Below are positions 1 to 64,000 of a stretch of 64,000 nt of DNA, piece after piece. A model generated the notes under the pieces. That model was given only the letters and a program-made list of their open reading frames with translations. It searched no databases and was not told where the DNA came from. The position numbers and the translations under genes were made by a program. The DNA comes from Utricularia gibba. Lineage: Eukaryota; Streptophyta; Magnoliopsida; Lamiales; Lentibulariaceae. The stretch's first letter is position 1; every line of letters begins with the position of its first letter. The stretch covers positions 5,022,001-5,086,000 of the forward strand of contig CM007990.1 of NCBI GenBank assembly GCA_002189035.1, in the 5' to 3' direction.

Positions 1-1190
1 TAGATATTTAAATATATAATAATTTATACATTTAATATTTTTTTTTAATATGCCAAATGCTAGTCAAAGCACTGGAAAATAGTGCACTGCAAATGGCTAG
101 AAACTCCAGTCTGCCAAGAAAAAAAGTACAAATTTTGATTGAACAGCAACGGTTCTGTGACTGGCTTCTGGACTTTCAACTGTGCATTCTGTTAACTTCC
201 ATGTAAAAGCTTCTTTCTAGCTTACAATCCTTGAACCGGGATGCTGCTATAAAGTTGCAGACAGAAACAAAGCTGCGTAAACCGAAAGCTTGAACCTTTG
301 AGGAGTTTGAAGCTCTAAACTGAACTGAGTTATGATGGCTGTGAGTATCCAAGACTCGCCCTACTGTGAGTAGAGTATGCCTCTCTCAGATGGGTGTTAA
401 CTTCTGGTGAAATAGGATAAGATGTGTAGCAGACAGTACATATCCTCAAGGGTGGTGGTGGGGTGATTCCCACAAGTTGCTACCTGCAGCCAAAAATGCT
501 TTTCTTTAATCTTTATGAATGAGTGAATGTAGGAAGCCAAGGCAACAGACTTCTACAGTTACTGCAGACACTGAGTTGGAATTCAATGGACATTCATCCT
601 TCATCTTGCTGTCCACTGTTTGTAGGGTTCTGGTTGTTATTTTATGACCACTCTCGATGCTTTTCATTTGAAAATTATCCTACAGTCGGATCCAATCACT
701 TTACCGAAGTTGAATTGAGTTCCAATACCATGATTCCTGTATGCTCATCAGTTACTGTGTTTTGATTGCATCAGCTAGTTCTCTATTTCGTTCCAGTGTT
801 CTGTAACGTGAAATGCTGATGTTATAAACCATTTGAGTTATAATCACCCAGCTTCAAAAAAGAGAGCATAGATGATAATCGACACATCATGGCTTGCTCT
901 AGTCTAGTCTGCATGCACAGTGGCTCCGGTCTGAAGGTCTTCGGAGTTTGAGCCACTGAAGATAAGTGTGAGAGAAGCGGGAAGCAGGCGCACGATAAGA
1001 TGACACTCCTGCCTCAAAACCCCTCAACCTCAACCTCAACCGCTGCTTCATATCTTCTTTATTAATTCCATATGCTCTGATACTGTAAATCTTCATCTTT
1101 CTCTAGTGGTTTGTTCATGGATTTGATGCCAATTGGGACAACTTCTGGTTTTCTCCTGTTTTTTTCCCTGTGAACAGAATTCGAGCCCCC
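1..1190. other. left-edge intergenic DNA / MYB upstream region
   Basis: No convincing coding sequence. It begins AT-rich, then becomes mixed-composition DNA with short unrelated open frames. A CTCAAC-type short tandem lies near 1025-1040. A pyrimidine-rich stretch ending in CAG at 1171-1176 could be a 3' splice site of a leader intron just before the MYB start at 1191. It may also hold the 3' end of a gene lying off the left edge, which I cannot recognise. Confidence 0.5.
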
Positions 1191-1852
1191 ATGCAGCAGC
1201 AGATGCTGAAGGTAAAAGCCAGGGGTCACTGGAAGGCTGAGGAGGATGGCAAGTTGAAGGAGCTCGTTTCTCTCCATGGTCCTCAGAATTGGAATGCCAT
1301 TGCGCAAACGTTACTAGGAAGATCAGGTACACAAACGAATCACCATTCTTGTTCGCCATTTGCGAATCTGGGAATCTTAACGTGGGGAAATAAAGGGAAA
1401 AGCTGTAGATTGCGGTGGTTCAATCAGCTGGATCCGAGGATCGACAGACGGGCCTTCACCCAAGAGGAGGAAGACAGACTGGTGGCGGCTCACAGAGCCT
1501 ACGGCAACAAATGGGCTACCATAGCGGCAAGGCTGTTCCCAGGACGAACAGACAACTCCCTGAAAAATCACTGGCATGTAATAACCGCCAGACGACTCAG
1601 ACAACAACATTCCCGGACTCGTAAACCAAGAAGCAAGATTACTCCTCAGAAAAGGCCATTTTTACCAAGTCAGTCACATTGTTTTTCATCCCAAGCCAGC
1701 GGTTGCAAAACTGTATCCCTTTTAACCAAGCTCCGTGCGGCATTACATACACTCTACTAGTTGCAGGCCCGGAGGAAAAACCAGAGATGCATGAGCAGGA
1801 GAGTACGGCGCCGCCATTTATAGATTTCCTGGGTGTGGGAACTGGATCCTAG
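1191..1852 (+). CDS. R2R3-MYB transcription factor, MYB52/54/117 subgroup (three exons)
   Basis: Nuclear DNA-binding factor. Exons read as 1191-1326, 1396-1620 and 1767-1852, joining in phase to 148 residues. R2 begins at GHWKAEED and contains NWNAIA and [20 protein letters not shown]3 contains NKWATIA and [14 protein letters not shown]. The last exon ends [13 protein letters not shown], matching the C-terminal PFFDFLGVG-type motif of subgroup 21 (MYB52/54/56/105/117). That motif is why I place a second intron (phase 1, donor GTAAAC at 1621, acceptor at 1766) instead of reading on to the stop at 1760. The protein is short because little separates the MYB domain from the terminal motif. Intron 1 is 69 nt and in frame. 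An upstream GTG in frame is not a likely start; the ATG at 1191 is. The MPSR1 neighbour suggests MYB117/LOF1 as counterpart (At1g26780 near At1g26800, from memory). Confidence 0.88.
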
Positions 1853-3010
1853 ATAACGAAAGCCCCTGCATTTTAGTCTCAAGCTTCTTCACATGAAGAA
1901 GACGCTACTACGAAAGGGCTTGCGAGAGATGACAGGGGCGGCAGCAGAATTTAAATCTCTTGCTTATTTCTAGTTTTAAAATCTTAAATAAAAGAATAGA
2001 GGAGATGATTTTATTTCAAAAAAATGATGTAATTTTACATTTTTGACTTATTTTGGGTTTAAAATTAGAAATTAAGTAACCGTACTATTCTTGTTTAAAT
2101 ATTAATTTATGTAGCCAACCTACCTCTGATTTTTATTGAACCCTAGGCTAGTCTCTAGTGATCCAACAATTTATTAGAAAGTGGTAATCTTTGATTAAAT
2201 GTGTGATGAAATTGAAAATTGAAAAAATTTATTGTGGGTGTCTGGAAAATAGAAAGTAGTCAGATTTCTGAATGATTCGCCACTTAACAAGTGTATGATT
2301 ATAATGATGGGTTGAATCAATAATTGTATTAGAAAAGTGGGTTATTCTTAATTAAGTTTGTGAGAAAAATGACCAATCTTAATGAAAAAATTGTGTGATA
2401 AAGAGAGTGGCCAAATTTCTAAATGGGTTTAGGGTAATGATTCAACAAAAATACAATTTATGATAATTACGAATAGAATTCCAAAATTAAATTATTATTT
2501 CACATACTCTATATCAGACAACTCTATATTAAATATCTCTTTAATTACATGCAACTTCACTCAACCCCACTCCGAGACAACGTGTTTGTTCATCAGCCAC
2601 CTACATTTTGCACACGTGCGAGAACACGTTGACGTGTCAGCTTAGCCTTGGGCCCACATGATTCAACGTTACGTTCATTGAGACTTTAATATTGTTTTTT
2701 TCATTTATTCCAAAAAGGAAAAAAAATTGGTGAACGAAATTGCTCGACGGATTGATTCCACAACCCTACCAAGGGTCCAAGATCCTACATACATAATGTA
2801 ATTTAATAAATGCTGGTTGAAGAAGAAGAGATTCATGACCAGTTCCTGCTTTGTAAATGACCCAAGAAATCAAGATTTTTCTTGAGGTTTCAGATGAATC
2901 AAAGCATGGTAATGATGCAGATGGAAGGGAGTTTTGGGTTCATTCACAATAAGCGAGCAACAGGTAAAAGAAAAACAGCAGGATCCTGAATTTGAATGAA
3001 ATATGTACTG
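1853..3010. other. AT-rich convergent intergenic region
   Basis: Lies between the 3' ends of the MYB (+) and the RING gene (-). Long A/T runs and no open frame with family features. A small group of ACGT-core motifs (CACGTG near 2613, ACGTGTC near 2631) sits in the middle, but no promoter is expected here because both neighbours end in this stretch. Confidence 0.6.
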
Positions 3011-3670
3011 CTACTGTACTGCTTGATTCTGGGATTCAGAGTCATTGAGGGTGTGATCACTTCCTTCTTCGTTTTCCTCACCGTTCCTCCGATCGCCACT
3101 GACCACTAGGCTTATCCACACGCCTCTTCTTCTCGGCCCACCGCTCTCCCCACTTCTCTTCTTCTCGCCCTCTTCCTCCTCTATAGGCATTTCATATCTA
3201 CAAACGGGGCAGGAGCCATGAATCGTCAACCACTTGTGTATGCACTTGGAGTGGAACCTATGGCTACAGGGCATCTCCTTAGCGGTTTCACCGACTTCCC
3301 AATCCTCCAGACAAATAGCGCACTGATCATCAAAGGGTTCGCCTTCCGAGACCTCGATACTTTTCATAGCATCGATAGACGCCTTGGATGCCGGAGGGCG
3401 ACCGCGTTTCTCCGAAAATAATTCGTCAAATAAGGAATTCGAGTCGGTGCCGGCGCGCTCGAACACCGCCATGCTCTGGGTAAAGGGATTGATGAGGATG
3501 AACCGGGCGGGCATCTGCGGACCATCTTCTTCTGGATCTGGTTCCTGTGATGGCACCGCGAACCTTAGCCCTGCGAGAAAGGGGAACGGTAGGGGACCGC
3601 TTCTGAACTCCGAACTCAGAAGCCTTTCCAGGAAGGATTGTAGATCCTGGGGAGAACCTTCAGAAGCCAT
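3011..3670 (-). CDS. MPSR1: RING-H2 E3 ubiquitin ligase, MPSR1-like
   Basis: Single-exon gene, 219 residues from the ATG at 3670. Upstream in-frame codons run to 3823, but the start at MASEGSPQDLQSFLERLL matches the short Met-Ala-Ser start of the MPSR1 family (At1g26800). MPSR1 is known as a cytosolic quality-control ligase that senses misfolded protein. The RING-H2 is complete at about residues 117-157: CAICLEDW, then CSHRFHSKC, then CPVC (C3H2C3). The conserved block just before it (ASKASIDAM) and just after it (RYEMPIEEEE) are both present. The tail is acidic and Ser/Asn-rich and there is no membrane segment. The gene is divergent from the L18 gene, with about 290 bp between the two ATGs. 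Domain identity is sure; MPSR1 orthology is likely. Confidence 0.88.
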   Translation of the reverse strand: MASEGSPQDLQSFLERLLSSEFRSGPLPFPFLAGLRFAVPSQEPDPEEDGPQMPARFILINPFTQSMAVFERAGTDSNSLFDELFSEKRGRPPASKASIDAMKSIEVSEGEPFDDQCAICLEDWEVGETAKEMPCSHRFHSKCIHKWLTIHGSCPVCRYEMPIEEEEGEKKRSGESGGPRRRGVWISLVVSGDRRNGEENEEGSDHTLNDSESQNQAVQ

Positions 3671-3961
3671 TCCTGAAGATGGAGATCGAAGACTTGGAGG
3701 ATTATCAAACAAAAAAATGAATGAATGATTTGGAGAAGAAAGTTGTATACGCTTTGTGTGTCTTAAGAAGTACTCTGTAGAAAGATCTAGAATCTGTGGA
3801 GAGGTCTGGTGCTTATCTTCCATGTGGTAGATATTTTCAGAGGAGATTCCGCACGGAGGTACTCACGATAGTTGTGGTGTACCCCATTATTATTCTTATT
3901 TCCTCTGATATTTATTTTACGAAATCTGCTTTCTGAAGTCTCCGCGCACAACTTCTGTTCG
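3671..3961. promoter_or_regulatory. short divergent promoter between MPSR1-like and L18 genes
   Basis: 291 bp separate the minus-strand ATG at 3670 from the plus-strand ATG at 3962, so both leaders and both promoters must fit or overlap here. In-frame codons continue upstream of both chosen starts, so one or both starts could lie further out and narrow the gap. No clear TATA box is seen. Confidence 0.5.
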
Positions 3962-4691
3962 ATGAATTGCCTGACTGAAATCGCGACGATTTCGGCTTCT
4001 GCGGCGAGGCACATTCATCCTTGCGAAATCTTCAGAAATGGCTATGGTATTCGAATCAAGATTTTTCCTACTCCGCGATCCGCGCGAACAAGTAAGAACA
4101 ACTAATTTCCCCCTTATTTGATGTCAATCATTCATGACAGAGAACTGATTCCCACAGTTTCGATGACGAAACGTTTGGTGATTGAAGCAAAAGCGGATAG
4201 AGGAATAGAGAGTCCGAAAATTCGGAACAGGAGAATGCGGAAAAAGGTAGACAAAACTGAGAATCTCTTTATCCATCAGCTTTAAAAGCAATGTTTGATT
4301 GTGAAGTATGTGGCAGTTCAATGGTACAGCCGCGAAACCGAGGCTTTCAGTCTTCTGTTCAGATAAACAGCTGTATGCCATGCTAGTGGATGATCAGAAC
4401 AAGAAGTGTTTGTTCTATGGGAACACCTTGCAGAAATCCTTTCGGAACGACTCCTCTTGCACTACTGCGGTTAGTAGTACTTGCCAATGCATTATGCTCG
4501 AAATACTCTTGTGAAGGATACGTGTTTCGTCTCAGGAGGCAGCTGAACGTGTTGGGGAAGAGCTGATTAGGGCTTGCGTTGAGCTCAACATTACCGAGAT
4601 TTCGTCGTATGATCGCAACGGTTTGGCCCGAGGGGAACGTCTGCAAGCCTTCGAGATACCCATTGCGCGCCATGGATTCTTGCCCAAGTAG
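3962..4691 (+). CDS. organellar-type ribosomal protein L18 (uL18/L5e family)
   Basis: Nuclear gene for a bacterial-type uL18, the 5S rRNA-binding protein of the large subunit, probably imported into an organelle. Four exons: 3962-4091, 4158-4246, 4317-4469, 4536-4691, joining to 175 residues. The N-terminus (MNCLTEIATISASAARH) is Ser/Thr/Ala/Arg-rich with few acids, like a transit peptide. The uL18 core follows: KIRNRRMRKKFNGTAAKPRL, LSVFCSDKQLYAMLVDD, then VGEELIRAC and the terminal SSYDRNGLARGERLQAF, which ends shortly after at GFLPK. The ATG at 4038 is in the wrong frame for exon 2, so I chose 3962; an in-frame ATG at 3872 is an alternative. The gene ends 170 bp from the convergent polygalacturonase gene. 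Chloroplast or mitochondrion cannot be decided from the sequence. Confidence 0.85.
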
Positions 4692-4860
4692 ATACATGAT
4701 GGTGCAGCAAATAGTTTTCTTCAGGTAGTCTAATCCTTTTAGCGCTGGTGGACGTGATAGCTGATGACTTTGCCCTGATATTCCAAGTGATTTTTTCCTT
4801 GTTTTCCAATTCAATCTCTTGTTTGTGGTCTAAAAGGTACATCTCTGATATCAAAAGCAT

Positions 4861-6284
4861 TCATTTTCCTTTCTCCAGTACAGAAGAGAAGTCCTCAAGC
4901 CACAAATTGTTAACAGTAGAAGTCCTGAGCATAAGGGGATTGTTCCAGTTATTGGCCTCACTACCAGCAACCCAACTCATCATCAGCTTGTTAACGTACA
5001 AGCCATCAATGTATTCCATCATGAATCCTCCGGTCGACCGGTTAACCAGCCCCTGGCATCCAGGCCGGTAGTCCACAACCTCCCCACCGGAGAAGTTCGT
5101 CCATCTTTTGAACACCAAGTTCACATTGAGGAACTTTATATCTCTCAAGAGCTGGCCCCTGAAACCAGACAAGAACACCCCATTTTCCGACGTTCCGGTG
5201 ATGTTGATGAACTTGATATCGGTGATTGAACCGGCTGTGGCCTTCTCGTCTCTCGGACAGCTTGTGATATAAATCGGCTCAGCTCTTCCCCACCATGATT
5301 CGTCGTAGTACCTGGTGCTGATGTTGATGTTTGAGAAGGTAACATCGGAAACATTCCCTCCATCTCTTATCTGCAACCCAAGGCCTCTGTGTGATTCCAC
5401 AATGGTGATACTATCAAACAACAATCCTCTGAAAGGAAAAGAGCTTGCGCTCCCAAGTTTGATAGCCGAAGATTTCGAGCGTATCCAGCAGTCCACAGCC
5501 GTGACATTGTGCACCGGGGCGGTGTTAGTCTTGAGGCAAATCCCATCGTCTCCGGTGTCGATTCGACACCGAGAAATGATGGTGTTGCTCGAGTCCTCGA
5601 GATCGATGCCATCGTTGTTAGGCGTGTTGAAGTCGCCGGAGATGGAGATGCCATGAATCCACGTGTTCTCTGAACGCACGATGTGTAAACACCAGTAAGC
5701 AGGCTGATTGAAGCTCACGTTCCAGATCCTTACACCTCTGCAGCCAATGAAACCAACGAGTCGCGGCCTGCACTCGTCGCCCAAACAGGGGCCGGTTTCG
5801 TTCCAACTCACCATCACATTCTTCCGATTATCAAACCTCTTCACGAATTTCAACCCCTGGCCGTTAATCTCCCCTCCGCCGGTAATCCCTACCTCCGCCG
5901 CATCCTCCGCCAGCACCACATACCATTTCTCCCGTTCCTCCGGTAGTCCTCCAGATGCGTTCCTCCGAGAATCCTCGCGTCACTGGATATGTTCAGTACG
6001 ACGCCGGATCGCAGGTACACTGTCCGTGTGAGATAGTCCCCGGCGGGGAAAGTGACGTAGCATTGAGTGTTGAAAATCGCGAAGGCGGCGGCGCAATCAT
6101 TGATAGCTGATTGTATCGCGGCGGTGTCGTACTTCCGTCCATCTCCGACGGCGCCGTAGTCGTCAACGGAGAGAGAGATGGGACTGGCTGATCTGATAAC
6201 GGGCAACCGCGAGGCGAGTGAAGGCAACGGAAAATTAACGACAAGTAGAAGCAGAAAAACCGATGGGACGGAAATTGTTTCCAT
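4861..6284 (-). CDS. polygalacturonase-like GH28 protein with a 1-base frameshift
   Basis: Secreted pectin-acting family (pectin lyase-fold beta-helix). Apparently intronless, about 474 residues if one missing base is allowed for, close to the usual 470-490. It starts with a signal peptide (METISVPSVFLLLLVV to about residue 25). The frame breaks at about 5942: the first frame reads to GGTHLEDY and then leaves the family, while conserved sequence resumes one frame over at EEREKWYVVLAEDAAEVGIT. Family segments are NNDGIDLEDS, TGDDGICLK and SHRGLGLQIRDGG. The classical RIK motif is not seen; the equivalent region reads AEPIYIT. This fits the divergent plant clade of 'probable polygalacturonases', so activity is uncertain. 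Consensus error or real recent mutation are both possible. It is divergent from the apyrase gene. Confidence 0.82.
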
Positions 6285-7159
6285 CGTTTCTCTGCTCTTT
6301 CAGAACGGAGACGGACGGCGACGTTTTACCCCATCCATGTTTTCGAATCCTATCCGAAAAAAGCTCTAAAATTTGAATTTTTATCATATAATATTCTATT
6401 TGCATATTTAAATACTCTCATCTTATAAACAACATAATCGAGCACAGTTTCACATTGAAAATAAATATTTAAAATCATGACATTTAATTATGAAATATAA
6501 TATATTATTATACAAGTATCATTGCAATTGTTTCAATCGAATCCATTTGAGATTCGTAAAATTTATATATCAAATATATTTCTAATTTTAATAACATAAG
6601 ACGTATTTATTAAAATATAAATAGTAGAAATGTACATTTAAATTTAAATTTAATATTAAAGTTTTCTTAAAAATCATATTTAAGATCATAAGTCTTAATT
6701 AGAAAATTAGGGATTTGAAAGTGGGATTTGTGGACGCCATTCTTTGGATATCTTCCCAATGATGTAGGTTGAGATCTAGATTCAATAGGAGTGATCACTG
6801 TACATGTTTTCCTTCGACTGAGGTGGGCCGTGGGGAGGAGGGAATCTGGTGATTCAAGAATGGTGGGGGAAGGGAAAATGGACAACTGAGGGGATCAAAG
6901 CGAATAGGGTTTGGTTCTTTCTGGTTATCTTGGTACGTCTTTCATTCTTTCCGGCATACAGCAAATAGGGGAGATAGATTCTTGGTTTTGAGGCATAAAG
7001 AGAAGAGAGAGGGCTTAATGAATGATCCCCTCATCCAAGGGCCCTCTCCATTTTCGGATTCCTGTTTAACACGTTATAGAGAAGAGGTATAGGAGTAGGA
7101 TTGACGTCGCCGTTGAAATATTGAAATTTATCCTATGCTTCCTGGAATTTGCGTCTTTG
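6285..7159. promoter_or_regulatory. divergent promoter region, polygalacturonase / apyrase
   Basis: About 875 bp, very AT-rich from 6370 to 6700, then more balanced. A telo-box-like TAGGGTTT lies at 6905-6912, about 250 bp upstream of the apyrase ATG; such boxes are common in promoters of growth-related plant genes. No protein-coding feature is supported. Confidence 0.45.
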
Positions 7160-9639
7160 ATGCGCCGATCAAATGCCCACATAGCAAGGTCTAATCTGGA
7201 CGAAAAGGGGGAGGGCATGGATCCGCTGAAGTTCCAATTTCGCTCCTCTCGACCCGGTTTTCGATCACCCACTGGGAAGTACTCAAGACCCAGATCGAGA
7301 ATTTGTTTGTATTTGTTGATCGTCACTCCATTTTTGTTGCTGTTCTGCATTTTATTCTTCTTCCGGGCAGCGTTCAAGAGAGGAGCAAATATGGCGTGGT
7401 TATTGATGGGGGAGCACCGGGACTAGAATACACGTTTTCAAGTACGAGGTTCGTGATGGGAACTTGGTTCTTGATTTTTCCGACACGGGTTCGGCGTCGA
7501 TGAGGGTGAATCCCGGTTTTTCGGCTTATGCAGACAATCCGGAGAGGGCTAGCGCCGATGTTGCTCAGTTGCTGGAGTTTGCTGCGAGACATGTGCCTAG
7601 AAAACAGTGGGCGGAGACTCAGATGCACTTGATGGCAACTGCAGGCATGAGACTATTGAAGAGTGATGATCAAGAGAGGATTTTGAATGTGTGTCGCAGT
7701 GTTTTGATCAATTCTGGATTTGCATTTCAGAATGATTGGGCCACTGTCATTTCGGGTACTTTTAACTACCATATCATGCTTTTTATCAAAGATTTCTTTT
7801 CTGCTTGACTTAAGTGGCTTTTTGAGTCGTTCTCTATCAAGTACTGTAGTTACCGAATGAAGGAGTCCTTGATCAAAGTTCTAGTTTATTTGCACATCCT
7901 TATCTTTTTGGTGACTCTTGCGTGACTTAATTGTGGCTTTGAACATGTCTACTTATCCATAAAGCCAGCTTTCATGGCTGAACCTTGTTTTAAGTGTAGT
8001 AATTGATCCTGTTTTCGTTTATTCTGTCAATGTAGGATCTGATGAGGGTTTGTATGGCTGGGTTGCGGCTAACTACGCACTTGGAACACTTGGAACTGAT
8101 CCAATGAAAACGACTGGGATTATTGAGCTTGGTGGCGCGTCAGCGCAGGTTAAAAATGCTGTTTTATATGCAGTCCTACTATTTGACTGTATGTACCCAT
8201 TGAAAATCTGTTGTTAGTGCAGGTTACATTTGTCCCAAATGAATTTGTTCCCCCAGAGTTCTCGAGGGAAGTTAAATTTAGGAATTTTTCGTATAATTTA
8301 TACAGTCACAGCCTTCTCCACTTTGGCCAGGTATCGTTTTTCCGAAACTCTTCTTTGTAGTAAAACTGTAAGTCATGTTGTTTTAGAGCATTGTCTATGG
8401 TTGCGCTATTTCAGAATGTTGCCTTTGAGTCTTTGCAAGAATCTCTTGTTTCTTCAGCTCAAGAATTAGGTACGTAATTTAAGGTGAAGTGTTGATTGTC
8501 AAAGTAATTAATGGCTTCCGCTTTCCTGAATGATGAAATGAAATCTTGCCTCCGAGCTTTTTCTCTTGAGGTAGTTTCTGTAAGCAATATTTTTCTCAGT
8601 GATGCCCTACAAGGTTTTGAGCTCAATGTGTTTCAAAATATGCTATTGAGTTCGCTATCATGGTGCAGCTGGGGAATCTATTGTGAGAGTAAAAGTGACC
8701 GATCCCTGCACTCCTCGGGGATATGAACCTGAAAATGGACCAAGCATGCCATCTACAGATTTTTCATTCATGAAAGATCAGTACCACTCTAGACTGCAAC
8801 CAAGTGGTAATTTTTCGGAGTGCAGACTAGCATCACTGAAGTTGCTGCAGAAAGGCAAAGGTTCTATCTTTGATTTCTCACATTGTTTTCTTTTAACACC
8901 CCTGACCTGTGCTTTTACTGCACTCTGTGAAATGCAGATAAGTGCTCATATACGACTTGCCATATTGGGTCGATATTCGTACCGAAGCTCCATGGAACAT
9001 TTTTGGCTACAGAAAATTTTTTTCACACGTCTAAGGTATAGTTTTATTTCTGGCTTTCTACTGAATAAAACATTTCATGCAGGGAGTCCTTCTGAATTTG
9101 GATGAAATAGTTCTTTGGTCTAGGTGAAAAGGCCCTTCTTTCTGATCTAGTCGATGCTGGGCAGCAGTTTTGTGGTTCAGAATGGTCGATACTAACACAC
9201 AGATACAGTTCATTCGACCACGAAGAACTTCTTCACTACTGCTTCTCTTCTGCATATATAGTCGCCCTCCTTCATGATAGTCTTGGAATTGCTGTGGATG
9301 ATCAGAGGTACTTGATCATTTTTAGTAGACATGAATCTACCTGGTTGTGCAGCAACATCTTAATCATCTTTAAACAGGATTCGATACGTAAACCAGGTGA
9401 ACGGCATCCCATTGGATTGGGCAGTGGGAGCCTTCATCCTTCGTGGTTCCGATCTGCTCCCTGAGGTCGAAGATGTCTCACCAAGCCAGGAACCTTCTTC
9501 CCCGCTGCTGCTGGTTTCCGGCATGGTCGTCATCTTTGCGCTGGCACTGTGGCTTATGTTGAAATGGAAGAACCCCCAGGTGAAAACAATCTATGATCTA
9601 GAGAAAGGCAAGTACATAATCACACATGTGAGCAGATGA
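7160..9639 (+). CDS. membrane apyrase (GDA1/CD39), APY6-like, two frameshifts in exon 1
   Basis: NTP/NDP-hydrolysing ectoapyrase-type enzyme. Eight exons: 7160-7755, 8036-8148, 8223-8330, 8415-8469, 8669-8860, 8938-9035, 9111-9307, 9378-9639; about 540 residues. The start MRRSNAHIARS followed by MDPLKFQFRSS matches APY6. A transmembrane segment follows (LYLLIVTPFLLLFCILFFF). Apyrase-conserved regions are ACR1 (YGVVIDGG, frame change, TGTRIHVFKY), ACR2 (LMATAGMRLL), ACR3 (SDEGLYGWVAANYALG), ACR4 (GIIELGGASAQ) and ACR5 (NGIPLDWAVGAF). A second membrane segment (GMVVIFALALWLMLKW) and the ending TIYDLEKGKY complete it. Reading from the start, the frame shifts by one base at the AAA of 7387-7389 and again at about 7413, inside ACR1. 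Everything else is intact, so an under-called consensus is the simplest explanation. Confidence 0.88.
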
Positions 9640-10867
9640 CATCGATGATGTGTTGGAATCAATTTTTTCATGCCCCCCCTTGAACATGTACTTTACCGAA
9701 ACGAGTTGATGAATCTAATGTAGTTCTCAGGAGGGAGCTATGGTGTGGTTCTTGTGTGGCTGAGAAAGAGAACGCAGCATTTCGCAAAGATTCATCTCGT
9801 TTTCCGGGGTGTTTTCCGCTGCAGTTATGTGTAGCTATTTATGTCGCGCCGACAGTAGGATCGTGTGTCGGCATACCGCAGCTACTGTCTTTTCACACAA
9901 AAATGCTGAGCGAGAAAACGCAAGGAAAGCTAAGTGCGACAGAGAATGGAGTACAAGTACATACGAAATTGTTGAGAGGTAGAAGACGATGCAGGGCCGT
10001 TGGATCGGGAACGGAGCATTGTATCCGACGGCTGACGCAACACCGGCACGATTTATTCATTCATTTGTTTGATGAGATGTCTAGATGCTCAAGAGGCAGA
10101 TAAATACAAAATGGGATTAGATAGGGAAGTAGGATGCGGGATCCGATATAAGTCAACGAAACCAAGGGGTACCCAAGACTAAACTAAAAAAACGCGTGAA
10201 TTCTTCATAAAGATCCTTCCTTTATAAGGCGGAGCTTGTGGGATTTCTTGGCTGGGATTCAACGCTGCCGATTGCATTCGCTTCGTGGTTTCTGGTATGT
10301 GTTCTTTATTTCTGCCTTCGGCAAGGGGTGAGGTTTTCCTTTTGCTACCTCAATCTGTTCCATGTTTTTCTGATAAAACGGTGGGGTCTCTTGGGAATTG
10401 CATGCTCAGTCTTGAATTGCAGACAATTTGTGATATTGCTGCGAATGGCAGCGGATCGGCGGGTTCGTTCCCCTTTTGTTGTGGTGATTTCAGTTTGTTG
10501 TGGGTCGGAGTATGCTTTGTTTGATAGATAATTTTGGGGTTCTGTGTTTGTGAACTTGCTTTTGAGGGTACGCTGAGATGGGTTTCTCTTGTTTCGATTG
10601 AAGGCTTCTCCTTTGTTTGGTTTAAGCGATTGCAATTGTCTAAAGATCGTCGATTTTTCAAGGGATCAGGAATGTGGATTTGTAAAAATTTTGTTCTGAG
10701 GTTGAAAGCTGCTATTTTTTCTCAGTAGTCTTAATTTGATCGTTCTTTTTATGCTGAGATATCCGTTCGCTGGATGCCTAGGTAGGGATTATCGTGGAAT
10801 TCTCTCTGGTTTTTTATTGTGAAAGAGATCGTGTGAATAATTTTGAGTTTACGAGCACTTGGTGAAT
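9640..10867. other. apyrase 3' region and RING-CH leader/promoter
   Basis: No recognisable coding sequence. A TATAAGG element at about 10222 and a possible donor (G|GTATGT at 10295) suggest that the RING-CH gene has a leader exon near 10250-10294 followed by a leader intron ending before the ATG at 10868, for example at the TTTTCTCAG near 10720. This leader structure is inference. Confidence 0.4.
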
Positions 10868-12469
10868 ATGAGCCAGCTTTCAAGTCCTGAGCTTCGTGAG
10901 CCTCACTATCCAGAGGCAAACTTAAAGAAGCCAGAAGAGGCTGGGTCCTCATCTGGGGGCGCAGCACAAGATGATAAAGTGATGGTTTCCATAGATGGCG
11001 AGGGAGATGAGGAGTCACCGTTGATTGGCATAGGTGAGTGCCGTATTTGTCAGGAAGAAGATTCTCTCTCAAATTTGGAAAGCCCTTGTGTTTGCAGTGG
11101 GAGCCTTAAGGTATCGAAAATTTTGCATTTTCTAGTTCATCATTTCGTCATTCAAATGTTCTTGATTTCATACTTTCTGTGACATTTCTTCCACAGTATG
11201 CTCATAGAAAATGTGTCCAGCACTGGTGCAATGAGAAGGGAGACATCACATGCGAAATTTGTCATCAGGTGTGCAACTGTTTCCGATTCCTTTGCCAAGA
11301 ACGAGTATCTTAACTCATGGATGTGTTCAAACATATCCCTTTTTTGCATCTCTAGCCTCTTATCCAGTTGTTGTGCTTTAAAAGTGTATAGTAAATTCAA
11401 AACCCATTCTGTATCATGCACTTAACTAAGCATTTCATTATATTTTATCGATGAATCAGAAGCAGTTTTGTCATATTTCGTTGTGAGCCGTCTGAACCCA
11501 TACTATTTACTTCTAATGTAGAGATATCAGCCTGGCTATACTGCTCCTCCACGGCCTGTTTCTGATGAGACAGCCATAGATGTTGGGTAAGTTCTTTCTT
11601 CTCATGTATTTTTTCCATAGCTCAGATAAGGTTCAGGAAGGTCTCATTTCAGTCATCAGCATTGGTTTCATATTCTTGATTTAACAAATCATCTTTCTGG
11701 TTTGTCCACAGAGGAGTATGGCAAATTTCTGGTGCCACTTTGGATAGCAATGATCCTCGCCTTTTGGCAATTGCTGATGCAGAACGCCACTTGCTTGATG
11801 CTGAGTATGATGATTATAATGCAAATAGCAGCGGTGCCGCATTTTGCCGTTCAGCTGCACTAATTGTGAGTCGATGATACTGAGATGCTTTTCAGTGTAG
11901 TTGTTTCTACGTACTATGGCTGTAGAGAAGTTTCTATTGAGTACAAAAGTATTGGTATTTTGGACTGCAGTTGATGGCTCTTCTCCTACTGAGGCATGCG
12001 GTATCTATCACAGACGATGGAGATGGAGAAAGTGAGGAAGATGCTGCTACTTTCTTCTCTGTAAGTGATCCCACATTGCTTTCCTGACATTTTTGCATTA
12101 GGAATTTGCTGAGAAATGTTTTACCGCAGCTGTTCTTGCTTCGAGTCGTTGGCTTTCTTCTGCCGTGCTACATCATGATGTGGGCAATAAGTATATTGCA
12201 GCGCCGGAGGCAAAGACAGGTGACTTTCCTGTTTTCAGTACATCTGCAACAAACTCAGTAAACACAGCTGCATATACATGACAAGAAATGATTTATGGGT
12301 ACAGGATGCAACAGCAGCAGCACTAGCAGCAACCCAGTTTGCAATCGTTGTTCAGTCAGCTCAAACCAGAGGCCTCCTCGTGGCCTCAGCTGCCCCAGCA
12401 GTGACTCCCCTGGCGAGTCCATCACATGCCACTTCCTCTGCCGTCCCCCCAGAGCTCGATCGTGTCTGA
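10868..12469 (+). CDS. RING-CH (MARCH-type) membrane E3 ubiquitin ligase
   Basis: Seven exons: 10868-11110, 11197-11268, 11522-11586, 11712-11865, 11971-12060, 12130-12219, 12305-12469; 292 residues, all phases consistent. The RINGv finger spans exons 1-2: GECRICQEED, SPCVCSGSLK, YAHRKCVQHWC, CEICHQ, which is the C4HC3 order of MARCH ligases. It is followed by RYQPGYTAPP, a conserved plant block. Two hydrophobic segments (SAALILMALLLLRHAV and LFLLRVVGFLLPCYIMMWAI) are separated by an acidic loop and make a hairpin typical of this family (At2g02960, At1g14260, At5g38070; PIT1 group). The tail is Ala-rich. A likely role is ubiquitination at endomembranes; substrates are unknown. It lies downstream of the apyrase in the same orientation, as in Arabidopsis. 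Confidence 0.87.
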
Positions 12470-13699
12470 TGAATGCTGTCTTCAAGGATGATGAAGATCA
12501 AACCTTTATTGGTGAGTTTTCAAAACTTCACCGTGCAACAAAGTGTGTGTATATATTGGGGGGAGTACAATCAACCAGATTTAAATTGTGCATTTACTGC
12601 GAATAATCTTCTACCTGAACAAGAGGTGTCTGTACCCGTGTCGTGGTATCGGTATCTTCAGTGTCATAAACCAGTTTTATTTCCAAGTCTTGTACTATCT
12701 GGTCATTCCTGAGTTCTCATGTACCTTGAGCCGTTTTCATGATTTGCATCTCCAATTGTTGGCTAAAATGCTGAGCATGTTCTCTAAACCAGCGTTTAGG
12801 CTTGTCCCCAGGCAAACCTGCATAATTCAGTTTGATTCTTCAGTATCTTTGTCCACAGAAAAAACACACAGGATATGTTCTACCTTTAGTTTGAGGTGTC
12901 TCTCGGAAAACGTAAAACAAAAAGTTGGAACGTTACTCGAAACTGAAACTGTAGAGATAACTGATTTAGTATTAGTTCTCCCCCCTTGGAGTGCATGATT
13001 TTAAAGTAAAGCATCACAATAGTCCAATTTCAAGCATGTCTTGGGGAGTTGTGGGATGAAGCAATGTGAATAAAGGGAAAGACGGTCTCCCTGGTTGAAT
13101 GTCACACAAAAGAAGAGTAAAGAGATCTACTTACGCGTCTTAAAGACAAGGCAGATCTACCTATGAATTTGAAAGCAAACAATAAAACATCACTCAGACT
13201 GGCAAAAGATAAAGAAGCAGCATCAAGCATGGGACTGGCAAGCCAGATGTAATTTGCTTGCATGTTGCATTGGGAAGCGAGCTTCGGATTGATTCTAAAG
13301 CCAGATCTCAAGTTACCATAAAGCCATGTTAAGGAAAGTATCCTACTCACCGATTCCTACTTCCCCCTTCTTTGCTGCCTGGCTGTCCATTTCTTCCATC
13401 TCTCACTGCAACTCAAATTTACATCTCCATGGTGTGTTGGCACGCCCATTTGGAAGTGATTAAACTTGGTCTCGGGGATGGAAACCAAACTGCGCAGGAA
13501 ATAAAGATAAGGAACTGATGGAAACGCAGGAGGGTGCCAAAGAGCAGGGGTTAGTAGCTTCTTTAAAGGGTCGTCTTTAATCAACAAAGTATGATTCTTC
13601 TTTTTCCATCAGCAGCCTTGATGATTTTTCTGATTGGGGTGTAAAATCTACGTTCGCAGTACGGATCATGGACCCCCTCTTTGCTTTAAGTTCCTGCCA
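12470..13699. other. RING-CH 3' region and CLE promoter
   Basis: About 1.2 kb with no supported coding sequence. An AATAAA-type signal at about 13069 may serve the RING-CH transcript or a longer 3' UTR. The right part should carry the CLE promoter. Confidence 0.45.
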
Positions 13700-13706
13700 T
13701 ATAAAT
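13700..13706 (+). promoter_or_regulatory. TATA box candidate of the CLE gene
   Basis: TATAAAT lies 82 bp upstream of the CLE ATG. A transcription start about 30 bp downstream would give a leader of roughly 50-60 nt, normal for small secreted-peptide genes. Confidence 0.5.
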
Positions 13707-13787
13707 TGGATAGGATCATTCAAGAGTTGGAACCTGGATCAATCCCCATCAGTGGCTGTTAAAAGATTTTCACAAAGAACTTGAAGG

Positions 13788-14075
13788 ATGCGCCGTTTGA
13801 TTCAAAGCTCATCCACGGTGATCATGTTTGTGGTATTAGTAGCAGCACATTGCAATCAAGTTTGTGGCCTGACAACTGCAAGCTCGGTACTAAAACATGA
13901 AGGAGATCTTCGGCCTGTGATGACCAAGAATCCAGGTAAGCAGGAGGATGTTCGGATGAACAATCTAGATTCTAGCAATAGAAAGTCCCATGCAAACGAT
14001 ACAAGAGAGGTGTTATACTCGTCTAGCAAGAGACAAGTACGCAAAGGATCTGATCCCATCCACAACAAAAGCTGA
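13788..14075 (+). CDS. CLE45: CLE signalling peptide precursor, CLE45-like
   Basis: Intronless 95-residue secreted pre-propeptide. Residues 1 to about 27 form a signal peptide (MRRLIQSSST, hydrophobic VIMFVVLVAA, then HCNQVCG). A variable hydrophilic middle follows. The C-terminal CLE dodecapeptide RQVRKGSDPIHN lies at residues 82-93 (14031-14066) with only Lys-Ser after it. The sequence is nearly that of Arabidopsis CLE45 (RRVRRGSDPIHN), which has Arg instead of Pro at position 4 and Ser instead of Pro at position 7 of the usual CLE motif. CLE45 is perceived by BAM-type receptor kinases, restrains protophloem differentiation in the root and has been tied to pollen-tube growth. Its place between the RING-CH and PKS/SBH genes agrees with At1g69588 lying near SBH1. 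Confidence 0.9.
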   Translation: MRRLIQSSSTVIMFVVLVAAHCNQVCGLTTASSVLKHEGDLRPVMTKNPGKQEDVRMNNLDSSNRKSHANDTREVLYSSSKRQVRKGSDPIHNKS

Positions 14076-15592
14076 TGTAGAGAGTCCTTGATGGTGTAAT
14101 ACATATGGAGAAAGTGCAGTAGGCAAATATGAGAAAACTGGCCGGAGAATACGAGAAGAAGAATGCTGATAGTAGTAGAGCGATCCATGTCTGTAAGAAA
14201 TGAGAACAACGGATAGCTGTTGGAGGACGCTTCATCTGTTGTCCAGTGTAAGGTTAGCATACATGTGTCAGATAGACACCTCCTAAATACTTGTTTTGCA
14301 TTCCTTCTTGAGATTAGCTTACATCAGCGGTACACAGATGTAATTGATGCCCAAATTCTGAATTTTCATATTACTGCACTTCATAGTTCATGCCCTCATC
14401 CTCACTCTCCATTAAATACTGCTCTCTTGTATCTCCTTTGTGCATATTTTTCTGTATAAAGTTCTGCTATCTCAGCCGTCCAGTTCAGCATAACGTGGAT
14501 GGTGCAGCTACGCTATCAAATGGAGATGATATTAAGCAGTCAAAACTCCTGCTGGCTGCTCATGTCAAAACTTTAGCTTATGCCTTCTGCAGCTGTTCTG
14601 CTGGTTCTGCAGCAACAAGGCTTTCATCGGATTTCCTTACCACAAACTCATCATGAAACTGAGGTTGATTGGTGTGAAACCGAATCACATGCCAGCCCTG
14701 TCATAGTCTTGTACCTGATGCTTTCAATCATCACTGCCCATAAAAATTACTGCCATGTAAATTACAAGCACCATCTTTAACCTTCTCTAAAACGTACCTT
14801 CTGTGTGTGGTGGTCCGTAGGTCTTGGCGAGATGATACACAGCGTGACCTTATCAGGGTTCAACCCGACATATACCATACACATGCACAACTTCTGTTCC
14901 TTCACAAGAATTCCAGACAATCATGATTTCGATTATTCGGGGACCATTCAAGTTTTGTGGACTGCAATGGCTCGACCCTTCTGAAAGCTGTCCTTGTTAC
15001 TGTTTTTGTTCTGCATTCATAATGCATGTGCAAAGAGAAATTGCAGCGTTTTGATAATCCCTGAAAGTTCTCTCTGATGGCATTCTCCACCAGCTTTTAC
15101 TCCCATCTCTCCATAATAAATAACACAATATATCAAATCTATGACACAGAATCCGTCATGCCATGGGACAAATACTTTCCCTCTTACCATTGCTGTAAAA
15201 ACCAACCACTATGGATTTTCCAGGCTGAAGCAGACACATCAGAAGTCCTCTTGGAGTAATAACTGTCATGTCACGAGGTGAATAGAGAGGAATGGAATGG
15301 GTTCCTTTTAGTTTAGATTTTGATAGCCATCACCATCCATTACTAGAGATCAAAAAGAGAAAAGCTGTAAGGCAACTACTTTCCCACCAGTTGAAATATT
15401 ACCAATTGCCTGTCATGTGTGACGTCCAGGAATCAAGCCAACTTTGATGTCGTGTGGCTGATGGCGCTTTTGTCCTGACACCAGCACATTCCTAGATTTT
15501 CATGTGACCTTCTTCTTAAGGCCTAGTGCGCCTTCATGCTTTCTTGTCTCTGATCATTGATTCTGCTGTTCTCTTCATCTTCCTCGAGGAAA
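14076..15592. other. intergenic region upstream of PKS
   Basis: About 1.5 kb with several short open frames on both strands but no recognised domain, signal peptide or splice-consistent chain. Probably CLE 3' UTR plus PKS promoter. A non-coding transcript cannot be excluded. Confidence 0.45.
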
Positions 15593-16762
15593 ATGTCTCA
15601 GCCTGTTATATCAGAAGCTCCATCGACGAAAGCTGGAGAACAACGTCCTGCGGCAGAAGCCAGTAGCAACGATAGAAACAGAGTGATTTCTCTACGCTCA
15701 GATAGGCCTGAAGCGACTTCGGTTCCGAAATGGGGACCTCCGAGTTCTCCCACTCTTCATGGAGAGAACCTGGGGTCGATTTCTAGCCCTGAAGAGAAGC
15801 TGCCTGATGACGGCGAAATCGATGTCTTCGACGCCGCAAAGTACTTCGAAGAGGAGTTGAATTCCAGACCTGAAGTTGGAAAAACGAGTGAAGAATTCCA
15901 TGATCTGCATCCAGGGAACGATCACAAGGAAGACTACGCGATCAAGCAACTGTCTCCGACGGCAGCCATGAGCATCCGTTCGGGGTTCAGTAGAAACAAC
16001 TGTGGCTGGTTAATGCACGCCAGAAAACTAGAGAAAAGGAAGATTCTTGCTGCACTCTGCTGCAACTTTTCTTGTGCAGACAAGAACTCCGTTGATCACG
16101 TCGCTGAGAACTCCTGTAAAAGACCAGAAGAGCCAGTTCACCAAGTGGGCAATACTCGTGACAACCTAGAAGAACCCGCCATGAGAGTGAACTCCCACAG
16201 CTATTTCAGCTTTCCCCTCGTCAGCCGCAACGTCGGCAATGAAACAGGAGCAGGCGCTGCTGATACTGCACAGCTCCAAAAATGGTCTTCTATACCGGAA
16301 AAGGGGAAGAATGAATTCAGAAATCCATCAATTCCCGCTGAAACACACGAGGATGAGAGTGATGCCAGTTCAGATTTGTTTGAGATCGACAGCTTATGCA
16401 ACGAGATCCCGTTAAACTTACAGCATGAATCAGATTGTTTCCCTAGTGGCACCATTCCACCAGCAAACGCCTATCCTCCAAGCGAAGCAAGCATAGATTG
16501 GAGCGTGGTCACAGGCAGCGTCACAGAATTCTCAGTCATGTCGAATTCTGACAAGCTGGAACTATCCACATTCAGACGTTCAACTAGACCAGTAGTGACA
16601 TTCAATACCAGTTCAGAAACTCCAAAGCTCCGTCCCAGGATTCTTTCAGGTTGTAACAGCGGAAAAGCAGTTGGGGTTGTCCGAGATGCACACAGAGCAT
16701 ACGATCTGAGAAATTCTGAGGGGAGAAAACAGCAAAACAAACCGCAACCCTTTCCCGCTTGA
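15593..16762 (+). CDS. phytochrome kinase substrate (PKS) family protein
   Basis: Intronless, 389 residues from the ATG at 15593; upstream in-frame codons lack a better start. PKS proteins bind phytochromes and phototropins at the plasma membrane and act in phototropism, leaf flattening and low-fluence responses. Family motifs are visible in order: GEIDVFDAAKYFEEELNS near the N-terminus, AMSIRSGFSRNNCGWL, SYFSFPL in the middle, SDASSDLFEIDSL, then the most conserved block YPPSEASIDWSVVTGSVTEF and the ending LSGCNSGKAVGVVRDAHRAY. The protein is otherwise polar, Ser-rich and disordered, as usual. Its position next to an SBH gene mirrors PKS2 (At1g14280) beside SBH2 (At1g14290). Whether it is PKS1 or PKS2 cannot be told. 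Confidence 0.9.
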   Translation: MSQPVISEAPSTKAGEQRPAAEASSNDRNRVISLRSDRPEATSVPKWGPPSSPTLHGENLGSISSPEEKLPDDGEIDVFDAAKYFEEELNSRPEVGKTSEEFHDLHPGNDHKEDYAIKQLSPTAAMSIRSGFSRNNCGWLMHARKLEKRKILAALCCNFSCADKNSVDHVAENSCKRPEEPVHQVGNTRDNLEEPAMRVNSHSYFSFPLVSRNVGNETGAGAADTAQLQKWSSIPEKGKNEFRNPSIPAETHEDESDASSDLFEIDSLCNEIPLNLQHESDCFPSGTIPPANAYPPSEASIDWSVVTGSVTEFSVMSNSDKLELSTFRRSTRPVVTFNTSSETPKLRPRILSGCNSGKAVGVVRDAHRAYDLRNSEGRKQQNKPQPFPA

Positions 16763-17328
16763 GGAGAATAATAGAGTTTCATCTATCAAAAGAAACAGGT
16801 GGGAATGCTTGATGCTCGAGTTATCACAAATGCCATTGTTTCTTTTTTCATGCCATTCCATTTTCTGGAGCTGGACAAGGAGAACGTTTAAATCCATTGT
16901 GTATTAAGTTCAGTATATTGAGAGAATAATCCATTCATCATCGTTTTGGTCCTGAGCTTCACCAGAACCATGGATGAAATATGTATAGGCAGTTTGCAAA
17001 TGCCTTCAGGCCATAATGCAAGAGAATATAAAGTACACTTGTTCTACAGGAAGAATAAAGAGGGCGTGTCAAGGTAGAGTGAAATTTGTTCCTCGCAAGA
17101 ATTACAACAGCTCAGAGCAAACAAACAAGTGTAAGGAGATCAGTTATCCTAAGAAAAGGCACTCGCTCTTCTAAATATTAGGCTGCCAATTTCCCTTCTC
17201 CTTGAATGCCAAACTCATCGACCAAATTATAAAAACGATGTGCCAAAACAAAGCTCTGCGTATATACATCTCACAAAATCGCTCATTTAGGAACGTATGA
17301 AGCAATAATAACCTTTTGAGATAGCCCA
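16763..17328. other. convergent 3' region, PKS / SBH
   Basis: 566 bp between the stops of convergent genes. It contains no coding sequence and should hold both 3' UTRs; A/T-rich stretches near 16910 and 17030 could serve polyadenylation. Confidence 0.6.
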
Positions 17329-18361
17329 TCACTCTTCCTTGCATTCCATTGCAGGCTGCGCTTCAAAACCCCCTTCAGTTCTTGTCCTGATATTGTAAGC
17401 CATGTATGTGCCAAGAATCCTATCCCATATCACAAAAAAAGGCTGGGAAAAGTTGTACTTGCTCCCATAGAGCTGGTGGTGAATATCATGATAAGCAGCA
17501 TTGTTTCCAAAGAAAAGTTGGAAAAGATTTCCGGGAACCCATAGCCCACAGTGATCATCCACTGTTTTCATAGTGGCAAAGGAAAAGAAGAAGATCGACG
17601 CACGAGACGACATGCCTGAAATAAGGAAAGCCAAAGCTCCGCCGAATGTGTCAAGAAGCACACCCTCTAGTGGGTGGTTGTAGAGAGCTCCAAAAGCATA
17701 AGGAACAACAAGTCGATGGTGATGAGAATGAATATGTTTGTACAAAAACTTGTTATGGTGCATATAGCGGTGCACAAAATATTGCCATGTATCCAGGGCC
17801 ACCATTGCAACAATCAACTGCCTAGCAAGAGCAATGACTGAAGAATCATGATTTTGTGTAGATGCACCGTTACCCCCAGTAACCTGATTACAACAATAAT
17901 TCAGCTCCACATAACAAAAGATCGTAAAATACATTGTAACAGTAAGGCACGCCCAAATACAACATGACTACTGCCTATTGCGTTTCAGAAAGATTGGGAG
18001 AACAAAAAAACCAATTTTGATAAACATATACCACTTCATTTTGGAAGGACAGGCAACAGAAATCCATTTCTTCATCCAACGTCTAGAAAAAGAGAACAAA
18101 AAAAGTACCAATTACCGCAAACAGAACAGTAGCAGCAGAAGCCTGAACAAGCTGCTGGAACAAGACCCCTATCACGACGTCTTTCTTAGACACCAGGTTC
18201 TTCTCATCTTCCTCCTTCTTCGAGTGAAGTCTGTAATCATCGAAGGATCCGAGGACCACATAAATCCCAGAATACACCCAGTACAAAACAATGGGCACAA
18301 ATGTTCCCAAAAACTCATCCGAGAATCGCATCCCTCCAATCACCATCCCCATTTTCTCCAT
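17329..18361 (-). CDS. SBH1: sphingoid base C4-hydroxylase (SBH1/SBH2-like)
   Basis: ER membrane di-iron enzyme that hydroxylates C4 of long-chain bases (sphinganine to phytosphingosine). Two exons: 18116-18361 and 17329-17883, 266 residues against 260 in Arabidopsis. The donor GCG|GTAATT at 18115 gives the correct phase into VTGGNGAST; the GTACTT a few bases on does not. Fatty acid hydroxylase histidine boxes are complete: HRYMHH, HSHHHR and HDIHHQLYG. Further family sequence includes FLGTFVPIVLYWVYSG, a first membrane span, then ALYNHPLEG and TVDDHCGLWVPGN. Several in-frame Met codons lie at the N-terminus (18361, 18352, 18346, 18331), so the exact start is uncertain. The C-terminal MECKEE lacks a clear KKXX signal. 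Site II promoter motifs lie 220-270 bp upstream. Confidence 0.9.
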
Positions 18362-18582
18362 ATTACTATGAACCGTACTCCCAGTGACGCAGCACCGAAT
18401 GCAATAAACCAAAACTTCAAAATGAAGGATTCCGCTGCTGTTCGTAAATGCAGAATGCTTCAACCATAATCAGTTTTGACCCTCGGCGAAATATCCATCC
18501 GAAACCGCTGTCTGTGCCCACTGTTTGAAAAGCTTCCATTCCCAACCCGTGCCCGTGATTCAGTCCTCGTCAACCCTATATT

Positions 18583-18633
18583 TGGGCCGTATAAGCCCAA
18601 TATTCCAAATCCCCAAAAGGCCGTCTAGGCCCA
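18583..18633 (-). promoter_or_regulatory. site II (TGGGCY) cluster upstream of SBH
   Basis: TGGGCC at 18583, AGCCCA at 18594 and GGCCCA at 18628 lie within 51 bp, 220-270 bp upstream of the SBH start. Such elements are bound by TCP proteins and are typical of promoters active in dividing cells. The link to this gene is inferred from position. Confidence 0.45.
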
Positions 18634-21508
18634 TCACCATGTAACCCAACAACACCCACGAGAACCAGCCTGTATCCTATTTTGAACCCTAAATTCATTC
18701 CCGATTCGATTTCGATTTCGATTTCGAAAATTTGTACCAAACCCATCAATCCGATAACCCTCCACTATCAAGAAAAGAGAGAGAGAAGTGGGGCGGCATG
18801 CCGGCACTAAAGGGGGGATGCTCCCCGCCATCCTTCGAGCTCCCCATTTCCTTGCGTGGCGAAGCTGAAGCCAGATGGATTGTCTTCTTGACATGGAACA
18901 CACAAACGGAGCGACTTGCCCATGTGGATCTAACGATCCGGCCCGGTTTGAAATAGTTTTTGTAATTATATAAACGTATTAAAAACAATTTCATTTTTAA
19001 ATACGAAAGATTTCTATTTTAAAAAATTTGAATATACTACATAATTATAACTACTTTTTCAAAAATACTTTTTAAAAATTAATTATTGAGAAATTGATTG
19101 ATATCCCTATTTTAATAATGAATCGAACTCATTCTTTATTTTAATTATGGATTTAAGTTGAATTATTACATCATTGGGTTTAAAATACTATTTGACATAG
19201 AAAATCAACGTGTGGGCTAAATGGGTCATTTCCTAAATATTCCTGATACATGCATTAAAATTAAAATTTAATATTGGGAATTTCAATTTTCCCATATGTG
19301 TATGTCAAAAAAAGGACCAGTTTTGTAATTGACCGACATCCTTTGTATTTGGCAAATTTCATGTGTATCTGGATATGCATGTGTCTATGGATGTACGGTA
19401 ATTGGTAAGCCATCTTCATCGCCAGCGGTGGGTGATTGGTAGCCACATCCTCTCTCCTGTCCCGGGTCCCACTCGCCAATATTTAATTCCAAAATTCTAT
19501 TTTTTTATTCAAATTTTAAAAGTAGAATTAAGCGTGTACCATCTATGCTTTTAACATTTTTTAATCTATCATTTAAATAATAAGTTGTGGCAAATGTTCC
19601 AACTTGGTATTGTGAAAAAAATATATGCTTCGATATGTATAAGGTATTCTTCCTCGTTTTACAATTTTTTAATTACAATTAGATGTCAGTATTATTGTGA
19701 TAAAAAAAATTCTTTTGCGATCAATTAAGATTTGTATGATGGTTTTCTGAATGTGGTTCTTATGAAAAAAAGGAGAAGAAAGAATACAAATGTTGTTGAT
19801 ACAAAAAACGAGAAATTCGAAAAACATTTCCTTAATAGATTTTGGGATTCAGCTTGTTTAGTAATAGGTTCTTGCTATAATGACTGTATCTTCCTGAACA
19901 GTCTTGCCCAAAAACTCTACTATGTGACTTTTCTTTTTCTTAACGATTTCATTTGGATCCCAATAAATTCGGATTCCCCTTCTTCCTAATTGATACTTAG
20001 GAGGAATTCACATCAGAAAATAAGATTACACCTTCATTTTCCAACTATAATGTATGAAATTTGAGGAGAAGGAGAGCAGATTTTCGTGGAAAGTTTGATT
20101 CTTGTTTAAAAAAGTGAGATAAGCAGCCGGTTTGCAATGCGGATGCTCTAGGATACTGCACTTCGTACCATATTTTGACACTTTCCCCCACCGGAATGCC
20201 CACCGCCGGGATCGCCTCGGCGGTAGCATGGGTTCGGAGGAGTTGGAACACACCCTCAAGATGAATCCATGTCGCCTCACTTGGTTGCATGCGGTTTTCC
20301 GTTAGTAGTGCACCAAATCACGATCGCTTTGTGTCGTGTAGCCAGATTCATTTTATACTACAAGTTGTTTGCTTTATTTAAGCTCCCACAAATCGTGCGT
20401 TTTGTGAGATGGGACATGCCTTCATCTTAAGGACATGACATGCTTACAATGCTGATTAAGCCAGAGGGACCAGGAACAGGAAAGGTAATCATTTGCTTAC
20501 CAGAATGTCTGTCGCTGGGATTACAGAGGGATTAGGCGAAAAAGTGTTTCAGAATGCGGCACCATTAGGGTTTGAAGATCAGTCACCTCATCCCAGATAC
20601 AAAGACAATGTCGCTCGCGGTAACAGTCCAAGGCAAATGATTCGATTTTAATCCGGGTTGGGTCCCGTCTTCACATCAACCCCTTCGGTGTCGCATAGTA
20701 GATGGAATGATAAAGAGAAACGCACGTGAGCGACTGAGCTCAGAGAAGAGCTTGTCGTTCCACAATAAAAAAAAAAAAGAAACTTGATCAATTCAATGTT
20801 TTTCTCACAGGGTGAGACAGTTACCTTCAGCTGAGCTTTTTTACCTTTTACTGCATAGTGTTTCTACATTTGCTCAGAGGTTGTGGTATGTGTGTTTTTC
20901 TTCACTGGGGGAGAGAGTCTGTCTGACTGCACCGGAAGCCTCTGGTTTTTACTGCTCCTTAGGCCTCGTTTTACTTTTATTGTTTCAGATGTTCAGACAG
21001 TAAATGTGTGGAGTTTACTTTTACTTACTGACTGCTCCCAGTCCACCACTTCCCTGCATGAATAAAAGAAAAGAGGATGATGGAGAATTTGCCCTAGCCC
21101 ACAGGCCACAGTGTCGCGCACTCCACTCATTGTGTTTGTTGCTTAAAGCTTGAAGTCACTCACTTCCCCTTATCCCCATGTCTCTCTTTTCTCTCATCAC
21201 CATAATTGGAACATCCTTTTCAACTCCTCCATCATTCGTCTATCTATCTATCTACCTATCACCCTACAGATGGGCTCAGAAACCGCATCGTGAGAAAGAG
21301 AAAAAAAAATCTGTGTCCATGATAATCTCTGGATTATTTATATGTTTCTTCACTGGTGACGATAATCAAAAGAAAATGGGAAGCCATGTTGAGGGTGATC
21401 AGCAGGAGAAGGATGGCGACAGGATAGGAAAGGAGCCAAATAGTAGATTATGAATGAATATGTCTGCACAGAACATCATTTGTTTATATATATATTGAAG
21501 ATATATTG
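18634..21508. other. AT-rich intergenic region between SBH and TCP genes
   Basis: About 2.9 kb. A GATTTC-type hexamer repeat occurs at about 18703-18727, strongly AT-rich DNA at 18950-19200 and 19490-19700, and a TATC/TACC microsatellite at about 21238-21260 in the likely TCP leader. Open frames here have no recognised family features. Confidence 0.5.
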
Positions 21509-22552
21509 ATGGGGAATGGTAGATCCAACCCCACAAAATATACTGCAGTTATATTGATCATCATGGATGGGAATTCTATGCAGAGGTCCCATTTCTCTCT
21601 ACGGCTATTGGAGCAAAAAGACGATGATCATCTCGAACAAGGTAATGGCTCGAATTTCTCCCTTTCTAAGTCTTCGTCGAGCCAGCAGCCTAGCAAGAAG
21701 CCTCCTCCTAAGAGAAGCTCCACCAAGGACCGCCACACGAAAGTGGATGGCCGCGGTCGCCGGATCCGTATGCCGGCGACCTGCGCTGCGAGGGTTTTTC
21801 AGTTAACAAGAGAATTAGGTCATAAATCTGACGGCGAGACGATCGAGTGGCTGCTACAGCAAGCTGAGCCGGCGGTTATCGCGGCCACCGGCACCGGAAC
21901 CATCCCGGCTAATTTCACTTCGTTGAACATTTCAGTGAGGAACTCCGGATCAACGCTTTCGGCCCCGTCGCATTTCAGGCAGAACAGCGGTAGTTATTTG
22001 AGTTCTCCAGGTTTTGGGAATACCCAGTTTAGGAATTTGAATCATCTTGATGATTCGTTGCAAAGATTGGATTTTTTAAGTGGGAATCTGAGTTTGAGTC
22101 CTATGCTTCAATCTAAGCAAGAATTGGGCGAAGGAGAGATCACTTTGGGAAGAAGAAGAGAAGATCTTGCGCATGAGATGGGAAGTTATATGCTTGGGCC
22201 AATTTTTGGAAGTCATTTAAATAATATCCAGTCACCAAGTGCAGCTTTCGTAATGGTAACAAATCCAAGTACTCAAACAACCTTAAGTGGCGGTAGTGGC
22301 GGTGGAGAGTCTATGCTACCTTTTCCTTCTACTGTTGCAAGTTCTAGCATGTACAGACAACCCCCAGCTTCCAGCAGTGGCTTGCATTTGATGAATTTCC
22401 CACCCGCGATGTCGATTTTCCGGCAACATCACGGCAGTGAGACGGTGGCCGACGGCGGGCACTTAGGCATGCTCTCAGCACTAAACACCTTCAAGGCGAA
22501 CCGCGGATCCGAAGCTCCGGCCACCAGCTCAGATGGTGGTGCCGACGATTGA
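21509..22552 (+). CDS. class I TCP transcription factor, TCP14/TCP15-like
   Basis: Intronless, 347 residues from the ATG at 21509. The first residues include [11 protein letters not shown], which resembles the ILNVIMDGGDS start region of TCP14, so I kept the upstream ATG; 21563 is the alternative. The class I TCP domain starts at [18 protein letters not shown] and contains [19 protein letters not shown] and [19 protein letters not shown]. The post-domain block [20 protein letters not shown] is typical of the TCP14/15/8/22/23 group, and the late motif [15 protein letters not shown] matches TCP14/15. Class I TCPs bind GTGGGNCC/site II DNA and control cell proliferation, internode growth and trichome development. 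Linkage to SBH supports TCP15 (At1g69690, near SBH1 At1g69640; remembered). Confidence 0.88.
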
Positions 22553-23544
22553 CACACGTCTTAAATCTCGAACTCTGCTTCCCCCTCCTAAGTGTGTTTG
22601 CTTCCTGTTGTGTGCCTTTTTCTTCCCAATTCCATTAGGGTTTTCAGAATCATCTCCAATTTCATTGCGGTTTTGGTCTACATGATTGCATCTGTTCTCA
22701 GCACAGTAAAAATCTCAACTTCAACAACGAACAAGAGGTACAGTAAAAAAATGTGAATCATGTAGCACAGACAGATGAATAATTGTGCATCAGTTTTGAA
22801 ATAAAGATTCAGAAGAGGAGGAGCCCACAAAGTTTTAACTTTATTTTCTTGTTTTTTTTAATCCAAATGTTAAAAAAATGTGTCCTTTTTTCAGCAAGAT
22901 TAATCCTTTTCATCAGGTGTTATCACTGAGAGCATAAACTCTGGAGCCCAAAAATTTTTCCCAGATCTGATGAAAAATTTACTCGGTCCTTTCCATACAA
23001 GGTGGCAGCAGGTGTACCATCAGAGCGGCGGGCCCCGCGGGCGGATCGATCTGGGCCGTCCATTCATTGTTGTTGTCGTTTTTGTTATATAAAAGATATC
23101 ATCTTCAGACAAACATGCACAGTGCCTCCTGCTACCCCTCTGTGTTTCGAGCTATTTTTCTATGATTTTAACTGTGCGGATGTCGTGGGAGGATGCCCCC
23201 TCTTCCAATACCTTCAATCTCCTTGTTTTATATCGAATAACACATGTTAATTATATGTTTAATGAGAAATGGTATCAAATACCATAGATTAAACATTCTA
23301 TATCATGGATCCATATGCTAGTTTCGTCTTTGCATCGACTAGTCATGGACCATGAACATTATCATTAGTCAGAATTATAATTTTAGTAATATGTATACAT
23401 GGCAACTTTTTGTTAGGTAATGTCATTTGAGTCTACTCAATAGTATTAAAATGTGTGAATTTATTTATTATTTTATTATTGGTATTTATCTAATAATGTT
23501 AATAATATTTATGAAAAATCAAACCATGTGGTGGGTTTGGGTTA
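22553..23544. other. TCP 3' region and intergenic DNA
   Basis: Includes the probable TCP 3' UTR (an AATAAA-like site near 22800) and AT-rich DNA at 23250-23520. No coding evidence. Confidence 0.5.
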
Positions 23545-23615
23545 TGGGCCGGCCCGTAGCCACAAGCCCATGAGGATGTTTATTGTTCTGAAGATCTGGT
23601 ACACGTGTGAGCCCA
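23545..23615 (+). promoter_or_regulatory. site II cluster and G-box upstream of CYP23
   Basis: TGGGCC at 23545, AGCCCA at 23565 and AGCCCA at 23610 lie 75-145 bp before the CYP23 ATG, with a CACGTG G-box at 23602-23607. This fits a TATA-less housekeeping promoter with possible bZIP/bHLH input. Assignment is by position only. Confidence 0.45.
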
Positions 23616-23688
23616 TTAAGGATGTGAAGCGAAAAAAAGTCAATTCGTGAAGTGAGGTGGCATCTGGATCGGCATTTCGTTGACGAAT

Positions 23689-25576
23689 ATGGAGAATGCG
23701 AGAACCTTGATCGTTTGCGTGTGCCTCCTCTGTGGTGCTATCTGTGGATCATATGCTGCGGTTGCTGAATTGGGTCTTCTAGAGTAGTCTTTCAGGTATT
23801 CTTGCTTGGTGTTTTTCGGTGACTCGCTGCTTTTCTTTTCCTCAGTGGTATCATAGAATCGGCATCATCAGAGAGAAACTGATGTGGAGATTGCCACTCG
23901 ATCATTTTTTAGATTTAGTGATGGAGTTGCGATTCATAGTGCCAGAGATTGATATTTAGTTATTTCCTAGATCGCACATGATTTTGAGAGTCATCACTAA
24001 GATATTTATGAAAATATACTGCACATGGTCTTCATTTTTGGGTTTTTGATCATTTGATGCTTGGGAAATTGCAGACAAACTATGGGGATGTCGAATTTGG
24101 TTTCTATCCCAGCGTAGCACCGAAGACTGTTGACCACATTTTTAAGCTTGTTAGATTGGGCTGTTATAATACCAACCATTTTTTCCGGGTATTGGATTAT
24201 GGAAGAAGATACATTATTTTTTAATTGTTTACTGTGAAGTACTGAAGAAGGAAAAAAAAATGAGAGGTCAAAACCAAAACGTCCTCAGGTAGATAAGGGA
24301 TTTGTTGCTCAAGTTGCTGATGTTGTGGGTGGAAGAAGTGCACCTCTGAACGAGGTTCAGAGATTGGAAGCTGAGAAAACCGTCGTTGGTGAGTTCAGTG
24401 ATGTCAAGCATGTCAAAGGCATTCTATCAATGGGAAGGTAATTGCCTTATTATCTTCGCTTGGGATATGTGGATTATATCCTTTTTTTTTAAGCATCATC
24501 TTCGTTTATGTGGTGGGTACTGTTAATGATTTTCCTGGTTTATTTTCCATTCTTTTTATTCCTGTTGAGCTCAAGCACGCTACTATTTCATTACAGATAC
24601 TCTGACCCCAACAGTGCATCATCGTCATTCTCGATTTTGCTTGGAGATGCCCCTCATCTTGATGGCCAGGTTCACGGCCTAAGTTTTCTATAGCTATTGT
24701 CTTTATTCTAAGCATGATCCCGAGCAAAACCATTCTATAACCATCTATGATGTTTCTGATTTAGTATGCAGTCTTTGGCAAGGTCACTAAAGGTGAGGAA
24801 ACATTGAGAAAACTGGAAGAAGTTCCCACACGGAGAGAAGGAATTTTTGTAATGGTACAGAGCATTATATTTTTCATGTTCCCTTATATGTTTATATATA
24901 TCTTTTTGAAGCATACCAAATCGTCTTTTTGATTGCAACATTGGCTTAAGCCACTTTCTGAACTGCTCTTTAATTGATTCTTTATAGTCATAATTGCTCC
25001 TTGTTGATGTTCTGTTTAAAATGTATTGATGCTCTTGTTGAAATTGCATTTTCCACGTTCAGCCGACAGAGCGGATCAATATATTGTCCTCATACTATTA
25101 TGGTAAGGTTTGATCTTCTTGCTCTTATATATAAAAGCGCACTAGGCAGTTTGTAGCTGCTGTTCCGCTGTGTGCTCAATGCCAAAAAAATATAACATAC
25201 AATCCGAATCACATGCTCTTATATTTTTATTATTCCCCTGAAGCGCATTATTTATCCTTTAGATATTGCGAGTGACAATTGTGAGGAAGATAGGTTGGTT
25301 CTGAAGAGAAGGCTGGCCGCAGCTGCTGTTGAAATCGAAGAGCAGGTAATGCTCTTATGTAACGACTGTCACACATAGGACCTTTAATTTGAAGATTTTA
25401 GGAAAGCAATTATTATGTGGAATCATGTTCATTATTTTGTAAAAGTTGGGGAAAAGAGAGTTTTTTCTGCAACTTGAGAAAGATGTTGTGTTAATAATAA
25501 AATAACCCAACGTGCTCTTATTTCCTAACGTCTACATTTTGTCTTGACTCTGCAGAGAATGAAATGTTTTGTGTGA
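23689..25576 (+). CDS. CYP23: ER-lumen cyclophilin-like protein CYP23 with a 1-base frameshift
   Basis: Divergent cyclophilin of the secretory pathway. Eight exons: 23689-23795, 24075-24188, 24289-24437, 24597-24669, 24765-24854, 25063-25102, 25263-25345, 25556-25576. They give 225 residues if one base missing in exon 1 is counted (Arabidopsis CYP23, At1g26940, is about 226). A signal peptide opens the protein (MENARTLIVCVCLLCGAICG). The frame breaks in the GGG at 23772-23774: the literal frame stops at TAG a few codons later, while the other frame reads SSRVVFQ into the donor. Next come TNYGDVEFGFYPSVAPKTVD, NTNHFFRVDKGFVAQ, GILSMGRYSDPNSASSSF, HLDGQYAVFGKVTKG, and the C-terminal RRLAAAAVEIEEQRMKCFV. 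Compared with CypA the usual FHR, QFFI and Trp positions are altered, so prolyl isomerase activity is doubtful, as for the family. Confidence 0.87.
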
Positions 25577-28573
25577 AAGTAACCCAAGTCACCACTTACT
25601 TGATGATGAGCCGGTTTCCACCTCCCTGAAGCCATCCCCTTACAGTCAAATTGGAGTAACCCATCCAGCTGCCAAAGCACAGTGTAACTTCCTTTTTTTA
25701 TTTTACAACTCGCCCCACTTCCTCGGTTCTCCACCATTTCACTTCTCGAAATCTTTGTTATGGACGCAATGACTGACGGATGTAACCCTTCAGCAGGAGT
25801 CAAGCTATTATAGATTTTGTAATCCAACCAATACTGTAGCTTTTCCCTTCCGTTGCTGTCAAAGTATGGACAAAATATTCTATGAATTTCTTTAGGAATT
25901 CTATTTTGTCTTTACTATGCTTCCATCAACGTGAATTTGCAATCAAGCAGCGGGAATTCCCTCTGGGAAACATCAGTTAAGTTGCTGGTAATTCTGACTG
26001 AGATAACCTGGCATACCATGTCCAGAACCATGGAGAATTTTGCATGTTAATTCTCTTGACAGTTGAGAAACTTAAGAACTAAGCCCATTCTGATCACTAA
26101 CTTTCTTTCAATTTAGGTGCATGGAATTGATAAAACATTGAACTTGTTCTTTCGCATTCGTTTTGTCAATGTTTACTATACATGAAATGTAACTACAGTA
26201 GGCGAAAAATACCGTACTATTGAAATACTTTGACAAGAATGCAAGAAAACAAGGATGGAACGGGGAATCTAGGCAATTATGTTGAAGAGTCCAAAGATCA
26301 GAAAAAAAAAAATTATTGGCAATGTAATCAACTTCTTGATGTGACTAATCTCTAAGCAGGTACTGTACATCAGCTTTGAAGGATATCTAAATTGTATGAG
26401 ATGCCCATTTCTTGATGGTAAAAGTATAATGTCCAACTTGATTTGCAATATGCAGTGTTTTGCTGATGGTAGGACCAACCATAGGCCCTATTGCATCCTT
26501 TGGAGCGGTCGCAGATTGCTATAATGCCATCACACACAGGGTGCCTGTCTCAGACTCTTACCTCTTCATTATTGATCTACTTGTTTGATGCTTTTCTTCT
26601 TCAGGATAAGAGTCCTTTGATGTTTTTGGATGTAGCGACAGTTGCAGAAAGATAAGCGAGCTATCTTCATGGCTGCTAAAAGGATAAGGGCATCACACTT
26701 GGCAAGGGGATGAATGAATGAATGAAATGAAATTACCATCCTGTCCTGCCCATATGACATGGCTCCTATCTGAGTATGTGTGCTAATCCTGGCCTATGGT
26801 AATCTTAAAGACCAGACTCAAACCTGGAAACACTTTCACGTGATTGAAGGGTGATGTCGCCCACCCCTTGGCATCGTGCCATGTTTATTTCTTCCTGTGT
26901 CTGTTTGCATTTCTACCGGTTAGGTGGAGAGCAGGCAGATCCACGTTCTAACATATTTTCATGTACGCAGAGCTGCAATCTCAGCCGAGACATTCATTCA
27001 ACAGGAAGTGAACATGCAGTCTTGGACAAACTCTTCCCCACAGGTGATTTATTTGTCTCATTCTTACGGTTGTGAAGGAACAAGATCAATGAGAGTTTTT
27101 ACAGTTGGTTCAGCCACTCAGATTTCCCAGCCTTCTGCTCCTGCGGCTGCTGATGCATCTGCATGCATCCCACCTCCCTTTTAGTCTTAGCAGTGGCGTT
27201 TCGTCCTTGGAAATGGAGTATCAGATCTCCCACGCAGGTCCTTTTCCTTATACAGTTACCTGGTCCATTGAATCACATGCTTCATGTCTGGGGGTGTCGA
27301 GGGGAACGTTTAATAATCAGGTTGGGTACCTTTGAGAGATGGACACCAGACATGATTTTAAGTTCTACCCTCTTGAAAACCCATGTCCTTACTTCCAACA
27401 CATTCCACTGATTTTTATGTCATATTTCATTTGTTAGTACTCCCTTGTAGTAAGGTTATGTTTAGTCAAATCCCACATCCCCACATCGATTACATAAGAT
27501 TTGAAGAAATTAAGTAGAATGACTACACGATATAATAATGTAAAATTATAAAGATTAACTAGCTGTGACATTCCAACAGAGCTATTTTTATTCAAGCTCC
27601 TCAGTGAATTGCCTTCAACGGCCTGGATTTGGCGCCTCTGCGGCCAGGATCTCTTGGGGCCTTTCCACGGCATTTTAGCTTCTTTCTTATTAAAAAATGA
27701 TCAACCTTGTGGACATTTGACAGCATCTGCTCACAAAAAGCAACCGAGTTTGCGTAGCCCAGATGCCATCTGGTGGTGTGTTATTGCAATTTTTGAAACA
27801 ATTCGACATGCCCATTGCAACTTGTTTAAAAGTTTCCGGGTTGATTCGATCAAAACGTTTCGAAATGAGCATCAAATGCCAAGATCAAACCCGTGTGATG
27901 TGTGGAATGTGTTCAGGATTCCAAATCGGACATGTATGCTCGCCACGAACTATGTCTGAACCCAAGAGCGAGACAGGAAGCGACTGTGTGGGTGTTTTCT
28001 TTTTTGTTTTTTGTTTTTTTGGGGGAGAATTAATAGCATAACATGGGCTTGTATTCCCAGACTGTGACATGTCGAGGCCCCGCAAAGTATGCCGATCATC
28101 GAAGAAATTTTGACCCGCCGCCCCACCTCGCGAACCCAGAGCCAGAGAGCCCTTTGTCTTTTTAACTATTCAGTGCATGAACTTACAGTGTTTTTTCAAC
28201 TGTTCATCTGATTCACGGTTACTGTATCTTTCCCAATTGTTGTTGCCTCACAGCATCACTCAACCGGAGCCGGGTCTGTGTCGTGTTCAATGATGTTTCT
28301 GCTGTTGTGCACGACCATTTTCCACCCCCACTTTCAGCTTCTTTTTTGGAAGAGAGAGGGCGTTAAATCTGGAATTTACTGGAAGTCGAACACACAGACA
28401 CCAAAATCACATCATAAAAGAAGAACAGACGTCAACGTGTCTGCTTTTGTGTGCATTTCTGGGGGAAATGAAGACATGCTTACGTCCATTGTATTGTGAT
28501 TGTGTAAGCTGAATAAACAAATACATAATAATGCTGTGAAAAGTTGGGGGGTTTGTTGTTGAAATCCTCTCAG
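25577..28573. other. 3 kb intergenic region between CYP23 and the PRE-like gene
   Basis: No gene is supported. It contains an AATG-type short repeat at 26712-26735, a CT-rich T run at 27998-28020, and several short open frames without family features. The right half is presumably the promoter of the PRE-like gene. Confidence 0.5.
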
Positions 28574-28581
28574 TATAAAAG
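28574..28581 (+). promoter_or_regulatory. TATA box of the PRE-like gene
   Basis: TATAAAAG lies 107 bp upstream of the ATG at 28681. It matches the plant TATA consensus and would give a leader of about 75 nt. Confidence 0.65.
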
Positions 28582-28680
28582 AAGGCATGCAGCCCTCTCT
28601 AGTATACACAAAGGGGGTGTTCTGTGTCAGCCCACATACTTCTTCTCTTGTCTGTACCAACCCTCATCTTCTGTTCCACC

Positions 28681-29325
28681 ATGTCTTCCCGGAGAAACCC
28701 TCGATCCCGACAGCCGGCCGCGCCCCGGATATCCGACGAGGAGATCCTCAATCTTGTCACCAGGTTGCAGTGCATAGTCCCGGAGACCCACCGTCGCCGG
28801 ACCTCAGACAAGGTACAGACTTACAGTCAAGCATGCTTTTCTTTATTTAGTACAAGGTCCCCGCCATGTAGAAGATTATCACTTAGGGTTAAAACTCCGG
28901 CAAGCTTAAACGTGAAAGACCATCTCCCAATCGTTGTCTCTCTGTGGGACTCCTTGCTTCCCTACCCACTGACAACAACTCTTTACTCTTGAATGTTAAT
29001 CTGGTTGTCGGAGGAGACTTCACTTACGTTCTCTGCATTTACTCACACGCCGGACAAGACGAAACCAAACCATATGCCTTGTTTTTTTGTTTCAAGGAGG
29101 GATGATTGCATTACATCCCATCCCAGATTGAATACTTCCAGTAACTTTGTTGAGCTGATTTCGCAGGTTTCAGCTGCGAAGGTGCTGCAGGAAACCTGCG
29201 ACTACATCAAGAAGCTGGTCCGGGAGGTGGGAGATCTGAGCGAACAGTTATCGCAGCTCTTGGCGACGACCGACGGCAACAGTAATGAAGCGGCGGTGAT
29301 CAGGAGCTTGCTGTCCAGAGACTAG
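28681..29325 (+). CDS. PRE/KIDARI-type atypical bHLH (HLH without basic region)
   Basis: Two exons, 28681-28812 and 29167-29325, 96 residues. PRE proteins (PRE1-6; PRE6 is KIDARI) lack a DNA-binding basic region and sequester inhibitory HLH factors such as HFR1, PAR1 and IBH1. They thereby promote cell elongation downstream of gibberellin, brassinosteroid and light. Family sequence is clear: [27 protein letters not shown], then exon 2 [33 protein letters not shown] and the end [11 protein letters not shown]. The intron after Asp-Lys in the loop is at the family position. It follows CYP23 in the same orientation, as KIDARI (At1g26945) follows At1g26940 in Arabidopsis (remembered), which favours PRE6/KIDARI. 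Confidence 0.92.
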
Positions 29326-32149
29326 ATCCGATCCTACTCCCCCTGCTTACTGCTACTACTACTAGCGCCATCCCCATTATTATGCATGCTCCTAGGGTTT
29401 CTTTCCTACATGATGTATTTTACTAATGCAAGGGGCTTACTTTGCTCCTCTATGCCTAGTTACATCATGAGATGCAAAATCTTGGATCACTATATTACAT
29501 CAAGTAATTCAATATTGGAAAATTTGATGATGAATCACTAATATTCGATTATATCTAATTTTTTTAATATAATACATGTTTATTTATTATGTATTTCAAT
29601 TTCACATCCACGTGGTGTGCATTGGACACACATGATACAAAAGAAAATATATTGGGTGTTAAAGTTTGAAATTTGGATTTTTTTTTGGGAGCAATATGGA
29701 CACATAAATAAATAAAATGTTGAGTGTTTAATTCATTCTAAATGTATACATGTAATAAATTAATAAATATATATTTATTAGGCTGTCCCTACCCTCACAT
29801 ATCATTGATTTAATAGAAAATCAATGTCTTGAAACCCTAGGATCTGATTCAATCAGAATCACTCATTTTTTTAGATTGGATGCGAATTCATATTTCATAA
29901 TATATGGTTCATTTTTAAGTGGAATTGAAAACTTTTTTTTTTTGTTTTCTGCATTTTTTTAATATTTTTATGATATTATTTTCATTTTTTTTTATTCTGA
30001 AAAATCTGAATTAAATGGATTGAATTCATTTTTAAAACATTAAGAAAAAGAAAAATAAATAACCGAATTGGTTGATTCAACGGCTTACCGGACGGTGGGT
30101 CCCGTTTTATTTATATAATTGCAGTAGGCCCAGATGTTTTGAGCCTTCCGGGCTGAATCCAATACTGTGAGAGGCTCGGCCCAGTTCGTTGTCAAGACAA
30201 CCAAAAATTTTCCAGAAAACCGGAGATCTCTGAAACACTGGAACAGTAGATGCATTGGATTCTCCGGGGATGCGCTTTTGCAAAAGCGTGCTTTTCAGAA
30301 CACACATACACACACTCTCCCTGAAAGTCATCTTTCGAAGTTCCCGACCTTGTTACACTTTGAGCATAAAAAGAACGCCTTTAAGGGGGAGGGAGAGGGG
30401 GAGGGGGATTTGCCTTCTGGTTCTCATTTTATGAGTTGAGGAATGGTGCAAAGTATCATTTTCTGAGGAGGTTTGACTCTTTTTCCAATGTGAGACATAT
30501 AACATAACAACAGAGAAAAGGAAGAAGAATAGGAATAAGTAAAGGGAAAACGAATATGTGTTTGCGTTGGATGATGAGGGTGAAGGTGGGGTGGTCTGAG
30601 CGACGCTTTACAGTAAGCAGCATCAACACTCTTTTTTGTTTTTAAACTTTTTTTGCAGATGAGGGCTTGGCTCTTCAGGGAGTAATCATTCAAACTGCAG
30701 AGCATCTCTTCTTTATCTTTTGTCAGCTCTTCCTGTTCTCATCACTCCAAGGCACCCCAGGCCAATGGCTCCCGGTTACACCAACACACAGCTATGTGGC
30801 GCCGTCGCCGGCACCAGTCCCTTGAAGCAACGTTTGACTGCGAGGAAGAAGGATCCAAAGACATAGAAATTAAGATTTTTTTTTTTTTTGGAAGACATAT
30901 CCAGAGACACACACTAATAACGAGTTAACTTGATTTAATTTACTGGTTTATATGCCACACGCTATCGATTGATCCATGCTTTATGGAAAATTGTGCAGCG
31001 GCTTTGGGGGTTGTCCCGACAAAGCGTCGATGTCTATTGGAGATGGTTACGTTGCAGGAAAAACCTGAAAATCTATGTTAGTTGTCTATGCGAATGAGAA
31101 GTAAACAAGGATCTGGTAGAAGATCAATTCCAGTGGGTGTAAGAAAAATTACAGCTTTTAATGGTTGTAATGGTGTGATGTTGGTCGACAAGGGGTGAAA
31201 AAACAGACAGCCCCTGCTGATGGACATGAAGTGTAGGGTAAGAAGCTGTCTAGAAATTTGAAAAAAGGAAGGAAGGAGGGAAAGGAAACAGGTTTAGGTG
31301 AGTCACGATTGGACGTTCTGGAGCATTGAAGTGAAGCCAGCGAAGAAGACAAGAGAGCGGAGGGGAGAATGTGGGGTTAAGTCTATCGTGCCTGTTTACA
31401 TTAATTGCTTACACCTTCATGGGTTTCAGCGTCATCTCATCATTTGTCTTTATTCCTTCGCAATGTGGATGCAAGTTTTGAACTTGGCGCTCGAATCCGT
31501 TGGATTCAATGTTTCTTTTGAAATATATAGAAAAACCCCACATTCATTTTTCTGTGTTTTTGATGCGGGAGATAGAGAGAGAGAGAGAGGGAGGGGGGGA
31601 AAGGAAAGGGTTCAACTTTTGTACAGCAAGAAAGCAATCCTCCTCTTCTGAATCTCATTAAAAAACACAATCCCATGTTTGCTCATGTGGTGATTCTTCT
31701 TTCTAGATATTCATGCTTCAACTGCAGGCTCCATATTCGCCTTTTTTCCCTAATCTCGAGGACATTGGGAATGAACGGATTTGGAGTTCACACATTTAAG
31801 GTAAGTGCCTCCTTTGGAAATGTCTGTTACTATGTTGTTGTATGTTAAATTGAAAATGCTGCTTATGGGATTTGATTTAACTCTATCTTGCCTTTGTCCC
31901 AGAAGGTGAAAGGTGGAGAAAAGGTGGAATCCTAGGCGAAGAGATGGTTAAAAGACCAACATATTGATGCTTGTTTGATTCCGAATTTTGTGAACTTGGG
32001 TAGTGTTCAGGGAGTCAAGGATCAAAAGACCTGATCTTTCTCTTGAGTCTTGTGTTCTTTCTTCTTCTTTTAAATAAAGCACTCGCTCTCAAAAAGGGAG
32101 ACTTTTCTCTTCATTGAGCATGCAAGGTGGAGTTTGACAAGAGAGGGAT
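29326..32149. other. intergenic region and FLP leader
   Basis: 2.8 kb. AT-rich with poly-T runs at 29460-30060, a GA/GGGA-rich stretch at about 30388-30412, a T run at 30879-30890 and a GA microsatellite at 31575-31589. A good donor GTAAGT at 31801 and an acceptor at 31901-31902 suggest a 102-nt leader intron for FLP. Site II motifs (AGGCCCA near 30127, GGCCCA near 30178) are isolated. No protein gene is supported. Confidence 0.5.
31575..31589 (+). repeat. (GA)n microsatellite upstream of FLP
   Basis: Seven to eight GA units followed by a G-rich stretch, about 560 bp upstream of the FLP ATG and close to the presumed transcription start. GA repeats are bound by BBR/BPC proteins in plants; function here is only a possibility. 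Confidence 0.6.
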
Positions 32150-34597
32150 ATGAAGAAGAAGGAGATTCTTAGTTCTGATGCTTCTGGTAGTGAACTGCCA
32201 GAGCAGAAAAAAAGGCAAAGACATATTGTGTCCTGGTCGTCAGAGGTGTATACAAGCTTTGATTTTGATTGCTGGTTGACATCTTTTTCCTGATAAATTT
32301 ACTAAAAACACTGCCTTTGTTTTCGAATCAGGAGGACGAAATCCTGAGGGAGCAAATCAGGCTACATGGGACTGAAAAGTGAAGATTCTTGACTCTCTTG
32401 TTTAGTCTCTTTGATGTGGTAATGAGATTATCCATCATGTTTGATCAATTTTTTTGACAGCTGGGTCATTATTGCATCCAAGTTTAAGGATAAATCAACC
32501 AGACAATGCCGAAGAAGGTAGGTGAAAATCAAATGCTTCAATCTTTTCTCTGTTTCCATGGCGGTTTTCTCACTTGTCTTGTGTCCCTTTACTGTCTCAA
32601 ACTAGATGGTTCACTTATTTGAATTCTGATTTCAAGAGAGGAGGGTGGTCACCAGAGGAAGACATGTTGCTATGTGAGGTTAAAACAGCTATCTTTGCCA
32701 CAATATTTGTTCTTGGTGATCGAGAACCAGTTAGGAGCTGGTCATTTTCACGATCACAATTATTTTTCTCTTGCTTGATTTGCTTTTAGTTACTAAAACC
32801 TGGTGTGTATACAACAATATGATAAGGGTCTGATGATATCAACGCATTTCAGGCTCAGAAGATATTCGGAAACAGGTGGACTGAAATTGCTAAGGTTGTC
32901 TCAGGGAGGTAATCTGAAAGTAACAAAGCATATATATATATATGGTCTTCATTCTGTGTATGTTGGGAAGAGGCAATTTTAATTTCAAACGTTATATTTC
33001 TCAGAACTGATAATGCTGTGAAGAATCGGTTCACTACTCTGTGCAAGAGGAGGGAAAAGCATGAAGAGGCAGAAAGAAGAAGCAGTGGATCTGCTTTGGC
33101 CAATGCAAACAACCAAATTGTTTTCCCAAGTGGGATTAGTGCAGATGGAGGATCTGAGACTACTCCATCTCTGAAAAGGAAGAGGTTTGCTGAAGTGGCA
33201 ACTTCTGTTCTACTGAGATACTTTTTCTTCAATTGAATATGACCCTTGTTTTGTTGCTTATGTAGGATGCATATCTCGGATACGAGTGTAAACCGAGTAG
33301 GAGAAGCATCTGGTGAAAATGTTGCTGCCAAAGATCTGCATACGCTAGTTTCTGAAAGTGCCTGTAGAAATATCACCAGACTGCCTACTCAGCAACAGTT
33401 GGAGGAGAAATCACTTGATACAGGTAAGTGCTGGAGACCTCCTGCATTGAGGGAGGAAGCCATAGCTTTGTTATTTTTGTTGTTGTAATATGATTCATTT
33501 TCACTCATGCAGCAGAAAACAAGGGTGCTCACTTAGCATTTTTGTCAAAGGATGATCCGAAGTTACTTGCCTTGATGCAGCAAGCGGAATTACTCAGTTC
33601 ACTTGCTATCAAGGTTAATTCAGAACAGACAGATGAAAGCCTTGAAGATGCATGGACGGTTAGTCGGAAGTATAGTTTTCTGAAAACAGAGCTGTGTTTG
33701 TGTGAATGAACCTGATTCTTTGACACAGTAGACACATATAACCGAAAGACTTCAATGAAATTGAAGAAACAGACAATGCACTGTGTTTTTATTCTTGGCT
33801 ACTTCCTGTGCAGGCTCTTGAAGATTTCCTGAAGCAGACCAAGATGAGTCATCGACCAGCATCCAGAAATCCAGATGATGATTGTCAACTTGACAACTGT
33901 AATGAGGCTGTGGAGAATGAGGGGAGCACACGAGATCATTATGAATCTTCAGTAGCTAGCTCTGAGTACAGCAGTGGATCAACCCTGCCTTCGAGTGATA
34001 AAACAGAAGTATGCCAAGGTGAAATCTGTCTGCCACAACATGAAAACAGCCAGGAATTCGAAGCACATCAATCAGTTAATAAGCATTCCGTGGCTGAGGT
34101 GAAATATAGGCGCCTCAAGCCAAGCAGGATCGAAGGTAAACATTCTACACTGATTCATGGTTGAGATGGTAAAAAAATAAAACAGTTGATGTTCCAAGCT
34201 CTGAATCCTTCTACTGTGATGCAGTGGGAAACATGTTAGCGTGTAGTGATGTAAAGTGTGATGATGGAACCATAGCATATGGCTGTCCTAACACAGAGTT
34301 TGATTCCCCTATTCATGTGAATCCATTATTCAGAGCTTTGGCTGCTGCCATCCCCAGTCCGAAGTTTTCAGAAAGCGTATGAGTCTCTCTTTTGGCTGTC
34401 CTCTTGGCAATTCACACCCACATGAGGTGCCGATGAATTCTTGATTTCTCGACTACTTGATTAAAATCATTCCTTGCTTCCTGCAGGAAAAGAACTTCTT
34501 GATGAAGACACTAGGAACAGAACCAACTTCGCCTCGCCCAATAATGAATCCTTCACAACCTCCAGCCTGCAAGAGGTCCCTCCTCCATTGCTTATGA
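32150..34597 (+). CDS. FLP: atypical R2R3-MYB FOUR LIPS / MYB88-like
   Basis: Nuclear factor that stops symmetric guard-mother-cell division by repressing cell-cycle genes; it also acts in roots. Eleven exons: 32150-32245, 32332-32378, 32461-32517, 32606-32678, 32853-32908, 33005-33184, 33266-33423, 33513-33658, 33814-34135, 34225-34376, 34487-34597; 465 residues, all phases consistent. R2 covers RQRHIVSWSSEEDEILREQI, NWVIIASKFKDKSTRQCRRR and WFTYLNSDFKRGGW. R3 covers SPEEDMLLCEAQKIFGNRW and TEIAKVVSGRTDNAVKNRF. R2 lacks the usual residues of typical plant MYBs, as in FLP/MYB88. Later conserved blocks are KLLALMQQAELLSSLA, SSEYSSGST, SPIHVNPLFRALAAAIPSPK and the terminal PSQPPACKRSLLHCL. The exon 8 acceptor is a CAGCAG tandem, so a one-codon splice variant is possible. 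Confidence 0.93.
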
Positions 34598-35790
34598 CTG
34601 ATTCCATTTTGGAACTGGGATCATGATCAGCCATTCCATAGCCATGGAATATCTTCTCTGTGGAGTTTTTTTCTTCTTGGATTGCAGCCATTTCGACCTG
34701 AGTTTTTCAAGATAGGCCTGTGAAGATCCTCTGGGTTCTGGGTAGCTATCAAGCTTCCTACTCCTTCAGGAGATCAACCTACATGATCTGCGTCCCATTT
34801 TTTTTCCTTCTTATGGTGTGGCAATTATTCTTTGTGTCTGTCGTGTGACGGAACTTGGATACGGTGTCCATAGTTCTGGTTAGCATTTGGCTAGAAAAGC
34901 CTAGTGTACATATGGACAAAGAGAAACAACAGTAAGTGTGGTAGTGCGTGCAACAAAACAAATGGCATATCGCCATAGAATGGTAAGAGTTGGAAAGAAT
35001 GGTGCAGTCAGTGTAATGTTTCTTTCCCTGTGGGTGTCAGTGTGCAATAAATTCGATTCATGTAACCATGTTTACTGGTTAGAAGAATGTTATTTTACTA
35101 CTATAAATTGCACCCTGTTTCTCTACCAAACACCAAAAGGGTAGCTTTGAGGAAAAGGCTAAGCAATAAATCCGTTGAAACATCATGAGTAGAAACAGGC
35201 AGATTTTATGAAACACAGAAAGGGAAATACTTACAGTGATTCACCAACTCTCATAACAGGAAATGATGAAGAGAAGAGGGGGTCTCCATGAATTCCTGTG
35301 CACAGGTTATTGCTGGTGATGGTGAACAAAGTTTGATCGTCACGGAAAGCAAAAGCTGCTTGTCAGAAAGAGGGAACTCTGTACAAAATAAAGTAACTGG
35401 AAGTAACACTCAATACCACTAAAAAAGCTACTTCATGAGCTTTAATAGGACATATCCACTTCCTTGTTCTTTCCTCTCTTCATCTTCTCCCAATTCTTCC
35501 ATAATAACCCAGAAATTATAACACTAACTCATCGCCTAAGCTAATCCGCCATAACTTGGTTTTCATAAGGTTGGAATGGTGGCCTAAACTACACGGCCAT
35601 AAGACATGATAAGGAAGGGTGAGTAGCCAAATCATGGAACATTGGAGAATTTTGACATTTAATGAACTCTGCGTGAAATAACATTACATGGCTGGATTTG
35701 TATACAATACGATAGTGTACATACTGCAGGAGGTGAAATAGCATAGCTCGAGTGACATGTGAAAACATGGATCCAGGGAGGGGTGTGCCC
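34598..35790. other. convergent 3' region, FLP / conserved unknown gene
   Basis: About 1.2 kb between two convergent stop codons. No coding sequence is supported; 3' UTRs of both genes are expected, with AATAAA at 35047 and elsewhere. Confidence 0.5.
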
Positions 35791-38700
35791 TCAGAGTATA
35801 CCGGTGGCAATGCTTGATGTCGCGTGTATTTTTAGTGACTGCTCCGGTACATATTTGATGCCTGCCACAAGACGATAACCCCCATATTTACAGAATGTTG
35901 TCTGAAAAAGTCCCTTGTTCATAGAAAGCATACGTGAGGATTAAAACCAATGGATGATCCATTAACTTACCTTTTTCCTTGACCTCTATTTGTAGAGAAT
36001 CGAGCGTGATTATGCCATCAGTCAGCGGAAGTACTTCAAGCTTGATCGCAGCTGTAGATTGAGGGGGTACGCGACTGGTGGGAAAAGGGTAAATTTAAGC
36101 AGCCCGATATACATAAAAACAGGGGGGTGGGGTGGGTATGATAAGAAAAACACGTACCCTAGCGGAACACTGCTCTGTAACCACAAATGTGTGCAGCCAG
36201 TATCACCATTTGGAACCACATCAGAATCAGAGGCTGTTTGTTCACCAATGAAAAATGGTGAGAGGCCGTTTTCCACAGCCTTTTGTTCCCGAAATACCAT
36301 GTTCGACATTTGGGAAACAATTCTTTTCCTCTGGCTCCCGAATCTATTGGACGGCTCCATGGTGGTATGAAATGGATAAGAAGGTGAGCATGGTGCACTC
36401 AAAGGAACAACAGAAGGGGAGGTCAGTGAAGCAGGTGCGAGGACTGTCAAAGTGAGATTTTCAGAAGTCTTATTCGATGCTTGAAGTGTTAAAACCTGAC
36501 AATTTTGAACCAATGAGCCTGAAGGCACTTTCTGCTAAATAAGGGATGATTAATGGAATAATGGGAACTAAACCTGAAAAGGAAGTGGACCTCTGTTTGG
36601 CTCTTGAGTCAGCTCATACTTATCAGATGCTACGGAAATCATAAGGTCCCGAGAAATGCGAGGACGCCAACTTATTGGATGCTTGAAGATCAACTTTGAT
36701 TCTACAGACAATGATTCCATATAAAAAAGACCTGTAAGATTACTGTTACTAACAAACTATTGCAGAAGTATATGAATCCCAACTGTATACCAGTATAATT
36801 AGATCGGCATGATACCATGACTGCATACTGATTAGTGGGGTATCCACTCTCATTTGCTTCAGTGTTCAAGTTGGGCCATTGTGACCCAGCAGCACTAGTC
36901 AGGCGGCTACAGCTTTGTAACATCGGCTGCGTGAGGAATGTGGACGCTGGTTTGAGGATAAAAGAATGCTCTTCACCTCTCCTGGAAATTGTAGACAAAT
37001 TCAATAACAGCATTGAACAAGAGAACTTGGTTTGCCATGAAAAACCCAAAATATTGCACAATGTACTGCGAATGTAATTAAACTAGCATTTCCCAGCGAT
37101 GATTCTAGTCAACTAAGGAACACTTTAATCAAAAGCCTTCACCTATCAAATTAGCAAAACTTGTTGTACCAATATAAAGAATTCACAGTACCTCAATGAT
37201 AAATTTGGTAAAGAGTAGTTGTTCCCAGGTTCAATACAAGAAAATTGTTTTGATAATGGTTGTCCACCTCTGGATGCCTCTTCTAAAACTAATGTAACAG
37301 CATCTATAAAAACTACGATATCTGGTCCTTCTGTGGGGGAAATATTCTGGAAAAGAGAAGTCAATGTGATGTATTTTTTATCACAAACTGGAGCATCAAA
37401 CTAGAACTTCTGATCTACCAAAAGAGGTTTCTGGTGCTTCACACGAGAGACAAGTACAGAGCATACCTTTACAAGGATGCAAATGAGATCCTCAGTATTG
37501 CAATCTACAGAAAAAGAATCAATGTGTAGAGGTTGGATTACTTCTATTTTTCTCCTCCACCTGCGCCCAGGCCGGAATATGCCTTCTAAACCACATTGAA
37601 CAGAATAACGCTCTGGCTCCAACGGCACTCCTCTGAAAGATAACAGTTCACCTTTGGCACTTTTACTGCTTCCCGAAAACTTCTCAGGAACTAACGGATT
37701 CCAATCTTCTGGATCACTAACGAATGTCTCGTTTGGTGATATGTAACCATACAGAGGGGAAGTATTTGGGGGCAATGAAGACATTGAGGAACTTCTTGAA
37801 TGGCCAGATAAAGAAACCTTGGAGTTACCAGAGCCAGAAACTGCAAATCTAGCGGACCTACTCCAATTACTTGAACCAGGATTCAGCAGAGGACTTCCTG
37901 AAGATGTATAATTATCCAAAGGAAGCAACCATTTTAACAATTGACCACAATTATCGTGCTTCGTATCCCGGTACTCAAGTGTCTCCTTAATAGGTTTGTG
38001 CTTCTCAAATTGAAGAATCTCAAGGATAGGATCCTTAACAAACTGAACACCAACATTTGCTTGTAAAAGCACCTGCATTCTTCCAACAACAAAACTGAAA
38101 TTATCAAAGAAATTCTAAACCTGGAAAACCCAATCCTGAAAGTCATTTTCTCAGATAAAACAAGGAAAATGAGGCAGACGCATCTTAAGAGAAGTTTCAA
38201 GATGGGTGTAAGTTCAGTTTTTCGTTGTTAGAGCATCAATTTTCACTCATCAACTTTCACTTTACAAAGTGAAGCAAAAGCAAAGGATGAAGTTACATGG
38301 GAGTATGAAAATGATGATGTGAACACACAGAATAGAAAACAAAGCCTCACTAAAAATGCCATTAAAAAAACGTTTTATAGAAGATCCTGCAACTTTTTGA
38401 GAAAGCACAAATGCACTCATAATATCATATACTAAATTCAACCGTGGGCAGGAAACAAAATATAACATACATATATTTAGTGAAATATTAGAGGAACGGA
38501 CCACTAGATCTCCATTTGGAAGAGAACAGCACTTGACAGCACCCCTTGCTAATCCTCCACTTGTGCTAGCATCAACCTTTCCTCTCTCATTCATAACACT
38601 TGCATAAGTATTCTTTTTTGGCGTAACTGCACCTTCTACAGAATTTTCTGTCACATGTTCCTCAGAGGCTCTTTGCGCCTCTCTCTTAGACCAAAGACAC

Positions 38701-39645
38701 TCATCTGATCCAGCAACTCGAACAAAATAATATGAATTTTCAAACCTGTGTAGCAATTCTTCAGTTCTTTGTTTTTCATTCTCCTTCCTTAGAAGAAACT
38801 CACCGGTTGGGACATCTATGGAAGAATTAATGTTTCCTTTCCTGAAGTTGTCAGCATGCTGAATATTGCAGTCACCAGAACTTTTGCTTTGAGAAACTGA
38901 ATTTGTTTCTTCTATAAGGCTTCCATTTTGTATTTCAGGGCTTTTTCCAACCCCATTCTTATTCATGACAGCAGCGAATTTAAATGGAGTGATTATTTCT
39001 TCGTCTTGCTTATATGCAGAGAGACATGCAAGAATTTGGATTTGTTCACCTGCAATATGAAACTATGCAACTGTCTAAGAAACCAGAAGTATCATAACAG
39101 AAATTATATGACTAGAGGCAGCCAAATTATCATTAAGATAACACATGCGGAATGAAGAAGCAGGTACCCGGAAAAATAAAGCTTCGATCAAGAGGTAATA
39201 AGGATTGCATATCAGGTGCCTCAGTCCAAGTGTCAGGGATTTTCTCTGACAATTCATTTAACAGAAGAAGAATTGTATTAAGAAATTATCAAGTGAAAGG
39301 AATTACAAACATTTTGACAGAAAGAAGAAAACCCCATCAACAAGAGAAAGCCATACCGGACGGTATTATAATGAAGCCTGAATCTTCCTTAACATCTATA
39401 TGACCATGAACCTGCGAATTGTGTTCTCCGTTTGAATGAGCAGTGTTTCCATTCTCATTCCTATTCCCATCAATCTCTGCATCTTGAGTATCGAAACTCA
39501 CATTTTCAAGAAACGGATCATCCCCGATCAGACCCTCCAGTGCGTTACCAACTCTCGCCACGTAAACATCCTCCTGATGAGGCTCCTTAACGGGTTGCGG
39601 CAGCGGAGCCCCAGACCGAGTGTTAGACCGCATCAACAGATTCAT
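35791..39645 (-). CDS. large conserved plant protein of unknown function, TRAPP-like C-terminus
   Basis: Ten exons on the minus strand, in coding order: 39357-39645, 39168-39245, 38502-39049, 37467-38072, 37192-37346, 36791-36981, 36574-36731, 36158-36495, 35971-36074, 35791-35861. They total 845 residues with consistent phases. I cannot name the family with confidence. The N-terminus is acidic and Asn-rich, then IPDTWTEAPDMQSLLPLDRS and FIFPGEQIQILACLSA look structured. A long polar Ser-rich centre (SLSGHSRSSSMSSL) follows. The end reads PQSTAAIKLEVLPLTDGIIT, LDSLQIEVKEKGIKYVPEQS and SLKIHATSSIATGIL. This resembles the C-terminal beta-sandwich of TRAPP-type trafficking subunits (TRAPPC10/13, Trs65 style). 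Function is therefore a guess: an endomembrane tethering accessory. The donor at the end of exon 38502-39049 could instead be three bases earlier. Confidence 0.75.
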
Positions 39646-40069
39646 TTCGAAACCTAAATCCCACCCACAGCAATCAAACGAAAAAGAGAATCAAGTATCC
39701 ATCCAACAATGAAGCAAAAAAGGGAAAGACTTCCAATCCCAAATCCTCACAACTTCCCCAATTAAAGCACGAATCACACATACGCGTCGAATATAACAGC
39801 AAATGCCAGCAGCCAGGAATCCATTTCACTGTACCTTAATGGAAATGCTTAGTTCGCCGGAGCAGCAAAACAAGAGTCAACTTAGTCTCCGGCGGCGGCA
39901 ACGGAAAGAACAGCCACGGTTTCTACATCTACCTGACAAGTCCTGCATAATAACCTTCCAAACTTGACCCTACGAACTAACTGAAATGATTAAGCGTTAA
40001 TTAAATGATAGAAAAACAAGGCTCCCTCGACGTTTTACCCATTACATTTGCATTTTACCCTATTTTCAA
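39646..40069. other. leader and promoter of the conserved unknown gene
   Basis: 5' flank of the minus-strand gene. Mixed composition with a purine-rich stretch near 39700-39760; no TATA box seen. Confidence 0.45.
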
Positions 40070-40560
40070 TTTTTCTTTGAAAAATACCTTATATTAAGAT
40101 TTAATTTATAAATTAAATTATAAAAATAAAAATACATAAAACTTAATTTTTATTCAAATCATAATACTAAATCTGAAATTAAAAAATATCATAATATAAA
40201 CCCTAAAATCTAAACTTAAAATCTAAAACTTAAATTTCAAATCTTAAACCCGTAAATCTTAAATCACAAAACTAAATATCAAATTCTAAAATCTAAACCT
40301 TCAACTCTAAAATTTAAATCTGAAACCAAAAAAATTAAATCCCAATTAAAATCTTAAACCCTAAATCAGTAATCTTAAAAAATTATGAAATCTTAAACCT
40401 TAAACTCTAAATCAGTAATCATAAAATTATGAAAACTTAATATATAATATTTCTAAATTATAAATACTAAATATTAAACTTTAAAATTGAACCCCTAAAT
40501 TAGAAATCCAAAAAAAACATTCAAAAACAAAAAAAAGCATAAAATAGGGTAAAACACAAA
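40070..40560. repeat. degenerate telomere-like AAACCCTAAATC repeat tract
   Basis: About 490 bp of A/T/C-only sequence made of irregular units such as AAACCCTAAATC, AAATCTTAAACC and AAAATCTAAAC, with ACCCTAAA cores at about 40200, 40367 and 40494. It looks like a decayed plant telomeric-type (TTTAGGG) minisatellite. The surrounding sequence to 41290 is also extremely AT-rich and has no coding potential. Confidence 0.6.
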
Positions 40561-41545
40561 GAACAACTTATTTTTTTGGTAATTTACAAATCTTTGCTAT
40601 AACTAGGGTAAATGGCAAATAAAATAAAAAAGTTCAGGTATTTAACTCATTTCCCCAGAAAAACAAGGGCAAATTAATTCTTCTTTTTATGTTTTAAAAA
40701 ATACATCTTTTTACCATTTTATACAACATGCCAATTAAGTTATTATAATAATTTCAATTTTAAAATATTAAAAACTCCTTTTGTGTACCTCTTTGTTTTT
40801 TTCTTTATTAAAAAAAATATCTTTCCATTATCAAAATGTAATCTTCAATTGATAGAAATTGATGATATCATATGACTCATAGACACATATTAACAAAAAA
40901 TTGAATAATCATTTATGAATTGATATTTTTCAATTTGCAACCAGTGTTTTTAAAAATGAGTTAAAATTATTTCATGTGTTTTATTGTGGTTATGTTCTCT
41001 AAACATAATTTACTGAATTAATTATATTTAATTTTTAATCATTATTTAGTAAAATAAAAAAATAATTACAAAATTATAATATTTAACATATTAAAATTTA
41101 TAATATATAATCTTAAAATTGATTATATTTTACATAACTCGAATCACAGATTAAATATGAATTGACTTAAATCATTTATATAATGAATTTAATTTATTTA
41201 AATAAATTTAGTTATATTTTAAAATTAAATTCAACCCATTTTTAAAACAACATTTGATACAGATATTAGATTTGATAGAAACTTGTATAGTTATATTGTT
41301 TTCATATGAGTTGTAATGGACATGACAACATAGCCTTTCATATCAGTTCCATTTTCTTCCTTGCGTGGCTTCTCTCTCTCCCAAATTCGTCCGCTCCTCT
41401 GTTTCTGACTTCGTCCTACTGCTGGAGAGTGAACGGGTCTGAATCGTGGAAGAAGCCATGGCATTCCCATTGACCAATACAACGATATGAACTCCCCGAT
41501 CATTTAAAGTAGCAGCCTTTCTCGCTTCCCTTTTCTGCAAAAGCC
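40561..41545. other. AT-rich promoter region of the HD-Zip gene
   Basis: Very AT-rich to about 41290, then balanced leader-like sequence up to the ATG at 41546. No coding evidence. Confidence 0.5.
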
Positions 41546-42309
41546 ATGGGAGGTGAAGAAAGACAACAACTACGTTGCGTAGCAGAAGATGTTTCGGTGA
41601 AGAGGGAGGGGATTTCCCTCTCTTCCGGGCTTCTGGATGCTATCTGCTTCAATCCTCAGAGGGCTGCTGAAATGGAGGATGATGGCGAAAAACTGTGTGT
41701 CTCCATTCCCCCGGAGAAGAAACGGCGGTTGAGAGCAGAGCAAGTTGAGTTTCTTGAGAGAAGCTTTGAGGCGGAGAGTAGGCTGGAGCCACAGAGAAAA
41801 GCTCTGCTTGCTAAGGAGGCCGGGTTGCAGGAGAGGCAGGTTGCTATTTGGTTCCAAAACAGACGCGCGAGGTGCAAGAGTAAGCTTCTAGAGAGGGATT
41901 ACGCTTCTCTGAAACTGAGTTTCCAGAAGCTGAAAGCAGATTATGATGCAATCGTTAAAGAGAATGAAGAAATGAGAAATGAGGTACAGAACAGCTCTCT
42001 GCTCTTTCTTTCACTGTTTCTTATTTGTTGAAACTTCTTGTTTGTTCTGTTAAGATCATTCTTCTATCGGAGAAGAGGAATGAAAAAGGGGAGAAGCTCA
42101 AGAACGAGCCATCTGATGAAGGGGAACCCAATGCCGATTCTTTGGATTCTGATTTCACACAAGATCTAGAACATGATGACAGAAACAAGCACAGCCCAAA
42201 ACTTATGTTCGAATGGGATGAAGATGTGCAGCCTCCTCTAATCTGGGATTCCCAGTTCATGATCAGAGGTCATGGTTCTGAAAGTACCACCCATGGGTTG
42301 AGATTCTGA
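41546..42309 (+). CDS. HD-Zip class I homeodomain-leucine zipper factor
   Basis: Two exons, 41546-41983 and 42055-42309, 230 residues. HD-Zip I proteins bind CAATNATTG as dimers and act in stress and organ-shape responses. The homeodomain spans about residues 53-110: [60 protein letters not shown]. The leucine zipper follows directly (heptads in [19 protein letters not shown]) and crosses the intron. The C-terminus is acidic and ends at [13 protein letters not shown] with aromatic residues typical of class I activation tails. The residue after RAR is Cys where class I members usually have Trp (or Phe in the ATHB52/54 branch). Neighbouring PTST2 suggests ATHB54 (At1g27045) as counterpart, from remembered gene order. 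Confidence 0.88.
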
Positions 42310-42902
42310 AAAGAACAGTAACTGAAGAAGATCATCAGTAACAGCAGCTGGTTTTCATGAATCTGGGGGACCATCAGCAAGCAAGCAAGAAGAAGAAGAT
42401 CTGATGTTATGTCGATATGCTGTTGTTTTTTCTCCTTGTGAAGTGAAAAGGAATCCACCCTACATGAGATTGGGAGGGACTGACAGGACAGGATGCCCAC
42501 AAAAGTCAAGCTTTCGGAAGGCTTCTTCAATGCCACTTTCTTCGTTAGTACAACTGACTTTTGCGCACCATTGTTCACAAATTGGAAAATGACTTTTTTG
42601 AAATATTACAACAAATAAAATAATTATTTAAATTCAATATTTCTAAATTTTAAAAAATTATATGTTCGATTAAAACCAAGTCTGATCCTTCCATTCAATT
42701 CCCAAATTTTAAAAATAATGACCACGACTCAACAACAATAGTAATAAACAAAGAATGCAATGATATCCATTTAGAAAAAAAGGGCCACTATACAAGAATC
42801 AATCCCCTAAAAATTTAGTTCACAACTACAAAGGGGTAGGCAAGCATCTCAGTGCATGCATTCATCAGCTGTTAAACTGCAGAGTTAAACCAACCTGTGT
42901 GA
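42310..42902. other. convergent 3' region, HD-Zip / PTST2
   Basis: 593 bp holding both 3' ends. AAATAAAATAAT at about 42613 is a likely polyadenylation region for the HD-Zip. No coding evidence. Confidence 0.55.
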
Positions 42903-45297
42903 TCATGTTACGACAAGAAGATTATTCTCGTGTCCACTGCCGTTGGCAGTCGGACGAAGAGGGTCAGTTCTCCAGACCCCATCGACAATGAACTTGATCT
43001 GCAAAGAAATGAGGGGAATCACTGGTGGATTAGTAGTGGGTCAGGGCTGTTTTTAATTCTGTAAGCATGACTGAAGGTAATAGGATTACCTCGTATCTAC
43101 CAGGGTACAGCTTTAGATACAAAGAAAAGTAACCCGCTTCTGATTTATTCATCTTTCTCTGCAAATCAGAGAAGTGAAGCAGTGAGGCTAGCTAAAAACT
43201 TGTTAAGGATCGTGCAAACAAGGAGAAGATGCAACTGTGGATTACGGGGCTGGTGGAAAGAAGGTACTGAAAAGAAATTGATGTTGAAAGAAGGCCAACC
43301 TTGGTTGTCCATCCATCAAAAGAGCCTACCAAGAGAACTTCTGAAGCTTTTTCAGTCCATACTACAGATGTAGTACGAAGAAGTTTCAATGCCCTGTGTG
43401 CATCATCTATACGTTTCTGCTTCGATTCTACTTGCCTTCGTGATTCACTGTAAGCATAGCGCCCATGAGAAATCTAAGTGGCTGGCTGCTGTCACAAAAT
43501 CAACGATTACAAATAGTGGAAACGCACATGATTGCTAATGCCATCTTTCCCTGTAACACGGCTATTTTGGCTCTCAAAGATCTCAAACTCTCCTGAGCAG
43601 TCATGAATTCATTCTCTTTGAATTCCCATACATCATAAAGTGTCTCCGCATTGTTAACACGTTCACCTTCCTGGTAAAAAAGGAGAAAGAATAAGATGAG
43701 TCTATTGGCACGTCCAAGAAAATATGCAAATTTACGACATGATGCTCGGCACCTGTTTTGAAAGGTGCTGCACTCTTTTAGATCTCAAGGAATTAAGGAT
43801 TGCCTTGAGCTCAAATTCGAGATCTTGAAGCCGAACTTGAATCTGATGGTTATCCATATCAGTATCTTTATTGGTTGACGTAGTTAAGGCACGAAGAGCA
43901 TTTTCTGGTTGATCTTTCAGGTAACTTATTTCCGCAGCTGCGATATAAGGCATATTGTGACATAGAATAACATGGCAATTAACCCTTATCATTAAACGCC
44001 AGCTAGGAGATAACTACCTTCAAATTTCTGCAGATCCGCCTTTCGACTAATCCAAGATCGCCAGCTTTCTGGTTCAGTGCCACTCAAGTCACCAGAGACA
44101 CTCGGTTTTCCATTCAGACATGTTCCATCTTCTCCAACATTAGCTGGCTTTTCACAAAATGAGAAGCAGCCCATCCCAAGCTTTAGAAAGCAATATGAAG
44201 GCATTGACGAAATCATTTCACTATATAGCTAATAGCCAAATTAGTTAATTATGTGTGTTCCTCGGGGGAAAAAAATTACATTAGTACACACATGAAAAAT
44301 CTTACCAAAATCAGTTGACACATGTGTCTTTCTTCCGTTTCCACAAAGCTCCATGTTTGCACGATCCTCATTATCATTTTTCTCCATATAGATCTCAAGA
44401 GCTCTATTCCGCTGCTTCTCCAGTCTGCCTAATATGCCTTGTACCCCAGACTCTTTATCAGCACCAATCTCTCTAATGGTCAACAAGCGAATTTCATTAA
44501 AAGCATCCCAGAAGATAAGCGGCACCAAACCATAGTTAAGGTCAAGAGTTAATATGCTAACTGGAAGACAAGCAGAATTCAGGAAGGTCAAATCTCTTAA
44601 TTATCTACGGGAAATGCTTCAAATTGGCATTTCAAGTGATATACAGCAAAAACAATATAAACGATAAACTAGCATAAGATTGTTGTCGCAAATAAATAAC
44701 AAAAGTGAAATATCCAGAAGCCTCACAATGATTTCTCGAACATCTCCAGAGGAGATAAATGCGACGAACTCATGAACCCAGAATAAGAAGTTTCTTCAGA
44801 AAAGAGTATATCTTCATCTTCCCTACCAAATCCATTATCTTCTCCAAGACTTAACCGAGATTTGCTAATATCATGAACTACAGCTTCATTGGATTCGCAA
44901 GCAGCATCTGCTTCACCCCAGCCGAAAGCCAGCCACCCACCTCTCTTCCTTATAGCATCCGCCAAATCCGCTCTCCCCCTTTTCTTAACTCTTCCTCCGT
45001 GGGAAACATCGACGGTTTTTCAGATTTTTCCATGAAACCCAAAATCTCCAACTCTATTCGGTCGTCCCAGTCACTCAGCCTACTCCAGCAACGCCAACGC
45101 TTATCAAGTCCCACCTGCATCGGCAACCTCGTGACTTCATCAAAGCCAAGAAACCGCGTTACAGAGCTCTCGCACGTCCTGGCCCTTTTCTTTGGAAGAA
45201 ACGCGACACAAAGAGCGACTCCGCGATGCCAACTCGGAGCCGAGATATTGTTCGAGGAATTCGTAATACTGAACGGGCTACTGATTAGCGATAGCAT
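42903..45297 (-). CDS. PTST2: PTST2/FLO6-like starch-synthesis protein (CBM48) with a 1-base frameshift
   Basis: Plastid protein that binds malto-oligosaccharides and helps starch granule initiation (PTST2 in Arabidopsis, FLO6 in rice). Eight exons in coding order: 44727-45297, 44306-44472, 44018-44143, 43753-43937, 43528-43670, 43300-43447, 43090-43158, 42903-42998. They total about 501 residues if one missing base is allowed for. The N-terminus (MLSLISSPFSITNSSNNISA) is transit-peptide-like. The conserved KPSMFPTEEELRKGG loses frame in the G5/A4 homopolymer (plus-strand 44975-44983) and resumes as DLADAIRKRGGWLAFGW. Coiled-coil segments follow (QIQVRLQDLEFELKAILNSL; KIAVLQGKMALAIIESRRQV). 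A C-terminal CBM48 completes the protein: EVLLVGSFDGWTTK, YFSLYLKLYPGRYEIKFIVD, GVWRTDPLRPT, ending NNLLVVT. All other exons are intact, so an assembly error is likely. Confidence 0.9.
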
Positions 45298-46217
45298 CGT
45301 TGGGGCATTTCGGCGAGCACCTTGCTCTCTCTTTCTCCCTCGGGACTAGCGACGGCGAATCAGAGTGATGAAAAGTGAAAACTGACGAATGAAGCAACGG
45401 ATACTCGTTGCTGGAACTTCGAGCCATCCACCTGGCTTCATTAACTGCTTTGAAATCGTTTTGGGCCTCATTAGCCCAATGGTCTTTGGGCTTCATGCTG
45501 GTCGCTGCCAGATAACGGCCCATTTTGTCAAGCATCACCAACTGTTCGTTTTTCACTGCTTTTTTTAGTTTTCCAAGTCAACTTGGACCGCAGATGCTGC
45601 TGCTCTTTTCAGCTTTTCTCTCAGAGCTCTTTTCAGCAACTGCATTTTGAAATTAAAAATGATGAATCTCAAATATACAAACACATTATAAAAAATTAAA
45701 TTTAATTAATTATTAATGATGAATCTTATATACTTGATTATTTCATTTTTAGAATTGTTTGTCTAACACTGCACGCAAGGATCAGATGAAAACCAAAGGC
45801 ATATTGCCTTTGATGCAAGTTACTCCAATGCATCGAATATGGCCACTGTGCGTTGTCTCTGATTCCATGTGCTTCATTCGTTCATTCCCTCCACACCTTT
45901 CCGTCATTGCTTTTTCTTCTCCTGGCCTCCTTTTCTTTGCTTGTGCTGATCATGCATGTCGCCCAGATACTTCATTGTGGCCAACTAGCCGTGCCGTAAT
46001 GTGCTGTCTAGCCCATTGTCGAGAAATCATTGTCTTGAGAGTTGAGAGCAAAGTAAAATCTCTCCATTTTCCCATTTGACACCTCCTGATTCTATTCTCT
46101 GGGGAAAGATGCTGAAATGTGGGTACTATAAAGAGGGCTGCCAGCCTCATAGATGAAGAGGTAAGCATCCACAGGGACAGGAGCGAAGAGGAAAGTAGTT
46201 ATCTTGCAAAGGGAAAA
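45298..46217. other. divergent promoter region, PTST2 / thioredoxin
   Basis: About 920 bp between two divergent ATGs. The left half holds a site II cluster (separate entry). The middle near 45650-45750 is AT-rich. Short open frames have no family features. Confidence 0.45.
45462..45522 (-). promoter_or_regulatory. site II (TGGGCY) cluster upstream of PTST2
   Basis: TGGGCC at 45462, AGCCCA at 45473, TGGGCT at 45487 and GGCCCA at 45517: four copies in 61 bp, 165-225 bp before the PTST2 ATG. This is the densest such cluster in the window and typical of nuclear genes for organelle proteins. Confidence 0.55.
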
Positions 46218-46773
46218 ATGGGAGCCAATGCTTCTTCAGGTGTTTATAGTAGGAACGAAGTAATCACAAAATATACTGTGCCAGCAGCCAGTAAAGGTCA
46301 AGTCATTTCATTTCATTCTTCATCAAAGTGGAAGAATCATTTTGAGACCTCCAAGCAGACTTCAAAACTTGTAAGTAGATCTATCTATCATTTTTCACTG
46401 CATTCTGAAAACGTATGGGCTTTCTTATGATTGTCTCTTTGTTACAGAGTGTGGTCTACTTCACTGCTACTTGGTGCGGGCCATGTAAGCTCATTGAGCC
46501 GGCTGTTACGGCATTTGCAGAAAAGTATGCAGATGTTGATTTCATCAAGATTGATGTGGATGAGCTGATGGTAAGCTGCTTATTTCCAACCATAACTATT
46601 TTATGTCTTTTGTTCAGTATAAAGCAAAAGCAATATGACAGAGAGTAGCGGAGGAGTTTGCAGTGCAGACAATGCCTACATTCATACTGCTGAAGAGAGG
46701 AAAGCAAGTTGACAAAGTTGTTGGGGTGAAAAAGGAAGATCTTCAGAGGAAGATAGAGAGACACAGGCTCTGA
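46218..46773 (+). CDS. h-type thioredoxin (subgroup with N-terminal extension, h2-like)
   Basis: Disulfide reductase. Three exons: 46218-46370, 46448-46570, 46642-46773, 135 residues. The active site WCGPC is at residues 60-64 in [19 protein letters not shown]. The conserved cis-proline block is [23 protein letters not shown] lies between them. The start [10 protein letters not shown] gives Gly at position 2 with Ser at 6-7, a possible N-myristoylation site as in Trx h2/h7/h8-type proteins, so membrane or mitochondrial association is possible. An upstream in-frame start at 46119 would bury this Gly and is less likely. The intron before SVVYF and that after VDELM are at standard Trx h positions. 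Divergent from PTST2. Confidence 0.9.
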
Positions 46774-47232
46774 AGATCTCTTGGTTTTGCTGTGTGGAAT
46801 CTGGAGTTCTTGTTGCACAACCTTGTTTCTGATTGCCTGTTTGTTGAAGACTGAAGCACCTCCCATGGCGCATCCATATCCTTGTATGAGACTTCATTAT
46901 GCATACCTCAAGATTTCGAACTTAAAATCTACTCTAAGCCGACCACAATGGCAATAAAACAAGCTGGATGCATCAAGAAACATATACTTTCATTCAACAA
47001 TCTAATACAGGATAAGTATCATCATGCATCTGGAAGATACTTTTGGTTCAGAGCTTATGTTGCATCAGTACTGGAGCTAAACATTTCCAACTGTTGAAAT
47101 TAAAAAGGGCAGACAGGAGGACATTTTCTCCTACTTATGCACAACAAGCTTCCTGGTTTGCACAGGCTTATATACACTTGGTCTAGAGTTAAAAAAGGCA
47201 AATTTGGCAGTCATTTCATTGATCTTGTCTCT
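46774..47232. other. convergent 3' region, thioredoxin / DnaJ
   Basis: 459 bp between convergent stops; contains only 3' UTR-like sequence with an AATAAA near 46955. Confidence 0.55.
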
Positions 47233-48585
47233 TCAATGGTTTGTCCTGCCCAAGATCCGTCTCAGTTCTGATTTCTGTTCTGCAGTGAGCCTTGAAGGGA
47301 ACTTGACCTCAAATTTGATCCTCAAATTCCCATTTTTTCCAGGCTCCTTTGATATTGGCATTCCTTCATTTTCAACCACCATTTCCTGACCAGGTTTGAC
47401 GGTTTCCGATAGAGAAACAACAACATCTCTTCCATCGAGGGAGGTTATGTGCAGATTCTTTCCCGTAAGAGCATCCAGCAGAGAAATTTTTTGATGAATT
47501 ATCAGATCATTACCACTCCTCCGAAAAATGGAATGTGGCTTCTCATCAACTACAAAGATGAGATCTCCAGGAGCAACACCCGGTTCATGGTTACCTTTCT
47601 CAGGAAAGGTGATCTTGGTGCCCTTCTTCCAACCAGGCTTTATGCTTATAGCTAGCACCTCTTCAACCATCACTGGTTTACTGCAAATAATGAAAGGCAG
47701 AACGTTCAACTTGCAGGCTCCAATAGAAATCATGCAAACAAATCAAATTTCAATCTTTGTAATCTTCACTGCAGTGGTTATGGAATTCATCATCTATCAG
47801 AACGAGCAAGGTTTTGATTTATAGCTACAGATGCAACCTCGCCATTGCTGCGCAAGTAAAGAGGAGAAAAAAGAAACTACAAAAAGAAGAACAAGCGCGA
47901 GAAGTCAAAGTCAAATCATGATGACGAAGGTTCAAAACCAGGGAAGGCAACTCCCCCAAATCACATCTCATTTGACCGATAGCCAATTCAGGAATCAAAA
48001 GGTAGTCAACTAATTGGACAAGTGATGCAACGCACACGAATTCCCAGATCGAGAGAATTAAAGAATTCAATGCACACTCAGGCGTACTTACCCTGCATCA
48101 TCGAGTACAACTCTGGAAATCTTCATCTTCCTTTTCGATCCCTTGTACAGTTCCTCCAAGGTGCACGTCAATTTGGTCTCCACGTCGGCCGCCTTATCTA
48201 ATTTCCGACCACCTCCGGCAGTTTTCTCTTCCCCGAGATGAACCCCACCAAAAAATTCCTCGAAAATATCCTCAGCGTTCCTGGGACTATACTTGAACCC
48301 CCTTCCAGACCCTATATCCCTGCCATTGGCACTCGGCGGCGGACACCAACCAGACCCAGACTTCAAGCCTTCCTCGCCACACAAATCATAGATCTGCCTC
48401 CTCTGTGGATCACTCAACACATCATACGCCTCACTAATCTGCTTGAACTTAGCCTCCGCTTCCCCCGGATTCATGGCATTCTTATCCGGGTGCCATTTCA
48501 TCGCCAATCTCTTGTACGATTTCTTCAGATCCTCCTCCGTGGCGGACCTCGAAACTCTCAACACGTTGTAATAATCAACTCCCAT
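47233..48585 (-). CDS. type II DnaJ/Hsp40 co-chaperone (DNAJB-like)
   Basis: Cytosolic or nuclear Hsp70 co-chaperone. Two exons, 48092-48585 and 47233-47680, 313 residues. The J-domain is at residues 1-68: [36 protein letters not shown] with HPD, and [21 protein letters not shown] short Gly/Ser-rich linker follows ([20 protein letters not shown]), then the DnaJ C-terminal substrate-binding domains: [56 protein letters not shown] and [19 protein letters not shown]. There is no Cys-rich zinc finger, so it is type II (class B, like human DNAJB1/B4). The single intron lies after LDDAG in the first C-terminal domain. No CaaX box. Orthologous Arabidopsis member not assigned. Confidence 0.9.
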
Positions 48586-51500
48586 ATCTTCCCTTCCCTT
48601 CCCTCCCCCCTACAAAGGTCGATCCTTTTTCTTCCCCACACTGCACCCTTTATCCCTGGGAACAGAAATTGCTCAGACTGATACTCTACTTTAACCTTTT
48701 ATAGAAAAAAGGTATCTGGGTGATTCTCGAATACGGTGAAAACAAGAAAAATAGGAATAGGGGGTCAGGTCAGGGTTGATGACGGACGTCCGCCAACGTG
48801 GAACCCGGCCGCCTCCATCGTGCATCTAAACACCGTAGATCACTCGTGGGCACCCTGTCCATACCTACACCCATTTTTTAAATCACTCCGCCATGTGAAC
48901 CAATTCGAATCCCATCTCCCAGCCCTAATGTTGTTGCAGAGACGCTGGGGCATCAAATTATCCCTAATATTTATTTTATCAGTCAGCCCTGCTCTCGCCT
49001 CCACTAATCACGTCTAGATTCATTTATTCTCAATAATATTATAAAAATCCAATTTTTCAATTTATTATTAAATATTATCGATTTTTATTTCAAAACATTG
49101 GAAATTGTCGGGAAATACTTGATTTTGGAGATGGTATACAAAACGTAAACTTGAAGTATTTAAGGGGGAACGGAAAGGGAGAAGGGAGTGAAGTAAATAA
49201 ATGGAGGAAAGAAACGTCGTCGTCTCTGAAAATGACGAAACACTGAATTTAAGTGCGCTTGGGATGTTCCTCCTTTAACTCCTCGTCCTGCCCATGAATG
49301 AGACGCCCCTCATCTTTTACAAAAATGACTATCTATTTTTTTTATTTTTACACAAATTTTTATATATAAATTAACATTTTTCTCATACATTTGTCAAATT
49401 ATCCTTCCAATCGCCTTTTCGATCAATGAAATATGATCATTTATAATGTATTTTTATTATTTTAATTTGTATGATAAATGGTTAGATTTGTAAATGACTA
49501 CTACATTTCAATCCATATTCTCTCCCACGTGTCGGATTTATAATGGATTGAATCATTTTAAAAAATAAAAAGTATTATTTTAATTTATTTATTCATGAAC
49601 TCATAATTTGAAAAAATAACATAAATAAAATGAGACTCGCCATGGGTTGATGTAGAAATCAATATTTTAAATTCAGAAATTTTTTTGTAAATATAAAAAA
49701 TAATATAATCTATTTAGAACTCAAAAAAAAACTCATAATACTAATAAAGTTTAATTCAGCATATCTTAAAAATCTCCAATATAATAAAAAAGGGGGGGGG
49801 GGGTATGGACGTGGTTTATTGTCGGTTGAGGGGGCAAATTTTGGGGGCTTCCACCTCTTCGGTACGACGTCGTGTCAATCTGCTTTGTGACACGTTGTGG
49901 GTGGGCCTAAGCATGGATAATAATGGCTGAATTTGAACAGTAAATGTCGGTAGGTAGATTGGGCTTTAAATTGAAGCCTGGCCCAATTAAATGATTTCAG
50001 GGCCCATCAACAGCACGTGTTTACTTTTGACCATAAACAACACCACCAACATATTCATTTAATCCATGATTTCATGAAATAAATTATCCGGAATAATAAT
50101 AAAAAAAGGAAAAAAGGGGAGTGATTTGATAGTGTAAGAAGCATGAGTGATTCTAGATAATGACTAGGCAATTGTAATTGTACGCACATATTTTTCAGTG
50201 GATATGTGTGGGGCCGCCATCATAAATATGGACACCAATGAATGCTCTCTGGGCCCCATCCCACATGTGCTCTCGTCATCATGAAGTGGGAGTGCTTTAA
50301 TCTAATTCCCTTCAAATTAATGTACATAAATATGCACCACTATCACTTCCTGTTTTTGAATCATTTTTTTTATTATATTAGATTTAATCAGATTCACTAA
50401 TTTTTCATTTATTTTAAAATATTTTATGAATTTTTATTTTATTTTAAATAGATTAAACACAATATCTAGTTTCATCATGAGTTTTGATTGGATTGAATTC
50501 AATCAGTTGAATCTATGATTTTGAAATACTGTTAGTCGACAACTTTGCTTTCAGACAATGAATTGAATCTGTTTATTAATCTTAATTTAGGGGTTAGATT
50601 CAAGGCCTTGTAATGAAATCTACTTTAAATTCTATTTTCATTGTTATTATTTCCTTAATTTCAAAAAATAAAAAAAATCATATTATTCTTGTATAATATT
50701 ATTCATTTTATTCAATTTCATGATTTTATGGTTTTCCGTTTTGGAAAAAGAGATTGGAAACAAGATTAGAATCTATCTAAACATATTCTTTCTCTAGTAA
50801 AAATGGCCACTTTTTACTAGGAGTTGTGAGAAAAACAATAATAATTTATATTTTTATTTAATATGTAAAATATAAAATGATTAATGATTAATTTCTTAAA
50901 TGATTTCTCATAATTCGAGTTATAGTGGACGGTTGGGCCGACGGAGTCCTTCTTTACTCCTTTTGGGGCCGATCATCGCCGCGGGTAGGGGGCTTTATCT
51001 TGGTGAGGGGAATTATTATACTATTGAATTATTAAAAAAATTCCAAAATCTAATAATACTTTTTATATGGAATTATTTTTCTTTTTCATGTTTGATATAA
51101 CTTTGGAGAATGAAAAATAGAAATATAATGAGATAAATATTATGTAATTTCAAAAATAGAATTAAGAATAGAAAAAATGTTATTAGAGATTATATATTAA
51201 TATAAATTGTAATTTTGATTTTTTAGGGAAAGCAATTGAGACACCCAAAGCAAGACTACATCCAGGGGCGAGGTAGAAGAGCCCAAGCCACAGAGAGTCA
51301 CAGTTTGGTTGAAGGGGTGAGTCCAATCTACCTTTCTCGCTAATTTATGTTCAAAGATCTATTCTTTTTCTGTCTGATTATCACCCATGAAATACTTACT
51401 GTTCACTGGTCTCGATTTTGTGCTGGCTGCTGAAGTATGGACTAGGTGATAAAACCGCGTGCTAATTGATTTTCCTTGCTTCATCTGCTTTGTGCAGGCT

Positions 51501-53459
51501 AGGAGAGAAAAGATGAGTGAGAGAGTGAATGCTTTAGATTCCTGGTTGTAACAAAACAAAAGTGAGTTTGCAGTAGCTTTCCTTTTGTTTGAAAAATAAT
51601 TTTGATTTGGGTATTTCCAGATGCTATTGCTTTGGAATTTTGTATTTCTTTAGTGTGCAATACTATACTGCCTCCAAATTTTTGTCTATCGATTATCTTC
51701 AGACTCATCTTCTTGCTTTATGTTTGTGGTGAGAGGTGGTTTCCTTTTTTCTTTTCCCCTTATGTGGGCACTTCTTGATTTCAGAGTCGCTTATTCCCAC
51801 TTCATCAGAATCTTTGGGGGTCACTTTTCAAATAGGCTTTTAATGAAGCTATTTTTTCACATCTGTTACATAAACCTGGGACAGTGATGCTCAAGGAGAT
51901 GATGAGACTATGAGTTATGTTCGATCATTACAATGCCACTCTCTGCTTGCTTTTGGCTGGTCTTTTGGAATATCACGTGTAACGAGAACTGGCTCTTCTT
52001 TCAGTTTCTGTCATCGAAGCTTGAGACAGCCGATGCAAGTGTTTCAAAAGTGCAAGTGATTTAAGCATGTGGCAATATGTTCACTGAATGCACTGAATGA
52101 CTGATGAGTAAATCACAGCGCTTTTTCCTATTCATTTTAGCAAACCACATGAAGACCAATGGACAAGTTCTCGACATAACTTCACATTCCATATCGTTCA
52201 CTGCCAAAATTGGGATCTCTGTGGACAATCTGACACTCACTCCCTCCATTTTAGCAGTGGCTGCGTGTGCAGATTGGTGGTGAATGTGAACGAAACTCCT
52301 GGCAGAAAATGAAGTCTTTGATTTCTCTTGCAACTTATCATACAACAGTGTTTTACTTCCGCTTTCAGTCAAGTATGGAGGCTTTTCAGTAAGATCAAAA
52401 TACAAGACAAGATTGAATCCTTTCGCCTGACTAGTAATCCTGTATTGTCTGTTCCATTGCTGTTTGCAGCAAATTTCTCTTCCTTAAAGCGTGTGCGCAG
52501 TAGATGCTTCTCTAAACGAAGTGTAAACTTTTACATTCGGTTTTCAAGAAATTTCGAGTTCCGGAGAGTTGGGGCATGGAACAGACTGATGGTAAAAGAA
52601 GAACAACACCAACCAACGTTCAAACTAAAGTTCAATACTTTAACCATGTTCCTTTTTTTTTTTTTTACTTTCAAATCTCATCATTTTTTGTCAGCCCTGA
52701 TAGCATTACCCATGTTGGAATGCCACTTTTCCCAGTAACCTCCATTTCTGACCCCAGGAAGGAAGGATTTTGAAGACACCCATTATCAAATCTACGGTTG
52801 TTGGGCGATTCACTTCGTAATTCTGATGTGGAAAAGAACAAATTTTTACCCCGATATAGAAATCTAATCCGGGACCAGATTCATCCCAGTGACCCACGGA
52901 TCCATCAATTTCATTTATTGAGTGATCAAAAGATTAAAGTTTGCAGTTTTGCTCAGGATGTCTCGCAACTTTTTCTTGTATAGAACACAGGGTTATGTCC
53001 AGCGGAATATAGGAGGAGAGAGTTGTCCATCCAGAGCGGGACCCATCATCTGGGAATGTGTCCTTCCCCTCGTAATAAGACAACGTTTGACCTATGGGAC
53101 TTCCACTGTTGATATATTCGATCCAATCCTCATACCTACAAAGTTTAAAACCACCATTTCATTTTTTCTTCCTGTTGTAATAAAATAGTCTTTGCCATGT
53201 ACGGAGCCAATGGGAGAGCTACACCTGTCTTGCTCTGGCCATGCAGAAGCGGAGATTCCCTGCGGGAAGTGTTGCACAGCCTCAAAAGTTGCACAGCCGA
53301 GGAGAGAGGCTTCAAGGGTGAAACAGTGCAGAGGCCGGTGATTTTGTGGTGGGTTTTGTCTTCCCGTTTGGGCATTTCAAGCGGCGGAACGTTTTGAGTA
53401 AAGGAAATGTCCAAGTCACTTTTTTCTTCTGCCTCCTTCCCCTACGCCCTCTTTTTTCC
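48586..53459. other. 4.9 kb AT-rich intergenic region
   Basis: The longest gene-poor stretch. From 49020 to 51230 it is very AT-rich, with a G12 run at 49792-49803 and scattered GGCCCA/TGGGCC motifs at 49896-50006. A CACGTGTC (ABRE/G-box) is at about 49528. From 51230 to 53459 composition is balanced. Splice-like sites exist (GG|GTGAGT near 51317, TGCAG near 51497) and an unannotated non-coding transcript is possible. I recognise no protein-coding exons and no transposon ends. Confidence 0.5.
49792..49803 (+). repeat. G12 homopolymer
   Basis: Twelve consecutive G residues following an A-rich run. Length may be mis-estimated, given the homopolymer problems elsewhere in the window. Confidence 0.8.
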
Positions 53460-53951
53460 GTAAGTATGAATGAAATTTACTGCTTTTCTTGATTTGTTGT
53501 ACTTATTCAGAGATAGCCTGCCTGAGTAATTGCTGGTGAATTTAACTTCTGCAAATGCTTTCTCAAACATCGTGTCTTTTATTTCTGTGGTTTGGGTTTC
53601 GTTCATTCCTCAAGTGTCCGCAACAAAGATTTCATTTTTTTCTCGAATGGCATGAGAAAATTTTATCTTTGGCGGTGCATTTGAACTTCGGAATGGTTGA
53701 ATTGCTGGAAGAAACCTGCCTGCCCAGAAATGCAACCTTTGGCAATTATCGTCTCTACGGTTTTTTCTCAAGGTTGAAGGGGAAATTTAGGAACATGGAG
53801 TTTCTGTTAACTTTAGCCATGGATTTCTTTTTGTATTCTTTTTTCCTTCAAGCAATGTGCCTTATGCAGCATTTTTTCTCTTGAACTCTTCCTCCTTTTT
53901 GTAACTTTCTTGTATTTTGAAGTTCCTTATATTGTTGCATTTGCTCTGCAG
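53460..53951 (+). other. probable 5' UTR intron of the UBP16-like gene
   Basis: A consensus donor GTAAGT at 53460 and a TTGCTCTGCAG acceptor ending at 53951 would define a 492-nt leader intron, with the second leader exon running to the ATG at 54072. Inferred from splice-site quality only. Confidence 0.45.
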
Positions 53952-53976
53952 TCAGAAGCTCCAGCGTGGAATTTTT

Positions 53977-54064
53977 ATGCCATGGATGCAGAGCATTTGA
54001 ATAGAGGGTGTCTCTGCGGCACCGAGAAATTTGTTCTCAAGGGCATATGACACGAACATGCTAG
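53977..54064 (+). promoter_or_regulatory. cluster of upstream ORFs in the UBP16-like leader
   Basis: The presumed leader holds short ORFs at 53977-54000 (7 codons plus stop), 53982-54050 (22 codons plus stop) and 54047-54064 (5 codons plus stop). A fourth ATG at 54058 starts an ORF that overlaps the main start and ends at 54153. Four upstream ATGs in 100 nt would be expected to lower translation of the main ORF if all of this is in the mRNA. Confidence 0.45.
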
Positions 54065-54071
54065 TTAGGAC

Positions 54072-57000
54072 ATGCTTGAGCCAAGGGGAAATGATCTTCT
54101 GGCTTACTTTCTTTTCTTTGTTGTGGTTCCTCTCGTTACTTACTTGCTATTAGGGATCTTAAATGATTTAACAAAAAAGAAAGAGCAGATTCATTCCGTA
54201 GTAAATAGAGCCGTCGAGGACCCTCAGGGTGAAATCATGGCTGTTGGCACCTGCATTCCTCTGGTGCAATTGCCGACCAATGGGGCTCATCAATGTGCCA
54301 AATGCCTCGGATCTGCGAGGACTCGTTGCTCCGGCTGCAAGTCGGTCTGGTATTGGTATGTTCTCCGTTTCTCCTATGATTTCTGCTTGTAAAAAGTTTT
54401 AATACTCAATTATTTTATTCACTTCCTTAGGAATCATGCCAATCAGCGTTTATTTTCACTTTTGTTCTTGTTTTTAAGTTGAGATGTTAAGCAAATGTGC
54501 AGCTCTGGAAGGTGCCAGGTTCTTCATTGGAGGCAAGCCCACAGGCTTGAGTGCCAGCAACTAAGAAAGGGCTGTCAAAGGTCCTCTTTTCAGCCTATCC
54601 TGGCTGAAGGGTGGTCTGAAGATGCACATGTGAGAGTTGGAGCATCATGTTATGAAAATCATAGATTGATTCGCAACGTCTAATGCTTAATACTTGGTGC
54701 AGTTAAACCTACCTGCTTTTGATCAACCAGAAAATCTCTCCAGTGGAGTAGTCTCTTCAGAGAGCAGTCGGGTTGAAAGAGAAAAGGAAAATCCCTTGGA
54801 TAAAGACAATTATAATGATGGTGCAAACATATTAGTCGATGATGCGCTTTTCCATGATTCTCGAATGGACAGTATGAATGAAGAATTCTCATGTGAGGAT
54901 AGGACAATCAGTATCAAAGGTATGAAGACCATGAGTCATGGCCCTGAAAGTGCTACAGCTAAGAGGAATGACAAACAGAGAGCTGTTTCTCGACCAAATG
55001 GGATTAATCTGATGAAATCTTCGAAGTCCAAGGATAAAGTTGCTAAAGAACTGCTGTCTTTAAATACATCTTCTGAGTCTCCAGCTGCAAATAAACCAAG
55101 TAGGCTATTTGTGTTTAGGTTCATTCTAGTGTATCCCATTTGATTCTCTCCACTGGTGAACTGTATGCAGAAAGTGGTGCAGCGAGGAATGATATCACCT
55201 TACAGGGAAGTAGTGCAATTACTGACATGGGAATTTTAAGGTTGATGAGCATGAAAAAATCACGGAAAACTGTTTTGAAGTGTCCTGAAGATAAGGTCCA
55301 CAGTTGGAGAAATTCGAAGGTGAGTTGTTTGAAAAAGCTTCTTTGCGTAGCTGTCAAGGGACTTACGTTTTGTAACTTTCTCAGAGCCGTCAGATGATTT
55401 ATCCGTACGAAGAATTTGTGAAGTGCTTTCAGTATGAAGTTCTCAACATTATTCCCAGAGGTCTAGTGAACTGTGGGAATAGGTAAAGATGCAATATTTT
55501 TCTTTCAAAAACTACCCAAATTTCACAAAATGTTCTGTTTTCTCTGTAGTTGCTATGCCAATGCAGTACTGCAGTGTCTAACATGCACAAAGCCTCTAAT
55601 CATTTATCTTCTCCGGCACTCGCATTCGAAACTGGGTATGAGCTCTCTGTGTTCTTTCATTGGTAGTATGGGAAAAAATATTTACATCTCAGTCTTCATG
55701 CTAGGTTGTGCTAAAGATCGTTGTATCATGTGTGAACTTGAAAAGCTTGTTGTTGTGAGGAAAGATACTGGCGGACCTCTGTCACCAATGAATATTCTTG
55801 TGAGCATTAGAAGGCTTAATTCACAGATTGGTCATGGAAGTCAAGAAGATGCCCACGAGTTCTTAAGGTTCTTGAGTAGTCAACTGGAGTCCTCTTCAAA
55901 TGTCCTCTAGACTGTATTTGACTTTATAAATTTTCTTTGCTTACAGGCTTCTTGTGGCCTCAATGCAATCTGTATGCTTGGAAGGTATTGGTGGAGAAAA
56001 CGTTGTTGATCAGAGGCTGCAAGATACAACTTTTGTACAGCATCTGTTTGGTGGTTGTCTTAGATCTAAGGTATTCTGTTCATGTCTTCATGTCTGATTT
56101 CGCATCACACTAATCCAGGGAACTATACAATAGGTGAGATGTCTACGATGCAATCACGAGTCCGAGAGATATGAGAATATGATGGATCTTACTCTTGAGA
56201 TATCCGGTTGGGTCGAATCACTACAGGATGCACTGACACAGTTCACCAGTCCTGAAGATCTTGATGGTGAAAATATGTACAGATGCGTAAGGTATACAAA
56301 TCCATCGCCTTCTTATGGAATACCAAATATACATCAACAGGAATCCTGATACCGTATGTGTCGGGATCATGTGAAAGGTGTAATGAATATGTTCGAGCAA
56401 GGAAGCAGTTGAACATCCAAGAGTCACCAAATATCCTCACAATTGTGTTGAAGAGATTTCAGGCACTGCATTTCTTCCCCTTCCTTCTGATTTTCTTGGC
56501 TTGTTATTCATCTTTCAGATGCTATATTGGTTCTGAATTCCATCTTCAGGAAGGGGGTTATGGAAAAATCAACAAATGCATCACTTTCCCAGAGATGCTT
56601 GACATGGTTCCATTTATGACCGGCTCCGATGACATCCCTCCATTTTACATGCTTTATGGTGTTGTTGTTCATATGGATACATCAAATGCATCCGTTTCTG
56701 GCCACTACATCTCCTATGTCAAGGATCTAAATGGCAACTGGTTCTGTGTTGATGACAGTGAGGTAAACTACATGTACCATCAATCTCATGTGTGGTCTGC
56801 TTTCATGAAGTTACAACAGTGGTTTCTTTGTCAATCTCCATGAATTTTCGCATACCGTCGAGCTCAATAATTATTCAGTCTGCTGATTCTCATAGCGACA
56901 ATAAGATTTCATCTTTTCGGGTGTCTATACATTTTCCAGCAGTGTACTTCAGTGACATGGCTTCTTAAATTGCAAGTTAGCATACTCCACTACAATGCTT

Positions 57001-57615
57001 GCTCTGTGATATGATGACATGTCTCAAGTGTGATGTGTGTTTTGGCAGGTCCGTCCTGTTGAACTGAGCCAGGTTATGTCCGTCGGAGCATATATTTTGT
57101 TCTACATGCGGTAAGCTTAGACTATGCAATGATCAAGAGAGCTCCAGCAAAGACTGTTACTGATCTCTTCTCTGCTTTCTGTGTGTTTCACCAAATTAAG
57201 GTCATCTCCACGACCTCCTATCGTTACGAGGACCGGAGTTTCCTCAGCTGTTGCTAAGCACTCAACCTCAGCAGCAGAGCCAAGCAGACCATATAGCAGC
57301 ATCGACAGAAGGGAGCAGTTGGATAATAGGTTAGAGATGAATCCTGAGCTTAGCCGGATTTCTGGAGGAATCACAATCAGAGAAACAAGATTTAGGCCTT
57401 CCACTCATAGAAGCCATGCTGAGTTTTCAGATGCTGCATCCAGCGAATTTTCGCTGTTTACAAGCTCAGATGACTCGTCTTTTACAACTGAAAGCACCAG
57501 AGATTCATTCAGCACCATTGATCAGGCAGACATTCCATTTTCCTCAATTTTCCAATCTTTATACCCTGATGTCTATACATCCAAGAGCAATGCCTGGTGC
57601 AGCAAGTCTTCATAG
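54072..57615 (+). CDS. UBP16: MYND zinc-finger ubiquitin-specific protease, UBP15/16-19 type
   Basis: Deubiquitinase. Exons: 54072-54355, 54503-54629, 54703-55099, 55171-55319, 55385-55482, 55550-55635, 55705-55867, 55947-56070, 56134-56286, 56364-56462, 56550-56762, 57049-57110, 57201-57615; about 789 residues. An N-terminal membrane anchor (LLAYFLFFVVVPLVTYLLLG) is followed by a MYND finger (CAKCLGSARTRCSGCKSVWY, CSGRCQVLHWRQAHRLEC). The catalytic Cys box is GLVNCGNSCYANAVLQCL. The His box is SVSGHYISYVKDLNGNWFC followed by VDDSE. The UCH ends at SVGAYILFYMR and a Ser-rich tail follows. Two oddities: the intron after exon 9 has no AG where exon 10 should begin (56364), and the next intron starts with GC (56463). 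An alternative donor at 56267 paired with the AG at 56340 stays in frame but replaces ENMYRC. The tail is shorter than in Arabidopsis UBP16. Confidence 0.87.
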
Positions 57616-59602
57616 AGTAAGACAGGTGCAATTATCTTCCACCAGAGCCTCAGTTGTAGCAATAGATGGCAAGGATACAATCTAACTTTTTGTGTCCATT
57701 TTGCCTCTTTGGTTAGAAGACTAGATGATTTCAGATTATCGCTTCATGTTTTTGGCTACTTTAGGTTCCCCATGTTGTAGCAGCTCCTCGCTGCAGTCAA
57801 TTCACTTGTTTATGAAATGAGTTTTCTCAATGGAAACAAGTACTCCCTTTCTCTTTCTCTCAACATGAAATGGCTAATACTGTTAAAAAATTCTGAAGAC
57901 AGCCTCATGCTGAGTAGCTGATAAATCAAAGGGACTACCTGCTTTTGGAGAAGGCAGCCATGGCAACTTTTTGGATCGTGCAGCAACTCCACATTGTCCC
58001 CATCCTGCAGCCGACAGTATCCAAAATGGATTTAACACCATCATGCTCACTCTGCATCGGTCCCCATCTACATGTGTTAAAACATGACAGAGGTTTGTAG
58101 GAGGAAGCTTTAGACATACTTGCAAATATAACAAGTGGTGCAAGTGATAAGAAAGGTGCACTCATGCTTGACTGATTGTTCATGTCCCCCCACTGACTGG
58201 GGCACCCGACAGCCACAATTCAAGGACTAGAAACATTGCTTCACCATATCAAAATCTGTCTTTGTAGTTGCTGCAAACGCAGGTGCATGAATCATACCCA
58301 TTGAGAATGGAGAATTCATTCCCAACAGCCCTTTGCCTTTCTTGCCAGTCCACAGGCTCATCATCTTACTGAAACTGAGTGCACCAAATCGCCCATGTTT
58401 TTTTACTTCAAAAAGCTCCCATCTTTTGTTACCATTGGCTTTACACCATCTTGCAACTCCCATTTATCCAGGGCGATGTTCGATTACAATCGATTTTCGG
58501 TGTGCATCCATCCTGCTTGTGCAGAACACTCATTCAGATAGTCAATGTACATTGAAAACAAAAACAGTATAAGGTAACTTATGTCTGCTCATAGAAGTCT
58601 AGATACATTTAATCAGTCAGGGCTCTTTTCCAAAGAAACTACTAATTGTTCTCTTTCAAACCTTTCTCCTTTTCCATGACTGTAGAAGGAGGATAAGGGA
58701 ATCAACTCAACCAAATTATAGCCACACAAAGTTAGCCAATAATCATCATCACTACTACTACTACATTAACAACAAAAATACTTTTTCTGTGCACGAGATT
58801 AGCCAAACAACAAAATTATTCATGTATGTAATTGATAATAATAAATATCACTTCTCAACAAATCTGTGGTCAACAAGTGTGTTATTTGACACAAAATAAT
58901 CTTTCGTATCCCAAGAAACAAAAAGTCAGCAACTTCCTGCATAGAGAAAAAAGATTACCAAGGAAAAAAAAAGGTGTTGTAGTAGACGATGGTCTGCAAA
59001 CAAGACAAGAGCGTTAAATGGCTAAAGCTTTGTTCTTGACACGACTGAAGAACAAACATATTCTTTCATTCTTCTACGCAAAACGGCGTCGCTTTTGCAG
59101 GTGGTTGAGATACCGTTAAAACCTAAATGACCAAAATGCCCTTCCTGTTCCAGTAGAACCTCTTCACACCACAGAGAGTGGACCTAGGCATCCGAAGGTA
59201 AACTCGGGTGTTCCACAGAAGTTCTGAGATGCAAGGGGGACTTTCAGGCAAGGTGTGAAGTGACCAAAATGCCCAAGTGCTTACAACATGCTGCATAAGA
59301 AAAAGAAAAGTCGAGAAGCTTGCTGCTTTTCTCATAGACAGGGAAAAGAGTTGAGGTCCTACGTATAAACAACAATATTTCTCTGGACCATCAGAATTTG
59401 ATACGGGGGCCTTCAAATCCCCTCGCTGAGTGCCCTTTGAGTCATCAAAATGCCATTTGAAGTATGAAGGAGTGAAGCTTTTCATTGCCCTCTGCTGTAA
59501 ACTCTGCTCCGCATGCAGCATATTCTGCTCTATCCACCCATTTTTTTCTTTAACCGGGGAGGATACTGTTTGGCTATCCATCTTCCTCACATCCCAAGCT
59601 TC
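57616..59602. other. intergenic region between UBP16-like and bZIP genes
   Basis: About 2 kb. The first 200 bp look like UBP 3' UTR. Several minus-strand open frames (57883-58463 and 59123-59623) have no recognised domain, Met context or splice pattern, and I do not call them genes. AT-rich at 58730-58980. Confidence 0.45.
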
Positions 59603-59610
59603 TATAAATA
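59603..59610 (+). promoter_or_regulatory. TATA box of the bZIP gene
   Basis: TATAAATA lies 57 bp upstream of the ATG at 59660, implying a very short leader of about 25 nt or a start at a downstream ATG. Confidence 0.55.
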
Positions 59611-59659
59611 CATCTCGGATCACTCAGTTTCCTCCTGCAAAACAGACTGATTCCAGGAG

Positions 59660-60178
59660 ATGATTCCCTTGGATCATCAACAGCTTGGAAGTCAAACAGG
59701 GTTTCTTGCAGGCACCGGCACGGGTCAAGTCCAATCCCAAGCATTTCACTTGCTGCCCTCCTCCCACATCCTAATGCATCAGAGATTTCTCTCAGGTATG
59801 TCGGGATTTACTAACACAGCATGCATCAGCAGCAACTCTTCCTCCACATCTGATGAAGCAGAGGAGCAACTACTTGGAGTCATCGATGAGAGGCGGAAAC
59901 GGAGAATGATATCGAACAGGGAATCTGCACGGAGGTCAAGGATGCGCAAACAAAGGCATCTAGATGAGCTATGGTGTCAGGTTCTTCGCCTCAGAACTCA
60001 AAATCACCATCTCTTGGATAGGCTAAACCATGTCTCTGAGAGTCATGATAAAGCCGTTCAGGAAAACGCGAGGCTCAAAGAAGAGACATCCAATCTTCGA
60101 AAAATGGTGATGGATCTACAAATTGGAAACACTTACACCATTCTAAGTGATTTTGAAGACATCTCATGTAATAATTAA
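59660..60178 (+). CDS. S-group bZIP transcription factor, bZIP42/43-like
   Basis: Intronless, 172 residues, as expected for group S bZIPs. The basic region is RKRRMISNRESARRSRMRKQ, with the invariant N-x7-R (NRESARRSR). The zipper runs through HLDELWCQVLRL, NHHLLDRLNHV and ENARLKEETSNL. The Ser-rich segment before the basic region (SSNSSSTSDEAEEQ) and the late block LQIGNTYTILSDFED match the bZIP42/43/48 branch more than bZIP11/53. Group S members dimerise with group C bZIPs and bind ACGT cores in stress and metabolic control. I see no sucrose-responsive uORF: the TATA box at 59603 leaves no room for a long leader. Which member of the branch this is remains open. Confidence 0.88.
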   Translation: MIPLDHQQLGSQTGFLAGTGTGQVQSQAFHLLPSSHILMHQRFLSGMSGFTNTACISSNSSSTSDEAEEQLLGVIDERRKRRMISNRESARRSRMRKQRHLDELWCQVLRLRTQNHHLLDRLNHVSESHDKAVQENARLKEETSNLRKMVMDLQIGNTYTILSDFEDISCNN

Positions 60179-61209
60179 CTCATCCCAAGGCTGAACTGTC
60201 AGGCCAGGGCTGCAGCTTTTTCCATGTATCTTCTTAAATAAGCTGATGATCATCCACTAGCTTCCTGCCGTGCTTTAATCTGTAAACTGCTACGATAGTT
60301 AACCTTTTGAACCTGCAATAAAAACTGCTATCTCGTACCACGAACGTCATCCTTAAAATCCTTCCTCTGATAAAATGAAATAGACGTCATCGTTTACCTT
60401 GAAGTCAAAAACTAGTTATTAGCATCCTTTTCTTGCGGTGATTGCAGTCATGATTATTGATCGCTGGTGGTTTGACTTGAAAAACAAACGTCAGGGAGCA
60501 CCATGACAAGTGAAACTAATGCTAGAGTTTCCAAGAAATACACCAAAACAACAAAGAGAAGGACCTACAGTCATTGATGTGTTTCATGGTCCTACGGACA
60601 AATGGTGGTGGACATGTTAGGTGATGGTGGCTACTAACACTAGAGCAACCATACGAAGCAGAACAACAGAAAGTCCACTAACATTAGATACTGTTTCCCT
60701 TTAATGTCAAGAGGGCGATGACACACGACTAGTTGTAAAGTCGCTGTTTCTACTCAACTTAATGACAAGACAGAACACAAAAAAAAGAGGATCATGTGTC
60801 CACTGCATTACAGCGGGGTTGGAACAACAATCGAGATTGCTTACATTGATAGAAAGATGGCATTTTTTTAGATATCCAAGATAACTCCACAAAAGGAAAT
60901 GAATAATGGAACAATCATCAGAACAAAGCCAAATTGATGGAGGCATCGCATTAGCATTGAGGACGCTTAAATGAGCAAAAAGGAAACATTTCTAGACGCG
61001 GATATACATGCAAACGCATACACTGCTTGCATAAAGAGAAATTAACATATAACACTGTTTTCCAGGATCCAATCAAAGGTTAACAAACAGCCCCATTGAG
61101 AGGAGATGGCACATGGAAGTGAAAAATATGATTTTTGCATTTCTAGGATTAACAAATAGTCGAACAAGCTTTAACATGGATAAGTGAAGAGAAAGAAATT
61201 TGTACATGA
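60179..61209. other. convergent 3' region, bZIP / GNAT
   Basis: About 1 kb without coding evidence between the bZIP stop and the minus-strand GNAT stop; 3' UTRs of both are expected. AATAAA at about 60320 may be the bZIP signal. Confidence 0.5.
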
Positions 61210-61761
61210 TCATTTGTTCTTCTTCTTGTTCTGTTTTCTGGAATATACCATTCCCTTGATGCCATCAGGATCCGCCACGAAGCCTAATGGCCGGTAAAAC
61301 CCGAGAACCCGGGGCTCCGAATACAAAACAATGTTGCTGATTCCCTTATCTAACAAAGCGGTTACCAATCTCTCCATCACAGCTTTCCCAAGGCCAATCC
61401 CTTGGAAGCTGGGGTCCACCACAACATCCCACACTATCGCATTGAACACACCGTCGCCAGTGGCTCTAGCGAACGCCACCGGCCTCTTTGTTCTCTCGTT
61501 CTCCACCCACAGCACCGCGTCGGAGTGTTCTAGAGCCAGTCGGATCTTGTCCGTATCCCGCCGAGGGAATCCGACGGCTGCGAAGACCGAATTCAGTTGA
61601 TCGAGGTTCAGCGAATCGAAGCTGCTGTGAAATTTGAATCCGCGGGAGGAGAATGACTCGTCGGAGACCGTAGCGGCTGAGACGACGGCCCTAGGCCCAC
61701 GGTGGTGCAACGGCCATCTGACGTGTGAAACAGAGGCGAGGACGCCACTGTTCAGCAGCAT
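61210..61761 (-). CDS. plastid GNAT-type N-acetyltransferase (NSI/SNAT-like family)
   Basis: Intronless, 183 residues. The first 40 or so residues (MLLNSGVLASVSHVRWPLHH) are basic and Ser/Val-rich, consistent with a chloroplast transit peptide. The acetyltransferase fold follows: GFPRRDTDKIRLALEHSDAV, then VAFARATGDGVFNAIVWDVV, the acetyl-CoA loop QGIGLGKAVMERLV (Q/R-x-x-G-x-G/A type), IVLYSEPRVLGFYRPLGFV and the end DPDGIKGMVYSRKQNKKKN. This is the plant organellar GNAT group (NSI/GNAT2 and relatives) with lysine and N-terminal acetyltransferase activity; SNAT (serotonin) activity has also been reported for members. Closest Arabidopsis protein is probably At1g26220 or At1g32070. The tail is very Lys-rich. 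Site II motifs lie upstream. Confidence 0.88.
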   Translation of the reverse strand: MLLNSGVLASVSHVRWPLHHRGPRAVVSAATVSDESFSSRGFKFHSSFDSLNLDQLNSVFAAVGFPRRDTDKIRLALEHSDAVLWVENERTKRPVAFARATGDGVFNAIVWDVVVDPSFQGIGLGKAVMERLVTALLDKGISNIVLYSEPRVLGFYRPLGFVADPDGIKGMVYSRKQNKKKNK

Positions 61762-61813
61762 TTCCGAGATTTTTAATGAATTAATAAAATACTTTGCCTT
61801 TATTATCCGTTCA

Positions 61814-61920
61814 AGCCCAATATCACTTTGGGCTTACTTTTGTCAAACTTCAGCACACGCATCTCTTTCGGCTCAATACTTGCTTCACCCAACTCATGTT
61901 CTTTAAATGAGCCCGGCCCA
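61814..61920 (-). promoter_or_regulatory. site II cluster upstream of the GNAT gene
   Basis: AGCCCA at 61814, TGGGCT at 61829 and GGCCCA at 61915 lie 50-160 bp before the GNAT ATG. Same type as those before SBH, CYP23 and PTST2. Confidence 0.5.
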
Positions 61921-63090
61921 ATTAAAGGCCTGCGGTTATTCCATCGGCTCATCACTACTTGAACGGGATGATCTCACTTGTGCCATTGTCTACCTCGCCT
62001 GGTATCGGCGATTCTACAGGTGCGTTGATTTTCTGTGTAATTGATTTCATTGCTCTTCGGTATTGTTTTTTCACTTTGCTTTAGTTACTTTATCCCCATA
62101 AAGACATATGAAGAGGCTAACTATAGAGATATGACGCCATTTTGGGCGTCTGGTATTGTTTTCCTCGCTCTGTTGGGTGGAGATGTTTGAGGTTTTCTTT
62201 GTTTGATACATCGGGAGTAGAGTTACTTGATGTTTTAGGTTTTCGGCCGTGTTATATGTTTATCTTCTTGCTGGCTTTCGTAAGCCTTGTGCTGTTCAGT
62301 TTTTGAAATGGAAGTGGCTCATGAATCTAGAATGATTAAAAGGGTCCTACGGCTCGATGATGTGGACCATCACTAGTAAATTGCATTATCTTGTTTTACA
62401 ACTTGGAAGAAGAAAGGGATGATGTGATTAACTGATCTCTCTGCTGCTGATGCCTAGCAAACCTTCTCTCCTTCCATTCTCATAATTTCCATGTCTTCCT
62501 CCTGTATCTATGTCTTACAACAATTGTCCCCCAAAACACCGTTTATGAGCTCTTATGCTAGCTGATGTTTTTTTGATAATAACAAATCATGTGACATCTG
62601 CGCCCTCAGTAGTTCTGATTAACTAAATGTTTGTGTTGGCTCATTTTCCCAATTCTCCTGAGAGTTGCCAAGTTACTTATAGGTGATCAATGTTGGGTTT
62701 TGATTCTAGATTCTTTTCAAGAGGAAAGCTTTTGCACGATGAGGTGAATGTTCTTCAAGATGCAGATATCACTTGCCAGAAAACAGGTGCTGATTGTGAT
62801 TGTCTTCTTAAACGAATTACCTAATTCCCATCTGGGAGTCTTCTGAATGGCCTATCGTGCAAGCTTCAAACAATTGCTGCTGGTAGACAGACAAACCAAT
62901 CAATTTATCATCCCAGAAACTGAAAGAGCACACAACAATTCAAAGGCAACATTTCACCGCCGTGAGCAACCACCCGACACAACACAAGCGCGCACACAAC
63001 TACTAACGGCGAAGCCCTTAGAGTCCTTTTTATTGAAAGCAGAGAAAACGAACTGGAAAATGCAACTCCTTTTCTTCTTCTACGGCTTGA
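61921..63090. other. intergenic region left of SAMDC
   Basis: About 1.2 kb with splice-like signals (ACAG|GTGCG near 62019; AACAG|GTGCTG near 62787) that could belong to a non-coding or divergent transcript, plus the SAMDC 3' UTR on the right. No protein-coding exon is recognised. Confidence 0.4.
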
Positions 63091-64000
63091 TCATTCTCCC
63101 TTGCCGTCGGTATCAGAATCTTCTCCGGTGAAGCATTTCAGGATGGATCTTGGCGATCCGCAGCACTCAGTCATCGCAAACTTTTGGAACATGATGGATC
63201 CTCCCAGTTCAAGCCCTTCGACATATTTTTCTTCACAATAGTACCCCTTGATGTCTAGGTTGCGGATATGATCATAGAGTTCAGTACCATATTCGGCATG
63301 CACGGAGACAGAGAACTCCTTTGGTTCAAAGCAAGCCAAAACCCTCTTGATCAGCAGTCCCAGATTCATGCTTTTCAGGTCATATCCAGAAGCTTCGAAG
63401 CTCGCATAACTAAATCCGTCCTCTGGTGTAATGTGGATAGTGGAGATTGCAGAACCTTCGATAGAGTTCATTGAGTAACCACACGGCTCGAACTCGAAGT
63501 CACAGATGTCAGATTCAGGAAGGATGTTTCTTATGCCAGAGGTCTTGGTCATCCAAGGGGCCGAGCTGGAGTCAGTCTTGTAGAAAACAGATGCCTTGTC
63601 CCTGTCCAACCCTGTCATGCACATTTCTAAGGTGTAAATTGGGTCAAAAGCTTCGGCACCATCCGCAGATGCGGAGTAAACATGCCATTTCTTGACATTA
63701 TCAGGGTTTCCCATCACATAAGCCTTGCTGCCACTTGAACCCAGATTTCCAAAATAACTATCAAGGACAACCACTTCTTCGGAGAAGCTGCGGTGGGGGT
63801 ATGTCTGAGCTCCAGGGAAAATGAAGCTTCCACGAGTATACGTGACATTCTTAACAGACAGAGAAATGGACTCGGCTAACTTCAGAATGACTGGGATTGA
63901 AAGAAGCAACTTTGTTGTCCCACAGGTTTTGATGATGATCTTGTACGGGTAGACAAACAAGCTCGATTCAGAGAGGACATATGAGTCAACATGCTCATTA
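63091..64000 (-). CDS. SAMDC: S-adenosylmethionine decarboxylase, C-terminal part (cut by window edge)
   Basis: Polyamine biosynthesis enzyme supplying decarboxylated SAM for spermidine and spermine. The minus-strand frame is open from 64000 to the stop at 63091, about 303 residues; the N-terminal ~60 residues lie beyond the window. The proenzyme self-cleavage site is visible: [15 protein letters not shown], cleaved between Glu and Ser, with the pyruvoyl Ser encoded at 63966-63964. Also present are the active-site Cys block [36 protein letters not shown], and the processing/catalytic region [20 protein letters not shown]. The tail ends [18 protein letters not shown]. No intron in this part, as is usual for plant SAMDC coding regions. 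The regulatory tiny and small uORFs, if present, lie off the right edge. Confidence 0.95.

Follow-up and report, generated by a model that had tools for sequence, protein, structure and literature searches.

Genome assemblies made from PacBio reads are known to retain single-base homopolymer errors. A Quiver-polished bacterial genome contained 561 single-base homopolymer deletions (PMC4888979), in another PacBio Quiver assembly 205 indels were found, nearly all of them in G/C runs (PMC4832174), and the HGAP/Quiver PacBio consensus of Plasmodium carried thousands of homopolymer deletions before correction (PMC5964635). For the bladderwort Utricularia gibba, a PacBio/HGAP assembly of about 100 Mb with 88x coverage and a contig N50 of 3.4 Mb was published (PMC5793159); a further paper describes its Unitig_8, 6.8 Mb in size, and two genome duplications of recent date (PMC8333044).

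The window analysed here, a stretch of 64,000 nucleotides, corresponds to positions 5022001-5086000 of contig C2 (GenBank CM007990.1) of the U. gibba assembly GCA_002189035.1. This assembly comprises 100.09 Mb in 516 contigs, with C451 (6,822,880 bases) matching Unitig_8 in size and a contig N50 of about 3.4 Mb, as estimated from those contig sizes that were seen. In total size, N50, its 6.82-Mb contig and its duplicated blocks, it agrees with the published PacBio/HGAP assembly, and thus PacBio is the probable platform. The initial annotation had attributed frame breaks in the window to a 454 or nanopore consensus, which is probably wrong. With these two platforms, bases are lost in homopolymers, and such losses would be typical there too. 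However, the assembly sizes match those of the PacBio/HGAP assembly and many losses are found in runs of just 1-3 bases (see below), so we regard a 454 or nanopore origin as very improbable. With a probability of about 95%, the five breaks described below are residual single-base deletions in a PacBio continuous-long-read consensus, most likely that of the U. gibba HGAP assembly. This is a known kind of assembly artefact, measured here and genome-wide, and no new biology.

A contig-end effect as the cause of the breaks was ruled out: since 1.1 Mb separate the window from the end of the 6.19-Mb contig, no ragged contig end is involved. The sizes of C1, C2, C505 and C507 are round numbers (8,500,000; 6,192,500; 3,452,500; 642,500), as if cut at fixed steps. 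Positions 40012-40663 of the window are a repeat of about 600 bases with many copies elsewhere in the genome (85-92% identity), including one close to the window on its upstream side (C2:5018844-5019440).

Frame breaks in the window

The five sites were read in three-frame translation and compared with protein families. One-base losses of frame had been proposed for the genes encoding polygalacturonase, apyrase (twice), CYP23 and PTST2; all five are present, and all of them are net -1. At each site the missing base can be placed only within a short interval, as listed here:

4864..6284, minus strand: polygalacturonase (GH28) gene with one net -1 break; PF00295 and PF12708 matches in two frames
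5938..5944, minus strand: polygalacturonase frame break at a CC run, by three-frame translation
7217..9639, plus strand: apyrase (GDA1/CD39) gene with two net -1 breaks in exon 1; matches to PF01150 and PDB apyrases
7365..7392, plus strand: first apyrase break (frame f1 to f0), bracketed only; AAA at 7387-7389 is one candidate
7408..7415, plus strand: second apyrase break (f0 to f2) at a GGGGGA junction inside the conserved DGGSTGTR motif
23689..25577, plus strand: cyclophilin CYP23-like gene with one net -1 break in exon 1; PF00160 on the spliced exons, duplicate on C451
23770..23776, plus strand: CYP23 frame break at GGG, by three-frame translation
43030..45297, minus strand: PTST2-like gene with one net -1 break; weak AMPK1_CBM match; 3' limit approximate
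44974..44984, minus strand: PTST2 frame break at AAAAGGGGG (coding strand), by three-frame translation

That the family sequence resumes in the next frame was shown by frame translation together with Pfam or PDB matches, that for PTST2 being weak. In the polygalacturonase gene, the frame starting with the ATG at 6284 can be aligned with an exo-polygalacturonase and further beta-helix chains in the PDB as far as residues 119-121, with the similarity ending at the break, and the frame after the break encodes the GH28 domain (PF00295, 2.1e-18). The proposed site at CC was confirmed, but this run consists of only two bases. The apyrase gene starts at the ATG at 7217 in f1 (start and membrane anchor), continues in f0 (SKYGVVIDGG) and then in f2 (STGTRIHVFKYE...; PF01150, 1.3e-27), with the two frame changes lying within about 45 bases. 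Since f0 has no upstream ATG, both breaks are needed. The AAA proposed for the first apyrase site is only a candidate, and at the second apyrase site the missing base is G or A.

Exon 1 of the CYP23-like gene reads ...AVAELG and then, in the next frame, SSRVVFQ/TNYGDV; when spliced, the downstream exons encode the full cyclophilin domain (PF00160, 5.8e-34). In the whole-genome-duplicate copy on C451, exon 1 ends in the identical SRVVFQ frame. This copy supports the end of exon 1 only, because the upstream part of its exon 1 may be out of frame too. In the PTST2-like gene, ...FPTEEELRK is followed by GRADLADAIRKRGGWLAFGW in the next frame, and a CBM48/AMPK-type domain is matched only weakly (8e-6, narrowly missing the curated cut-off). 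The gene is presumably PTST2-like, a name taken from a known N-terminal motif and this weak match to a carbohydrate-binding domain.

Positions 3149-61635 of the window pair with C451:825-867 kb as the two halves of a whole-genome-duplication pair, in which coding DNA is mostly 70-80% identical. In the C451 half, no partner of the polygalacturonase, apyrase or PTST2 gene was found, and searches of this genome revealed neither a close paralogue of the polygalacturonase gene nor a second PTST2-like copy. U. gibba has experienced heavy gene loss after its genome duplications, and the missing partners speak for active gene loss in this region. This favours the possibility that one or more of the five breaks are genuine recent null alleles, i.e. 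fresh pseudogenes, the more so as real single-base deletions prefer homopolymers too.

One-base losses in conserved gene families

One-base losses are found genome-wide and independently of gene function, in GRAS, HSP70 and DnaJ genes on many contigs. A census of the GRAS family revealed 13 clean -1 junctions with no room for an intron in 46 kb of domain matches. When 15 broken GRAS loci were aligned in a frame-aware manner to intact relatives, 20 losses and 2 gains were detected, the calls being less certain in that part of the alignments which used distant references; about a third of the GRAS genes are affected. In HSP70 genes, 5 losses and 0 clean gains were found in 32 kb, and the DnaJ duplicate on C451 shows a one-base loss, the copy in the window being intact. 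The exons found in the tubulin census (PF00091) are too short to inform on frame breaks. Altogether, 25 one-base losses stand against 2 gains in the window, GRAS, HSP70 and DnaJ (p=5.6e-6), a tally of well-supported sites only, one of which is near an alignment end. Thus, the deletion pattern is one-sided, as the initial annotation had noticed, but its statement that insertions are absent does not extend beyond the window, since gains occur in GRAS genes.

The coding breaks are located in homopolymers in 75% versus 51% (p=0.013), a weaker enrichment than in the redundant contigs described below, with the exact base being uncertain. Five GRAS genes on five contigs break at a common conserved G/C-rich run (GGCGGTCCCCC, GGAGGCCCCCC, CCCCCCAAG and similar), which is a hot spot for consensus error and fits context-dependent error. 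A common fixed slippery motif is not shared by the break sites.

The selection acting on broken genes was analysed in seven GRAS genes in comparison to intact relatives, most genes of the window being without close relatives here. Upstream of the break, dN/dS was 0.12, 0.17, 0.13, 0.09, 0.25, 0.19 and 0.11; downstream, in the same order, it was 0.09, 0.07, 0.13, 0.10, 0.15, 0.14 and 0.14. Thus, strong purifying selection has acted until now on both sides of the seven breaks (dN/dS 0.07-0.25), and these GRAS genes are therefore not decaying. Relaxed selection with dN/dS moving towards 1, or further lesions, as would mark a recent pseudogene, were not seen in the seven genes. For a very recent null allele, low dN/dS would be expected as well.

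Redundant contigs and the rate of lost bases

Parts of the large contigs C304 and C412 are present a second time in the short contigs C241 (31 kb) and C316 (38 kb). The alignment of these copies over 36.2 kb contains 43 mismatches and 30 one-base indels, and 20 of these indels are located in runs of at least three bases, as compared to a background of 22% of bases (p=2.5e-7). Along 8.0 kb, C241 and C304 show 0 mismatches but 4 one-base indels, each of which lies in a run of 3-5 G or C. Because of the missing mismatches, the two copies look like one haplotype, and since substitution-free contigs nevertheless differ in run size, the consensus itself varies. In other stretches, some substitutions and longer indels are present, and therefore a part of the difference is allelic or paralogous. 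In one pair (L051 5544-6500 vs L054), all 16 substitutions are clustered within about 1 kb adjoining an HSP70 gene, which suggests gene conversion or a paralogous patch.

Many of the losses are in runs of merely 1-3 bases. In the large contigs a base is missing 13 times in 36.2 kb, or about 1 per 2.8 kb. The coding sequence of the window amounts to roughly 20 kb by our own estimate, made independently of a formal annotation; at 1 loss per 2.8-5 kb, 4-7 breaks are therefore expected, and five are seen. The error rate corresponds to about QV 34-36. A well-covered Quiver consensus usually has a better quality, and this speaks against consensus error as the origin of the breaks.

Taken together, genetic decay has a very low probability as the origin of any of the five breaks: the same lesion in about a third of the GRAS genes and in several HSP70 genes, its 25:2 sign and the strong purifying selection flanking the tested GRAS breaks are at odds with it, and the 4-7 expected consensus errors already account for the five. 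Still, any single one of the sites could be a real null allele, because no redundant contig covers them: the genome search revealed no redundant contig spanning the five sites and no near-identical second copy there. Alternatively, the losses could be real throughout the genome and tolerated in thousands of genes by ribosomal frameshifting or RNA-level correction, in line with breaks that occur genome-wide and with a frame that always resumes. This we consider extremely unlikely, since redundant contigs with 0 substitutions still differ in run size and the sites lack a fixed shared slippery motif. Moreover, we know of no frameshift-tolerant decoding of this kind in plant nuclear genes.

Thus, the view that the breaks reflect consensus error rather than pseudogenes, already put forward in the initial annotation, is borne out by the genome-wide -1 lesions, the dN/dS of GRAS genes and the disagreement of redundant contigs in homopolymers. 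We infer that the plant's own DNA has longer runs at exactly these five sites. Single-molecule reads would under-call short one-base runs, here often of G or C, and in the consensus step the shorter run would win where support is thin, leaving about 1 lost base per 3-5 kb. Within a coding sequence, each such loss would mimic a recent frameshift, although the gene is conserved in all other respects.

Gene-loss counts and known assembly artefacts

U. gibba is a textbook example of genome reduction in plants, and its gene losses have been counted from the assembly. If one base is missing in every 2-5 kb or so of coding sequence, false frameshifts would be present in perhaps one fifth to one third of the genes. 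Losses or truncations proposed from a single frame break should therefore be backed by reads or cDNA. The label pseudogene is unwarranted for the genes at the five sites, and single frameshifts are no basis for calling gene loss in this genome. The artefact does not account for the loss of whole domains. The DCL3 protein of U. gibba, for example, reportedly has an N-terminal truncation, which we considered as a possible frameshift artefact. At the DCL3-like locus (C213:2.76 Mb) no Dicer-dimer match was found at E<=1, and by eye an SR-type splicing-factor gene is located on the opposite strand in the 6 kb upstream of the DCL3-like gene (C213:2754001-2764000). Thus, in this limited check of the Dicer-dimer domain and the upstream 6 kb, the truncation looks genomic and not caused by frameshifts.

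Frame loss by under-calling of homopolymers is also what 454 and nanopore errors have in common with the breaks described here, but it is PacBio that fits this assembly. The HGAP/Quiver PacBio assemblies mentioned above (PMC4888979, PMC4832174, PMC5964635) resemble the present one in their homopolymer single-base indels, with G/C runs being prominent, and in their falsely frameshifted conserved genes, the less polished ones having roughly one such error every 2-6 kb. In contrast to them, the genome analysed here is that of a plant, the losses extend to very short runs (1-3), and the residue of errors is still present in the assembly.
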